DNA from: Gammaproteobacteria bacterium
GTDB taxonomy: Bacteria > Pseudomonadota > Gammaproteobacteria > Pseudomonadales > Azotimanducaceae
Assembly: GCA_009837725.1 (NCBI GenBank)
Contig: VXSY01000026.1
Span: forward strand, 1-52,435
DNA: 52,435 nt
Direction of reading: 5' to 3'
Shown: positions 1 to 52,435 of the stretch, one piece after another
Numbering within the stretch: position 1 is the first letter of the stretch
Layout of the letters: each line of letters opens with the position of its first letter
Program-made: the position numbers and the translations under genes
Notes under the pieces: model-generated
What the model was told of the DNA's origin: nothing
The model's input: only the letters and a program-made list of their open reading frames with translations
Database searches by the model: none

Positions 1-27
1 TAGCCTAGCGCAAGCACACCTTAAAGT

Positions 28-1431
28 CTATTTTATTCGATACACTACACTAGCAACCATCCGCGCCTCCACTTCCGCATCCTCGATGGGGCTCGTTTGG
101 CCAGGGTCCGTCGTCAGGTCGAACAATTGCGTCCTGAAGGTCTCGGCGAAGCGGCCGAGGCCCGTGGAGGGGATCTGCATCACCGGGCAGCCCTTGGTGA
201 ACTTGAGCGGCTCGTGCCAGCGCATGTTCGCGAGTTCACGGGTGGAGAAGGGGCTGCGCATGTGGGTCGGCATCAGCGTGTAATGGTTGAGGGGGGCGTT
301 GTCGGCCACCGGGCCGCGCATGTACACGTGGTGGCCATCGGTGATGTTCACGTGGGCGCCGAACATGCCGTAGATGGCGGCATCGCGCACGGGCGTATCG
401 TCCCGTACGGTCGGTAGCAGCGGGTGGCCGTCCATGTCCGGCGGCGGCTCGTGGCCGAAGTAGTCGAGCAGGGTAGGGCCGACGTCGATGGTGGTGGTGA
501 GGCTCGCGCGGTGGGTGTTGGCCTTGCCGGCCCGCGGGTCCCAGACGAAGAACGGGATGTGCGCGGTCTCGTTGTACCAGGGCATGCGTGCCTTGCCCCA
601 CCAATCGTGTTCGCCGAGCAGGAAACCGTGATCGGTTACCACCAGCAGCATGGTGTCGTGCCACATGTCGTGGGCATCCATGAAGTCGATGACCTTGCCA
701 AGGTAGTGGTCGCATTGGGTCAGCAGGGCGGCGTACTGGTAGCGCATGTACTCCACTGCGTCCGGGTCTTCGCTCACGCGTTCGTACTTTGGCCAGTCGA
801 AATGCGGCCCGTCCCATTCGTAGTTGTAGCGGTCCTTCCACTGCTTCAGGGTGAAAAACGGCTCGTGCGGGTCGAAGGTCTCGATCTGCAGATACCAGTT
901 GTCCTGTTCGTGGTTGGTTTCGAGGAATTCGAGGCCGGCGGCGAAGGTCTGCGCCTGCGGCGTCAGATGCTCCTCCTGCATGTACTTGCGGTTCACCCAG
1001 TCCTGGCGGTCGATGCGCCCGAGGTGCTCCGGGATTTCCGGTTCCGCCACCTCGCCCTTCCAGGCATCGCCCTCCTGGCCGCGCACGTTCTGCCAGCTCG
1101 AATAGCGGTGGTGGTAGGTGGCACCGCCGTCCTCCCAGTAGTGGTAGTGGTCGGAAACGAGGTGGGTGTAGGTGCCGCGCTCCTTGAGGATGGTGAAGGT
1201 GGAGTCGTCGAACGGCTCGAACGGTCCCCATGAGCGGTGCAGGAAATTGTGGCGTCCGGTGTGCAGCTCCCGCCGCGCCGGCATGCAGGGCATGGAACCG
1301 ACATAGTGGTTGTCGAACGTCACCGCGCGCTCGCCCAAGCGGCGGAAGTTAGGCGCCAGCGTCCAGTCGCAGCCGTAGTTCGGCAGCATGTGCCGGTTGA
1401 GCGAGTCGTACATCACCATGATCGCGCGCAT
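28..1431 (-). CDS. Sulfatase (alkaline phosphatase superfamily)
   Basis: Predicted sulfatase of 467 aa that would hydrolyse sulfate esters. The sulfatase signature C-x-P-x-R is present as CMPARRELHTGR near residue 49; Cys49 is the residue converted to formylglycine in active sulfatases. An N-terminal metal-binding Asp lies in MYDSLNRH, and a second metal/sulfate site is suggested by VTDHGFLLGEHDWWGK. The frame stays open upstream to 1608, but I place the start at 1431 because AGAGGA lies about 8 nt upstream, the family motif starts there, and the upstream part is arginine- and proline-rich and overlaps an inverted repeat. No signal peptide is evident, so it is probably cytoplasmic. The substrate is unknown. 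It lies downstream of the sulfate-assimilation pair (cysH), which fits release of sulfate, but the repeat between them suggests a separate transcript. Confidence 0.9.
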   Translation of the reverse strand: MRAIMVMYDSLNRHMLPNYGCDWTLAPNFRRLGERAVTFDNHYVGSMPCMPARRELHTGRHNFLHRSWGPFEPFDDSTFTILKERGTYTHLVSDHYHYWEDGGATYHHRYSSWQNVRGQEGDAWKGEVAEPEIPEHLGRIDRQDWVNRKYMQEEHLTPQAQTFAAGLEFLETNHEQDNWYLQIETFDPHEPFFTLKQWKDRYNYEWDGPHFDWPKYERVSEDPDAVEYMRYQYAALLTQCDHYLGKVIDFMDAHDMWHDTMLLVVTDHGFLLGEHDWWGKARMPWYNETAHIPFFVWDPRAGKANTHRASLTTTIDVGPTLLDYFGHEPPPDMDGHPLLPTVRDDTPVRDAAIYGMFGAHVNITDGHHVYMRGPVADNAPLNHYTLMPTHMRSPFSTRELANMRWHEPLKFTKGCPVMQIPSTGLGRFAETFRTQLFDLTTDPGQTSPIEDAEVEARMVASVVYRIK

Positions 1432-1513
1432 TCGTGGGTTCCTCTTAGGCCGCTTTGCCGCGCAAGTGTACGCGGTGGGGGTTCCGGCGTTCCTTCGTTC
1501 GCGGTGGGCCTCG

Positions 1514-1625
1514 CGCGCCCTTGCGGGCGCGATGGAGGGCGAGAAGCCCTCCGTCCGGGGAGGGGCGTTCGCGCGTCGCATCTTCGGAGGGAGGCGCTCG
1601 CCCTCCATACGCGCCGCAAGGCGCG
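1514..1625. repeat. Long inverted repeat, copy 1 of a dispersed GC-rich family
   Basis: The left arm (about 1514-1552) and the right arm (about 1586-1625) are imperfect reverse complements. Each joins a module with GGAGGGCGAG to a module reading GCGCCGCAAGGCGC or its variant. The same modules recur at 42650-42722 and 51119-51229. The element fills the gap between the thioredoxin-like gene and the sulfatase, where it could form a large hairpin and act as a terminator or attenuator. Confidence 0.75.
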
Positions 1626-1635
1626 TCTTCTGCGC

Positions 1636-1998
1636 TCAGACCAGATCGAGGTCCGGGTTGGCGCGGAGGATCTCCTCTGCTTCCCGCTTCGGCTTCGCCG
1701 CGCCGCCACTGCCAAGCACTTCGCGGGCGAAGCGGAAGTAGATCGTGTAGATGCGCGTATCGCCGCCTTCCTCGACGACGAAGAACGGCGCGAGCTCAAC
1801 GTTGTGCTCCGCGGCGATGCGCATCCCTTCGGAGTCGGGGTCGCGTTCGTCGGCGATCACCGTGCGGTGGATGGCGGCCATGTGGCCGGAGGTTCTGAGG
1901 CGCTGTTCCACATCCGCGCACTTGGCGCAGGGCTGGCCGTTTGCCAACACCTTCTTGACGAAGGTAATGTGGCGCCCAGCGGCGTCGGGGGAGGGCAC
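1636..1998 (-). CDS. Thioredoxin/glutaredoxin-like protein
   Basis: Small 120-aa protein with a CxxC redox motif (QPCAKCADV, Cys24 and Cys27) after a short beta strand, as in thioredoxin-fold proteins. The C-terminal part (ELAPFFVVEE) matches the strand just after the cis-Pro loop of that fold. It starts 27 bp after the stop of cysH on the same strand. The pair is likely co-transcribed, and this protein is a natural candidate for the reductant of APS reductase; that role is inferred from position only. The exact subfamily is not recognised. Confidence 0.75.
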   Translation of the reverse strand: MPSPDAAGRHITFVKKVLANGQPCAKCADVEQRLRTSGHMAAIHRTVIADERDPDSEGMRIAAEHNVELAPFFVVEEGGDTRIYTIYFRFAREVLGSGGAAKPKREAEEILRANPDLDLV

Positions 1999-2025
1999 CG
2001 GTGCTTTGCGGAACCGTAAGGCGGA

Positions 2026-2769
2026 TCAGGCGACTATGCGGACGGGGCGCGGTGCCAAGTTCTGGGCGTGCAGTCCGCATTCCTTGTCGGTGGCGTTCTC
2101 CCACCACCAGCGCCCGTTGCGCTCGTGCTCGTGGGGGCCGACGGGCCGGCTGCATGGCTCGCAGCCGATCGAGAGAAAGCCGGAGTCGTGCAGGGGGTTG
2201 TAGGGCACTTCGTTGTCGCGGATGTAGCCCCACACGTCGGCGCTGGTCCAGTTGGCGAGCGGATTGAACTTGAAGATGGGGTGATCGCCGGTTGAGAAGG
2301 CCATGTCTTCCTGCGCCGTCGGCAGTTCGGCTCGGGTGACGCTCTGGTCGGCACGCTGGCCGGTGATCCAGGCATCGAGTTCGCCGAGCTTGCGCCTCAG
2401 CGGCTCGATCTTGCGCACCGCGCAGCATTCGCCATGGCCGTCACGGTAGAAGCTGAAGAGGCCCTTCTCCCGCACCAAGCGAGTCACCTCCACCCCGTCC
2501 GGTGCGACGACTTCCAGGCGAATGCCGTAGTGGTCGCGGACGGTTTCGAGGAACCGATAGGTTTCCGGGTGCAGTCTCCCGGTGTCGAGACTGAACACAG
2601 GCACGTCTTTGCCGAGGATCTCTGCGGCAAGGTCGATCAGCACTACGTCCTCAGCACCGCTGAAGGAGATGGCGATGCGCTCGGTGTCGAAGCTCTCGAA
2701 CGCCTCGATGAGCACGTCGCGGGCCTCTTGGGCGGGGCTTGGCTGTGCCTGTGCGGAAACCTGTGCCAT
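2026..2769 (-). CDS. cysH: Adenylylsulfate (APS/PAPS) reductase, 4Fe-4S type
   Basis: Assimilatory sulfonucleotide reductase of 247 aa that reduces APS (or PAPS) to sulfite plus AMP (or PAP). It has the PP-loop SFSGAED (35-41), a cysteine pair CC (115-116) in [11 protein letters not shown]203 and C206 in GCEPCSRP, and the catalytic C-terminal KECGLH (C231). The two cysteine pairs bind a 4Fe-4S cluster in the APS-reducing branch and are absent from the enterobacterial PAPS-specific enzyme, so APS is the likelier substrate. Tryptophan-rich residues precede the C-terminal motif, as in the family. It is followed directly by the thioredoxin-like gene. Length is normal. Confidence 0.95.
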
Positions 2770-2917
2770 CGATCCGTGCCGTCCAGCGAAAGCGGCGCAG
2801 ACTAGCAGCGTGGATTCACCGCCGAAAATGATTTCTGGTTCTATGCTTAATCCTGCCTGCGCGCCCTGACCGTGACGATCTCCAACGCAGACGACAGCGG
2901 CAAGCGGAGCGGCCGAA

Positions 2918-3316
2918 TCATAGGAACTGCTGGATCTGCACGGCCTTGACCAAAGCAGTGTGGTCAGTCTCGGCGCGCACCACCGCCTCGAACACGGCCT
3001 GGCGCTTGCCGACCCGAATCGCGTCTGCGGTCACGAGCAGCGCGATACCGGCGGGAACGGGCTGCAGGTAGTAGCAGTTCAGCGATGCCGTCACGAACGT
3101 GCGTTCACCGCCAGCAAACCAGGTTGCGAGGCTCACGGTGTCGTCGATCATGGCCGCGACGAATCCGCCCTGCACCGTCCCGTGGGGGTTGGTCATGCCA
3201 TCCGGGGGCCGAAAGCGCACAGTGGCCCACGAGCCATCGCCCGCCAGCGAATGCACTTTGCCACCCATGAACTCGCGGGACGGAATGATGGGCAGTTCCT
3301 CTATGTTCATCGCCAT
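2918..3316 (-). CDS. PaaI-family hotdog thioesterase
   Basis: Predicted acyl-CoA thioesterase of 132 aa with the single hotdog fold of the PaaI/YbgC-like group. The motif [15 protein letters not shown] (45-59) matches the HGG...D signature that holds the catalytic acid. The ATG at 3316 lies immediately after the stop of the amidase (3319), so it is the last gene of the operon running from 11424 to here. In such acyl-CoA pathways PaaI-type thioesterases usually recycle CoA from dead-end thioesters; that role here is inferred. The longer open frame upstream lies on top of the amidase gene and is not coding. Confidence 0.85.
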
Positions 3317-3318
3317 TC

Positions 3319-4680
3319 TCAAACGGTGGACCGAAGCACGGGCGACTTGCCGGTAGCCGAGGGATGTGCCACTGGCGCGACTTCCGGAAACAGGCCTGCT
3401 GCTGCAGCAAGTACATCGCCCGCATACGCTCCCGTCACCTGTATGCCGACGGGCAGACCGTCGTCGCGCCGTGGCGCCGGCAGCGAAATCGCGGGGACGC
3501 CGGCGACCGCCGGCGGCGTGGTGAAGTCGGCGAGCGATGCCTGAACCGGCGCCGCGCGCCTTGGTGCCGTGTGCGGCGTGGTGGCACCGAGCAACAGCCG
3601 GTCTCGCAGGTCGTCGCGCAAGCTGCGCCGCATCCTTACGAGATACTCCTTGGCGGCGCCGACCCGCGCCGGGTCCTGGCTCGCTCCCCAACTCACAAGG
3701 TGACGGAACTCGGCGCTGAATCCGTCGGGCTGCCGGCGAAGCGCTGCCCCGAAGTGGTGCGCCGCATCACATTCGCACATCAGTAGGCCGGCCCGGCGCA
3801 GGGAGCCAAGATCGACGTCGGACCAATCAACCGCGGCGGCGTTCGGATCCACCGCCGACATCGCTGCGCACACCGCTTCCGCCACAGGCGGGTCCATGGT
3901 CACCGACGCTCCGAGCATCCAGCGGGTCAGGGCTGGACGACGACCGGACGGGCTCGAACGGTTGGCTTGCCCGCTGAGGATGGGCAGGACGGCGACGACG
4001 TCGCGCACGCTCCGTGCGTGGATGCCCACATGGTCCAGTGACGGCGATAACGGAACCACGCCCTCGGTCGGAATCGCGCCGTGCGCCGGCTTGAAGCCCA
4101 CCACGCCGCAAAGTGCCGACGGTAGCCGGACGGAGCCGAGATCGTCGGTGCCGAGAGCGAGCGGCAGCATCCCGCTCGCGACCGCCGCGGCCGAGCCGCC
4201 GGAAGAGCCTCCGGGTATGTGCTCGAGCGCCCATGGGTTGGACGTCGTTCCGAACGCGGGGTTGTCCGAGGTCACGCCGAGCGCCGCCTCGTGCATGTTG
4301 AGGGTCGCCACAGGGATGAGCCCTGCCGCACGCAGGCGCGCGACGCAGACGGCGTCCCTGCTTGCAACCCGATTGCGGAAGGCTGCAACGCCTGCGTGCC
4401 ACGGCAGGCCGGCGACGGCAATGTTCGCCTTGACGCCGAAGGGGACGCCGTCGAGCGGCGAATGCGGGGTGGCGGCGCGCCACCGCGCGGCCGCGGCGTC
4501 GGCCGCGGCAAGCAGCGGTGTCGCCGGAGCCAGGTCGTTGCAGGCGCCCACCAGCGGCTCGATCTGCTCTATCCGGGCAAGAAGAGCCTCGAGCACCGTG
4601 CGGGGATGCATGCGCCCGGAGGCGAAACCAGATGCCATGTCCACAGCGTCACCGCTCTCGGCCGGGCTCGACGCGGTCAT
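3319..4680 (-). CDS. Amidase-signature hydrolase
   Basis: Amidase of 453 aa with the Ser-cisSer-Lys triad of the amidase-signature family. Lys84 sits in GVKANIAVAG, the cis-Ser in PGGSSGGSAAA (157-166), and the nucleophile Ser183 in GTDDLGSVRLPS. The last motif is normally G-[ST]-D-x-G-G-S-x-R; here the first Gly of the GGS is replaced by Leu, while Ser and Arg are kept. It probably cleaves a carboxamide inside the cell. The ATG at 4680 follows the stop of the PaaK-like gene (4683) within 2 bp, so the two are translationally coupled. An amidase beside PuuE-like ring openers is consistent with a half-amide substrate. Confidence 0.9.
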   Translation of the reverse strand: MTASSPAESGDAVDMASGFASGRMHPRTVLEALLARIEQIEPLVGACNDLAPATPLLAAADAAAARWRAATPHSPLDGVPFGVKANIAVAGLPWHAGVAAFRNRVASRDAVCVARLRAAGLIPVATLNMHEAALGVTSDNPAFGTTSNPWALEHIPGGSSGGSAAAVASGMLPLALGTDDLGSVRLPSALCGVVGFKPAHGAIPTEGVVPLSPSLDHVGIHARSVRDVVAVLPILSGQANRSSPSGRRPALTRWMLGASVTMDPPVAEAVCAAMSAVDPNAAAVDWSDVDLGSLRRAGLLMCECDAAHHFGAALRRQPDGFSAEFRHLVSWGASQDPARVGAAKEYLVRMRRSLRDDLRDRLLLGATTPHTAPRRAAPVQASLADFTTPPAVAGVPAISLPAPRRDDGLPVGIQVTGAYAGDVLAAAAGLFPEVAPVAHPSATGKSPVLRSTV

Positions 4681-4682
4681 GC

Positions 4683-6074
4683 TCAGCGTTGCCCCGCCGC
4701 CAGGCGTTCGTCGATGAGCCGAATCGGCTTTTGCCGGCGCTCGACCTCGGTCAGGTTGGCGGTGGCGCCGGCGGCGACGAGTTCGATGCCCACCTCGATG
4801 CCGAGCGCAGCCTTGAGATGGCTCTGCATGCGATGCGCTAGGGCTGTGTCGCCTGAGCGCACTTCGGCGGCGACCGTCATGGCGCCATCCGGCGTTACCG
4901 TGCAGACGAACTCGCCGAGGAACTCGGGTATCCCGGCGAGAAGGGGACCAATCGCGTGCGGAAAGACGTTGATGCCCTTGATCTTGACCATGTTGTCGCT
5001 GCGGCCAAGGAAGCCCGCGATGCGGCGCAGGCCATAGCCGGCGGCGGACTTGTCGGTGCGTTCCCGGCTCACGTCGTGCGTATTGAAGCGCAGGATCGGA
5101 TAGATGTCGTCCTTGAAGAGACAAGTGCAGACCATGTCGCCGAGCTCGCCCGGCGCGACGGCGGCGCTGCTGTCCACGTCGAGCAGTTCCAGCACGTGGG
5201 CGTCCTCCATCAGGTATAGGCCGTCCCGATCTGGGCCCTCGGCGGCGACAATGCCGGTATCGCCGACGCCGTACCAGTCGTAGCAGTCGGCGCCGTCCCA
5301 AAGGTGCGAGAGGGTCGCCTTGTCTCCTGACGTCATGTGCCCGCTGATCATGCGTATGTGGATGTCTCGTCCCGGCATCAGACCCTCGGCGGCGGCGACC
5401 TCACCGAGCCGTTTCAGATAGTCGCCAAAGCCGACAAGGACGGTGGCGCCGAAGTCGCGCATGAGGCCGACCTGGCGCGTGGAAGGGGTTTCGAGGCCGG
5501 TGCCGGCGGAGACGAAGAGCGCATTGGTCCAGTGCAGTACGGCTTCGCGGACATAGTGGCCGCCGTTGACCGTGCCGTGGCCGTAGCAGGAATGCACCAC
5601 GTCGTCAGCTGCCATGCCCTGCCAGCGGTAGGCGCGCGCAAGAATCAGACTCTGCGCCTCCCGAGACTTCGGCCCGAAAAGCAGGGTCTGGGGCCGTCCC
5701 GTGGTTCCGCTCGTGGTGTGGAAGACGACCGGCGGCCGATTCGGGTCGGTCGGGTCGAATCCTCCGAAGTCGCCGAGCGGCGGATGCGTCTCGATGCTCT
5801 CCATGAGATCGGACTTGTCGAATACGGGGAGCCGGGGAAGGTCTTCGATCCCTCGTATGTCGCCGGGTTCGAGCCCCTCCGCGCCCCACAGGCGGCGGTA
5901 GAAGCCGGTCTCCCAAGCACGCGCGACACAGCGTCGGAACAGGCGGTCTTGGCGGGCGATTAGCTCATCGCGGCTGGTGTCGCGGGCGAAGGCCTCGAAC
6001 TCCGTGCCAATTGGATGGTCGGCAACAAGGCGCGCGAAGTCCGCGGCGCGATGGTAAGGGGGAAACGTGCTCAC
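4683..6074 (-). CDS. PaaK-like AMP-forming acyl-CoA ligase
   Basis: AMP-binding enzyme of 463 aa in the phenylacetate-CoA ligase group. It has the P-loop TSGTTGRPQ (121-129), an adenine-binding region around YGVGDTGIVAAEG, and the C-terminal hinge RSDNMVKIKGINVFP typical of PaaK-type enzymes. It would activate a carboxylic acid to its CoA thioester using ATP. Its ATG overlaps the stop of the MmgE/PrpD-like gene by 4 bp (ATGA) and it is followed by the amidase, so it belongs to the eight-gene minus-strand operon. The substrate cannot be read from sequence; phenylacetate is not implied because no paa ring-epoxidation genes are present. Confidence 0.9.
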   Translation of the reverse strand: MSTFPPYHRAADFARLVADHPIGTEFEAFARDTSRDELIARQDRLFRRCVARAWETGFYRRLWGAEGLEPGDIRGIEDLPRLPVFDKSDLMESIETHPPLGDFGGFDPTDPNRPPVVFHTTSGTTGRPQTLLFGPKSREAQSLILARAYRWQGMAADDVVHSCYGHGTVNGGHYVREAVLHWTNALFVSAGTGLETPSTRQVGLMRDFGATVLVGFGDYLKRLGEVAAAEGLMPGRDIHIRMISGHMTSGDKATLSHLWDGADCYDWYGVGDTGIVAAEGPDRDGLYLMEDAHVLELLDVDSSAAVAPGELGDMVCTCLFKDDIYPILRFNTHDVSRERTDKSAAGYGLRRIAGFLGRSDNMVKIKGINVFPHAIGPLLAGIPEFLGEFVCTVTPDGAMTVAAEVRSGDTALAHRMQSHLKAALGIEVGIELVAAGATANLTEVERRQKPIRLIDERLAAGQR

Positions 6075-7429
6075 GACGCCCCGGTCACGGGGTCGAGCAC
6101 GGCGCGGGCATCAGCAAGGCTTGGCAGCCGCCGAGCGGCCTCGATGAGGAGGCTTGTGCGTGGCTGCGGCGGATATGCGGCGGCGATGCAGGCGCTTACC
6201 TTCTCCTCCTGCTCAGCCGGCAGCAGCGGCCTTGCCGGAGAGCCGGGCAAGGCGTCGATGCGTACGGTCTTGGACGAGCCGTTGTGAAGTTCCGCGGTCA
6301 GCGTCTGCGGCGTGAATGCCGCTGGGTCGGCGACTCGGCTCAGCGTCGCCTTGAATCGGCCGGCGAGCTCGAGCCGGTCTGCCCGGCCGAGTTCTGTCGC
6401 CGCGAAGTGCTCGATGCCGACGCGACCGCAGGCCAGAGCCAGCGCGCCCGTGTAGGCGAAGCATAGGCGGGCGTAGCTGGCGTCCATTCCGGGACGGGCG
6501 GGCCTAAGCACGAGCTGGTGGATGAGCGGCGGTGCCTCCAGGGTCAACCCCGCAAGGTTGTTCGGGGCGACCCCAGCCGCGCGCAGACGCAGAACCGCGT
6601 CAATGCCGCCATGCGTGGCGCGACCGCTGGGGTAGGGCTTGTGGCTGAGTTCGGTAACGCGCCAGGTGATGCCGGCGTGTCGCGCCACCTCTGCCGTGTC
6701 GAAGGCGGTCTCGAACAGAGGAAGGTAGCCATGGCGACCTTCGAGTGCCTGATGCGGCGCCGGCACGCCGGCGCCGGCGAGTTCGGCCGCGACAATGCCA
6801 GCGCGAGCGGCGGCGCCAAGCTGCAAGGGGAGCGTTGGCTTGCCCTCTTCGTGTGCCTGCATGGTGCCGGCCGCCAGCCCTAGCGCATGGCCGAAGCAGC
6901 GCCTGATGGCTTCGACATCGAAACCGCGCAAGACGCCGACGGCAACGGCGGCACCGAACACGCCCACCGTCGCAGGGCGAAAGAAGCGCAGCGGTGCCCG
7001 CGCGGCCACGCCGAGGGCGACTGCCACCTCGACGCCGAGGGCGAGGCTCAGAAGCAGCCGTGCACCGCTGACCGGGACGGCATCGGCTTGCGCCAGGGCG
7101 GCCGCGGCAACCGCGGTCATGGCGTGTGCGACGGCGCCCTCATGTACGCAGTCGAACTCCAGACAGTGCATTTGAAAGGCGTTGACGAACGCCGCTGTCG
7201 TCGGCGGCGCGCGCAGCCCGTCGCCGAGAATGCGTGCCGTGCCGCCGTCGCCCCACGCAAGGGCGGCGCGCAGCGTTTCCTCGCGCCACGGGCCCGTGCG
7301 TCCCGCCACGCCCACGGCCAGGGCGTCGAGCAGGAAGGTCTCCGTGGCGGCGACCGCTGCCGGCGGCAGGTCGTCGAAGCCGGTCTCGGCGGCGAGTTCC
7401 GCAAGGCGTTCTAGGAGGTCTTCAGCCAC
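6071..7429 (-). CDS. MmgE/PrpD family protein
   Basis: Member of the MmgE/PrpD family (452 aa), which includes 2-methylcitrate dehydratase and cis-aconitate decarboxylase and acts on tricarboxylates and branched dicarboxylates. Typical family features are the all-helical N-terminal half with LDALAVGVAG, the HCLEFDCVHEGAVAH region and the KPYPSGRATHGGIDA motif. I place the start at a GTG (7429) because the upstream frame lies inside the CoA-transferase gene that ends at 7464 and no ATG is available between them. It is distinct from the prpD at 41173-42615 and probably handles the pathway intermediate rather than methylcitrate. The exact reaction is unknown. Confidence 0.85.
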   Translation of the reverse strand: MAEDLLERLAELAAETGFDDLPPAAVAATETFLLDALAVGVAGRTGPWREETLRAALAWGDGGTARILGDGLRAPPTTAAFVNAFQMHCLEFDCVHEGAVAHAMTAVAAAALAQADAVPVSGARLLLSLALGVEVAVALGVAARAPLRFFRPATVGVFGAAVAVGVLRGFDVEAIRRCFGHALGLAAGTMQAHEEGKPTLPLQLGAAARAGIVAAELAGAGVPAPHQALEGRHGYLPLFETAFDTAEVARHAGITWRVTELSHKPYPSGRATHGGIDAVLRLRAAGVAPNNLAGLTLEAPPLIHQLVLRPARPGMDASYARLCFAYTGALALACGRVGIEHFAATELGRADRLELAGRFKATLSRVADPAAFTPQTLTAELHNGSSKTVRIDALPGSPARPLLPAEQEEKVSACIAAAYPPQPRTSLLIEAARRLPSLADARAVLDPVTGAS

Positions 7430-7463
7430 CGGCTTCAGATGGCGTTGCTGCGTCCGCCGCGCA

Positions 7464-8633
7464 TCAGATCGTCCCGCGCGCGCGCAGGGCGTCGAGGTCG
7501 TCGGCGTCGAAACCGATGGACTTGCCGATCTCCACGGAATGTTCGCCGTAATCGGGGACGTCCAGTCGGGGCTCGGCCGGCTCGTGGGCAAACTTGATCG
7601 GCGGGCCGATGTGGCGGTGGCCGTCAGAGTCGCGCAAGAGCATCTCCCGATGCCGTGTGTGCGGGTCCTCGAAGGCGTCCTTGAGAGAACGAACGAAGGC
7701 CCAGCAGCAGTCCACGGGCTCAAGGAAACGTTCCCAGTGGGCGCGCGGCTGTGCGCCGAAGCGCTCGCCGAAGAATGCGCGCAGCGGCGCTTGCTGTGGC
7801 CCGGGCTCGGCTTCCGCAAATTGCAGCAGGTCGAGCCGGTCGAATGCGGCGAGCAGGTTGCGCGCGAACTTCACCTCCGAGCCGCCAAGCACCAGGAACT
7901 CACCGTCGGCGGTCTCGTAGATGCGATACATGGCGGCACCGCCGAAGGAGCGCATGGTGGCCGGTTCCGGATGCGCGTCATCGGCGAACACCGGTCCGGT
8001 TACGTTCGGCGTCCAAGCGAGCAGCGCGTCGTACATCGCCATGTCTATGTAATCGCCTTCGCCGGTGCGTTCACGGCGCAGCAACGCCATGAGAATCGCC
8101 GAGAGCGCCGTCAGCGACGCGATCGCGTCCGCGGAGGGTATGTTGGGCGCGGCCGGCTTGCCGTCTTCGAGGCCGCGGTTGAGCGCAGCGACGCCGGCGA
8201 GGGCCTGCACGGTCAGGTCGTGGGCCGGCTTGTCGCGCAAGGGCCCGTCCTGACCGAAGGCCGAGATCGAGCAATACACGAGGCCGCGGTTGCGGCGCGC
8301 CAGGGTCGCGTAGTCGATGCCGAGGCGTTCGACGACGCCGGGCCGGAACGACTCGACCAGCACATCTGCCGTCTCGGCCAAGCGCCAGAAGAACGTACGA
8401 CCGGCATCGTCCTTGAGGTCGATCTTGAGGCTCCGCTTGCCGCGGGCGATGTTGCGGAACCACACCGAGACATCGTCCGAATCCCGGTAGCCCACCACGC
8501 GCGTGGGCTCGCCGACGCCGTTGGCGGGCTCCACCATGACGATGTCGGCACCGTGGTCCGCAAGCGTCATGGTCATGTGAGGGCCCGGCAGGAAGGCCGA
8601 CAGGTCGAGCACTCGGATGCCTTCGAGCTTCAT
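7464..8633 (-). CDS. CaiB/BaiF class III CoA-transferase (first copy)
   Basis: CoA-transferase of 389 aa. The class III catalytic aspartate is present as Asp169 in NIPSADAIAS, and the N-terminal block shows the usual LADHGADIVMVEP and NIARGKRSLKIDLKD motifs. It would move CoA between carboxylic acids, sparing ATP. The ATG at 8633 (MKLEGIRVLDLS) is the standard family start; the longer frame upstream runs into the acyl-CoA dehydrogenase gene. It lies between that gene and the MmgE/PrpD gene. A second CaiB is at 21051-22304, so the island has two CoA transfer steps in addition to the PaaK-like ligase. Confidence 0.92.
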   Translation of the reverse strand: MKLEGIRVLDLSAFLPGPHMTMTLADHGADIVMVEPANGVGEPTRVVGYRDSDDVSVWFRNIARGKRSLKIDLKDDAGRTFFWRLAETADVLVESFRPGVVERLGIDYATLARRNRGLVYCSISAFGQDGPLRDKPAHDLTVQALAGVAALNRGLEDGKPAAPNIPSADAIASLTALSAILMALLRRERTGEGDYIDMAMYDALLAWTPNVTGPVFADDAHPEPATMRSFGGAAMYRIYETADGEFLVLGGSEVKFARNLLAAFDRLDLLQFAEAEPGPQQAPLRAFFGERFGAQPRAHWERFLEPVDCCWAFVRSLKDAFEDPHTRHREMLLRDSDGHRHIGPPIKFAHEPAEPRLDVPDYGEHSVEIGKSIGFDADDLDALRARGTI

Positions 8634-8718
8634 GGTCGTGCCAGCCGGAATGCCCGCAAGGCCAAGCCATGTGGCCGGTACAGGCGCAAGGTGCCAGCGA
8701 AGTTGCGCATCTCCGGCA

Positions 8719-9933
8719 TCAGACGGGGTTGCGCGCAACTAGCTGGCGGGCGATGACGATTCGCTGCATCTCGTTGGTGCCTTCGCCGATGCACATGAGG
8801 GGCGCCTCCCGGTAGAGGCGTTCGACGGGATACTCGCGCGAGTAGCCGTAGCCGCCGTGGATGCGCATCGCTTCCATCGCATTCGACAGCGCACTTTCGG
8901 ACGCGAAGTACTTGGCCATGCCGGCCTCCATGTCGCAACGCTCGCCGGCATCGTAGGCACGCGCGGCATCCTGCGTCAGAAGCTCGGCGGCGCGCGTGCG
9001 GGTGGCCATCTCGCCGAGCTTGAGTTGGATGGCCTGGTGTTCGGCGATGGGCTTGCCGAAGGTCTGCCGCGTCTGCGCGTAGGCGGTGGCCTCATCGAGC
9101 GCGCGACGGGCGATGCCGACGGAACGTGCGGCGACGTTGATGCGGCCGAGTTCGAGTCCGCCGACCGCCATGTAGAACCCTCGGCCCGGCACGCCGCCGA
9201 CCAAGTGGCGGCGGGCATCGAGGGCGTAGTCCTCGAAGATGAGCTCGGCGGAGTCGATGCCGTGGTAGCCGAGCTTCTCGAGCCTCTGCCCGGTGGCGAA
9301 GCCGGGGTTGGGGCGCCCGCTGTCGGGATCGACCTTCGGTGCAATGAACATCGACATGCCCCGGCGCGGCGGAGACGCATCCGGATCCGTCTTCACCAGC
9401 AGTGCAACGGCGCCGCCCTCGATGCCGTTGCTGATCCACGTCTTGGTTCCGTCGATCCGATATCGGTCGCCGTCGACCACGGCGCGCGTGCGGATTCCCT
9501 GCAGGTCCGTGCCGGCGTTCGGCTCCGTCAGTGCCAGCCCGCCGCGGATCTCACCGGTGACGAACTTGGGCAGCCAGTACTCCCGCTGCTCCTCGGTGCC
9601 GTGCTTCTCGACGATCGCTGCCATCATCAGGTGCGAGTTGAAGATGCCGGTGAGCGACATCCACTGTTCGGAAATGAGGGCGACGATGCGCGCATAGGTG
9701 CTCGCGCGCAGTCCGAGGCCGCCGTAGCGTTCCGACACGGTGGCGCCGAAGAGGCCCAGGTCCTTCATTTGCTCGACCAGCGCGTGTGGATAGACGTCGT
9801 CGCGCTCTAGCTGCATGACCTGCGGTCGCACCTCGCGTTCGAGCCAGCGCGAGATCGCATCCAGAAACGCGGCCTCGTCCGTCTCGGTGTAGGCGGCCGC
9901 ATCGTCGGCGGCCCTAGCGTTGTCAACAGCCAT
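8719..9933 (-). CDS. Acyl-CoA dehydrogenase
   Basis: FAD-dependent acyl-CoA dehydrogenase of 404 aa. The FAD/substrate motifs LALTEPNAGTDLQ and TKTWISNG, the fingerprint QTRQTFGKPIAEHQAIQLKL and the C-terminal GGYGYSREYPVERLYRE are present. The catalytic Glu of the short-chain type appears as Glu384 in IGEGTNEMQR. It introduces an alpha,beta double bond into an acyl-CoA. It is preceded within 10 bp by the MaoC-type hydratase and followed by CaiB, which gives a dehydrogenation-hydration module. Chain-length specificity cannot be inferred reliably. Confidence 0.95.
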   Translation of the reverse strand: MAVDNARAADDAAAYTETDEAAFLDAISRWLEREVRPQVMQLERDDVYPHALVEQMKDLGLFGATVSERYGGLGLRASTYARIVALISEQWMSLTGIFNSHLMMAAIVEKHGTEEQREYWLPKFVTGEIRGGLALTEPNAGTDLQGIRTRAVVDGDRYRIDGTKTWISNGIEGGAVALLVKTDPDASPPRRGMSMFIAPKVDPDSGRPNPGFATGQRLEKLGYHGIDSAELIFEDYALDARRHLVGGVPGRGFYMAVGGLELGRINVAARSVGIARRALDEATAYAQTRQTFGKPIAEHQAIQLKLGEMATRTRAAELLTQDAARAYDAGERCDMEAGMAKYFASESALSNAMEAMRIHGGYGYSREYPVERLYREAPLMCIGEGTNEMQRIVIARQLVARNPV

Positions 9934-9943
9934 GCGCGATTCC

Positions 9944-10465
9944 TCAGTAGTGGTCGATGCGGTCTTCGGCGGCGTGGCCCCGTGCCGGGATCAGCACGTT
10001 GCGCACGAAGCTCGCGATCTCGACGCCGTCCTGGTTCGTGCCTACGGTGCGCACGGTCACGATGCCCTGGCCGGGGCGCGACTTCGACTCGCGCTTGCCG
10101 AGCACTTGCGAGTGCGCGTACAAGGTGTCGCCGGCGAAGACCGGCGCGGTGAACTTCACCTCGTCCATGCCGAGGTTGGCGATCGCCTTTTGGCTCACGT
10201 CCGTAACGCTCATCCCCATCAGCAACGCGAGCGTGTAGGGACTCACGACGAGGTTCTGCCCGAACTCGGTCGCCTTGCCGTATTCGCGGTCAAAATGGAG
10301 CGGGTGCGTGTTCAGCGTCAGCAGCGTGAACAGATGATTGTCGTACTCGGTCACCGTCTTGCCCGGCCGATGCTCGTAGGTGTCGCCCACCTCGAACTCG
10401 TCGTAGTAGCGGCCGAATGACTCCCGGTAACGCTGCGGGCCGACCTCTTTGAATCGCTGTGTCAT
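9944..10465 (-). CDS. MaoC-like dehydratase
   Basis: MaoC-type hotdog protein of 173 aa, likely an enoyl-CoA hydratase or a mesaconyl/methylmalyl-CoA dehydratase-like enzyme. The N-terminal FEVGDTYEHRPGKTVTEYDN with the following HPLHFD segment is typical of MaoC proteins that act on branched short-chain acyl-CoAs. The ATG at 10465 begins MTQRFKEVG. It sits 29 bp after the PuuE-like gene and 10 bp before the acyl-CoA dehydrogenase in the same operon. It would hydrate the enoyl-CoA produced by its neighbour. Confidence 0.88.
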   Translation of the reverse strand: MTQRFKEVGPQRYRESFGRYYDEFEVGDTYEHRPGKTVTEYDNHLFTLLTLNTHPLHFDREYGKATEFGQNLVVSPYTLALLMGMSVTDVSQKAIANLGMDEVKFTAPVFAGDTLYAHSQVLGKRESKSRPGQGIVTVRTVGTNQDGVEIASFVRNVLIPARGHAAEDRIDHY

Positions 10466-10494
10466 CGGCTGGACTTCCGTTGCCTGTCGGCGAG

Positions 10495-11424
10495 TTAGGG
10501 CTGAGGGGCTGGCACTGCGGCTGCCCAGGCGGCGGCGATGTCCCTGCGGGTAGCCACCCAGACGTCGTCGCGATTGCTCACGTGGTCGAGCACCCGGCCA
10601 AGCGCCCCGGCACGGCCCGGGCGGCCGACGATCCGCAGGTGCAGACCGAACGACATCATCCGCACGCCCTCGGTGCTGGCTTCGTCGAGCAGCCAATCGA
10701 AGCTGTCGATGGCGTAGCGCGCCCAGTCGGCGGGGGTCAGCGACGGCGCGGTCCACATCTTCATGTCGTTCGAGTCGAGCGCGTAGGGCATCACGAGGAT
10801 CGGGCGAGGCTGGCCGTCGGCGCACTCGACGAGCTCCCAGAACGGCAGGTCGCCGGAGTAGTCGTCCATGTGATAGGTGAAGCCCTCCTCCGCGAGGATG
10901 CGGCGGGTGTTGTCGGTGTGCAGAAGGCGCGACAGCCATCCCGCCGGCGCAACGCCGACGGTGGCAGTGATGCTGTCCCTTGCGCGGCGGATGAAGTCGC
11001 GTTCCTGTGCCTCGTCCATGCGGTATTGGTACACCCAGCGATAGCCGTGCGCGGCGGTCTCGTGGCCGCCGGCGAGGAGCCGGGCGACCACCTCGGGCGC
11101 GCGCTCGAGGGCCAAGGCCGCCGCAGTCGCCGTGGCCGGAAGACCGCGTTCGCCGAGCAACCGGAACACGCGTCGGGCGCCGGCGTCGATGCCGTAGCGG
11201 TAGTTGGATTCATTGCCATGCACACGCACCGCTCGCCTAGGCACCGCGCCGAGTTCGTCCACCGGTTCGGGGCGCGAGTCGCCGTCGAGGATGTTCATCT
11301 CCGCGCCCTCCTCGACGTTCACCACGATCGAGAGCGCGAGCCGCGCGCCGTTCGGCCATGCGAAGTCGGCGGGCACCTGCAGCGACGTCCGGGGCCCGGA
11401 ATCTTGGGAACTCACGCTCGCCAC
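10495..11424 (-). CDS. PuuE-like polysaccharide deacetylase family hydrolase (copy 1)
   Basis: NodB-homology protein of about 309 aa that resembles the metal-independent allantoinase PuuE more than chitin deacetylases. The family blocks are PNGARLALSIVVNVEEGAE near the N terminus, YRYGIDAGARRVFRLL, GHETAAHGYRW, and GDLPFWELVE with a preceding DDYSG. PuuE-fold enzymes open cyclic ureides, and some cyclic imide hydrolases belong to this fold. The start is uncertain: GTG at 11424 or 11415 are the best candidates, while the frame stays open to 11604 into the divergent promoter. It is the first gene of the eight-gene minus-strand operon. Copies 2 and 3 are at 29939-31812. No signal peptide, so cytoplasmic. 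Confidence 0.88.
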   Translation of the reverse strand: MASVSSQDSGPRTSLQVPADFAWPNGARLALSIVVNVEEGAEMNILDGDSRPEPVDELGAVPRRAVRVHGNESNYRYGIDAGARRVFRLLGERGLPATATAAALALERAPEVVARLLAGGHETAAHGYRWVYQYRMDEAQERDFIRRARDSITATVGVAPAGWLSRLLHTDNTRRILAEEGFTYHMDDYSGDLPFWELVECADGQPRPILVMPYALDSNDMKMWTAPSLTPADWARYAIDSFDWLLDEASTEGVRMMSFGLHLRIVGRPGRAGALGRVLDHVSNRDDVWVATRRDIAAAWAAAVPAPQP

Positions 11425-11482
11425 CTGCACGCCTGCTCGCCTCGGCACCTGAACACGATCGTCGCAGTTCCAAAAAACATAT

Positions 11483-11499
11483 TGATATGATAATACGTC
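11483..11499 (+). promoter_or_regulatory. Shared 17-bp island element, site A
   Basis: The sequence TGATATGATAATACGTC lies in the divergent gap between the PuuE-like operon (minus) and the methyltransferase operon (plus). It fits the consensus TGATATRWYRWTASGWS seen at sites C, D and E, and shares 14 of 17 positions with site E. The 5-bp arms CATAT/ATATG flank its left half, giving local dyad symmetry. It could be an operator or part of a promoter; its gap from the plus-strand ATG is about 103 bp. Confidence 0.6.
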
Positions 11500-11602
11500 T
11501 TTTGTGCTGCCCGGCAAGGGGCCAAGGTGGTACGCTCGCCCGGCAGTCCCGACCTTCCGAGGCGGCGCCTTGCACCGCGTGAGCACATCCGGAGGCGCAG
11601 AC

Positions 11603-12823
11603 ATGGCAGCAACCGAGGCGTCCGAGAACGCAGCGTACGACGGTCCGCCGGACTACCGCTCGGTGGGTCGGCACGACCTGCTGCCGGAGACGACGCACGA
11701 CGAAGCGGAGCGCTACAACTTCCTCGCACAGTTGAACCGGCACTTGGCGGCGCGGGTGCTGCCCGGTGTCGAGGCGGCCTACCATGGCGAGATGTTGCCC
11801 GAGTTCCGGCGCCGACACGGGCGCGCACCAGCGGATCGCCATGAGGTGCGGCACGCCTTGGAGCGCCACCCGCTCTATCGCACCTGGAGCGCCTTGCGGC
11901 GCAACACGATGGAAATGCGCCAGCAGGCGGGCCTGTCCGTCGTCCTGCCGCAGTTGCCGGAGCTGGTGGACCGCGCCGCCTCCTCGACCGGCTCCGAGAG
12001 GCTGCGGCTCGATGCGGCGGTGCATCCGCCTGCCTACCTGACGGCCGTGGACCACCACTGCATGCCAGGCAGCTACCACACCGAACGGGTGCCGGGCGAC
12101 GTCAGCGGCGCGGCGAACTACGACTCCGGGCTGTTCGTGACCACCGGCGGCCTGCTCGGCCGTTTCGCGGACGGCGGTGGCCACGGCATAGTCGATTTCA
12201 TCCGGCGAATCCGCCCCGGCTTTGCGCCGCGCCGCATACTCGACCTCGGCTGCGGGCTTGGACACAACGTCCTGCCGGTGGCCGTGGCCTTCCCCGAAGC
12301 CGAGATCACGGCGGTGGACGTCGCGGCGCCGATGCTGCGCTACGGTGCGGCACGGGCCGCGAGCCTGGGCGTCGACAACGTCGAGTTCGTGCAGGCGGAC
12401 GCGACGGACCTGGCACAGTTCGAGGAAGGCAGCTTCGATTGGGTGCAAAGCATCATGTTCCTGCACGAAACCTCGCTCTCGGCGCTGAAGCGCATCATGG
12501 CCCAGAGCCGCCGGCTCGTGGCGCCGGGGGGCCTTGTAACCCATGTCGAACAGCCGTGCTACGACGCCGCGATGCCGCTCTTCGAGCAGTCGCTGCGCGA
12601 CTGGGATGCGCTCTACAACAACGAGCCTTTCTGGACGAAGCTGCACGAGATCGATCTCGACGAGCTGCTGGTGGCGGCGGGTTTCGAACGCTCGCGCCTG
12701 ATTCACGCCGGGGTCCACGCGATCGCCGACGGGGAGGGGTTCCGCGACGCCGCCAGCGAGGATGTCGAGGACTACGGGCGCAAGCCGGCGTGGCGCGTCA
12801 CTGGCGCGGAAGTGCCCGGCTAG
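11603..12823 (+). CDS. SAM-dependent class I methyltransferase with long N-terminal extension
   Basis: Protein of 406 aa. Residues 212-222 (ILDLGCGLGHN) form methyltransferase motif I, followed by an acidic strand end (AEITAVDVA) and a motif II-like FDWVQSIMFLHE. About 200 residues precede the Rossmann domain; they include an HHCMPGSYHTERVPG segment and are not recognisable to me as a known domain. The ATG at 11603 has GGAGG 7 nt upstream, so the start is well supported. It heads a four-gene plus-strand operon with the 137-aa orphan, a VOC protein and an MDR oxidoreductase. The methyl acceptor is unknown. Confidence 0.85.
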   Translation: MAATEASENAAYDGPPDYRSVGRHDLLPETTHDEAERYNFLAQLNRHLAARVLPGVEAAYHGEMLPEFRRRHGRAPADRHEVRHALERHPLYRTWSALRRNTMEMRQQAGLSVVLPQLPELVDRAASSTGSERLRLDAAVHPPAYLTAVDHHCMPGSYHTERVPGDVSGAANYDSGLFVTTGGLLGRFADGGGHGIVDFIRRIRPGFAPRRILDLGCGLGHNVLPVAVAFPEAEITAVDVAAPMLRYGAARAASLGVDNVEFVQADATDLAQFEEGSFDWVQSIMFLHETSLSALKRIMAQSRRLVAPGGLVTHVEQPCYDAAMPLFEQSLRDWDALYNNEPFWTKLHEIDLDELLVAAGFERSRLIHAGVHAIADGEGFRDAASEDVEDYGRKPAWRVTGAEVPG

Positions 12824-12842
12824 ACGGCCTGGGGAGCGTGCG

Positions 12843-13256
12843 GTGAGCGAAGACCAGTCTCCCGTCGGTGGGGCAGGCGCCGGTGCTGGCGGCGCCGACG
12901 CCGCGCCGCTCGACGTCATGCGTCTTGCCGGCGCGAAGGCGCGGGGCAAGCGCCCCTACTTCTTCGAGGACCCGGACGTCGAGCGAGTGCTCGCCATCAC
13001 GATGGCGCTGGCGGGGGAACTCGCAGTATTGCGAGCGCGCCTCGACACCATGGAGGAACTGCTCGAGAAGCGGGGCACGATGACTCGGGCGGACATCGAC
13101 GCCTTCGTGCCGGCACCGGCGCATGCCGAGCGACGTGGCCGCTGGTATCAGGAGTATCTGGCGCGGATCCTGCGGATCGTGCAGCAGGATGCCGAGGCGT
13201 GCGGCGCCGACGAGCCCACGTCGGAAGAGGCTGGACAGCGCCTGGGACCCGCATGA
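12843..13256 (+). CDS. Conserved-looking hypothetical protein
   Basis: Protein of 137 aa with a GTG start preceded by GGGGAG. I do not recognise the family. After an alanine/glycine-rich N terminus (about 30 aa) it has a predicted helical core: RPYFFEDPDVERVL, then a hydrophobic ALAGELAVLRARLDTMEELL heptad-like helix that could form a coiled coil, then a WYQEYLARILRIVQQ helix. There is no signal peptide or membrane segment. Its stop overlaps the start of the VOC gene (ATGA), so it is translated with it. It might be an accessory or small partner subunit for the methyltransferase or VOC enzyme; that is a guess from position. Confidence 0.75.
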   Translation: MSEDQSPVGGAGAGAGGADAAPLDVMRLAGAKARGKRPYFFEDPDVERVLAITMALAGELAVLRARLDTMEELLEKRGTMTRADIDAFVPAPAHAERRGRWYQEYLARILRIVQQDAEACGADEPTSEEAGQRLGPA

Positions 13257-14149
13257 GCGCGACGCCATTGCGCGCCGGCACCGTGTGCGTCGCCGATGTC
13301 GCCCGCAGCCGCGAAGCATACGAACGTGCGCTCGAATACCGCACCGTTGAGATCGGAACGGTGTCGGGTTCCTTGGCCGAGTCCTGGGCCGCGCCCGACG
13401 TTGCCGGTGCCGCCTACGCCTTGTTGCAGCCACCTTCGAGCGCCGAGACGTGGGTGCGTCTGGTCGAGACCGAGCCGGTCGCAGGATTCGAGCCGCTGGT
13501 CAGCCCCGGCTGGACTGCCCTCGAATTCTGCGTCCGCGATGTCGAAGCGGTGGCGCGGCGGATTTCGGATTCGCCATTCGAAATCGTCGGGCCGCCAAGG
13601 CGACTCGACGGCATGGAGTCGCTCTGCGCGATGCAAGTGCGCGGCATGGACGGCGAGATCTGCTACTTCACGCAGATTGACGAGGACCCGCCGGGGCTCT
13701 CCCTTCCGCGTGCCGCCTGCTGGGTCGATCGCCTCTTCATCCACGTCTTCGGCGCCACGGACCTCGTGGCGGCTGAGCGGTGGCTGGTGCACCACATTGG
13801 CTGCGGGGTGGGCCTCGATCGGGTCGAGATGACGTACACCATGCTTGCGCGGGCGTTCCGTGCCCCCTTGGAGACGCGCTTCACGATCTCGACGATGGTG
13901 CGCGGCGCGGAGACGTTCCTGCAGGTCGACCAGCTACCCGGCCAGGCGCGCCCACGTCCGAGAAGGCCGGGCGCGCTGCCGCCGGGCATCGCCATGACGA
14001 CGCTGTCGGTGCCGGACTTGGACGCGGTCACACGTGCCGGTGCCGCTGGGCCGGCGATTCACGACGGGGCGGTTTACGCCGGTCGGCGCAGCGTCACCCT
14101 CTCGGGGCCGGACGGCACACTGTTTGAGCTGTTGGAAGAGAACGCATGA
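13253..14149 (+). CDS. VOC superfamily protein (glyoxalase/dioxygenase fold)
   Basis: Protein of 298 aa, long enough for two paired VOC modules. The segments CVADVARSREAYERALEY at the N terminus, TALEFCVRDVEAVARRI in the first half and SGPDGTLFELLEE at the extreme C terminus are typical of VOC beta-alpha-beta modules; the final Glu is the usual metal-ligand position. It could be a metal-dependent lyase, isomerase or dioxygenase; function cannot be assigned. It overlaps the preceding orphan by 4 bp and the following oxidoreductase by 4 bp, so the three genes are tightly coupled. Confidence 0.8.
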   Translation: MSATPLRAGTVCVADVARSREAYERALEYRTVEIGTVSGSLAESWAAPDVAGAAYALLQPPSSAETWVRLVETEPVAGFEPLVSPGWTALEFCVRDVEAVARRISDSPFEIVGPPRRLDGMESLCAMQVRGMDGEICYFTQIDEDPPGLSLPRAACWVDRLFIHVFGATDLVAAERWLVHHIGCGVGLDRVEMTYTMLARAFRAPLETRFTISTMVRGAETFLQVDQLPGQARPRPRRPGALPPGIAMTTLSVPDLDAVTRAGAAGPAIHDGAVYAGRRSVTLSGPDGTLFELLEENA

Positions 14150-15135
14150 CGGAGTCGGGAGAGAATCGGCGGGTGGTTGTGGTGCGTCGGCCGCAGGGTC
14201 TGCCGGTGTCGGATGACTTCGCCCTCCAGCCGGCGCCGGTGCCGGGCCCGGGGGTGGCGGCGGACGTCCTCTACATCTCCATCGATCCGTATCTCAGGGG
14301 ACGCCTGAGCGGGCGGCACGTGACGGGGCCCATTGCTCCCGGCGCCGCCATGGACAGCGAACTGGTGGTGCGTACACGCGAGGACTCGGCGGTTGGTCCG
14401 GCCGGGACGCTGGCGCGGGGGTTCGGCCCCTGGCAGGAGCGCGTGGCGGTGCCCGAGCAGGCGCTGACGCGCCTGCCCGACGGCCTCGAACCCGAGTCTC
14501 TGGCGATCGGCGTGGTCGGCATGCCAGGGCTCACGGCCTATGCGGGCGTGCACCGCATCCTCCATCCGGCAGCGGGCGAAACAGTCGTCGTGTCCGCCGC
14601 CGCCGGGCCGGTCGGTGCCACGGCAGGACAGTTGTGCAAGGCCGCCGGCGCCCGCGCCGTCGGCATCGCCGGCAGTGCGCAGAAGCGCGCATGGCTGGTC
14701 GAGGAGGCCGGCTTCGACGCTTGCATCGACCGCCGGGGGTCCGTTCGCGCCGGTCTCGACGCTACCTGTCCGAACGGGGTGGACATGTACTTCGACAATG
14801 TCGGCGGCTCGGTGCTGCAGGCCGTGATGGAGCGGTTGGCACCGAACGCCCGCGTGGCGCTGTGCGGGCTCATGGACCAGTACAACGACGACGAGCCGCC
14901 GCCGGGCCCGAACCCGGCACTCGTCATCCGTGCGCGGGCGACGCTGCGCGGGCTTGTCGTCTATGACCATGAGGACCTCCGCGCAGACATGGAGCGGGAC
15001 CTTGGCGCTCGCGTGCGACGAGGCACGCTGGCGTTTCGGGAGGAGGTGTTCGAAGGGATCGAGCGGGCACCCTTGGCCTTCTGCCGATTGATGGCCGGCG
15101 AGACTTTCGGCAAGACGGTGGTGCGGCTCCGATAG
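14146..15135 (+). CDS. NADP-dependent MDR oxidoreductase (CurA-like)
   Basis: Medium-chain reductase of 329 aa without zinc ligands, in the group that reduces alpha,beta-unsaturated carbonyls (CurA, leukotriene B4 12-hydroxydehydrogenase). Markers are YISIDPYLRGRLSG at the N terminus, GMPGLTAYAGV, the nucleotide loop SAAAGPVGATAGQ (150-162) and YFDNVGG. It would reduce an activated C=C bond with NADPH. It is the last gene of the methyltransferase operon, overlapping the VOC gene by 4 bp and converging on the aldehyde dehydrogenase gene 41 bp away. Confidence 0.9.
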   Translation: MTESGENRRVVVVRRPQGLPVSDDFALQPAPVPGPGVAADVLYISIDPYLRGRLSGRHVTGPIAPGAAMDSELVVRTREDSAVGPAGTLARGFGPWQERVAVPEQALTRLPDGLEPESLAIGVVGMPGLTAYAGVHRILHPAAGETVVVSAAAGPVGATAGQLCKAAGARAVGIAGSAQKRAWLVEEAGFDACIDRRGSVRAGLDATCPNGVDMYFDNVGGSVLQAVMERLAPNARVALCGLMDQYNDDEPPPGPNPALVIRARATLRGLVVYDHEDLRADMERDLGARVRRGTLAFREEVFEGIERAPLAFCRLMAGETFGKTVVRLR

Positions 15136-15145
15136 ACCGAGCCGG

Positions 15146-15170
15146 GACGGCTGCAGACGGGACTGCCGTC
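15146..15170. terminator. Weak hairpin in a convergent gap
   Basis: GACGGC and GCCGTC form a perfect 6-bp stem with a 13-nt loop in the 40-bp gap between the stops of the oxidoreductase (plus) and aldehyde dehydrogenase (minus). There is no T-tract, so activity as a bidirectional terminator is uncertain. Confidence 0.3.
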
Positions 15171-15175
15171 GAGCC

Positions 15176-16606
15176 CTAGGGCCGCGGCCGCGCCACTTCT
15201 CGAAAAGCGTCCAGCGGGGCTGCCGGTCCGGTTTGGACAAGCAGGGCTTGACGGCGCAGGAAGCGCACCAAGCCGCTCGTCCCCATGCGTGAGCGGCCTA
15301 CGCCCGAGACCCCGAAAGAGTCCTTCTCGACGTCGCCGACCTGCGTCGTGAGGCCGGCGTCGTTGACGCTGACGGCCCCGGCGCACAGGCGGCGGGCGAC
15401 GGCCAGCGCGTGTTCCTCGGCGCCGAGCACGGCGGCGGACAGTCCGAACTCGGAGTCGTTGGCGAGGCGAACCGCTTCGTCGTCGCTGGCGAAGGCCATC
15501 ACCGGCACCACGGGACCGAACGTCTCCTCGGCAAAGAGGCGCATGTCGTGGTGGACGCCGGTGAGCACGGCAGGCGCGCACCAGGCACCGCCATTGCGCC
15601 GCTGCAGTCCACCGCAATGTAGCGTCGCGCCGCCGGCGACCGCTTCCGCAAGCTGCGCCTCGACCAAGTCGGCTTGCCCCGGGTGGATGAAGGGCCCGAG
15701 GTGGCCTCGGTCGACCTGCTGGGTGTTGAGAGTCACGGCGGATGCCGCGGCGACGATGGCTTCGACGAATGGCGCGTACAGCGTCTCGTGCACGTAAACG
15801 CGCTCGATCGACTGGCAGGCCTGACCTGTGGCGAGCACAGATCCGCGCAGGGCGATGGCCGCTGCCGTTTCTACATCGGCGTCGGCCAGCACGACCAGCG
15901 GGTCCTTGCCACCGAGTTCGAGGAACGCCGGGATGAGGCGGGCGCCGGCCCGGGCGCCGACCTTGCGCCCGGTGGCGACGCTCCCGGTGAAGCAAACCGC
16001 GTCGGCAACTCCCGCCACCGCCGCGCCCGTGTCCGCGCCGCCACGCACGCAGTCGAAGACCGCGGCGATTTCGGGTTCCGCGGCAACTGCATCCATCAGC
16101 GGCTCGACGAAACGGGGCGTGTGCTCGCTTGGTTTGCATAGCACGGCACAACCGGCCGCCAGTGCCGGGACAGCATCGATCAGCATAAGCAGCAGGGGGA
16201 AGTTCCACGGTGCGACGACGCCGACGAGCTCGAACGGCACCAAGCGGTGCTCGAAGCGCACGCTCGGCACGGTCGCCGACATGCCGACGGAGCGTTCGGC
16301 AAGCACGCTGGTGGCCGCACCACACCAATAGTCGATGCGTCGCAAGGCGCCGTCGACCTCGGCTTCCGACAGAAGGGCCCGGCCGGTGTCCTCGATGAGC
16401 GCCGCCACGATCTCGCCGCGTCGCTCGTCCAGGGCATTGCGCCATCGTGCAAGGAAGGTCGAGCGCTCCTCGACCGATCGCGCCGCCCAGCGCCGGTGCG
16501 CCGCCCTCAGCCTGCCGGCGGCGTCATCGACGGCTGCTGGGTCCGCGGCGGCAAAGCGATGGCCTTCTCCACCGCGGGGATTCGCTGCCACCAGAAAATT
16601 AGTCAT
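15176..16606 (-). CDS. NAD(P)-dependent aldehyde dehydrogenase
   Basis: Aldehyde dehydrogenase superfamily protein of 476 aa. Asn135 in [10 protein letters not shown], the general base Glu230 in FLELGGKDP and the catalytic Cys264 in [10 protein letters not shown] are all in place, as is the cofactor loop FTGSVATG (206-213). It would oxidise an aldehyde intermediate to the acid; the [12 protein letters not shown] segment is typical of succinate-semialdehyde and benzaldehyde dehydrogenase-like members. It is divergent from the LeuC-like gene with only 21 bp between the two start codons, and that gap holds the palindrome described separately. No Shine-Dalgarno precedes its ATG. Confidence 0.95.
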
Positions 16607-16622
16607 AATGACAGGTCATTAT
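16605..16622. promoter_or_regulatory. Near-perfect palindrome between divergent starts, site B
   Basis: ATAATGAC and GTCATTAT are exact 8-bp inverted repeats separated by AG. The site touches the ATG of the aldehyde dehydrogenase (16606) and lies 5 bp before the LeuC-like ATG (16628). On the minus strand it includes most of a perfect TATAAT (16623-16618) 11 nt before the ATG; on the plus strand CATAAT lies 18 nt before the ATG. It resembles sites A, C, D and E (TCATAATGACA against TGATATGACA) but does not fit their 17-bp consensus exactly. It looks like an operator over two back-to-back promoters. Confidence 0.65.
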
Positions 16623-16627
16623 AGCCA

Positions 16628-18016
16628 ATGAATGGATCGGTACCGATCGTGCCCACGACCCTGTTCGACAAGCTGTGGGAACGCCATTGCGTCGAGACCG
16701 CCGACGACGGCGAGAGCCTGCTGTACGTGGACCGCGTGATCATGCACGAACGCACCGGCGGCATCGCTCTCGACGCCCTGGCGCGTCGGCGGCGGGCCGT
16801 GCGTCGTCCCGATCAGGCGTTCTGCGTGGTCGATCATGTCGTGGACACCGAGCCGGGGCGCGGCGACGCGACGCGGGTACCGGGGGGCACGGATTTCATC
16901 GCAGCGCTGCGCCAAGGCGCAGCCGCTTTCGGACTGCGGATCTTCGATGTCAACGACGACGACCAAGGCATCTCCCATCTGGTGAGCGCCGAGCAAGGCA
17001 TCGCCCTGCCGGGACTGTCCCTCGTCTGTCCGGACTCGCACACCTGCACGCTCGGCGCCCTCGGCACGCTCGCCTTCGGCATCGGCACCAGCGAACTCGA
17101 ACACGTGCTGGCCACATCCACGTTGCGCATCGCCAAACCGGCCACCATGCGCGTGGTCCTGAACGGTCGGCCCAGGCTCGATGTCACCGCGAAGGATCTC
17201 GCGCTCAAGTTGATCGGCACGTTCGGCGCGGCCGGGGCGGCGGGCGCGGCCGTCGAGTTTGCCGGGCAGGCGGTCGCCGACATGGGCGTCGAGGAACGGA
17301 TGACCCTGTGCAACATGGCGACGGAGTTCGGTGCCGCGACCGCCGTCGTGGCGCCGGACGAGCAGGTGCTGTCTTCGGTTCTGGCGACGCCGATGGCGCC
17401 TGTGCCTGCGCCCGTTGCCGAGTGGAGCAGGCTCGTCACCGATCCCGGAGCGCACTTCGACCACCGTGCGGAACTCGATGCTGCACAGGTGGAGCCGCAA
17501 GTGACGTGGGGAACGTCGCCAGAGCATTGTGCGTCGGTACATGCAGCCGTGCCGCCGCCAAGCGGTGCGGCGGCGCGCCGGGCGCTCGCCTACATGGCGC
17601 TCGAACCGGGTACGCCGTTGCGTTCGGTGCCCATTGATGCCGCGTTCATCGGCTCGTGTACCAATGCGAGGATCGGCGATCTGCGCTCTGCGGCAACGGT
17701 GCTTGCGGGGCGTCGCGTCGCGCCGGGAGTCGCGGCCTTGTGCGTGCCAGGCTCGCGTCGCGTGCAACGGACGGCGGAGGCCGAAGGGCTCGACGAGGTG
17801 TTCCGAGCAGCGGGTTTCGAGTGGCGTGAACCTGGTTGCTCGATGTGCTTCTTCGCCGGCGGCGAGACGTTTGGCAGCGGCAAGCGCGTCGTCTCAACCA
17901 CCAATCGCAATTTCGAGAATCGTCAGGGGCCCGGAGTTCGCACGCACCTTGCGAGCCCGGCGGTGGTTGCCGCGTCGGCAGTGCATGGTCACATCGCCGC
18001 ACCGGATCCGGTGTAG
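16628..18016 (+). CDS. LeuC-like aconitase-family hydro-lyase, large subunit
   Basis: Large subunit of 462 aa of a two-subunit aconitase-family dehydratase/hydratase. The 4Fe-4S ligands are Cys344 (IGSCTNARIGDL), Cys404 and Cys407 (GCSMCFFAGGETF), and substrate-site residues lie in CPDSHTCTLGALG (134-146). 3-Isopropylmalate dehydratase is the closest known function by length, but no other leucine-biosynthesis gene is nearby and the setting is catabolic. Dimethylmaleate hydratase of nicotinate fermentation is built from the same subunits and is a better functional analogue. ATG at 16628 is used here; GTG at 16649, giving VPTTLFDKLW, is an equally family-like start. Paired with the small subunit at 18022. 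Confidence 0.88.
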   Translation: MNGSVPIVPTTLFDKLWERHCVETADDGESLLYVDRVIMHERTGGIALDALARRRRAVRRPDQAFCVVDHVVDTEPGRGDATRVPGGTDFIAALRQGAAAFGLRIFDVNDDDQGISHLVSAEQGIALPGLSLVCPDSHTCTLGALGTLAFGIGTSELEHVLATSTLRIAKPATMRVVLNGRPRLDVTAKDLALKLIGTFGAAGAAGAAVEFAGQAVADMGVEERMTLCNMATEFGAATAVVAPDEQVLSSVLATPMAPVPAPVAEWSRLVTDPGAHFDHRAELDAAQVEPQVTWGTSPEHCASVHAAVPPPSGAAARRALAYMALEPGTPLRSVPIDAAFIGSCTNARIGDLRSAATVLAGRRVAPGVAALCVPGSRRVQRTAEAEGLDEVFRAAGFEWREPGCSMCFFAGGETFGSGKRVVSTTNRNFENRQGPGVRTHLASPAVVAASAVHGHIAAPDPV

Positions 18017-18021
18017 CGTCC

Positions 18022-18642
18022 ATGGTTCCCCTTACGGTTCATTCGGGTGTCGCGGTGCCGCTGCTGCGGGCGAATGTCGACACCGACGCGATCATTCCAT
18101 CGCGTGAAGTGCGCCGGGTGTCGAGAACCGGATTGGGGGACGGCCTGTTCGCCAATTGGCGCTACGTGGACGGGCAGACGGGCCGCCCCGATCCCGAATT
18201 CGTCCTGAACCGGCCCGAACGGGCTGGCGCCAGCATTCTGCTCGGCGGCCCCAACTTCGGCTGCGGCTCCTCCCGGGAGTATGCCGTTTGGGCTCTCGCC
18301 GAATTCGGCATCCGCGTGATCGTGGCACCCGATTTCGGGCCGATTTTTCGCAAGAACTGCGTCGCGAACGGCCTGCTGCCTGCGGGCGTGCCCATGGCGG
18401 CGGTGCGCGAACTCGCCGCGTGGAGCGACCGGGATCCACAGCACAACCGGCTCACCGTGGACCTCGTCGCAGCCCGGATCAAGGGGGCCGGGGAGCCCGT
18501 GCCCTTCGACGTCTCCCGCGCGGCCCGCATCCGGCTGTTGCGCGGGCTTGACGACATCGCCATGACAGACTGTCGTGCCGCTGCCATCGATGCCTTCGAG
18601 GCGGAGCGCTTCGCTGCGGAGCCTTGGGTGCGACTACCGTAG
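18022..18642 (+). CDS. LeuD-like aconitase-family hydro-lyase, small subunit
   Basis: Swivel-domain small subunit of 206 aa. ANVDTDAIIPSRE near the N terminus and the substrate loop GGPNFGCGSSREYAVWAL are hallmark LeuD motifs. It starts 5 bp after the stop of the large-subunit gene and together they would form one hydro-lyase acting on a branched malate/maleate. Length is normal for LeuD. Downstream is a 126-bp convergent gap to the MFS transporter gene in which I find no clear terminator. I leave the symbol empty because a role in leucine synthesis is not supported by the neighbours. Confidence 0.9.
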   Translation: MVPLTVHSGVAVPLLRANVDTDAIIPSREVRRVSRTGLGDGLFANWRYVDGQTGRPDPEFVLNRPERAGASILLGGPNFGCGSSREYAVWALAEFGIRVIVAPDFGPIFRKNCVANGLLPAGVPMAAVRELAAWSDRDPQHNRLTVDLVAARIKGAGEPVPFDVSRAARIRLLRGLDDIAMTDCRAAAIDAFEAERFAAEPWVRLP

Positions 18643-18768
18643 CCAAGGCGTGGGCACCCCGAGCTTTGGGAAAGCCCCACTCGCGAGGCGACGCACTCGA
18701 ACGATTCGCCGACACGTTTCTCCCGTGGTGTGCCCGGGCGGACCTACAAGGCCGTCAAGATCATCTTG

Positions 18769-20121
18769 TCATCCCGTCTCGCCGATGTCCTGTTCGAGCG
18801 CTCGGCGGTAGAGCCTCAGGGTGACCGGGGCGAGGGCCAGCACGGGGCCGCCGAACAGCAGCGGCAGCAAGGCCACGCTGTAGCGGACGCCGTCGACGCC
18901 GAACACCATGTCGTTCAAGGCGCCGACCAGGGTCGGGCCGAGCATCAGGCCAGCGAGGCTGATCGCCATGTAGTAGAACGCGACGACCTGGGCGCGGATG
19001 CGCGGCGGCGCGATCGGCAGCAGCGCGGTCACGGAGGTAGCCGTGACGAAGGCAAGGCCGGCATTGCCGAGGGTGAGTAGGCTGAAGGCGGCCCAAGCGT
19101 TGTCGAGCAGCGGGCCGATGACGCAGGGCGGCACCCCAAGCGCCAGCCCGTACAAGGCAATGCGCATGGGCGCGTCGCGGTGGCCGCGTGAGGTGAAGCG
19201 GTCGGACAGTGCGCCAGCCAGGTTGACCGACAGCGGGCCCACTATCACTAGGGCAATGCCGTTTGCGAGAGCGAACTCCTCGACCGACCATCCCCAAGTG
19301 CGGGCAAACGTCACCGCCAGCCAGCCGTGGCTATAGGCGATGATGGTCATCACGCAGAACACCGAAAGAAAGGTCGCGAACACGGCGCCGTGCCGCGCCA
19401 CGTGAGCGAACATATGCCCGAGGTGACCCCCGGCGGCGGTGTCGATGCGTTGCGGTTCCCTTACGAACAGGAACAGCGCGCCCAGAACGACGCCGGGAAG
19501 CCCCACCACCAGGAACGCCGTCTGCCAGCCGGCGAGTGGACCGAGCAGGGGCCAGTCAATGGTGTTGCCGCTACCCACCCAAGCCAGCACGGCCGCTCCG
19601 AGCAGCGAGGCCAGACCCATGCCGAGTGAGATGGCGCTTGAATAGAAGGCGATCGGTTTGCCCCTGCGCTCTTCCGGGTAGGAGTCGGAAATGAGCGACA
19701 TTGCACATGGACTCAGGGTCGCTTCCCCGACCCCCACTGACATGCGCGCGACAAAGAGCTGCCCGAAGTTGCGGGCGAGTCCCGATAGCGCTGTCGCAGC
19801 GGACCAGAGGGTGATTCCGGCTGCGACGATCCAGGTGCGGCGCTTGCGGTCCGCGAGGTAGCCGAGCGGGAGGCCCATCGTCGCATAGAAGATCGCGAAC
19901 GCGGGCCCGAGGAGGAGACCAATCTGGAAGTCGGAGAGTTCAAGGTCGGCCTTGATCGGGTCTATCAAGAGGCCAAGGATGTTTCGGTCCACGAACGACA
20001 CGACGTAGGCGATCGTCAGCAGCGAGACCATGTACCAAGCGCGTGCCGGCCTCGGATAGGCCATCGGTCTTGCCCCTTCGGTCTGGTCGGTGGCGTTCTC
20101 GACTCCGCTCGCGGCGCTCAT
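18769..20121 (-). CDS. MFS transporter, spinster-like
   Basis: Major facilitator of 450 aa with about 12 hydrophobic segments. The N-terminal YVVSFVDRNILGLL and the loop 2-3 region GYLADRKRRTWIV are typical of the spinster-like/anion-cation symporter branch. It would move an organic acid or drug-like metabolite across the inner membrane and is the only inner-membrane carrier in the island. It overlaps the upstream VOC gene by 4 bp, so it is the last gene of the CaiB-DUF1330-VOC operon. Substrate cannot be predicted, but the position suggests import of the island's substrate after TonB-dependent uptake. Confidence 0.9.
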   Translation of the reverse strand: MSAASGVENATDQTEGARPMAYPRPARAWYMVSLLTIAYVVSFVDRNILGLLIDPIKADLELSDFQIGLLLGPAFAIFYATMGLPLGYLADRKRRTWIVAAGITLWSAATALSGLARNFGQLFVARMSVGVGEATLSPCAMSLISDSYPEERRGKPIAFYSSAISLGMGLASLLGAAVLAWVGSGNTIDWPLLGPLAGWQTAFLVVGLPGVVLGALFLFVREPQRIDTAAGGHLGHMFAHVARHGAVFATFLSVFCVMTIIAYSHGWLAVTFARTWGWSVEEFALANGIALVIVGPLSVNLAGALSDRFTSRGHRDAPMRIALYGLALGVPPCVIGPLLDNAWAAFSLLTLGNAGLAFVTATSVTALLPIAPPRIRAQVVAFYYMAISLAGLMLGPTLVGALNDMVFGVDGVRYSVALLPLLFGGPVLALAPVTLRLYRRALEQDIGETG

Positions 20122-20558
20122 CGCGGTGCCTGCCGGTCGATGCGATAGATGACGGCGAGGTTGCCGTCGGGGTCGAGGAGACCGGCTTCGCGGCCGATCC
20201 GGCCGTCGTGCGTCACCAAGCGCTCCTCTGGAAATACGTGGAAGCTGTGGGCGTTGGCGCGTTCGAGCACGCCTTCAAAGTCCTTCACCTCGATGACGAT
20301 CGCGCTGCGCCGCGGCGCCGCCTGGACCGGCAGATCGGCGACCTCGGTGAGCGCCATGACCCGTTCCTCGCTTGGCGTGTCGAGCGTCGCGAAACCCACC
20401 GGTTGGCTGGGATCGAGTCCGAACACCTCGTGCGAATAGCTGGTCTGCTGCGGCGCTTGGGTGAACGCGACGCGGAAGCCGAGCACGTCGCGGTAGAACG
20501 GCAGCGCTGCTTCTATGCTCCGGACCACATAGTTGGCACGCTGGAAGCGCAGGCTCAT
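20118..20558 (-). CDS. Small VOC superfamily protein
   Basis: VOC/glyoxalase-fold protein of 146 aa. The start ATG (20558) has GGAGGA 7 nt upstream. The RANYVVRSIEAALPFYRDVLGF block and the C-terminal GLLDPDGNLAVIYRI are diagnostic of VOC proteins; the usual C-terminal metal Glu is replaced here by Val (LAVIYRI), so metal binding may differ from glyoxalase I. It lies between a small uncertain ORF and the MFS gene in one operon. Enzymatic role unknown. Confidence 0.85.
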   Translation of the reverse strand: MSLRFQRANYVVRSIEAALPFYRDVLGFRVAFTQAPQQTSYSHEVFGLDPSQPVGFATLDTPSEERVMALTEVADLPVQAAPRRSAIVIEVKDFEGVLERANAHSFHVFPEERLVTHDGRIGREAGLLDPDGNLAVIYRIDRQAPR

Positions 20559-20732
20559 GGCGAATCCTCCGTCTCGTCGATGGGGTTGACTTGGTTTGCA
20601 TTCGAAAAGGGGCCGTCGGGGTCGAGTACCCGCACTTTGGTGCAATGGCGCAGCTCGCTCTGGCGCGCGCCGAGTTCTTGCGCCCGGCGGGCGCTCTCCC
20701 GGCTTGACCGTGATGGCAAACGGCTCGGTCAT
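20555..20732 (-). CDS. Possible small coupled gene with an apparent frameshift
   Basis: An ATG at 20732 overlaps the DUF1330 stop (ATGA) and reads MTEPFAITVKPGE with good codon usage. After about 13 codons the coding signal moves to the +1 frame, which reads ESARRAQELGARQSEL, then KVRVLDPDGPFSNANQ, and ends in a TGA that overlaps the VOC start (ATGA again). The second frame alone could use a TTG at 20719 and give 54 aa. The joined product would be about 59 aa. The switch point is near 20698-20705 (CCGGGAGAGC). It may be a real small gene with a sequencing or assembly error, or a decayed gene. The family is not recognised. Confidence 0.4.
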
Positions 20733-21025
20733 GGGGCGGGCGCCTCGACGATCAGCACTTGGCAGTCGGCAATGCCTTCGCGCAGCGTGCGCGCTTCGGC
20801 GTACTCCGGCGAGTTCCAGAACGCGAGCGCTGCGGTCCGGTCCGGCCAGCGCGACACCACTACGGAGCCGCCGGGATGTTCGCCCTCGAGCACCTCGGCG
20901 CCGGGCGCGCGCAGGACGTATTCGCCGCCAAAGCGTTCGGTCAGCGCGGCGGCGGCCGGCGCGTAGCCGCTGAGGAACCGCGCCCGGTCGTGAATCTGGG
21001 CCGTCACGATGAGATATGCCGCCAT
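20729..21025 (-). CDS. DUF1330 family protein
   Basis: Small 98-aa protein of the ferredoxin-like dimeric alpha/beta barrel type (DUF1330). It begins MAAYLIVTAQIHDRARF and has the family block VLEGEHPGGSVVVSRWPD followed by AALAFWNSPEYAEAR. The start has an AAGGAGGAGG ribosome-binding site. DUF1330 proteins are common beside CoA-dependent catabolic genes but have no settled function; a role as a small isomerase or chaperone for a reactive intermediate is possible. It follows the CaiB gene by 25 bp and is coupled to the next small ORF. Confidence 0.88.
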   Translation of the reverse strand: MAAYLIVTAQIHDRARFLSGYAPAAAALTERFGGEYVLRAPGAEVLEGEHPGGSVVVSRWPDRTAALAFWNSPEYAEARTLREGIADCQVLIVEAPAP

Positions 21026-21050
21026 GAGTGGAAACGCCTCCTCCTTCCTG

Positions 21051-22304
21051 TCAGGTCTCTAGGATGACGCCGTCGTCGATCAGGGCCTCGATCTGGTCCG
21101 GACCGTGACCGGCGGCGTGCGCCGCCTCCCGCGAGTGCTCGCCGATGCGCGGCAGGTGATGCCGCAACTCGAACCGCCTCCCCGCCATCTCAAGCGGCAG
21201 CTTGGGTAGTTTCGCGGTGTCGCCGGCATGAGCGCCGTCGGCGAGGCGCACGTGTGCGAGCCCGGCATGCGCGAGGTGGGGATCCTCGAACAGGTCCGAT
21301 GGCTTGTTGATCTCGGCGAACGGCATCCCTGCTCGGGCGAGCCGCACGCCGGCGTCGGCGCGGTCGAGTGTCGCGAAGAGCTCGCGCAGCACGGGCATGA
21401 AGCGGTCGCGGGCGGCGACTCGGCCGGCATTGCTCGCCAGAGCGGCATCGGTCGCTAGCGCGTCAAGCCCGAAGTCCGCGCAGAAACGACGCCACTGGGT
21501 GTCGCTGACGACGGCGACGAAAAGCTGGCCGTCAGCGCAGTCGAACAGATCGTAAACGCCCCATGCGGCGCGCCGCACCGACATGGGTGCGGGTTCTTCG
21601 CCAAGCACCGCCTGTTGCGCCATGTGCTGGCCGACGAGGAACGCCGTGGTCTCGAACAGGGCGCTCGTGACATGCTGGCCGCGACCCGTCACGTTGCGTT
21701 GGGCCAGCGCGGCCAGGATTGCGATCGCTCCGAACATGCCGCCGGTGATGTCGACGATGGACGAACCCGCGCGCATCGGCCTTCCCGGCAGTCCGGTCAT
21801 GTAGGCGAGTCCGCCCATCATCTGCGTGACCTCGTCGAGCGCCACGCGGTCGGCGTACGGCCCGCCCAGGAAGCCCTTCAGGCTGCAGTACACGAGCCGC
21901 GGGTTGCGCTGGGAAAGTACGGCGTAGCCGAAACCGAGGCGCTCCATGGCGCCTGGCCGGAAATTCTCGAGCACGACGTCGGCGGCATCGACGAGGCTGT
22001 GTACCAGTTCGCGCCCCTGCGGCGCCTTCAGGTCGGCGCAGAGGCTGCGCTTGTTGCGGTTGTACATGGCGAAGTAGCCGCCGCCGGAACCGGTCAGGCG
22101 CCGGGTGTTGTCGCCGCCGGGCGGCTCGACCTTCAGCACGTCGGCGCCGAGATCCGCGAGGATCACGCCAGTGGCCGGACCCATCACCATGTGCGAGAAC
22201 TCGACGACGTGCAGCCCCTCGAGCGGCAAGGCGTGCTCCGCAACCCCGTCTGGCGATGCATTGCCCGCTCGACCGTCCGTGATGTCGTGACCATCGGGGG
22301 CCAT
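21051..22304 (-). CDS. CaiB/BaiF class III CoA-transferase (second copy)
   Basis: CoA-transferase of 417 aa with the catalytic Asp185 in SSIVDITGGMFG. Family motifs ADLGADVLKVEPPGGD and YNRNKRSLCADLK are clear. It is only distantly similar to the first copy (7464-8633), so the two probably act on different acids. It is the first gene of the minus operon ending with the MFS transporter. Divergent from it, 70 bp away, is the HMG-CoA-lyase-like gene; a CoA-transferase paired with such a lyase is the arrangement used to cleave 3-hydroxy-3-methyl or citramalyl-type thioesters. Confidence 0.93.
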   Translation of the reverse strand: MAPDGHDITDGRAGNASPDGVAEHALPLEGLHVVEFSHMVMGPATGVILADLGADVLKVEPPGGDNTRRLTGSGGGYFAMYNRNKRSLCADLKAPQGRELVHSLVDAADVVLENFRPGAMERLGFGYAVLSQRNPRLVYCSLKGFLGGPYADRVALDEVTQMMGGLAYMTGLPGRPMRAGSSIVDITGGMFGAIAILAALAQRNVTGRGQHVTSALFETTAFLVGQHMAQQAVLGEEPAPMSVRRAAWGVYDLFDCADGQLFVAVVSDTQWRRFCADFGLDALATDAALASNAGRVAARDRFMPVLRELFATLDRADAGVRLARAGMPFAEINKPSDLFEDPHLAHAGLAHVRLADGAHAGDTAKLPKLPLEMAGRRFELRHHLPRIGEHSREAAHAAGHGPDQIEALIDDGVILET

Positions 22305-22327
22305 CTGGTCGCCTCATTCACTGTGGC

Positions 22328-22357
22328 AATGTCATTATGATATAACATTAGGACATT
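22328..22357 (+). promoter_or_regulatory. Shared island element, site C, inside a 30-bp palindrome
   Basis: The 17-bp element TGATATAACATTAGGAC is at 22338-22354. It is centred in a 30-bp imperfect palindrome bounded by AATGTC and GACATT, in which 12 of 15 base pairs are symmetric. It matches site D at 14 of 17 positions. It lies between the second CaiB gene (minus, 22304) and the HMG-CoA-lyase-like gene (plus, 22375). TATAAC at 22341 with TTCACT 18 bp upstream could be the plus-strand promoter, in which case a bound regulator would block it. Confidence 0.65.
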
Positions 22358-22374
22358 TGGTGAACGGAAGTCGC

Positions 22375-23340
22375 ATGGCCCCGGCGGAACGGACGGTCGA
22401 CGTAGTCATCAGCGAGGTGGGAACCCGTGACGGTTTGCAGAACGTCGACACCATCATGGCCACCGACGCCAAGAAGGCTTGGATTGCCGCCGAGGCCGCC
22501 GCCGGCGTGCCCGAGATCGAGGTCGGTTCGTTCGTGCCGGCACGTCTCTTGCCGCAGCTTGCAGACACGGCAGAGGTGGTCGCCTTCGCCCGGACCCTGC
22601 CGGACTTGAGCGTGGCGGTGCTCGCACCGAACCTGCATGGCGTACGCGCAGCGCTCGACAGCGGCGCCCACCGGATATCGGTGCCGCTGTCGGTGAGCGA
22701 GACGCACAGCCTCGCCAACGTCCGCAGGTCGCACGCGCGGATGTTCGAAGAGATCGCCGCGATGGTCGCCGCCATCGCCGAGCAACCCGCCGACGCACGC
22801 CCGGCGTTCGAGGTGTCACTGTCCACGGCGTTCGGCTGCACGCTCGAGGGCCCGGTGTCGGAGGATCGCGTGGTCGAGATGGCGGAGCGCGCGATCGCCC
22901 TCGGCGCCGACGAGGTGGGGCTGTCCGACACCACCGGCTACGGCAACCCGGCGCAGGTGAAGCGGCTCACGCGGCGCATACACGCCGCGGTTGGAACGGA
23001 GCGGCTTACCGGCATTCATCTCCACAACACCCGTGGCCAAGGTCTTGCCAACGTCATGGCGGCGCTCGATGCGGGCCTGACCACCATCGATAGTTCGCTA
23101 GGCGGCCTCGGCGGCTGTCCATTTGCACCGGGGGCAAGCGGCAACATCGTCACCGAGGACCTCGTGTTCCTGCTCGAGGCGATGGGATTGTGCACCGGCA
23201 TCGATGTCGAGCGGCTGCTCCTCGTCCGTGCTGACGTGCAGGCGGCGCTCCCGGACGAGACCCTTTACGGATTCGTTGCCGATGCAGGCCTGCCGAAGGG
23301 GTTCGCCTACGCCCCCGCTCGGCACCGGCGGTCTGCCTAA
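22375..23340 (+). CDS. HMG-CoA lyase-like aldolase
   Basis: HMGL-like TIM-barrel lyase of 321 aa. It keeps the catalytic/metal motif GTRDGLQN (R18, D19), the metal histidines in GIHLHNTRGQG (215 and 217) and the signature GLGGCPFAPGASGN, where Cys248 is the mobile-loop cysteine of HMG-CoA lyase. It would split a 3-hydroxy-3-alkylglutaryl- or malyl-type CoA ester into two smaller units. The ATG at 22375 has GGAAG at good spacing; TTG at 22357 and GTG at 22360 are upstream alternatives. It leads the plus operon with the nitrilase-like and exported VOC genes. No leucine-degradation genes (acyl-CoA carboxylase, methylglutaconyl hydratase) are adjacent. Confidence 0.92.
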   Translation: MAPAERTVDVVISEVGTRDGLQNVDTIMATDAKKAWIAAEAAAGVPEIEVGSFVPARLLPQLADTAEVVAFARTLPDLSVAVLAPNLHGVRAALDSGAHRISVPLSVSETHSLANVRRSHARMFEEIAAMVAAIAEQPADARPAFEVSLSTAFGCTLEGPVSEDRVVEMAERAIALGADEVGLSDTTGYGNPAQVKRLTRRIHAAVGTERLTGIHLHNTRGQGLANVMAALDAGLTTIDSSLGGLGGCPFAPGASGNIVTEDLVFLLEAMGLCTGIDVERLLLVRADVQAALPDETLYGFVADAGLPKGFAYAPARHRRSA

Positions 23341-23376
23341 ACTCTCGGCAACTCGGGCGAATCGACGAGAAGGCGG

Positions 23377-24417
23377 ATGCAAAGGTACGCGGCGCTAGCG
23401 CTGCAGATGCACGTGGAGTCGGTTGCCGGCCTGCCGGACGTCGCCTCCTGTCGAGCCCGCATCTCCCAATCCCTGGAACGGATGGCGGCTCAGGTCGCAG
23501 CGAGCAAGGCATTCATAGGCCCACAAGTCCGGCTCGTGGTGTTGCCCGAGTACTTCCTGACCGGCTATCCCATGGGGGGCGCCGCCGCTTCGTGGCGGGC
23601 GCGAGGCTGCGTGGCGGTGGATGGTCCGGAATACGAGCGCATCGCCGAGGTTGCCGCCTCGAACGGCGTGTTTCTGTCCGGCAACCTGTACGAAGCCGAT
23701 GAGCACTTTCCGGACCTCTACTTCCAGACCAGCTTCATCGCCGACGATGCCGGCGCGATCGTGCTTCGCTACCGGCGCCTCATCTCGCAGTTCGGGCCGA
23801 CCCCATACGATGTGCTCGACCGTTACCTCGACGTGTACGGTGCGGACAGTCTGTTCCCGGTGGCCGACACGCGTCTCGGGCGCCTCGCTGCGGTCGCTTC
23901 GGAGGAGATCGTCTTCCCGGAGATCGCCCGTGCGTTGGCACTCCGCGGCGCCGAGGTGCTCTGCCACTCTTCGTCAGAGATCGCGAGCTCGGCGCTGACG
24001 CCAAAAAACGTCGCCAAGCGGGCGCGCGCCTACGAGAACCACGTTTACGTCGTGTCCGCCAATTCTGCCGGCTTGGGCGGCATCGACTTGCCCAACGCGT
24101 CGGTGGACGGCGCCTCGCAAGTCGTGGACTACGAGGGGCGGGTGCTGGTGGAGGCCGCCAGCGGTGAGTCGATGGCCGCCCACACGGACATCGATCTGGA
24201 CGCGCTTCGGGCCTATCGGCGTCGCCCGGGCATGTTCAACGTGTTTTCCCGCCAGCGTCTCGCGCTCTTCCGCGATGTTTACGCGACTGCCGAAATCCAG
24301 CCCGAGAACGGCCTGCTCGACGGCACGGGCCGCGTCGTGGCGCCTGCCGCGGACTACTTCCGTTCCGCCCAGCGCGAGACAATCGCCGCGCTCCTTGAGC
24401 GCGGCCTCCTGACGTAG
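23377..24417 (+). CDS. Nitrilase-superfamily protein with substituted catalytic residues
   Basis: Carbon-nitrogen hydrolase fold of 346 aa. The catalytic Glu58 (VVLPEYFLTGYP) is present. At the Lys motif the sequence is LRYRRLIS (131-135 region), with Arg where nitrilases have Lys. At the nucleophile motif, normally C-Y-D before xxFPE, the sequence is ASEEIVFPE (174-182), so Ser175 aligns with the catalytic Cys. The fold and flanking motifs (RGAEVLCHSSSE) are intact. Either a distinct subfamily uses another chemistry or the protein is not a classical amide/nitrile hydrolase. It starts 36 bp after the HMG-CoA-lyase-like gene in the same operon. Confidence 0.8.
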   Translation: MQRYAALALQMHVESVAGLPDVASCRARISQSLERMAAQVAASKAFIGPQVRLVVLPEYFLTGYPMGGAAASWRARGCVAVDGPEYERIAEVAASNGVFLSGNLYEADEHFPDLYFQTSFIADDAGAIVLRYRRLISQFGPTPYDVLDRYLDVYGADSLFPVADTRLGRLAAVASEEIVFPEIARALALRGAEVLCHSSSEIASSALTPKNVAKRARAYENHVYVVSANSAGLGGIDLPNASVDGASQVVDYEGRVLVEAASGESMAAHTDIDLDALRAYRRRPGMFNVFSRQRLALFRDVYATAEIQPENGLLDGTGRVVAPAADYFRSAQRETIAALLERGLLT

Positions 24418-24463
24418 GGGCGCTGACGCGGCAACCCACTAGCACAGATTAGGATAGTTCGCC

Positions 24464-25081
24464 ATGAAAAACACGGTGTACCGGCGTTGGATGCTGCCAT
24501 CGCTCCTTGCTCTCCTGATGGCGGTCGGTGGCGGCACAGCCGCCGGCGCCGGTGAAAGCGGTTCGAGGGCTGGGCCGGGGGATGCCAACGCAACCCCCGA
24601 GCCGTTGACGCTCCGGCGGCAAACGCTGATCGTGCGGGACATCGAACGGTCGTTGCGACTGTACCGCGACGCTATCGGCATGGAGGTCATCTACGACAAC
24701 ATCATTCGCCGAGCGCATGCCACCGAGGACCGCGATCAGGCCATCCGGCTGGTCTTCCTGAAGGCGAGCAACGACTTCATCGGTGTTCTGGGCCTCGTGG
24801 ACTATGAGTACGGGAACCCGGAGCATCCGGTTCACGTCAAGCCGGTTCGCAAGGAGGGTTTCACGCCTGGCAACTCGGTGGTGCTCTTCAACACCACCGA
24901 ACTCGAGAAGCGATGGCATTTGATCGAAGCCGTCGAGGGCGTTGAGGTGATCACTGGTCCCTCCTATCGGGAATACCCGTCCTACGACGGCACCAGCACC
25001 ATCCGCGTCAACGTCACCACGTTCTACGATCCGGACGGCTTCCTCGTGGAGTTCAACCAGCCGCTCGATCCGATCCATTAG
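24464..25081 (+). CDS. Exported VOC superfamily protein
   Basis: VOC protein of 205 aa with an N-terminal signal peptide: basic MKNTVYRRWMLP, a hydrophobic SLLALLMAVGGG core and a likely cleavage near AAGAG, about residue 29. The mature part begins LTLRRQTLIVRDIERSLRLY and ends FYDPDGFLVEFNQP with a C-terminal metal Glu, as in glyoxalase-fold enzymes. Periplasmic VOC proteins are unusual; it could process or bind the substrate before uptake into the cytoplasm. Third gene of the operon; it converges on the GntR gene. Confidence 0.85.
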   Translation: MKNTVYRRWMLPSLLALLMAVGGGTAAGAGESGSRAGPGDANATPEPLTLRRQTLIVRDIERSLRLYRDAIGMEVIYDNIIRRAHATEDRDQAIRLVFLKASNDFIGVLGLVDYEYGNPEHPVHVKPVRKEGFTPGNSVVLFNTTELEKRWHLIEAVEGVEVITGPSYREYPSYDGTSTIRVNVTTFYDPDGFLVEFNQPLDPIH

Positions 25082-25127
25082 CCTGCGTGCTCACGTTGGC
25101 TCACAGCGGTGGCTGAGCCTGTCTCAC

Positions 25128-25160
25128 TGCGCCGCCAAGCTCCCGCTTTCCTGCGGCGCA
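25128..25160. terminator. Candidate bidirectional terminator hairpin
   Basis: TGCGCCGC and GCGGCGCA form a perfect 8-bp stem around a 17-nt loop in the convergent gap between the exported VOC gene (plus) and the GntR gene (minus). No T-tract follows, so intrinsic termination is only suggested. Confidence 0.4.
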
Positions 25161-25162
25161 AG

Positions 25163-25960
25163 CTACGGGTCTGGGCCCTGCCCCGCGTAGTCCTCCATGC
25201 TGAGGTTCATGCGGTAGTGGAAGTGCACAGTGTGGTACTGGCAGTGCAGCAGGTCCACGAGATCGCCTTGGGTGTCGAATGAGTAGCGCACGAGCGTGAG
25301 CACGGGATCGCCAGGCATGAGGCGCAACTGCTCGGCGACGGGGGCGGAGGCGGCGGCCGCGCTCAGGTGCTGTTCGATGCGGGCGATCCGGTGGCCGTTC
25401 TCGGCCATGATGTCGAAGCGCAGGCGGCGCTCGATCGCGGCGGCGTCGTAGCCCTGCTCGATGCCGCGCGTCCAGCTCTCGTAGTAGGCGAACGGAGTCT
25501 GGTCCTCCCGGTAGCGGACGCGAACGACGTAGTGCACGGACTCGTCCGCCGCGATCCCAAGTTCCTCGACGAGGTTCGCGGGTGGTGGACGCCGGTCGAT
25601 GTGCAGCACGCGCACAACCGTGCTGCGCGACATGTGCGCGAGCCTTTCGAGCATGCCGACGAGCGGGGCCTCGACATCGGAAGCTGGCGCCCGGAACACG
25701 ACGTGGCTGCCACGACCGCGCTTGCGCTGAATGAGCTCGTTGGCGACCAGAAGATCCATCGCCCGCTTCGCGGTCACGCGGGATACTCCGAAGCCCTCCG
25801 CCAGCTCGGCCTCGGTGGGTAGCTTGGCACCGTAGCCCACTTCGCCGGCGAGGATGCGCTGTTTCAAGAGTTGGTAGAGCTGGTGGTACAGGGGGATGGG
25901 ACCATCGCCCTGCAGCGAGTCCAGCTCCATGGGGGTGAAAAGGCGCTGCAATCCGTTCAC
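25163..25960 (-). CDS. GntR-family regulator with UTRA domain (HutC subfamily)
   Basis: Transcription factor of 265 aa and the only recognisable regulator in the island. Residues about 18-80 form the GntR winged helix-turn-helix (YHQLYQLLKQRILAGEVGYG, KLPTEAELAEGFGVSR); about 95-250 form a UTRA effector domain (PFAYYESW, ending LLHCQYHTVHFHYR). HutC-type GntR proteins are usually repressors released by a pathway metabolite. GTG at 25960 is used, with AAAGGGA upstream; ATG at 25930 is an alternative. It is the third gene of the minus operon that starts at 29088, behind site D, which allows autoregulation. It is the leading candidate for binding sites A-E; this is inference. Confidence 0.92.
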   Translation of the reverse strand: MNGLQRLFTPMELDSLQGDGPIPLYHQLYQLLKQRILAGEVGYGAKLPTEAELAEGFGVSRVTAKRAMDLLVANELIQRKRGRGSHVVFRAPASDVEAPLVGMLERLAHMSRSTVVRVLHIDRRPPPANLVEELGIAADESVHYVVRVRYREDQTPFAYYESWTRGIEQGYDAAAIERRLRFDIMAENGHRIARIEQHLSAAAASAPVAEQLRLMPGDPVLTLVRYSFDTQGDLVDLLHCQYHTVHFHYRMNLSMEDYAGQGPDP

Positions 25961-26005
25961 AACGGTCCCTTTGCGGAATGCACTAGCGTGCCAGCATGGA
26001 CTGGA

Positions 26006-27508
26006 TTATGGCGCATTCGGATCCGGCGCCCGGGCGCCCTCTCGATGATGGGGGTTCCCCTCGGGTTGCGCTGCCGAAGGCTCTTGCAGAGCGGCGTGTG
26101 CGGCGCGTGCGTCGATGAGGTCGAGCAGCATTCGGGTCAGTCGGGCGGGGTCGGGTGGCGGTTCGTCCTTGGCGAAATGCTGCTCGCGCAGCCAGTGCCA
26201 GCCGCGGAACAGATGTGCGCCGGAGGTTTCCGGGGCGAGGTCGGGCGGCGTGTCGGAGTAATCGGGGTGGCCGGCGGCGGGGCGCCGGACGAGTCTCGGA
26301 TCGGCGGCCGCGGCGGCCCGGGCTAGGCGGTCTGAGCCGCCGATCCCGGCGACTTCGAGGCGCCGGCCACCGAGCGAATCGACGACGCGGACGATCGCCT
26401 CGACGCAATGTGCGACGTTCAAGGTTTCGGGGAGTGCCGAGCCGCCGTGGCCTGGAAGGTCGATGATCGCGATGTCGTCGGGTACTGGATCGAGCGCCGT
26501 GGCTGACAGTCCGGGTGGCGGGATCAGGATCCGCGTCGGCGTGGCGCTTGGCTTGTGCAGGTAGCGGACCTGGCCGAAGCTCGTGTCCGCGTGGCGCAGC
26601 GCGCCGGTGTCGAGGCAGAGATCCGCCGTGGCGACCGCCCGCTCGGGCAGGATTCGGTCGAGGTGGGCGTCCAGACACGCCCAGCGCTCATCGAGCGACG
26701 GTCCGCAATGCGCCATCGTGACGTTGCTGCCCCAGTCGCAGGCGTCGAGCCCTCCGGTCCAACGCCAGAGGATGCTGCCGCGCCAGCGCAGCATGACGAG
26801 AGGGATCGCGATCGACTGCAGGTTCTCGACCCGTTCGTTGCGGAAGGCGGCTCGGTACACGGCCGCATAGCCGGGTCCTGCGCGGAGGTAGCCCCGGGCG
26901 GTTACATGCATCGCCTCAGGAGCGCCGATCACCGGTGCGATCCGGTTCTCGGCACTGGGCGATTGCCAAGGGAAGAAGAGCGTTGCGTCGTGCGCCCCCT
27001 GCCAGGCCCGCGCCAAGTGGGCACCGTCGGCATTCGGCGTCACCTCCGGCAGGTAGCCAGCCGTAATGCGCTCCCGCTCGGCGTCTTCGAAAGCCGCTGC
27101 GTTGTCGAGCATTACGCCGGCGAGGGCGCGGGGTTCTGCCTTGGCCCATTCGACTGCGATCTGCGCGCCGGTTGCGGAGCCGTAAACGCCTACCCGGTCG
27201 AGGCCGAGCGCTCGTCGCAGCGCAGACATCGCTGCCACGCAGGGGGCGAGATCGACGACGGGCGCGGGCAGTGGATCAGAGTCGCCGAATCCTGGAGTGT
27301 CGGGGGCGATGACGGTGGCTCGGGTCGCAAGCCGTGCCATGAGCGGGGCAAGGAAGCTCGAGTCGAGCGGGGACGGGTGCAAGGCGAAGAGCGGCGGCCC
27401 GTTGCCAGCGATGCGGTAGTGGAGGTCGATCTCGGTACCGTCGAAGCGTACGCGGGCGCTGGCTCGGCGGATCGTCGGGTCGGTGGCGGTGGGAGACGCT
27501 GCATTCAC
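26006..27508 (-). CDS. Tandem alpha/beta-hydrolase-like protein lacking a nucleophile
   Basis: Protein of 500 aa that reads as two alpha/beta-hydrolase-like halves. The first has FALHPSPLDSSFLAPLM, APDTPGFGDSD and a nucleophile elbow VYGSATGAQ in which the nucleophile position of G-x-Nu-x-G is Ala112. The second (from about 325) has RILIPPPGLS, DLPGHGGSALPE and an elbow-like AGIGGSDRL with Gly390 at that place. Neither half keeps a Ser, Asp or Cys nucleophile, so classical esterase activity is doubtful. The GTG start (27508) overlaps the stop of the FAD oxidase gene by 4 bp (GTGA). The GntR gene follows 45 bp later. Confidence 0.8.
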   Translation of the reverse strand: MNAASPTATDPTIRRASARVRFDGTEIDLHYRIAGNGPPLFALHPSPLDSSFLAPLMARLATRATVIAPDTPGFGDSDPLPAPVVDLAPCVAAMSALRRALGLDRVGVYGSATGAQIAVEWAKAEPRALAGVMLDNAAAFEDAERERITAGYLPEVTPNADGAHLARAWQGAHDATLFFPWQSPSAENRIAPVIGAPEAMHVTARGYLRAGPGYAAVYRAAFRNERVENLQSIAIPLVMLRWRGSILWRWTGGLDACDWGSNVTMAHCGPSLDERWACLDAHLDRILPERAVATADLCLDTGALRHADTSFGQVRYLHKPSATPTRILIPPPGLSATALDPVPDDIAIIDLPGHGGSALPETLNVAHCVEAIVRVVDSLGGRRLEVAGIGGSDRLARAAAAADPRLVRRPAAGHPDYSDTPPDLAPETSGAHLFRGWHWLREQHFAKDEPPPDPARLTRMLLDLIDARAAHAALQEPSAAQPEGNPHHREGARAPDPNAP

Positions 27509-29088
27509 AGTCCGAGAGCTCCCGGGTTCATTCGGCCTTCGGGGTCGAGTTCGCGCTTCACTGCGCGCAACACCTCGCGCGGCTCGGCGGCGAGGTCTCG
27601 GGCGAACGGATACAGGCGACCGATCTGCAGATGCACGGCTCCGAAAGCATGCAGCGTGTCGATCACTTCGGCGCGCAGGCGCAAGACCTCGGCGCGTGCC
27701 GCGCGGTTCTCGGCGAAATCGGTGGTCCGGCGCAGCACCGAACCCTCGACGGTGCGGCGGTGCAGGGCGTTGAGGCGGTCGGGCCAGTAGAACACCGGTT
27801 CGATCACGAAACAGTCCGTGTCCGCGTAGGTGAAGAGCGCACCGTGGACGATGCCATGGTCGGCGCAAGCGGCGTGGTTGCGTTCGAGCAGCGCGAGCAC
27901 GGCCTCGTAGGCGGCCACCGCACGGGAGTGCGGGAGGAGTCCATGTACCGGCAGCCAGCGTTCTCCGGAGGGCCCGATCATGGAGTTGAGCGGACCGAAC
28001 GGATGCGCCCGGGTGACGGTCGGTATGGTGTTCTCCACCTCTTCGCCGCCAGCGTCGCGGGCGATGCCGCGGATGCGGTCGGCGGCGTCGTGGGCGGCAG
28101 CCTGGGTGCGCTCCTCGACCATGAAGTGGGCGGAGTAGCCCTCATCCGGCAGGAATCGCCGTCCGGCGGCGGCAACGCGCGCACCGGTCTTCAATGCACC
28201 GAAGACGCTGCTCTCGGCGGCGACGGCATGGCCGAGCGTCCTCAGGTCGCGGGTGAGCGACTCTCGCTTCATCCGCTGCGCCTGTAGCGTGGGATCGAAG
28301 GCGAAGCACGATTCCGCGAGCCCGGCGCGAGACACTCTGGACATCGCCCGGAACAGGCCCGCGTGGTCGGCGAAGGCGAAGCTGACTCCGGCGCGCGCAT
28401 CGGCGGCGGGCAGGAGCTTCAAGGTTGCCGTGGACTTGATGCCGAGCGCGCCGCTGTCGCAAGTGAAAAGGCCCGTGAGATCCGGCCCGTAGTGGCGAAA
28501 GAACGGCGTCGCACCCGCGCGAGCGGCGGCGCCGGTACGCAGCACTCGGCCGTCGGCCAGCACGATCTCGAAACCCACCACGGAGTCGGCGGCCGTGCCG
28601 TGGCGGCCGCTGCCCCAGAAGAGCGCGTTCTGCGACAGGGAGCCCCCCACGGTTGCGTGGATGCCGGACAAGGTGCCCCAGAACGGCGTGCGCACGCCGT
28701 GCGGCTTGAGTGCCTCGTGCAACGCCTGCCAAGTGCAGCCGGCCTGTACCGTGACGATCATGTCTTCGGTGTTGACGTCGAGCACCTCGCCCATGGCAGC
28801 CATGTCGAGGCAAAGGGTGCGGGGGCGCTGGCAGACATAACCGCCGCTGTAGGACATCCCGCCACCGCGGGGCACGACGACGAAATCCTGATCGCGGGCG
28901 AAACGCACGGTTTCGACGAGGTGCGCGACCTCGGCTGGACGGATCACGGCGGTCACCGCGTGGGCGTCGCCGGATATGTCCTGGCCGTAGAGTTCTCGCG
29001 AGGCGTCGTCCACGACGATGCGCGCCGGCCCGATGCGCTCGGCCAAGGCCTCGATCATGCGCCCGAATTCGGGGTGGGGGTTGCCCAT
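27505..29088 (-). CDS. FAD-linked oxidase of the GlcD/VAO type
   Basis: FAD-binding type 4 oxidoreductase of 527 aa. The PP-loop region VVPRGGGMSYSGGYV and TVQAGCTWQALHEAL, then GSLSQNALFWGSGRHGTAAD and a C-terminal DPEGRMNPGALGL, match D-2-hydroxyacid dehydrogenases, glycolate oxidase GlcD and vanillyl-alcohol-oxidase-like enzymes. It would oxidise a hydroxyacid or an alcohol. Start ATG at 29088 is preceded by GAGG with 8-nt spacing; a GTG further upstream (VELAGIVEEG) is possible. It is the first gene of the operon carrying the hydrolase-like protein and GntR. Confidence 0.9.
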   Translation of the reverse strand: MGNPHPEFGRMIEALAERIGPARIVVDDASRELYGQDISGDAHAVTAVIRPAEVAHLVETVRFARDQDFVVVPRGGGMSYSGGYVCQRPRTLCLDMAAMGEVLDVNTEDMIVTVQAGCTWQALHEALKPHGVRTPFWGTLSGIHATVGGSLSQNALFWGSGRHGTAADSVVGFEIVLADGRVLRTGAAARAGATPFFRHYGPDLTGLFTCDSGALGIKSTATLKLLPAADARAGVSFAFADHAGLFRAMSRVSRAGLAESCFAFDPTLQAQRMKRESLTRDLRTLGHAVAAESSVFGALKTGARVAAAGRRFLPDEGYSAHFMVEERTQAAAHDAADRIRGIARDAGGEEVENTIPTVTRAHPFGPLNSMIGPSGERWLPVHGLLPHSRAVAAYEAVLALLERNHAACADHGIVHGALFTYADTDCFVIEPVFYWPDRLNALHRRTVEGSVLRRTTDFAENRAARAEVLRLRAEVIDTLHAFGAVHLQIGRLYPFARDLAAEPREVLRAVKRELDPEGRMNPGALGL

Positions 29089-29165
29089 CGCTTTGCCCTC
29101 CTCGACGATGCCCGCCAGCTCCACCGGCCTCACGGTCGCAGAGTTGACTTGCGTTTGAGTTCTAA

Positions 29166-29182
29166 TGATATGACAATAGGAG
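29166..29182 (+). promoter_or_regulatory. Shared 17-bp island element, site D
   Basis: TGATATGACAATAGGAG fits the consensus TGATATRWYRWTASGWS and matches site C at 14 of 17 and site A at 13 of 17 positions. It sits 29 bp before the isochorismatase-like ATG (29212) and 77 bp from the FAD oxidase start (29088). TTGACT at 29144 could be a plus-strand -35 box, which would put the element over the -10 region. The GntR gene belongs to the minus operon leaving this gap. Confidence 0.6.
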
Positions 29183-29211
29183 TTTTCCTGTCGCGCCTGG
29201 AGTTTTGGCCA

Positions 29212-29925
29212 ATGCCCGACATGCAGCGTTCGGATTTGACCCCGCGCCAATACTGGGACGAGGTCAAGTCCAATCCTCGTCGCGCTCGGTTCGGTTTTGG
29301 CGAGAAGGCGGGGCTGATCAACATCGACCTGCAGCGGGCGTACACCGACGTGGATCGTTTCGCGACCGCGTACCGCACCGATCCGAACCAGATTGCCTAC
29401 ATCAACCGCCTTGCGGAACTCGCGCGCGGCAAGAACATGCCGGTGATCTGGACCTATGTAGCGTATATGGACAACGCCGACGACGCCGGTGTGTGGGGCA
29501 CGCGCACGAACACCGAGGACTCGCTGCAGAACATCGCCGAGCACAGCGAACGCGCCGAACTCGACCCGCGCCTTGACGTGGACCGCGAGCGCGACGCGGT
29601 CGTCAACAAACGCATGGCGAGCGTGTTCCACGACAGCCTGATCCCGTCGCTCCTCGTCTGGCACAAGGTGGACACGGTCATCCTCACCGGCGGCAGCACG
29701 TCGGGTTGCGTGCGGGCGTCGGCGGTGGCGGCGCTGTCGCACGGCTACCGCACGGTCGTTCCGGAGGAGTGTGTCGCCGACAAGCACGAGATCCCGCACT
29801 TTGCGAACCTTTGCGACATCATGCTGAAGTACGGCGATGTCGAGCCCTTCATGGCGGTCGAGGCGTGGCTTGCCGAACATCCAGGCTGTACACCGATCCG
29901 TGCCGCGCGCGGCGCGCCGTTCTAG
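29212..29925 (+). CDS. Isochorismatase-like cysteine hydrolase (N-carbamoylsarcosine amidase type)
   Basis: Hydrolase of 237 aa with the complete Asp-Lys-Cys triad: Asp39 in LINIDLQRAY, Lys133 in VVNKRMASVF and Cys166 in GGSTSGCVRAS. This group includes N-carbamoylsarcosine amidase, nicotinamidase, maleamate amidase and ureidoacrylate hydrolase, so cleavage of an amide or carbamoyl group is likely. The ATG at 29212 has TGGAG about 8 nt upstream. It starts a plus operon with two PuuE-like genes and the CpcT/CpeT-like gene. A ring-opening PuuE-like enzyme followed by such an amidase is a chemically sensible pair. Confidence 0.9.
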   Translation: MPDMQRSDLTPRQYWDEVKSNPRRARFGFGEKAGLINIDLQRAYTDVDRFATAYRTDPNQIAYINRLAELARGKNMPVIWTYVAYMDNADDAGVWGTRTNTEDSLQNIAEHSERAELDPRLDVDRERDAVVNKRMASVFHDSLIPSLLVWHKVDTVILTGGSTSGCVRASAVAALSHGYRTVVPEECVADKHEIPHFANLCDIMLKYGDVEPFMAVEAWLAEHPGCTPIRAARGAPF

Positions 29926-29938
29926 GCGCTTGAAGCCG

Positions 29939-30886
29939 ATGCGTGCGGACCCCGAACTCTACCGCTACCGGGCGTGGGACGAACGCTTGCCCATTCGCTG
30001 GCCGGGCGGTGCGCGGCTGGCATTCTGGGTGGCGCCAAACATCGAGTTCTACGAGCTCGACCCCCCGCCGAACCCGGCACGGCGGGCCTGGCCCCGGCCG
30101 GTTCCCGATGTGCAGGGCTATGCGACGCGGGACTACGGCAATCGCGTCGGCCACATGCGCATGATGGAGCTGCTCGACCGCTTCGGCGTGCGCGGCTCGG
30201 TGAGCCTGTCGGCGGCCGTGTGCGACCACCACCCAGAGATCATCGAAATGTGCGCGGCGCGGGGCTGGGAGTTCTTCAGCCACGGCATCTACAACACACG
30301 CTACGCCTACGGCATGGACGAGGAGCAGGAACGGGCGATGATCGAGGACTCGGTAGCCGCGGTCGCCCGTCACACCGGGCAGCGCTGCGCCGGCTATCTG
30401 GCACCAGCACTCACCCACACCGAACGCACTTTGGACCTCTTCGCCGAGGCCGGCGGCATCTACACCTGCGACCTGTTTCACGACGACCAGCCGACGCCGG
30501 TGCACGTGCGTTCCGGCAAGCGGTTTGTTTCGGTGCCGTACTCGCTGGAGCTGAACGACACCATCGCCTACGTGGTCAACCGGATCGAGCCTCGCCGCTA
30601 CGGAGAGATGATCAAGCAGGCCTTCGATAGGCTCTACCGCGAGGGCGAACAGGGCGGCACGGTGATGTGCGTGCCGCTGCATGCCTACCAAGTCTCTCAC
30701 CCACACCGGCTCCGCGCCTTCGAGCACGCCCTCGAGTACGTGGTCGGTCACGACGGGGTCTGGTTTGCCACCGGCGCTGAGATCGCTGAGCACTATCTCG
30801 CGCATTATTACGATCAGGATGTCGCACGCGCCGCCGGTGCGGCGGACGGCGGCGTCCAGGAGCGATCCGAGGGTACGCCGCCGTGA
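29939..30886 (+). CDS. PuuE-like polysaccharide deacetylase family hydrolase (copy 2)
   Basis: NodB-homology protein of 315 aa. It has RWPGGARLAFWVAPNIEFYE, RDYGNRVGHMRMMELLDRFGV, GWEFFSHGIYNTRYAYGM and TYNTR-like family blocks, with SVPYSLELNDT in the C-terminal third. The layout follows PuuE allantoinase rather than extracellular chitin or peptidoglycan deacetylases, and there is no signal peptide. It follows the isochorismatase-like gene by 13 bp; its stop overlaps the GTG start of copy 3 (GTGA). Copies 2 and 3 share YGNRVG but have diverged widely, so they may form a heteromer or act on successive substrates. Confidence 0.88.
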   Translation: MRADPELYRYRAWDERLPIRWPGGARLAFWVAPNIEFYELDPPPNPARRAWPRPVPDVQGYATRDYGNRVGHMRMMELLDRFGVRGSVSLSAAVCDHHPEIIEMCAARGWEFFSHGIYNTRYAYGMDEEQERAMIEDSVAAVARHTGQRCAGYLAPALTHTERTLDLFAEAGGIYTCDLFHDDQPTPVHVRSGKRFVSVPYSLELNDTIAYVVNRIEPRRYGEMIKQAFDRLYREGEQGGTVMCVPLHAYQVSHPHRLRAFEHALEYVVGHDGVWFATGAEIAEHYLAHYYDQDVARAAGAADGGVQERSEGTPP

Positions 30887-31812
30887 CGCTCGACGCGGCC
30901 CATCTGCGCTATCCGCACCGTCGCCGCGGCATGGACCACGAGCGCTACGCCTGGTCCATGCTCGCCGAGCGGCCTGCGGTCGCGTGGCCCGGTGGTGCTC
31001 GGCTGGCGCTGTGGGTGAATGTGGCAGTGCAGTTCTTCCCGCTCGACCAGGTCGGCAAGCCCTTTGTGCCGCCGGGCGGCATGGCGACGCCGTATCCGGA
31101 CCTGCGCCACTTCACGCTGCGCGAATACGGCAATCGCGTGGGCATCGTGCGCTGCTTGAACGCCCTTGACGCGTTCGGCATCCGTGCCACCTTCGCCGTG
31201 AACGCGGCGGTCGCGGAGCGTCATCCGGCCTTGCTTGAGCGGCTCGCCGCGCGCGGCGACGAACTCGTCGCAAGTTCTTGGCACATGGACACGCCACACC
31301 ACGGCGACATGCCCATCGGCGATGAACGCGCACTCGTCGAACGGTCGTTGTCAACGCTTCGTCGGTGCTCGGGCCAAGCGGTCGAGGGCTGGGTCAGCCC
31401 GGCCGGTTCGCAGAGCCTCTTCACGCCGGAGCTCTTGGTCGAGCATGGGGTGCGCTACATGGGCGACTGGATCAACGACGAGTTGCCCTACGCGTTCCGC
31501 ACCCTGTCGGGCGAGCTCGTCGCACTGCCGCTGTCGCTCGAACTCGACGACCACTTCCTGATCGGCACTAGCCTCCATTCCGAATGGGAGTACGCAACGC
31601 AGGTAAAGGATGCCTGCGACTACCTTGTGGCGGAAGCCGAGGCGACCGGCGGCGGCAGGCTGCTGGCGCTGTCGATCCACCCGTGGCTGCTCGGGCAGCC
31701 GCACCGCATCGGCGCGTTTGAGTCCGTGCTCGAGCACCTTGCCGCCACGCCCGGGATATGGTCTGCATCGGCATCGGAAATCGTCGCGGCCTGGCGTGAT
31801 CAACAGGATTGA
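30883..31812 (+). CDS. PuuE-like polysaccharide deacetylase family hydrolase (copy 3)
   Basis: NodB-homology protein of 309 aa with PGGARLALWVNVAVQFFP, REYGNRVGIVRCLNALDAFG, DELVASSWHMDTPHHGDM and PLSLELDDHFLIG blocks. The histidine-rich SSWHMDTPHHGD replaces the GHE..HGYRW motif of copy 1, so its active site differs from the PuuE reference. It starts with GTG overlapping the stop of copy 2 by 4 bp, and its 3' end overlaps the CpcT/CpeT-like gene by 17 bp. Cytoplasmic by sequence. Confidence 0.88.
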   Translation: MTLDAAHLRYPHRRRGMDHERYAWSMLAERPAVAWPGGARLALWVNVAVQFFPLDQVGKPFVPPGGMATPYPDLRHFTLREYGNRVGIVRCLNALDAFGIRATFAVNAAVAERHPALLERLAARGDELVASSWHMDTPHHGDMPIGDERALVERSLSTLRRCSGQAVEGWVSPAGSQSLFTPELLVEHGVRYMGDWINDELPYAFRTLSGELVALPLSLELDDHFLIGTSLHSEWEYATQVKDACDYLVAEAEATGGGRLLALSIHPWLLGQPHRIGAFESVLEHLAATPGIWSASASEIVAAWRDQQD

Positions 31813-32635
31813 CGCCTCGAACCCCATTGCGCGGGTCCTGTTGCTTGGGGCTTGCCAGGTGCCGTGCGCGGCGGGCCCCATCGAGCTGGTGGAGCTCTTG
31901 GCCGGCGAGTACGACAACAACGAGCAGGTCTGGCAGCAAGGAGTGGACGACGAGCCCCCTGACCCTCGGCGGCACTGGCGCTTCGAGCGTCGAGGGCCGG
32001 CGAGCATGGCACTCGCCGTCGGCCATGGCCAGGCGGCGTCCGACGCCCCGGAGTTGACGCTGTCGTTTGCCGAAGGTGTGGATGGCCTCGTCACGGAGGT
32101 CAGCGGCATGGCGTGTCGCGTGCGGTGGCGCGAGCGCGACGGCGGCGCCTATGAGGGACGCACCGAATCGTGCCCCGGATTGCCGGCGACACTGCACGTG
32201 GACCGTGAATGGCTGACCGCGACGTGGCCCGCAGAATCAGGTGAGCGGGTGGAGCGGGCGCGTCGGGTGCGGCACTACACCGGCTGGGTGGCCTTGCGGC
32301 GCGACCGGCTGGACCCTGCGGCCGCCCAAGACGACTATGTGTTCCTGCGCGAGGCACGCTGGCACGACGAGGGCTTCTTGCTGCCCGTCCTCGACGGCGG
32401 CGACGCGACGGGCTACGCGATCGAGCTCGCACGGCTCACCTACCAGAATACGCGCACGGCGGTGCTCAAGCTGGGCGTTGTGGACACGGCGACCGGCGAG
32501 ACGCTTGCGTATTCTTGGGCGGAACCTGGCGCCGGCCGAATCGGCATCAACCTGCGCTGGATACAGGCAGGGCTGACCCGCGAGGGAAGTGCCGAGAGAT
32601 CCGGCGCTGCCGAGGCCGCGGCGCGATTGGACTGA
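31796..32635 (+). CDS. CpcT/CpeT-like protein, possible lipoprotein
   Basis: Protein of 279 aa that matches the chromophore lyase CpcT/CpeT pattern: ELVELLAGEYDNNEQV near the N terminus, then CRVRWRERDGGAYEGRTESC, which follows the Cys-x-V-x-W ... F/Y-x-G ... Cys spacing of that family, then a late VDREWL strand. CpcT/CpeT are calycin-fold proteins that bind and attach bilins in cyanobacteria; relatives elsewhere are uncharacterised. The N terminus from the GTG at 31796 carries LLLGAC (15-20), a plausible lipobox with a short hydrophobic stretch, so it may be membrane anchored. Last gene of the plus operon. Assignment is by motif pattern, not by full alignment. Confidence 0.65.
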   Translation: MINRIDASNPIARVLLLGACQVPCAAGPIELVELLAGEYDNNEQVWQQGVDDEPPDPRRHWRFERRGPASMALAVGHGQAASDAPELTLSFAEGVDGLVTEVSGMACRVRWRERDGGAYEGRTESCPGLPATLHVDREWLTATWPAESGERVERARRVRHYTGWVALRRDRLDPAAAQDDYVFLREARWHDEGFLLPVLDGGDATGYAIELARLTYQNTRTAVLKLGVVDTATGETLAYSWAEPGAGRIGINLRWIQAGLTREGSAERSGAAEAAARLD

Positions 32636-32718
32636 TTGCGCGACCCGCTCCGCGCGCCGGTCGGATCGGCCGACGAAACCAGAAAGCTCCGCGGAGAAGT
32701 GGTCTTGGCAGCTCCGGT

Positions 32719-33621
32719 TTACGGATCTCCGCGCGCAGGTGCCTGCTCAACGCCCTCGCGCACGCGCCGGTAGTAGATCCAGCTCGTGACGTTGCCGCGT
32801 TCGTCGTCCAGAGCTGGCGGTTCGGTGTACTCGGGGTAGTGCGTCGCGATCTCCTCGCGCATGCTGGCGGGCAGCGCTTCCCACGAGTCCAGCCTGAGGC
32901 CGGATGTGTGCATGTAGATCACGCCCTCTCGACCGCCCATCTTCATCCAGGGCAGCCAGTCGGACATGCGCGCCCAGCCGACGTGACTGCCCGCATGGGA
33001 TCCATCGGCGTCGAGCAGTTCGGCGGCAGCGCCGAAGAAGTTGAACATCTCGGTCGCGTGGTAGGTGCCACCGACTTCGGATTGGAAGCCGCCGCCGAGC
33101 GGATTCGGGTAGAACAGAGGCACCGTAGTGGTCTGCCGCCACAGGCCGCCTTCGACATGGCCGCTCCAGCGCATCGGCGCGCCGCGTGGATCCTTCTCGT
33201 ACATGGCGAAGTTCACCGGGTCGTTGGCGACATGCAGGACCTCGACGGTGGCGCCGGTCCACGGGTTATCCCAAGTGGCCAGCGCTGCGCCGCTCGCCGG
33301 GTCGCGGTAGATCAAGAGTTCCCGCGAGACCATGCGGAACCCGCTGCCCCGTTCAGCGTGGTTGTCCGCAACGCAGGCGCGCACGTTCATGCCCTCGACG
33401 TCGAACAGGTGCCGATCCCGTTCCCCTTGGCGGCGGGAAAAAGCTCGGCCTTCCCACCAAAAGGTCGTTGGCTGTCCGTCGACTGTCGAACACATGATCT
33501 TGCGGGATATCGTCAGGGCATCGAGAGGATCGTTCGGATCCAGTTCGCGCGCGGTTGCGGGGTAGAGCAGGGCGACGGCGAATAGTGCGCAAGAGACCTG
33601 CTTGAGCAGCGGGTGTTTCAT
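32719..33621 (-). CDS. Exported DUF1838 protein
   Basis: Protein of 300 aa with a signal peptide (MKHPLLKQVSCALFAVALLY, cleavage near ATA-RE). The mature part matches DUF1838: DPLDALTISRKIMCSTVDGQ, TFWWEGRAFSR and WARMSDWLPWMKMGGREG, ending HYPEYTEPP. DUF1838 proteins are exported, of unknown function, and occur beside catabolic dehydrogenases. Start ATG 33621 has AGAGGA upstream. It is the last gene of the TonB receptor-amine oxidase operon, so a role in the periplasmic handling of the substrate is likely but unproven. Confidence 0.85.
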   Translation of the reverse strand: MKHPLLKQVSCALFAVALLYPATARELDPNDPLDALTISRKIMCSTVDGQPTTFWWEGRAFSRRQGERDRHLFDVEGMNVRACVADNHAERGSGFRMVSRELLIYRDPASGAALATWDNPWTGATVEVLHVANDPVNFAMYEKDPRGAPMRWSGHVEGGLWRQTTTVPLFYPNPLGGGFQSEVGGTYHATEMFNFFGAAAELLDADGSHAGSHVGWARMSDWLPWMKMGGREGVIYMHTSGLRLDSWEALPASMREEIATHYPEYTEPPALDDERGNVTSWIYYRRVREGVEQAPARGDP

Positions 33622-33694
33622 GGTCACGTTCCTCTCGTGTGGTTTCGCGCTTGGTTGGGGTCGGCGTTTGTGCTTCGGACATCGGCGAGTGCGT

Positions 33695-35134
33695 TCACGC
33701 CGCGAGTGCTTCGAGTATGGCCGATGCGGCGCGCTCGCCGGAACGGATTGCGCCTTCGATGCCGGGGGCGTCGGCGACGTGCTCGCCGGCGAAATGCATC
33801 GGTCCCACCGGTTGTGAAAGCGCGGCGCGACTGGCGGCGACCCGGCCCGGCGGCCAGGCTGCGTAGGCGCCGCGGGCGAACGGGTCGCTGCCCCAAGCGT
33901 GCCGTGCAAGATAGCGCACGCGGCCGGCGGCGCTCGGGCGGACGCGCGCGAGCGTCGTCAACGCGAGTTCCTCGAAGGCAGCCTCGTCGAGGCGGTCTAG
34001 GAAGGTTGTCCCTGCCCCGTTGACGAAGGCCTTGAGGCCGATGATTTCCCGTGTTTGCGAGTGGCGTCGCGGAAAGATGCGCTCCAAGGGTGTGTCGGTC
34101 CACATCGTGGGCGGCAACCCGTCCTCTTCCCAGAAAGGCGCCGCGTCGAACAGGGCCACGGTGACTCGCGTGTACACCGTTTCTTCAATGGCGCGGCGGG
34201 TGGCGGACGCAAGGGGCAAGCGCAGCCGCACTCCAGCGAGCACGGGCAGGGGCAAGGTGCAAATGCAGCGCCGTGCGCGATACTCGGCGCCGTCTGCCAC
34301 GCGTATGTACATTTGGCCGCCGGCTTCGACGATCTCGGTGACGACGCTGCCATAGCGGACGTTGACTCCCGTCGCGAGGCACTCGGCCAACGCGCCAGCA
34401 CCGGCTTCGAGCCGCCCGCTGCCGGTGTCTTGGCGGCGTGCGAGCGCCCCTCGCCACCACCCGAGCACGCTCACTTGGTCGCTGTGTTGGTGGTTGCCGG
34501 CCACGTTGACCAGGCGCAAGGCCTCAGCCGAGACGCCGCGCTCTTCGAGCACCGTGGTGATGGAGCGGTCGTGGACGGCGGCTTGCGCGGTGTCCCAGTC
34601 GGAGGCTTGCGCGAACGGAATCGGGCTGGCGAGGTAGTGCGCCTCAAGCCGGTAGGGCGCAATCGCCCGCTCGACACCGGTCAAGGGGTTGGCCGGCGAA
34701 TCATCCCAGTCTCGCGCATCGAGCGTCTGGCCGTTGACGTGCAGGGCGAGTCCGCCTGCGCCGGGCGGCGCGGAAGGGCCGATGGCGAGACCACACGCCC
34801 GCGCCAGCGCATGCACCCGCGTGTAGGTGTCGCCTACCTCGACCGCGCCGAGCTCGGCCCGGTCGGGAAGGTCGAAGCGGGTGTACACACGGCCGCCCGG
34901 ACGGTCTCGGGCTTCGATCACGAGCACTCGCAGGCCGGCTTCCGAGAGCCGTCTTGCGCCGGCAAGCCCCGCAAGACCGGCGCCGAGCACCAGCACGTCC
35001 ACTGGCGGCTCTGGTTGCGCTCGGCTCCTGCGGCCGCCGGCCAGCCCGGCGGCCGCAACGCCAAGTGCCTTGAGGGCATGGCGCCGCGTAGTGCTGCGCA
35101 AACGGAGGCTGCAACGGCGATCGACGCTCACCAT
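33695..35134 (-). CDS. Exported flavin amine oxidase family protein
   Basis: FAD oxidoreductase of 479 aa in the monoamine oxidase/phytoene-desaturase-like group. The N-terminal dinucleotide motif is VDVLVLGAGLAGLAGARRLSE with VIEARDRPGGRVYTR, and the C-terminal FAD motif is PMHFAGEHVADAPG. The N terminus (STTRRHALKALGVAAAGLAGG) looks like a Tat signal with a twin arginine, although the usual Phe-Leu is His-Ala. Export to the periplasm would fit its operon with the TonB receptor, whose gene ends 7 bp upstream. It could oxidise an amine or a C-C bond of the imported substrate. Confidence 0.88.
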   Translation of the reverse strand: MVSVDRRCSLRLRSTTRRHALKALGVAAAGLAGGRRSRAQPEPPVDVLVLGAGLAGLAGARRLSEAGLRVLVIEARDRPGGRVYTRFDLPDRAELGAVEVGDTYTRVHALARACGLAIGPSAPPGAGGLALHVNGQTLDARDWDDSPANPLTGVERAIAPYRLEAHYLASPIPFAQASDWDTAQAAVHDRSITTVLEERGVSAEALRLVNVAGNHQHSDQVSVLGWWRGALARRQDTGSGRLEAGAGALAECLATGVNVRYGSVVTEIVEAGGQMYIRVADGAEYRARRCICTLPLPVLAGVRLRLPLASATRRAIEETVYTRVTVALFDAAPFWEEDGLPPTMWTDTPLERIFPRRHSQTREIIGLKAFVNGAGTTFLDRLDEAAFEELALTTLARVRPSAAGRVRYLARHAWGSDPFARGAYAAWPPGRVAASRAALSQPVGPMHFAGEHVADAPGIEGAIRSGERAASAILEALAA

Positions 35135-35141
35135 CGGACGC

Positions 35142-37574
35142 TCACAGCCGATAGCTCAGCTCGATCCCGATCTGGCGTCCTCTCCGCGGCAGCGCGAAGA
35201 ACGCCCGCGGCATGCCGGTATCGGCGCCGGCGGGTGCTGAGTTGACGGAGGTGAAACGATTCAGCAGTGGCGACTGCAGCCAGCGGGTGGCGAGGATCGC
35301 CGAGTCCTCGTCGGTCAGGTTGCGACCGATGAGCGCCGCGGTCCAACGTTCGCCGCGGATGCCCATACGCAGGCCGAGCAGGGTCGCGGCCCCCGTATAG
35401 GACGCTTGGTGCAGCTGCGTATAGCGCTTCGATTCGTGGCTCATGTTGACGTTGGCGAACCATTCCCGTCCCGCCGCCTGGCGCAAGTTCCAGTCGAGCC
35501 ACATGCCGAGCTGGTGCCGGGAACCCATCGGGAACTGGTGCCCGGCCACCGAGCAGTCGCCCCTGCCGTTCGGATTGAGTGAGGTCGCCGGGTCGCCGGT
35601 GAACTTGCCGCCGCCGCTGGTCAGCGTCCATTGGAACTCGTCGCAGCCGCTCGTGAACTCGGAGTCCGCCAGCGCGTAGTTGAAGCCGATGCGCAACGTG
35701 TCCGAGACGCGGGCGAGCGCTTCGAGCTCGACGCCGCGCACCTTGCCGTCGGCTTGGTTTGTGACCACGGAGTTCAGGGCGCCGCTCGGGGATGCGACGG
35801 GCGTGGTCAACTGGTAGCTCTCGATGTCGGTGAAGAAAAGCGCGACGTTCAACTGCAGCCGTCCACCCATCGCCGCGGTCTTGATGCCGCCTTCGAAGTT
35901 GCGCGACTGCTCCTCTTCGTACGATGCCCTGCCGACGGCGACGCCGGTCGCCCCATTGAGGCCGCCCGGCTTGATACCGTCCGAGTAGGTTCCGTACAGA
36001 AGCATGTCGTCGCGGACGGCGTAGTCGAGGGTGAGGCGAGGCGCGATGCTGGTGAAGGTCTTGGCGCCGCCGAACTCGATCATGCCGGCGGCGTCGCGAT
36101 CCTCCTGCTGTTTCTCTTCGTCGGCGTAGCGCATCTCCAAAGTGGCGCCAAGCCGCTCGGAGATGTCCCAGGCAAGAGCACCGAACGCCGCAAGGTTGGT
36201 GACGAAGTTGTCCGTGCCGTCCTCCGTGGTGCCACCGACGACCAGGTCGCTCACGTCCTGCTCGTAGTCGTAGTAGAACACCCCTGCGCTGTAGCGCACG
36301 CGGGACTCGGCCGGCGAGTTCCAGCGGAATTCGAGGGTGTTCTCCGTGTATTCGGAGACCTCGGACAGCGCGAAGAACGCTTCCGGACCGAGAAAGAAGT
36401 TGGTCGGGCCGTGGTCCGAGTCCGACCCGGTCTTGCGCTCCTCGTCCCGATACGAGGTCTGGAACGTGAACACGTGCCCCGATCCTGCTTCGTACTCGGC
36501 CGAAAGAGCCAAGACGTTGAGGTCCCGCTCCACGCCGCTGAAGACGACGCCGCGTTCGAGGCCATACAGAGGACCGAACGGCGGCAGGAAGGGCAGGCAG
36601 GCGGTGTTCGCGCAGATGCTGTCGGGGCCGATGCCCGGCAGCACGTTGGGCATGCCGTCCGCGTCGGCGCCGTCGTTGAGCTGGATCGGCCCCACCTCGA
36701 TTTCGCCGCAGTAGTACTGGTTCGAGTTGTCGCTCTCGACCCGGGGCCAGTAGGCGAGAGACCGGTAGCCGGGATAGCAGTTGTTCGATGTCGCCGACTG
36801 CAGGAAGAACGGCCGGGTGCCGTCTTCGTCGGACTGAGACTGAATGCGCGCCACGATCGACCAGGCATCGGTGGGCGCCCAATCGAGCGTCAGGTTGATC
36901 GAAGTGGTCTGCTCCTGCCCGATGTCCTGTTCGGTGACCCGGTTCGTCCACTGGCCGGCGAAGTCGTAGTGCCGCACGGCCGCGCGCAGGCCGAGCACGC
37001 CTTCCACGATCGGGGCGTCGAGGTGGCCTACCATCTCCCGCTCTCCGCTGCCGAGCGCACGCACCCGGAAGCCTCCGCCGAGGTCGTCTTCGACGCGCTT
37101 GGTGACGAAGTTGATCGCGCCCGAATAGGTATTGCGGCCGTACAGGGCACTTTGCGGTCCCCGGATCACCTCGACGCGGTCGAGATTCGTCATGTCGAGG
37201 CTCTGAATGTCACCGGCGTAGTACATGCCGTCGACGAAGTAGGCGACGCCGCTTTCAACGCCGAATTGCACTCCGGCCAGAATGTTGCCTTGGCCACGGA
37301 TCACAGGTCGTTCGGTGGCGCGCCCGAACGCGCTCGAGAAGCTGAGCCCGGGCGCGAACCGGGCCATGTCGGAGATGCTGTTGATGTCCAGCCCTTCCAT
37401 GGTTGCGTCCGTGAATGCCGAAACCGACACCGGCACCTCGTTCAGATTCTCCTCGACCTTTCGGGCGGTCACGGTGATTTCCTCGATCTGGCTTTCTTCG
37501 GTCCAGGCGGGCGCGCCGCCGAAAACCATGGAAGGCCCGATGAGCGCGGATGCAAGAAAAAAGGCGTGTCGCAT
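35142..37574 (-). CDS. TonB-dependent outer membrane receptor
   Basis: Outer-membrane receptor of 810 aa: signal peptide (MRHAFFLASALIGPSMVFG), a TonB box-like IEEITVTARK near residue 30, a plug domain (VPVSVSAFTDATMEG, RGQGNILAG, VEVIRGPQSALYGRNTYSGA) and a 22-strand barrel with a terminal aromatic-type strand IGIELSYRL. Start ATG 37574 has GAGAGG with 9-nt spacing. Receptors of this iron-independent type import large or scarce organic molecules. It is the first gene of the minus operon facing site E and is the only TonB receptor in the window, so it is probably the outer-membrane entry for the island's substrate. Confidence 0.95.
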   Translation of the reverse strand: MRHAFFLASALIGPSMVFGGAPAWTEESQIEEITVTARKVEENLNEVPVSVSAFTDATMEGLDINSISDMARFAPGLSFSSAFGRATERPVIRGQGNILAGVQFGVESGVAYFVDGMYYAGDIQSLDMTNLDRVEVIRGPQSALYGRNTYSGAINFVTKRVEDDLGGGFRVRALGSGEREMVGHLDAPIVEGVLGLRAAVRHYDFAGQWTNRVTEQDIGQEQTTSINLTLDWAPTDAWSIVARIQSQSDEDGTRPFFLQSATSNNCYPGYRSLAYWPRVESDNSNQYYCGEIEVGPIQLNDGADADGMPNVLPGIGPDSICANTACLPFLPPFGPLYGLERGVVFSGVERDLNVLALSAEYEAGSGHVFTFQTSYRDEERKTGSDSDHGPTNFFLGPEAFFALSEVSEYTENTLEFRWNSPAESRVRYSAGVFYYDYEQDVSDLVVGGTTEDGTDNFVTNLAAFGALAWDISERLGATLEMRYADEEKQQEDRDAAGMIEFGGAKTFTSIAPRLTLDYAVRDDMLLYGTYSDGIKPGGLNGATGVAVGRASYEEEQSRNFEGGIKTAAMGGRLQLNVALFFTDIESYQLTTPVASPSGALNSVVTNQADGKVRGVELEALARVSDTLRIGFNYALADSEFTSGCDEFQWTLTSGGGKFTGDPATSLNPNGRGDCSVAGHQFPMGSRHQLGMWLDWNLRQAAGREWFANVNMSHESKRYTQLHQASYTGAATLLGLRMGIRGERWTAALIGRNLTDEDSAILATRWLQSPLLNRFTSVNSAPAGADTGMPRAFFALPRRGRQIGIELSYRL

Positions 37575-37691
37575 GGTGCTGACCCTCTCGGTTGGGCTCA
37601 TGTGCCCGGTGCGGGGCGCGCCTTTGCCAACGTCCATGGCAGCCGAAGCATGGCTTCGTCCGGCACCACGGTGGCAGTGGCGCACCTCAAA

Positions 37692-37708
37692 TGATATATT
37701 GATACGTC
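37692..37708 (+). promoter_or_regulatory. Shared 17-bp island element, site E, in the 337-bp intergenic gap
   Basis: TGATATATTGATACGTC fits TGATATRWYRWTASGWS and shares its last seven bases (ATACGTC) with site A. The gap 37575-37911 separates the TonB receptor start and the calycin-like gene; the rest of the gap shows no ORF or repeat that I can support. The element is 117 bp from the receptor start and 203 bp from the plus-strand gene. Confidence 0.6.
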
Positions 37709-37911
37709 ATTGGGACAAATTGCAAGGGCCAGCGACCCATTCGCGACAGGAAACCGCGCGTTGACGGGCCGGCGGCGATACGAACTGACGGCAAAGGCGA
37801 ACGGCCGGCATCTGGGGTAGGCTGGTGGCATCAGGATTCGGACGTGACTTGGGGCAGGCACCGAGATGGCCCGTGTGCGGCCGAGGCGATGCGAAACGAA
37901 GAGGATGAGAG

Positions 37912-38358
37912 ATGAGCGACATCCGTTCCGGAATGCCGGTGCTGGTCCGGCACGAGGGGGAGTGGCGAGGCGAGTACGTGCATATCGACCCGGACGGCGC
38001 GGTCTTGGACCGGCATGCCTCGCACTTGGTGTGCGCCTTTCCCGAATCCGGCCCGTTCGACTACCACCAGACAAACACGTACATGTGGGCGGACGGGAAG
38101 CGCGAGGAGATCCAGTTCCCGGCTGCCTATCGCGACGGGCGCATCTGGTGGGACAACGATCGCATCGTCGGCTCCGCCTGGGAGGTGGACGAGCGGACGA
38201 TCATGCTCAACTGGTCCCGCAAGGACCTCCCGGGCAGCTATCTGTACGAGATGATCCAGATCAACGAAGGCAACGATCGTCGCGCCCGCACCTGGCACTG
38301 GTTCGTCGACGACATCCTGGTGCGCCGCACCTGCATCCGCGAGCGCCGTACCGTTTGA
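37912..38358 (+). CDS. Small calycin-like protein (DUF3598-like)
   Basis: Protein of 148 aa built of repeated short beta strands, without a signal peptide. HEGEWRGEYVHIDPDGAVLD and YHQTNTYMWADGKREEI resemble the start of DUF3598, a calycin-clan domain related to the lipocalins and to the CpcS-type bilin lyases. A TRTWHWFVDD strand and a basic C terminus follow. It may bind a hydrophobic or tetrapyrrole-like ligand; I cannot confirm the family without an alignment. It faces the TonB receptor operon across site E and is the last island gene before thrH. Confidence 0.55.
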   Translation: MSDIRSGMPVLVRHEGEWRGEYVHIDPDGAVLDRHASHLVCAFPESGPFDYHQTNTYMWADGKREEIQFPAAYRDGRIWWDNDRIVGSAWEVDERTIMLNWSRKDLPGSYLYEMIQINEGNDRRARTWHWFVDDILVRRTCIRERRTV

Positions 38359-38475
38359 GCCGCAGAGCTCCACCGGCATTGCGCTCATCGCGCGGAGGCG
38401 AAACAGCTACCGCTTAACCACCTCAAGGGCTGCTAGACTCCGCCGCCGCTGACTTGTGATCTCTCGGACGGTAGT

Positions 38476-39078
38476 TTGGACATACTCTGTCTTGATCTCG
38501 AAGGCGTGCTGGTGCCGGAAATCTGGCTGTCCGTGGCGGAGCGCACCGGTATCGCCGAACTCAGGCGAACCACCCGCGACGTGCCCGTGTATGACGACCT
38601 CATGCGCTACCGCATGGATGTGCTCGAACGCAACGACCTCAAGCTCAGCACCATCCGCGAGGTGATCGGCGGGCTCGAGCCGCTGCCGGGAGCGGCCGAT
38701 TTCCTGCGCTGGGCACGGCGCAACTTTCAGGTGGCCATCCTGTCGGACACCTTCTACGAGTTCGGCATGACGCTCATGGCCAAGCTCGACCATCCGCTGC
38801 TGCTGTGCCACCGACTGACGGTGCAGGACGACCGCATCGTCGGCTATCGGCTGCGGCAGGACGATCCCAAACGCGAGGCGGTACGGGCGTTTCATTCGCT
38901 CAATTATCGGGTGCTGGCGGCGGGCGATTCCTTCAACGACACGGCGATGCTCGAAGAGGCTGACGCCGGCGTCTTCTTCAACGCCCCGGCCAACGTGGTG
39001 GCCGAGTTCCCCGAGTTCGATGCGGTGGACTCTTACGACGCCTTGGCTCAGCGTCTCAAGCAACTCCAGGGAGGGTAG
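38476..39078 (+). CDS. thrH: Phosphoserine phosphatase/homoserine phosphotransferase ThrH
   Basis: HAD-type phosphatase of 200 aa. The N-terminal [18 protein letters not shown] is diagnostic of ThrH, which has DLE where most HADs have DxD. Later HAD motifs are SDTFYEF and [16 protein letters not shown]. ThrH dephosphorylates phosphoserine and can transfer phosphate to homoserine. It starts with TTG (38476); no ATG lies in frame nearby and the TTG puts the motif at the right position. It precedes prpB by only 2 bp. It marks the return to core genes after the island. Confidence 0.92.
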
Positions 39079-39080
39079 GC

Positions 39081-39962
39081 ATGGCCACAGCAGGCTCGCG
39101 GTTTCGCGCCGCGCTCGAAGCCGAGAATCCGCTGCAGATCGTCGGCGCCATCAATGCCTACGCCGCCATCATGGCCGAGCGGGTGGGCTTTTCCGCGATC
39201 TATCTCTCCGGCGGCGGGGTGGCGGCGGCTTCCTATGGCCTCCCCGACCTCGGCATCACCTCCATGGAGGACGTGCTGGCGGACGTGCGCCGCATCACTG
39301 CGGCCAGTTCCTTGCCGCTTCTGGTGGATGTGGACACCGGCTGGGGCGGGGCTTTCAACATCGCCCGCACCATCGGCGAGATGGACAAGGCCGGCGCAGC
39401 GGCCGTGCACATCGAGGACCAGGTGGCGGCGAAGCGCTGCGGGCATCGCCCGAACAAGGAGATCGTCTCGAGCGACGAAATGTGCGATCGCCTTAAGGCT
39501 GCCGCCGATGCCAAGCTCGACGACGATTTCGTCGTCATGGCGCGCACGGACGCGCTGGCGGTGGAAGGGCTCGATGCCGTGGTGGAGCGGGTGGCGCGGT
39601 TCGAGGAAGCCGGTGCCGATGCCATCTTCGCCGAGGCCATGACGGACCTCGGCATGTATGGACGGGTGACGGAGGCGGTGAGCATCCCCGTGCTCGCCAA
39701 CCTCACCGAGTTTGGTCAGACGCCGCTGTATGCCTTGGACGAGCTAAGGAGCGTGGGTGTTAGGATGGCTCTCTATCCCCTTTCCGCGTTCCGCGCCATG
39801 AGCTTGGCGGCGCTGAACGTATATGGGGCGATTCGCCGGGACGGAACGCAGAAGGCGGCGCTGGAGTCGATGCAGACCCGTGCGGACCTCTATGATTTCC
39901 TCGGCTATCACGACTACGAAGACCAGCTAGATCGGCTTTTCGCCGACGGCAAGGGCGGCTGA
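39081..39962 (+). CDS. prpB: 2-Methylisocitrate lyase
   Basis: Isocitrate lyase/PEP mutase family enzyme of 293 aa with the catalytic loop KRCGH (118-122) and metal motif [14 protein letters not shown]. It cleaves 2-methylisocitrate to pyruvate and succinate, the last step of the methylcitrate cycle that consumes propionyl-CoA. The same family contains 2,3-dimethylmalate lyase, but the adjacent prpC and prpD support the methylcitrate role. Shine-Dalgarno GGAGGG lies just upstream inside the thrH end. Confidence 0.93.
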
Positions 39963-40045
39963 CGGACGAGCTGCGGCAAGCCCCTCGAAGCGCGCCAGAT
40001 TCGCTTTGAGGCACGCGAGCGGCTCAAGACACGAGAGGAAGGGAA

Positions 40046-41170
40046 ATGGTGGACAAGAAACTCGGCGGCGCGGGCCTGCGCGGCCAAAGCGCCGGCGAAA
40101 CCTCGCTTTGCACGGTAGGCAAGACCGGCACGGGGCTCACGTATCGGGGCTATGACATCTCGGAACTTGCCGAGGGTGCGACCTTTGAGGAGATCGCCCA
40201 TCTCATCTTCCATGGCGAGTTGCCGAACGCATCGGAGCTCGATGCCTATCGCGCCAAGCTGAAGGGGCTGCGCGGCTTGCCGGAGGCAGTGAAGGAGGTT
40301 CTCGAACGCATCCCGGCGGACGCCCATCCCATGGACGTGATGCGCACCGGCTGCTCCATGCTTGGCAACCTCGAGCCGGAGGGCGATTTCGGCAATCAGC
40401 AGGAGGTGGCCGACCGCCTGCTCGGCGCGCTCCCTTCCATCGTCAACTATTGGTATCGGTTCAGCCACGATGGCGTGCGGGTGGAACTCGAAACCGATGC
40501 GGACTCCATCGCTGGCCACTTCCTCGAAACCCTGCACGGGCGCGCTCCAAGCGACCTGCATCAACGGGTAATGGACGTCTCGCTCATTCTTTATGCCGAG
40601 CACGAGTTCAATGCCTCCACCTTCACCGCGCGGGTGTGCGCCTCGACGCTGTCGGACATGCACTCCTGCATCACCGGCGCCATCGGCTCTCTGCGCGGGC
40701 CGCTCCACGGCGGTGCCAACGAGGCGGCGATGGCGTTGATCGAGCGCTTCGAAACCGCCGAAGAGGCGGTGGCGGCGGTGCGCGGCATGTTGGCGGCGAA
40801 GGAAGTCATCATGGGCTTCGGTCACGCCATCTACCGCACCTCGGACCCCCGCAACGGCATCATCAAGGGCTGGGCAGAGAAGCTGGCCGGCGAGGTGGGC
40901 GACGAGCGCTTCTATCCCGTCTCCTGCGCCATCGAGAAGCTGCTCTGGGACGAGAAGAAGCTCTTCGCCAATGCCGACTTCTTCCACGCCGCGACCTACC
41001 ACTTCATGGACATTCCCACCAAGCTCTTCACGCCCATCTTCGTCTGTTCGAGGGTGTCGGGCTGGAGCGCGCACGTGATGGAACAACGCTCGAACAACCG
41101 CATCATCCGGCCGAGCGCGGACTACATCGGCTCCGAGCCGCGTTCGTTCGTGCCGCTGGCGGAGCGCTAG
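40046..41170 (+). CDS. prpC: 2-Methylcitrate synthase
   Basis: Citrate synthase family member of 374 aa, the usual PrpC length. The catalytic His sites are in [12 protein letters not shown] and [13 protein letters not shown], and the [13 protein letters not shown] segment of the family precedes the C-terminal RPSADYIG. It condenses propionyl-CoA with oxaloacetate. An AGAGGAAGGGAA ribosome-binding site precedes the ATG, and 83 bp separates it from prpB. The prpD gene follows after 2 bp. Confidence 0.95.
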
Positions 41171-41172
41171 CG

Positions 41173-42615
41173 GTGAGCGCGAATGTCGAGACCAACGTGC
41201 GGCCGGCGCCGGATTCGGAGCTGGTTGACATCGCGGACTATGTGCTGGGCTCGGTGACCCGCGACGAGGCGTTCGACACTGCCCGCCACTGCCTGATGGA
41301 CACGCTCGGCTGCGGCTTCTTGGCGCAGCGGTTTCCGGAATGCGCGAAGCACCTGGGGCCCATCGTCCCGGGCACGGTCGTGCCGAACGGCGCCCGGGTG
41401 CCCGGTACGCAGTTCGAGCTCGATCCGGTGAAGGCGGCCTGGGATATCGGCTGCATGATCCGCTGGCTGGACTTCAACGACACGTGGCTGGCCGCGGAGT
41501 GGGGGCATCCGTCCGACAATCTCGGCGGCATTCTGGCGGTGGCGGACTACGTCAGCCGTCGAGAGGCGGCAGCCGGCCGTGCCCCGCTCACCATGCGCGA
41601 CGTGCTCGAAGGCATGATCCAAGCGCACGAGATACAGGGCTGCCTTGCGCTAGAGAACAGCTTCAACCGAGTCGGCCTCGATCACGTGCTGCTCGTGCGA
41701 GTGGCCTCGACTGCCGTCGTGACGCGCCTGCTGGGCGGCACCCGGGAGCAGATCGTCGACGCGCTCTCCCACGCATGGATCGACGGCTCTAGCCTGCGAA
41801 CCTATCGCCATGCTCCGAACGCCGGGCCGCGCAAGTCCTGGGCCGCCGGCGACGCCACGAGCAGGGCGGTGCGCTTGGCCATGTTGGTGCTCAAGGGCGA
41901 AATCGGCTATCCAAGCGCCCTCAGCGCGCCGACTTGGGGCTTCTACGACGTGTCGTTCGGTGGCAAGCCGTTCTCCTTCCAGCGCCCATACGGCTCGTAC
42001 GTGATGGAGCACGTCCTGTTCAAGATCTCCTTCCCGGCAGAATTCCACGCCCAGACGGCGGTGGAAGCAGCGGTCGAACTGCATCCGGAGGTTGCAAATC
42101 GAATCGACGATATCGACCGAATCGAACTCACCACCCACGAGTCCGCCATCCGCATCATCAGCAAGACCGGCGACCTCAACAACCCCGCCGACCGCGACCA
42201 CTGCCTGCAGTACATGACGGCGATTGGCCTGTTAAAGGGCGACCTGACGGCGGACGACTACGAGGATGCCGCCGCCCGAGACCCGCGCGTGGACCAGTTG
42301 CGCGACGTCATGGTGGTGCAGGAAGACGAGCGCTACAGTCGCGAATACCACGAGGCCGACAAGCGCAGCATCGCCAATGCGGTGCAAGTGTTTTTCCGGA
42401 ACGGCACCAAGACCCAAAAGGTGGATGTCGAATACCCCATCGGCCACCGCCGCCGTCGCGACGAGGGCATCCCCATCCTCGTGGAGAAATTCCGCCGCAA
42501 CCTAGGTGTCCGGTTCCCCGCTGGCCAAGCCGGCGCTATCGCCGAGCGATGCCTCAACCGCGAAGCCCTGGAGGCAACACCAGTGCACGAGTTCATGGAC
42601 CTGATGGTGATCTGA
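41173..42615 (+). CDS. prpD: 2-Methylcitrate dehydratase
   Basis: PrpD of 480 aa, starting with GTG at 41173, 2 bp after prp[39 protein letters not shown], the [19 protein letters not shown] loop and [24 protein letters not shown] are PrpD-specific blocks. It dehydrates 2-methylcitrate to 2-methyl-cis-aconitate. No AcnD/PrpF genes follow; the hydratase step would use a housekeeping aconitase. The cycle would dispose of propionyl-CoA made by the neighbouring island. Confidence 0.95.
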
Positions 42616-42649
42616 CGGCGACGGCTTTGGCTGGCATCCCACTCTCGAT

Positions 42650-42722
42650 TGCGCCGCAAGGCGGCGGCGCCAGGGCTTCTGGAGGGAGGGCGTCTCGCCC
42701 TCCATTGCACCTGCAAGGGTGC
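42650..42722. repeat. Dispersed GC-rich inverted repeat, copy 2
   Basis: GCGCCGCAAGGCGGCG is followed by GGAGGGAGGGCGTCTCGCCC, which contains an 8-bp stem with a 3-nt loop (GGAGGGCG/CGCCCTCC), then a related CTGCAAGGGTGC module. It occupies the convergent gap between prpD (plus) and the autotransporter (minus) and may terminate both. The rest of the gap (42723-42837) shows nothing I can name. Confidence 0.7.
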
Positions 42723-42837
42723 CTGCGAGTTAGCTCGTTTTGATGGCCGAGGTCGATCAGTCGAACGTGGCGTTTCCGTATCGCAATGACGCGCCGTGGC
42801 GACGCGTGTGGAGGGCGGACCCCTGCAAAGGGGCCCG

Positions 42838-45762
42838 CTAGAAACGCACGGCGGCACGTAGTTCTGCTATGGCGCCGCTGCCGCGGTAGTGGTCCTCGCC
42901 GTGGCCTGCCGCGAACTCTAGGTTGAGTCGGTTGCGTGCGTTCGGGATGCTGAGGTCGTAGCGGACTCCTACTAGCATGGTGCGGCTGCGTTGGGGGGCA
43001 AAGTCCAACTCCGCGAACGGTGTCATCGACCCCGGTTGCCGCACGACCGTCAGGCTGTGACCGATGCGTGCGGCCATGCCCCAGTTGTTTCTGCCTTGCA
43101 GGGCGCGCAAGTCTGGCTGGTGGGACTCGAGGATGGCGGATGTCTGCGTCGCTCCCATGCCGATGCCTGAGTGCGCGGACAGCGACAGCGACATCCCCGT
43201 GCCGTCTGGCGCGGGGTGCACCGTGGCTGTCAGGCTGAGGCCATTCTCCTCGTAGTCGTCGGCCGCGTGCATGGCGAGAAGCCGTGCCTTTGCTTCGATG
43301 CTCAAGCGACCACCGGAATCGAAGCGCACGCCGCCGATCAACTCGCCTCCGGCGCCGGTCTCGCCGTCGCCGCTGTCGTGACGCGCTGCCACTTCGCCAA
43401 ACCAAGCAAGGCTGCCGCCGCCTTGCAGTGCGACCAGCCGCGCTGCCTCCATGCCGGCGCGCTGGCGGGCAAGGCCAACTTCAAGGCCGTTGATGATGCC
43501 GATGCCGCCGTCGGTTTGCAGTTCGAGGACGCTCGTGTCGCCTAGGATCGAGACGTCCCAAGCATCGGCGGAGGCGATGCTGCGGCGTCCGCCGAGGCTC
43601 AACAACCACATGGAGAGATCCGCCGATCCGCGCTGGGCGGTGGTGCTGCGGCTCTGGCTGACATCGCCCCAGCCGGCGCCGACGATGGCCCACACCTCGG
43701 CGCCCTCACTGGGCGTCACATGCAGGTACGGGAAGACACTGGTGAGTTCCGTGTCGAGGCTGCCGGTGCCGCTCGCGCCACGGCCGGCGAATTCGTAGTC
43801 GGCTTCGCCGGAACTCGACGACACTGCGAAGCCGGCCATCCAGCGTTCGCCGAAATCCGCATCGGCGCCGAAATAGACGCTGCTCACGCCACCGTCATAG
43901 GCGCTCGCCTCGAAGGACTGTTGATCGACATGGCCCCAGAAGGTCCACTGGGCCGGGGGCTCCCATTTCACGTCTTTTGCCGCTGCCAGATGCATCCCGA
44001 GTCCGGTGCCAAAGCTAGCCTGGTGCCAATCATCGGCGAAGGAAGTGCCGACGGAACTTGGTTGACCGAAGCGAGATGGGTGGTGCGAGAAACCAAGGCG
44101 GCCACGCCCACCGAAGCGCAGCCCCTGCCACGTGCTGCTCTGGCCTGCGGCTGGCTGGGCGTTGCCTCGCGCGGCGCGGAATCGAGCACCGATGGCGGTC
44201 TGCACGCTCGACAGTGTGCTGGCACCGATGGCAGCGAGGCTGCGTTCGGTGGCGTCGGCTTCCGCCGCGTCCGTGCTGACGGTGACGCGGAAGGTCTGCG
44301 AGGCCGTTCCGGCGGTGTTGGTGGCGGTGACGGTGACCGTCCCCTGGCCCTCCACGCGGGGCGAAACGATCACTTCGCTGCCGCTTCGCGTCACGGCGAT
44401 GGCATCGCCTTCGCTGGCGACGCTGTAGGTAAGCGCCGTGCCGGAGAACGCGCCGGACGCTTCGACCGTTTCCGAGTCGCCGCCGGTCGTGAGCGAGAGG
44501 TTCGGCAGCGAACCCACCGTGGCGGGCACCTGATCCTGCACGGTCACCACAAACTCCTGCATCGCACTGCCGGAGGCGTTGCTGGCGGTGACGGTCACCG
44601 TGGCGTTGCCGGCGACGAGGGCCGTGAGCTGGGCCGTTTGGCCAGCAAGCGTGGCGGTCATGTTCGAGTCGGAAGAGGAGGCGACGGCATAGACGAGCGC
44701 GTTGCCCGTGAAGGCGTCCGAGAAGTCCACCTGTGCGGTATCGCCGACGGTGAGCGTCACCGCCGCCAGTTCGCCCACAGCCATCGGCATTTGGTCGCTG
44801 ACCATGATCGTGAAGGTCTCGCGCACGCTGCCAGCGGTGTTGCTGGCCGTCACCGTCACCGTCGACTCGCCGTGTGACACTGCCGCGATGCTGATGCTAT
44901 TGCCGGCGCGTGTTGCGGTTGCGTATTCGGGGTTGGACACCTCCATCGAGAAGCTCAAGGCCGTGCCTGAGAACGTTTCGGCAAAGTCCACCGATGCGGT
45001 ATCGCCGACGACGAGCGCCACGTCGTCGAGTGGCTGCGCCACCATGGGTGGGATGTCTTGCACTGTGGTCTGGAAGGCGAGCATCGCGCTGCCGGCCGAG
45101 TTGCTCGCAGTGACGGTTACCTCTGTGGTGCCGGCCGCAAGCGCCTCGACAACGGCCATCGTGCCGTCGGCGGTTGCCGTGGCCACACCGGCGTCGGCGG
45201 ACGTCACCGAGATGGCGAGGTTGGTGCCGGTGAACCCGGCGCTGAAGTCCACCGACTCGGTGTCGCCGACGTCGAGGTTGACATCGCCGAGTTCGCCCAC
45301 GGCCTGGGGTTCGCGGTCGTTCACGGTGACCGTGAACTCCGTTTCGTCGGTGCCGGCGCTGTTCCACGCCACCACGGTCACGGTGGCGGTACCGGGTCCC
45401 ACCGGAATCAGGGTGATGTCGTAGCCTTCGTGCTCGAGGCGCACGACGCTTTCATCCGACGATGCGGCGCTGCAATCCGTGGGGCGGTTCGAGAACACGC
45501 CGTAGAAGTTGATCGTGAGCCTCGGCTCGTCCACGAACATCATCACGTCTTCAATGGTGCCAACGGCAACCGGTGCCTCGGCCCAGACGGGAGCCGCCAT
45601 CAGCGCGGCCACGGGCACCAGTGCCAGCATGACCCACCGGCGGAGCCGGCATCGGCAGCTCTCGCGAACGTCGCTGGAGGCGGGATCTTCGGTCAACACG
45701 GAGCGGTCTCCTTCCATGCCGGCGTGCTCAAGGCGCCCGGCAAAACTCATTGCAACTGTCAT
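42838..45762 (-). CDS. Autotransporter with five Ig-like repeats
   Basis: Surface protein of 974 aa. A long signal region (cleavage near residue 61, APVWA) is followed by five Ig-like (cadherin/BID-type) repeats of about 85-90 aa, each ending in a TVTASNxAGS block and a TVQD/TVSD linker. A 12-strand type V autotransporter barrel (about 690-974) ends in ELRAAVRF. The frame can start at ATG 45762, which overlaps the OmpA stop (ATGA), or better at GTG 45699, which has AAGGAG at ideal spacing and gives a normal signal peptide. It is probably an adhesin. Its operon partner is the OmpA protein at 45759-46916. Confidence 0.9.
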   Translation of the reverse strand: MTVAMSFAGRLEHAGMEGDRSVLTEDPASSDVRESCRCRLRRWVMLALVPVAALMAAPVWAEAPVAVGTIEDVMMFVDEPRLTINFYGVFSNRPTDCSAASSDESVVRLEHEGYDITLIPVGPGTATVTVVAWNSAGTDETEFTVTVNDREPQAVGELGDVNLDVGDTESVDFSAGFTGTNLAISVTSADAGVATATADGTMAVVEALAAGTTEVTVTASNSAGSAMLAFQTTVQDIPPMVAQPLDDVALVVGDTASVDFAETFSGTALSFSMEVSNPEYATATRAGNSISIAAVSHGESTVTVTASNTAGSVRETFTIMVSDQMPMAVGELAAVTLTVGDTAQVDFSDAFTGNALVYAVASSSDSNMTATLAGQTAQLTALVAGNATVTVTASNASGSAMQEFVVTVQDQVPATVGSLPNLSLTTGGDSETVEASGAFSGTALTYSVASEGDAIAVTRSGSEVIVSPRVEGQGTVTVTATNTAGTASQTFRVTVSTDAAEADATERSLAAIGASTLSSVQTAIGARFRAARGNAQPAAGQSSTWQGLRFGGRGRLGFSHHPSRFGQPSSVGTSFADDWHQASFGTGLGMHLAAAKDVKWEPPAQWTFWGHVDQQSFEASAYDGGVSSVYFGADADFGERWMAGFAVSSSSGEADYEFAGRGASGTGSLDTELTSVFPYLHVTPSEGAEVWAIVGAGWGDVSQSRSTTAQRGSADLSMWLLSLGGRRSIASADAWDVSILGDTSVLELQTDGGIGIINGLEVGLARQRAGMEAARLVALQGGGSLAWFGEVAARHDSGDGETGAGGELIGGVRFDSGGRLSIEAKARLLAMHAADDYEENGLSLTATVHPAPDGTGMSLSLSAHSGIGMGATQTSAILESHQPDLRALQGRNNWGMAARIGHSLTVVRQPGSMTPFAELDFAPQRSRTMLVGVRYDLSIPNARNRLNLEFAAGHGEDHYRGSGAIAELRAAVRF

Positions 45763-46916
45763 CGTTCGGCCGGCGCCTGAAGCGTTACGGTGGTGACGCG
45801 CCGGTTTTCCTGCCGCCCTTCGGCGGTGCTGTTGTCGGCGACGGGTTTCAGTTCGCCGTGGCCGACCGTGGTGAGACGGGATGCATCCACACCAGCGGCG
45901 ATCAGACGGTCGCGCACCGCGTTGGCGCGACGTTCGGACAGCCCCTGGTTGTAGGTGGCACGCCCTTGCCAGTCGGTGTGGCCCTCGATGAGCGCCTCGG
46001 CGCCACTGTACTTGAGCAGCATGGCGATGCCTTCGCGCAGCGTCGCCTCCTGGTCGGCGCGAATGTCGGATTCGTCCACATCGAACAGCACCGTGAACGA
46101 GATGGGCTCCACGGGCACCAGCGGGCAGCCGTCCTCGCCCTCACCGGGCGTGTCGGGACACTTGTCGAGGTAGTCCGGGACGCCGTCGCCGTCGCGGTCC
46201 AGCGGGCAGCCGCGTTCATCCACCGCGACGCCTTCGGGGGTGCCGGGGCAGGCATCATCGGGGTCCGCAATGCCGTCGCCGTCGCTGTCGGGCGGGAATG
46301 GACAACCTCGTTCATCCACCGGCACGCCTGGCGGCGTGGCGGGGCAGTCGTCGTCGGCGTCAGGCACGCCGTCGCCGTCGCGATCCGGCTGCGGGTATGG
46401 CGCGACGTCGCCAAGAAAAAGGGCAATGCCCACTTGAGCGAAGGGATCGAGTGGCCTAGCGCCGGATGTCTTCACGACGCGCACGTCTGCACGCCACGAA
46501 ACTCGCGTGGCTATGTCGCCGAAGGCGCCGAGACCAGCGAAGACCTGGGTGGCGTCCTCGTCTGGCCCCCCGTCCACGCCGAACGAGGAGCGACCGGCGC
46601 CAAACACGACGTAGGGCTGCAATGCGCGCCGGGCCTTGGGCAGAGACCACAGCCCCGAAAGCCAGAAGGAGTTCGCATCGCCTCGATCGGCCGACCAGGA
46701 CAGATACGCCGCCTCGGCGGCCCAGTCGTCAGTGATGCCGTAGCCGACACTGAGCGCGAGGTCCGTGGAAGTGCCTACGTCGTGCTTCCGCGGGGCTTCC
46801 TTCATGGCTACCACGGGAGATATAAACCATTGACCAGATTCGGGATTCTCTCGGGCTTGCAGCGGCAGGCAAAGGCCCAGCGCAAGCAGCGGAACGGGGA
46901 GTGAGGACAGGCGCAC
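45759..46916 (-). CDS. OmpA-family protein with thrombospondin type 3 repeats
   Basis: Outer-membrane protein of 385 aa: signal peptide (LPVPLLALGLCLPLQA), an eight-strand OmpA-like barrel (GQWFISPVVAM to QVGIALFLG), three calcium-binding thrombospondin type 3 repeats (DRDGDGVPD, DSDGDGIAD, DRDGDGVPD) with paired cysteines, and a C-terminal OmpA peptidoglycan-binding domain (IEGHTDWQGRATYNQGLSER). It anchors the envelope to the cell wall. Its stop overlaps the alternative start of the autotransporter, so the two are translated together; the OmpA protein may stabilise or present the adhesin. Confidence 0.92.
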   Translation of the reverse strand: MRLSSLPVPLLALGLCLPLQARENPESGQWFISPVVAMKEAPRKHDVGTSTDLALSVGYGITDDWAAEAAYLSWSADRGDANSFWLSGLWSLPKARRALQPYVVFGAGRSSFGVDGGPDEDATQVFAGLGAFGDIATRVSWRADVRVVKTSGARPLDPFAQVGIALFLGDVAPYPQPDRDGDGVPDADDDCPATPPGVPVDERGCPFPPDSDGDGIADPDDACPGTPEGVAVDERGCPLDRDGDGVPDYLDKCPDTPGEGEDGCPLVPVEPISFTVLFDVDESDIRADQEATLREGIAMLLKYSGAEALIEGHTDWQGRATYNQGLSERRANAVRDRLIAAGVDASRLTTVGHGELKPVADNSTAEGRQENRRVTTVTLQAPAER

Positions 46917-47183
46917 AGTGACGATTCGCTCTACCAGGCAGCAATGGCCATTGTAGCAATGGGGGGGACCGGAAAGGGTGCAAGAACTATGTCTTTATCG
47001 AGACTTTGGGGCTATGTCCGTGCGAAATCGGCTGCCGTTCGCCATGCCGACGACGCTTGCGTGGCGCAGTTGTGGAAACGGCTGCCTTGTAGGGCGGGAG
47101 CCCGTCTGCGTGCGGAGGAAGCGTGTAGGCAGACGCGCATGCCTGCCGCGGCACCTCCGGAGGGTCGCCAGCGAGGGTGCCCG
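46917..47183. other. 267-bp gap upstream of the OmpA gene
   Basis: No gene is supported here. The part near 47093-47165 has GTAGGGCGGGAGCCCGTCTG, then GCAGAC and GCATGCCTGCC inverted bits, and resembles a degenerate copy of the palindromic intergenic elements at 49608-49750. The AT-richer stretch 46980-47010 could be the OmpA promoter region on the minus strand. Confidence 0.4.
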
Positions 47184-48191
47184 CTACGCGGCGACCCTCG
47201 AGAGCGCCTTGACCGTGCGCGTGCAGTCGGCGATGTACTCGTCGCGTCCCGGCGCGGCGACGGGCGTCACGAGCGCTGTGGAGACGCCGGCGGCCGCGTA
47301 GTCGGCCAGGCGCGCCTGCATCTCGTCGGCGGTGCCAATCAGCGTGCGTTCTCGAATCAGGGCTTCCGGCACCGCTTCGAGCGCTTCTTGCCGTTGTCGG
47401 CTCTGCCACAGACGCGCCACTTCGAGACAGGCATCCTCGAACCCGGCGCGGGCGAACATACGGCGGTACACGGGTGCCATCGCATAGGTGAACAGCTCGC
47501 TGCGATAGCGATCCTGCACCTCCTCGTAGCGTGCTGTGTCGGTGGCGCGGAAGAAGACAACGACTTCGAAGTCGGCCAGAGATCGACCCGCCCGGTCGGC
47601 GCCCGCCTGCAGGCGAATGCGCGCGTGGCGTACATCCGCCGTCGTGACGAAGTTCAGGATCACCCCGTCGGCGACTTCGCCGGCGAGTTCCAGCATGCGG
47701 TCGTTGAGGGCCGCGAGATAGATGGGAACGCGACGCTCGGGCGGTCGAGCCAACTGCGCCCGGCGGTAGCGCCAGCGGCCGGTTTCGGTGGTCACTCGTT
47801 CGCCATCGAGCAGACGACGGGTGATGTCGACGCACTCGCGGGTTAGGCCGAGGGGCGAGTCGCCCCAGGGCGTCGCGTGCCAATCCTCAACGATGATGGG
47901 CGTGCTGGTGCCGAGCCCGAGCACGAAGCCCTCATCCGTGAGCTGGTGCAAGGACGCGGCCATCATCGCCAAGAGCAGCGGGTCGCGTGTCTGCATGGGC
48001 ACGATGGCGGTGCCGAGGCGGCCCTGTCCTAACTGGCTGCCGGCCGCGCCCAGCAGCGACGCCGCTTCCAGCGCGTTCACCTCCGCGGCCCACAGCCCGC
48101 CCCAACCTGCATCGCGGGCGCTGAGCGCGAGGTCGATGTTTTCCGGCAGCGAGCGCCCGGCGGCTGCCATGTCGATGCGTAGTTTCGTCAT
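47184..48191 (-). CDS. Luciferase-like (LLM class) flavin oxidoreductase
   Basis: LLM-class oxidoreductase of 335 aa with the TIM-barrel blocks RDAGWGGLWAAEV, SQLGQGRLGTAIVPM and FVLGLGTSTPIIVEDWHATPW, of the F420- or FMN-dependent group. Reactions range from alkane and nitrogen-heterocycle oxidation to F420-dependent dehydrogenation; none can be assigned. It stands alone on the minus strand, 84 bp after the end of the SMUG1 gene, and lies outside the island. No clear Shine-Dalgarno precedes its ATG. Confidence 0.85.
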   Translation of the reverse strand: MTKLRIDMAAAGRSLPENIDLALSARDAGWGGLWAAEVNALEAASLLGAAGSQLGQGRLGTAIVPMQTRDPLLLAMMAASLHQLTDEGFVLGLGTSTPIIVEDWHATPWGDSPLGLTRECVDITRRLLDGERVTTETGRWRYRRAQLARPPERRVPIYLAALNDRMLELAGEVADGVILNFVTTADVRHARIRLQAGADRAGRSLADFEVVVFFRATDTARYEEVQDRYRSELFTYAMAPVYRRMFARAGFEDACLEVARLWQSRQRQEALEAVPEALIRERTLIGTADEMQARLADYAAAGVSTALVTPVAAPGRDEYIADCTRTVKALSRVAA

Positions 48192-48275
48192 GTCCGCAAT
48201 GGTACCCCGGGGCGAAGACCTCGTAGGCGTGCCGTCCCTCCAAGGGTCACGACACCGCGCATTGAGCGAGACGCG

Positions 48276-49013
48276 TTACGGTAGCGACACGCCGAGCGCC
48301 GCGAGTTGTCGTTCCATTTGCGGGGCCCAGCCCTTGTTGGCGGCCGGACTCGCCGGGCTTGGGTGTAGGATGCCGTCGATACGAGGGCCCGGTCTTAGGG
48401 CGTTGTGGCAGCGGGCTTCGGCGTATCTGCCGATGCCGAGGACGAGGCTCGGTTCGAGGTAGTCCACGATCTTGGCCAAGGCGCGATCGCAGATGTCGTA
48501 AAGGGCCTTGCGCTCGGCCGCCGGCAGGTGGTTCGGCGTTCGGTTGCGACCAGATGCCTCCAGGAATGCCAAGGGGCAGTGGTTCCAGATGAAGAAACAC
48601 CGGAAGAAGGCGTCCGGGGTGCCGAAGCGCTCCTGCGCCCAGCCCCAAACGCGCTGGCCGCTCACTTCGCTGCGCGAGCACTCGAAGCCTTGGATGGGGC
48701 GCTTCGGATGTTGCTTGGCCGGCGTCGTCACACCGGTGGAAATGCCAAGCCAGTCGCGCACAAAGGCAACCTCACCGAACGGAACGCCCGTTTGCACCAT
48801 GCCCCACGGCCCAGGATTCATCCCCACCAGAAGGATGTCCGCTTCACGCCGGCAGTACCGTTCGAGATACTGCCGGTGCGCGCCTGCGGCATAGTCGAGC
48901 GGGTTGTACACGTGCGCCACCGGGGGCGCGAACGTGCAGCGTCCGGCCGCTCGAGCCAACGTTCGGGCGATGGCTACCGGCGTCGTATCGCCCACCTCGC
49001 GTTCAGTCGTCAA
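48276..49013 (-). CDS. SMUG1-type uracil-DNA glycosylase
   Basis: Single-strand-selective monofunctional uracil glycosylase of 245 aa. Its two signature motifs are GMNPGPWGMVQTGVPFGE (64-81), with the water-activating Asn of the family, and HPSPASPAANKGW near the C terminus, with the catalytic-side His. It removes uracil and oxidised pyrimidines such as hydroxymethyluracil from DNA. The gene overlaps the 3' end of maf by 11 bp. Confidence 0.93.
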   Translation of the reverse strand: MTTEREVGDTTPVAIARTLARAAGRCTFAPPVAHVYNPLDYAAGAHRQYLERYCRREADILLVGMNPGPWGMVQTGVPFGEVAFVRDWLGISTGVTTPAKQHPKRPIQGFECSRSEVSGQRVWGWAQERFGTPDAFFRCFFIWNHCPLAFLEASGRNRTPNHLPAAERKALYDICDRALAKIVDYLEPSLVLGIGRYAEARCHNALRPGPRIDGILHPSPASPAANKGWAPQMERQLAALGVSLP

Positions 49014-49590
49014 GCGGGTTGATCCCCTCGTTGCGGAGCAGCGCCGCGAGCCGGATGAGCGGCAGGCCGATGGCGGCGGTGGGGTCTTCGGTGTCGACGC
49101 GCTCGAACAGCATCACGCCACGGCTTTCGGACTTGATGGCGCCGGCACAGTCCAAGGGTTGATCGAGTTCCACGTAGCGGCGGATTTCGGCCTCGGAGAG
49201 GCGGCGAAACGTCGTGGTGGTGCGGTCCGTGTGGGTCTGTAACTGCCCGGTGGCGCTGTTCAGAACCGCAACACCGGTGAGGAAATCGACCCGCTGGCCG
49301 GAGAGTTCCGCGAGTTGTCGCTCGGCGTTGGCGGTGGTGCCGGGCTTGCCGAGCACCTTGCCCTCATGCACAGCCACCTGATCGGAGCCGATCACCACCG
49401 CGCCTGGTTCGCCACCGCCAACCTTGCGCGCCTTTAGTTCCGCAAGCCGCAGCACCAAGGCCGCCGGTGACTCGCCCGGCAACGGGCTCTCGTCCACATC
49501 CGGAGATGCGCTGTCGAAGTCGATGCCGAGGCGAGCGAGGAGTTCGCGCCGATAGCGGGACGAGGACGCGAGAATCAGTCGTGGTGCCAT
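49003..49590 (-). CDS. maf: Maf family nucleotide pyrophosphatase
   Basis: Maf/YceF-type nucleoside triphosphate pyrophosphatase of 195 aa. LILASSSRYRRELLARLGI, the EIGSDQVA-like catalytic VIGSDQVAVHEGKVLGKPGT and the ERVDTEDPTAAIGLPL segment, with the Asp that binds the base, are diagnostic. It hydrolyses noncanonical nucleotides such as m7GTP or dTTP/UTP. ATG 49590 is the family start; the longer open frame upstream reaches into the repeat array. The next gene downstream is SMUG1, so the pair may be a nucleotide-hygiene operon. Confidence 0.93.
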   Translation of the reverse strand: MAPRLILASSSRYRRELLARLGIDFDSASPDVDESPLPGESPAALVLRLAELKARKVGGGEPGAVVIGSDQVAVHEGKVLGKPGTTANAERQLAELSGQRVDFLTGVAVLNSATGQLQTHTDRTTTTFRRLSEAEIRRYVELDQPLDCAGAIKSESRGVMLFERVDTEDPTAAIGLPLIRLAALLRNEGINPLDD

Positions 49591-49607
49591 GCCCGAGAGC
49601 ATACGCA

Positions 49608-49750
49608 GTAGGGGCGACGCATGCGTCGCCCCTACAGAAAGGTGTCTGTCATACCTTAGGCCGTAGCGGCGACGCATGCCACCGCTACGGAAAGGTGTCG
49701 GTCATGCCTCGGGCCGTAGGGGCGACGCATGCGCCACCCTTCTTGGGGTG
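49608..49750. repeat. Three tandem palindromic units of 53-55 bp
   Basis: Units start at 49608, 49663 and 49716. Each opens with a palindrome on GTAG..GGCGACGCATGC and continues with GAAAGGTGTC and CC. Unit 1 is a perfect 28-bp palindrome with 14-bp arms. Unit 2 has changed GGGG to GCGG with a matching change in its right arm (CCGC), which keeps the pairing. They lie between maf and the aminotransferase gene. They are directly adjacent with no spacers, so this is not a CRISPR array. Confidence 0.8.
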
Positions 49751-49836
49751 ACCCTCTTCACGCGCTAGGCAAGGCAAGAACACCGCCCCTTGGAGGGCCG
49801 TCAGCATCTACAATCCACGGACGACGGAGGTGCAGC

Positions 49837-51051
49837 ATGGACAACGGATCGAACGACGCGGCACTGCGCGAACGGGCCGCAAGCGTGATTCCGGGCGGAA
49901 TGTACGGCCACATGGCGATGGGCGCGCGCATGCCGGCCAACTATCCGCAGTTCTTCGCGCGCGCCAAGGGGGCGCGGCTGTGGGACGTGGACGGCAACGA
50001 GTACATCGACTACATCTGCTCCTACGGCCCGATGATCGCCGGCTACGGCAACGAGCGCATCGCGGCGAAGGCCGAGGCGCAGCGGGGCAGCATCGACATC
50101 GGCAACGGCCCGGCGGCGAACGTGGTGGAGCTTGCCGAGCGCCTCGTCGGCACGGTGGCGCACGCGGATTGGGCGGTCTTCTCCAAGAACGGCAACGACG
50201 CCACTACCACCTGCGTCATGGCGGCGCGCGCCCATCGTGGGCGCAGCAAGGTGCTGGTGGCGCAGGGCGCATACCACGGCTCGCAGCCTTGGGCCAACCG
50301 CCGTGCCCCCGGCGCGCCCGGCACGGAACACGATGCCTTTCCCGTGTACATCTTCAACGATGTTGCGAGTGTGGAGGCAGCGGTGCGGGAGCACGCCGGC
50401 GAAATCGCCGGCATCATGGTGTCGGCCTTCCGCCATGACGCCGGATCGCATCAGGAGCTGGTGGAGCCGAGTTTCGCGGCCGCCGTTCGGCGCCTGTGCG
50501 ACCAGGAGGATGCGGCGCTGATTCTCGACGACGTGCGCGCCGGCTTTCGCCTCAGCCTCGACGCATCGTGGTCGCTCTTGGGGATTCGCCCCGACCTTTC
50601 CGCCTGGGGCAAGGCCATCGCCAATGGCGAACCGCTCGCGGCAACGCTCGGCAGCGAGCGCTTCCGGGACGCCATGAAGTCGGTGTTCGTCACCGGCTCC
50701 TTTTGGTATCAGTCCGCGCCCATGGCCGCAGCCTTGGAAACCCTCGACGTGCTGCACGAGGAGAACGCGCCAGCACGCCTCGAAGCCCTCGGCCAGCGCC
50801 TGCGCGACGGCATTGACGAGGTGGCGCGGCTGCATCAGGAACGCATTCGCCAAAGCGGGCCGCCGCAGATGCCAGCGGTGATGTTCGAGGACGACCCCCA
50901 ATGCGAACGCGGCCTGGCCCTGTGCTCCGGCCTAATCGAACGCGGTATCTACTTCCACCCATGGCACAACATGTTCCTGTCGCTGGCGCACACAGAAGAC
51001 GACATCGACCGCACCATCGAGGCGGTGGACGGGGCGATGGGGGAGTTGTAG
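49837..51051 (+). CDS. Class III aminotransferase (glutamate-1-semialdehyde mutase-like)
   Basis: PLP enzyme of 404 aa. The Schiff-base Lys259 is in LSAWGKAIANGEPLAA, the ring-stacking Asp in LILDDVRAGFR (230-236), and TTCVMAARAHRGR with GAYHGSQPWA covers the phosphate site. HemL-like enzymes and omega-transaminases share this pattern; the sequence lacks the diagnostic GTES of hemL, so transamination of a keto acid or aldehyde is likelier. ATG 49837 is preceded by GGAGG. A 371-bp gap with a large hairpin follows. Confidence 0.9.
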   Translation: MDNGSNDAALRERAASVIPGGMYGHMAMGARMPANYPQFFARAKGARLWDVDGNEYIDYICSYGPMIAGYGNERIAAKAEAQRGSIDIGNGPAANVVELAERLVGTVAHADWAVFSKNGNDATTTCVMAARAHRGRSKVLVAQGAYHGSQPWANRRAPGAPGTEHDAFPVYIFNDVASVEAAVREHAGEIAGIMVSAFRHDAGSHQELVEPSFAAAVRRLCDQEDAALILDDVRAGFRLSLDASWSLLGIRPDLSAWGKAIANGEPLAATLGSERFRDAMKSVFVTGSFWYQSAPMAAALETLDVLHEENAPARLEALGQRLRDGIDEVARLHQERIRQSGPPQMPAVMFEDDPQCERGLALCSGLIERGIYFHPWHNMFLSLAHTEDDIDRTIEAVDGAMGEL

Positions 51052-51118
51052 CGCCACAAGAACCGTTGCCTTCGGACAACGCTTTCTTGCCCCGCTGTAG
51101 GGGCACCTGCCGTCCTCT

Positions 51119-51229
51119 GGAGGGAGGGCGTCCCGCCCTCCATCGCGCCGCAAGGCGCGCAGAACGATCGCTGCACCTGAAGGAGGGCGCGCCTAACGGC
51201 GCGCATGGAGGGCGGGACGCCCTCCCTCC
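51119..51229. repeat. Long inverted repeat, copy 3 (best preserved)
   Basis: Arms at about 51119-51159 and 51189-51229 are nearly exact 41-bp reverse complements joining the GGAGGGAGGGCGTCCCGCCC and GCGCCGCAAGGCGC modules, with a 29-bp loop. It lies in the 371-bp gap (51052-51422) after the aminotransferase and before the oxidoreductase; the remainder of that gap shows no gene. It could end aminotransferase transcription. The same modules occur at 1514-1625 and 42650-42722. Confidence 0.85.
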
Positions 51230-51422
51230 GGCCCCTCCGGAGCGTGCGCCGCAGAACGCAGTTCGCAGGCGGCGGGCTTGTCCTGTCCCGCGCCGAATCC
51301 ATCGGTGCGCTCGACACGGGCGGGGCAAGCCCAGGTAAGATGCCCTCGCCCAAAGCCTCTGCTTGACGCGTCGCCTTCCCGCAAATTAGGTTGCGCGCCA
51401 ACCCGCAACCGAGACAAGCCGC

Positions 51423-52435
51423 ATGAGCGACGCCCCCGATCCTTGGACCGACGACCCCACCTTCCTCGAGGGCTGGCCCATGTCCACCCCCCTCGACATC
51501 CGCCGCGGCCTCACTCGCGAGGAGGATGTGTCGTTCCCATTGCGCTGGGGAATCATCAGCGCCTCGGCCATCGCCTCGGACTGGATCAAGTCGTTGCAGG
51601 ACGTGCCCGGCGCGTCGGTCACGGCGGTGGCGGCGCGGGACATGGACCGCGCCAAGGCCTATGCGGAAGCACACGGGGTGGCCACCGCCTACGACTCCTA
51701 TGCGGACCTGTGCAACGACCCCAACGTAGACATCGTGTACATCGCCTCCAAGACCTGGGATCACCACCGCGACCTCCTCACCGCCATCGCCGCCGGCAAG
51801 CACGTCCTGTGCGAAAAGCCTTTCACGGACACCGCAAGCCAGGCGCGGGAGGTCTATGCGGCCGCGGACGAGGCTGGCGTCTTCTGCCAAGAGGCCATGT
51901 GGACCCGCTTCTTCCCGGCCATCGAACACGCCCGCGCCGCGATGGAGCGAGGCGACATCGGCGAGTTGCAGGTGGTGCAGGCGGACTACCCGGACCGGGT
52001 CTATGCCCTCAATCCAGCCGTCACCGGCTTCGGCGCCGACGAGATGCCCCTGATCGCCGCCGCCGGTCGCGCGCCCCGCCCGCAGCCCCACGCCGGCGGC
52101 ATCCCTTCCGCCCATGGCGGGGCACCGAGCGCCGCCGTCCTGCAATACACCGAGCAGCAGGGCATTGCCGTCATCACCTTCCCTTCCGGTCGCTTCCCCG
52201 AAGAGACCCAATACATCGGCACCAAGGGCCGCATCACCATCGAGACCCCCTCGCACCATCCTTCGGCGCTAACCATCCGCACCGGCCGCCCACCCCGCCG
52301 AGGCACCCGCAAGGAGGAAGGCAAGCCGCCCATGGAACTCGACCCATCCCATGGTTGGAACGGCGATTGGATCGAAACCCACTGGAACCAGGACAGGAAC
52401 CCCAGCAACGGCCCCTTCAACCACGCCTGTCTCGT
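51423..52435 (+). CDS. Gfo/Idh/MocA family oxidoreductase (cut at the window end)
   Basis: NAD(P)-binding oxidoreductase, at least 337 aa with no stop before the end of the window. The first 38 residues extend past the usual start of the Rossmann fold, which begins at LRWGIISASAIASDWI. The family catalytic motif is GKHVLCEKPFTDTASQ, followed by CQEAMWTRFFPAIEHARAAM of the dihydrodiol dehydrogenase-like subgroup. It would oxidise or reduce a sugar, cyclitol or diol. It reads through a proline-rich C-terminal half. The beginning is clear, but the full length cannot be judged. Confidence 0.85.
   Translation, partial: MSDAPDPWTDDPTFLEGWPMSTPLDIRRGLTREEDVSFPLRWGIISASAIASDWIKSLQDVPGASVTAVAARDMDRAKAYAEAHGVATAYDSYADLCNDPNVDIVYIASKTWDHHRDLLTAIAAGKHVLCEKPFTDTASQAREVYAAADEAGVFCQEAMWTRFFPAIEHARAAMERGDIGELQVVQADYPDRVYALNPAVTGFGADEMPLIAAAGRAPRPQPHAGGIPSAHGGAPSAAVLQYTEQQGIAVITFPSGRFPEETQYIGTKGRITIETPSHHPSALTIRTGRPPRRGTRKEEGKPPMELDPSHGWNGDWIETHWNQDRNPSNGPFNHACL

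Follow-up and report, generated by a model that had tools for sequence, protein, structure and literature searches.

The window, the whole stretch of 52,435 nucleotides that was analysed, carries an island of enzyme and transport genes read outward from five divergent gaps (Table 1). Among the island ORFs taken as genes, a Pfam scan found a single DNA-binding family, in a GntR/HutC-type regulator. Its gene, gntR, probably belongs to the operon left of the fourth gap. Conserved ORFs 31610-32635 and 32515-33585 had no Pfam match. An Rfam scan of the whole window gave zero matches.

Table 1. Genes and candidate operators of the island.
Feature	Position	Strand	Core	Score (bits)	Content or location
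Operon A-left (extent and GTG 11415 start proposed)	2918..11415	-			PuuE-like, MaoC/Ich-like hydratase, acyl-CoA dehydrogenase, CoA transferase III, MmgE/PrpD, PaaK-like ligase, amidase, thioesterase
Operator A	11473..11502		11480-11495	39.7	PuuE-like (-) / methyltransferase (+) gap
Operon A-right	11603..15135	+			Methyltransferase, ORF 13199-14149 (glyoxalase-like, slightly below Pfam cut-off), zinc-binding dehydrogenase
Left of operator B	15176..16591	-			Aldehyde dehydrogenase, start GTG 16591 proposed
Operator B	16599..16628		16606-16621	31.0	Aldehyde dehydrogenase (-) / LeuC-like (+) gap
Right of operator B	16628..18642	+			LeuC-like and LeuD-like (Aconitase_C) two-subunit hydro-lyase
Left of operator C	18769..22304	-			CoA transferase III, glyoxalase-like ORF, MFS transporter
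Operator C	22328..22357		22335-22350	46.5	CoA-transferase III (-) / HMG-CoA-lyase-like (+) gap
Right of operator C	22375..25081	+			HMG-CoA-lyase-like, nitrilase-like, glyoxalase-like
Left of operator D	25163..29088	-			FAD-binding oxidoreductase, alpha/beta hydrolase, gntR (probable operon from tight co-direction)
gntR, proposed binder	25163..25960	-			GntR wHTH and UTRA
Operator D	29156..29185		29163-29178	35.9	FAD-oxidase/hydrolase/gntR operon (-) / isochorismatase-like operon (+) gap
Right of operator D	29212..33585	+			Isochorismatase-family amidase, two PuuE-like, two ORFs without Pfam match
Left of operator E	33695..37574	-			TonB-dependent receptor, amine oxidase
Operator E	37690..37719		37697-37712	38.8	TonB receptor (-) / DUF3598-like (+) gap
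Right of operator E	37912..38358	+			DUF3598_N-like protein (22.5 bits, cut-off 22)

A near-palindrome in each divergent gap

The original prediction described a 17-bp element at 11483-11499, 22338-22354, 29166-29182 and 37692-37708, on one strand, in gaps between divergent operons. These coordinates are right, the pattern fits all four sites, and a direct count gives the base sharing claimed (14/17 for A/E and C/D, 13/17 for A/D). The 17-mer is real but is the truncated right-hand portion of a near-palindrome of 24-30 bp, made of a 16-bp core, TAATGATATATCATTA, and, on the outside, weaker GAC/GTC boxes, each a repeat of the inner TGAT box at a distance of 8 bp. Its centre is even. A fifth site, at 16599-16628, had been overlooked, and orthologues place the fourth original site in a register 8 bp away from the one given. 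There is thus one site per divergent gap, five in all. That all lie on the same strand means little since the site is near-palindromic.

To score the sites we used a matrix built from relatives' sites alone, with the window never in training. It gave the five window sites 31-46 bits, while the next best place reached 1.4 bits. Column-permuted matrices of the same composition (300) gave at most 27.6 bits and Markov windows (100) at most 10.5 bits. Allowing up to two mismatches, the 17-mer pattern matched the window five times, against a mean of 0.11 and a largest value of 2 in 100 shuffles. At 0-1 mismatch it found the four original sites alone in the organism's own genome (4.66 Mb); two mismatches added three further matches, of which one overlaps site E, and the reversed pattern matched once. 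The model search of the same genome (E<=10) returned five distinct places, all inside the window, with sites A and B individually weak (E about 0.1). The specificity on which the original prediction depended therefore held in the genome scan, with two other places for the 17-mer at two mismatches and none beyond the island for the model.

Conservation of the site and co-occurrence with gntR

The site is also present upstream of orthologous operons in related genomes, as had been anticipated. The orthologous gap was found in eight relatives for operator A, seven for B, 11 for C (also in other families of the order), seven for D and six for E. In the equivalent gaps of relatives the core identity is 0.86-0.97. 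The flanks stand at 0.33-0.46 in nine of ten cases; the tenth, inside the aldehyde dehydrogenase gene, is at 0.75. Operator B abuts the proposed start codons. Among half-sites of relatives, T is found at -5 in 68/72, G at -4 in 65/72 and A at -3 in 61/72; in the window the T is kept in 10/10 and the G in 9/10. Apart from the training stretches, the 11 training genomes have 21 model matches. Twenty are within about 1 kb of island-gene homologues, 16 of these at the same five divergent pairs. One relative, G031, has no model match at E<=0.1, yet the matrix gives 26-bit sites there.

We compared genomes with and without an island-type gntR, using cut-offs placed after inspection at gaps in the match listings. 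Within the host family the site is found in 16/17 genomes with the gene and 6/133 without it (8.9e-16), or 5/6 and 6/133 (6.6e-6) once training genomes are removed. Outside the host family the figures are 8/19 and 5/about 262 (9.3e-8), and with a laxer gntR cut-off 8/25 and 5/about 256 (1.2e-6). Six host-family genomes have a model match and no gntR relative below E 1e-50. Island orthologues stand at the match in G138 and G139, and the other four do not fit.

The neighbourhood of gntR was then considered. Outside the host family, sites of at least 14 bits occur in 16/19 neighbourhoods, the exceptions being G303, G160 and G363. The gntR-centred regions hold 41 such sites against three on reversed sequence, and in 10/19 regions a site lies within 200 bp upstream of gntR. 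In G280 the site is just upstream of gntR, with no other island gene found in the 20 kb examined. In four other cases (G036, G048, L096 and L097) the DNA examined around gntR has no site of at least 11 bits; the sites of G036 are on a different contig from its gntR. The gntR start is no more than about 250 bp from the operator D equivalent in G120, G076 and G031. Operator D is likely an autoregulatory site. As in HutC-subfamily regulons, the regulator is linked to its own sites and, judged by position, predicted to be autoregulated.

The island GntR protein and known operators

The regulator has an N-terminal GntR wHTH (PF00392, 67.0 bits, cut-off 27) and a C-terminal UTRA domain (PF07702, 77.3 bits, cut-off 23.8). 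Its nearest named relative of solved structure is NagR (YvoA) of Bacillus subtilis (E 8e-18). According to PMC4333415, Arg48 of NagR contacts G-4 and Arg38 contacts G-5. In the alignment with NagR, R61 of the island protein matches Arg48, and A51 matches Arg38. All 28 aligned relatives retain the first arginine and none of the 28 has Arg at the second position. The conserved G at +-4 fits the known NagR contact and was counted for GntR as the binder. NagR and the island protein thus share the wHTH, the UTRA domain and the arginine at the G-4 contact, but differ at the Arg38 equivalent, which is Ala here, and in operon content. By subfamily, the best NCBIfam match is the HutC histidine-utilization repressor TIGR02018, at 86.5 bits far under its 220 cut-off, and the scans run named no hut genes in the island.

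HutC, DasR, PhnF and TreR are further operator systems of the GntR/HutC subfamily. Like the NagR dre-sites, the element is an even-centred palindrome with G-4/C+4 conserved (the G in 65/72, as above) and six bases between half-sites. PMC4494728 describes subfamily operators as single sites near the middle of divergons, with additional, less pronounced half-sites at 7-12 nt from the centre, and the island sites resemble them in both respects. The same source gives GT-N4-AC as the usual consensus, with exceptions known. The island departs from it with GA-N4-TC, T rather than G at -5, a long conserved core and outer boxes on both sides. One exception in that source, SdhR, has a long palindrome with additional symmetry; it and the island both pair a HutC-type regulator with an extended palindrome, of different sequence.

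Parts of the element recur elsewhere. The inner 10-mer, TGATATATCA, is also found in a promoter fragment from work on TroR, a DtxR-like protein of Treponema denticola (PMC2628430), and EmrR, of the MarR type, is reported to bind a sequence that contains it (PMC13053672), so these letters are not exclusive to GntR sites. The regulator family of TroR differs, and the 10-mer in its fragment is flanked by TTTT/AAAA whereas the island has TAA/TTA and the GAC/GTC boxes. The 12-mer and 16-mer strings of the element were absent among the matches listed from open-licence literature, a list that put papers with more of the strings first and in which two, those on TroR and EmrR, dealt with bacterial regulators.

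Discussion

These comparisons indicate that the element most likely serves as operator for the GntR/HutC-type regulator encoded in the island, in an autoregulated catabolic regulon of five divergons. We give this reading a probability of about 0.88. It supports the original prediction that a single regulator, probably GntR, uses the sites as operators, with the element itself revised to a palindrome, in a new register and with a fifth copy.

A different specific regulator could bind instead, encoded in the island or unlinked, with gntR a mere neighbour. Co-occurrence alone cannot separate GntR from other island proteins. Two conserved island ORFs lack a Pfam match, and the organism's own genome encodes a second UTRA-domain protein on another contig (C31). 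The gntR of G280, which has its site but no other island gene found in the 20 kb examined, argues against this, as do the even centre and the G at +-4, which match HutC geometry, and we regard it as very improbable. The palindrome might also be a symmetric core promoter, a shared -10 firing both ways rather than an operator. TATCAT is on both strands of the core, the sites lie in divergent gaps and one promoter-like match overlaps site D. However, no TTGACA-like hexamer recurs at a set spacing beyond the site (217 distinct one-sided flanks, 128 sites); the top values of that search fell at the operator's own boxes (-14, -6), still below 3 SD of permuted hexamers. A core promoter would be expected to recur genome-wide, which the model did not find beyond the island, and it explains neither the outer GAC/GTC boxes nor why the site goes with gntR. 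It is very unlikely.

The Fur box is GATAATGATAATCATTATC, with an odd centre. TAATGAT/ATCATTA in the element resembles it, a TonB receptor is among the targets, and the TroR promoter fragment contains TTTTGATATATCAAAA; a metal- or redox-responsive binder (Fur, FNR-type, or DtxR-like as TroR is) could thus be considered. Yet the element's centre is even and 1 bp longer than that of the Fur box, general metal homeostasis implies targets elsewhere, none of which were found in the own genome, and the site follows gntR across families. We hold such a binder to be highly improbable. Chance, or the AT-richness that promoters generally show against a GC-rich background, had to be weighed as well, the original pattern having been derived from the sites themselves. 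The window-free matrix scored far above its permuted and Markov controls, which refutes that reading and leaves it a negligible likelihood.

If the element is the operator of GntR, a dimer would bind the core with arginines contacting the guanines at +-4, and the outer boxes may provide additional contacts or hold a second dimer. Occupancy between two start codons would repress both divergent operons together, at operator D including gntR's own. A pathway metabolite in the UTRA domain would release GntR, turning on transport and catabolism together. Since five divergent promoters have a common predicted GntR site, the island is probably switched on and off as a whole. The proposal that 2918-38358 is one regulon is in keeping with this set of sites; that the genes out to the island ends are co-transcribed downstream of each divergent pair is presumed.

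More tentatively, the operator may mark out a catabolic regulon, so far undescribed, in marine Pseudomonadales of which many probably live as sponge symbionts. Under this possible but doubtful scheme, ring-opening PuuE-like hydrolases, a maleamate-type amidase, a LeuCD-type hydratase, CoA transferases and an HMG-CoA-type lyase would degrade a substituted cyclic imide or lactam, perhaps a piece of a tetrapyrrole, brought in by TonB uptake. An intermediate would be sensed by the UTRA domain, and the four-box operator (TGAC-N4-TGAT and its mirror) would be read through one arginine only. Among the matches listed from open-licence literature, nothing looked relevant to a described pathway of cyclic imide/maleamate, tetrapyrrole or maleimide breakdown.

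About 30 enzyme and transport genes that otherwise show no connection are joined by the operator in one pathway, whose regulator, target bases and extent it predicts. It can serve as a DNA tag for pathway members in fragmented genomes, where it has already brought up TonB receptors at unlinked places and islands that are split. It would also be a naturally occurring HutC-type operator that lacks the usual GT/AC pair, of use in working out how the family recognises DNA. Because the operator predicts both regulator and targets, the substrate can be sought as the compound that releases GntR from one 30-bp fragment.

Results

The original prediction placed a 17-bp element at 11483, 22338, 29166 and 37692, in four divergent promoters. 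The four 17-mers are present as described. Matches to their pattern with 0-1 mismatch occur only at those places in the organism's own genome (4.66 Mb, 303 contigs). As the pattern had been made from these very sites, this count alone is partly circular, and an independent test was therefore built. We searched 150 genomes of the same family for relatives of the island GntR protein and took the DNA around them. There the pattern takes the form of a palindrome. Training on 47 sites from relatives, and none from the window, gave a symmetric 30-bp matrix with the consensus AAAGACATAATGATATATCATTATGTCTTT and most of its information in the 16-bp core TAATGATATATCATTA. The 17-mer is real but a partial view, beginning at core position 4 and extending into the right-hand box. 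A G at position -12 (from the palindrome centre) is found in 55/72 half-sites of the relatives, precisely 8 bp further out than G-4, which gives the operator the appearance of TGAC-N4-TGAT plus its mirror.

The matrix finds five sites in the window. The runner-up scores 1.4 bits, and no place besides the five reaches 11 bits. Maximum scores were 27.6 with 300 column-permuted symmetric matrices on the window and 10.5 over 100 Markov-random windows. By gene calls made from ORFs, Pfam/NCBIfam matches and alignment to relatives, with no gene caller, the island has five divergent gaps with one site in each.

Proposed operators and other features of the window
Feature	Position	Matrix score (bits)	Genes or description
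Island	2918-38358		five divergent gaps
Site A	11473-11502	39.7	PuuE-like / methyltransferase
Site B	16599-16628	31.0	aldehyde dehydrogenase / LeuC-like
Site C	22328-22357	46.5	CoA transferase / HMG-CoA-lyase-like
Site D	29156-29185	35.9	FAD oxidase-hydrolase-gntR / isochorismatase-like
Site E	37690-37719	38.8	TonB receptor / DUF3598-like
gntR	25163-25960 (-)		GntR/HutC-type regulator
Enzyme stretch 1	28363-33585		candidate imide or lactam breakdown
Enzyme stretch 2	16628-18642		candidate imide or lactam breakdown
Enzyme stretch 3	21051-23340		candidate imide or lactam breakdown
TonB receptor	35142-37685		at site E
DUF3598-like	37912-38358		at site E
PrpD-like	6071-7819
Genes just outside island	39081-41170		PEP-mutase/isocitrate-lyase-family, citrate synthase
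974-residue ORF	42838-45762		PKD/Ig-like matches, autotransporter domain; adjoins OmpA-family gene

The fourth predicted site exists, but its register was 8 bp off, overlapping the one that orthologues fix (site E). With a crude consensus the two registers are near-equal (15 and 16 of 22). Site B, the fifth, deviates most from the pattern (core TAATGACAGGTCATTA) and nearly fills its gap. The centre of site C lies 38 and 32 bp from its two proposed start codons.

Upstream of orthologous operons in relatives the motif is retained, with core identity of 0.86-0.97 in orthologous gaps anchored on the site and aligned ungapped (7 to 12 rows per gap). Identity is 0.57-0.86 in the outer boxes and 0.33-0.46 in nine of the ten flanks; the tenth, left of B, lies within the aldehyde dehydrogenase gene (0.75). 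When the five window sites are compared with each other, core halves agree at 0.82 and 0.61, outer boxes at 0.44 and 0.40, and sequence beyond the boxes at 0.20-0.34. Being alike in the core, less so in the outer boxes and not beyond, they are separate promoters with a common site, not copies of one promoter. At site E the TonB receptor has 22-36% identity to its counterparts in relatives, whereas its divergent DUF3598-like neighbour reaches 71-90% at ten places and 42% in G031, so the receptor seems exchanged or fast-evolving.

For wider searches we used R1, a sequence-only model. It was built from 36 sites of relatives, entered in both orientations, and its training DNA came from stretches of 11 family genomes and from two further loci. 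The genome scan that the original prediction had proposed, run with R1 on the own genome at E<=10, gave five distinct places, all within the window; it pre-filtered loosely, with all 28 candidates scored, and is not exhaustive at E 10. Sites A and B are individually weak in it (E about 0.1).

In its 11 training genomes R1 has 21 further matches outside the training stretches, 20 of them within about 1 kb of island-gene homologues. The same five divergent pairs account for 16, most of which lie on separate contigs; a further three precede glyoxalase-like/MFS genes and one (G076, 40679) adjoins distant HMGL- and TonB-like genes. The exception, a 26-bit site (L141, G092:C23:38948), has no island-gene homologue close by; the 11 kb examined there hold only a partial TonB-like gene (28%), elsewhere than the site. 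In G120 a comparable site beside distant HMGL/TonB-like genes lies inside the training stretch.

R1 matches follow gntR. Within the family, with gntR called at E<1e-50 and R1 at E<=0.1, 16/17 gntR genomes have a match against 6/133 others (Fisher 8.9e-16), G031 being the one without. Removing the 11 training genomes leaves 5/6 against 6/133 (6.6e-6). Two of the six matched genomes without gntR (G138, G139) have island orthologues at the match, so gntR may lie in an assembly gap; G001, G014, G038 and G141 do not fit this pattern. In G001, which lacks a close gntR relative, a perfect 30-bp palindrome, CCTGGCATATTGATATATCAATATGCCAGG, lies near a CoA transferase (33%) at G001:C43:65756-65785.

Among 293 genomes from other families of the order (R1 at E<=0.02), matches occur in 8/19 with gntR at E<=1e-45 against 5/about 262 (9.3e-8), and in 8/25 at E<=1e-25 against 5/about 256 (1.2e-6), with totals counted from listings and gntR cut-offs set at gaps in those listings after they were seen. 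Regions around gntR in the 19 genomes contain 41 sites of at least 14 bits, against 3 on reversed sequence. At least one occurs in 16/19, and none in G303, G160 or G363. A site lies <200 bp upstream of gntR in 10/19, three of these being weak (14-15 bits). Within the family, a site precedes gntR by 44 bp in G098; the matrix scan found none in DNA around gntR in G036, G048, L096 and L097.

Discussion

The site, its place, its conservation and its association with gntR were obtained by computation. A GntR dimer would bind the operator and block the promoters, repressing both directions. Operator D would provide autoregulation of gntR, and a metabolite would release the protein. The inner letters alone do not identify the binder, since the inner 10-mer TGATATATCA is printed for two other regulators: it stands in a tro promoter oligonucleotide from Treponema denticola, used in work on the DtxR-like TroR (PMC2628430), and in a sequence reported bound by the MarR-type EmrR (PMC13053672). 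The outer boxes, the restriction to the island and the gntR link carry the assignment. A search for a -35 at constant spacing from the site found none, which argues that the site is not itself a core promoter. The own genome also encodes, on another contig, a second protein with a UTRA domain (L009, G000:C31:16611-16883, 58.4 bits), which may be a further player.

Assignment to GntR can be compared with the protein, which has GntR and UTRA domains (Pfam). In the Bacillus subtilis relative NagR (YvoA), as a section of PMC4333415 describes, Arg48 contacts G-4, Arg38 contacts G-5 and six bases separate the half-sites. Here G-4 is found in 65/72 relatives' half-sites and 9/10 in the window, and T-5 in 68/72 and 10/10. 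The Arg48 equivalent, R61, is Arg in the window protein and 28/28 aligned relatives; at the Arg38 position the window protein has Ala and 0/28 relatives have Arg. The operator requires just such a protein, although an arginine reading G-4 is a general trait of the family and on its own is weak evidence. A family survey (PMC4494728) gives GT-N4-AC as usual for the HutC subfamily, from which GA-N4-TC departs. It also describes additional, weaker half-sites lying 7-12 nt from the centre, and divergons with one site close to their middle.

The 21 named relatives are mostly MAGs filed as Gammaproteobacteria or Pseudomonadales, with three Alphaproteobacteria, one Lysobacterales and Candidatus Azophilus lithoversatilis (family Candidatus Azotimanducaceae). 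By our reading of sample names, several seem sponge-derived. In three MAGs filed as Alphaproteobacteria (L084, L086, L087) the GntR DNA-binding domain is near-identical to that of a Pseudomonadales MAG (L089), probably through misbinning or recent transfer. In several other families isochorismatase-PuuE-PuuE genes persist beside gntR, as does the HMGL/CoA-transferase divergon. TonB-receptor-like genes away from gntR carry more sites (G076:C1:40679 and 2282613; G120:C1:139797; G132:C66:564), so in relatives the regulon extends past the island.

The island encodes PuuE-like proteins, a LeuC/LeuD-like pair, CoA transferases, an HMG-CoA-lyase-like protein (268 bits against a cut-off of 246) and an amidase whose nearest matches are N-carbamoylsarcosine amidohydrolase and further isochorismatase-family hydrolases. 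Together they suggest a pathway of ring opening, deamidation, hydration, CoA activation and cleavage. PuuE relatives of this sort include cyclic imide hydrolases, and 4l07 is a maleamate amidase. The genes just outside the island, with the PrpD-like gene, are a possible methylcitrate-type branch without an operator of its own. The three enzyme stretches, with PuuE-like, maleamate-type amidase, LeuCD-like, CoA transferase and HMG-CoA-type lyase members, would fit a route that degrades a substituted cyclic imide or lactam.
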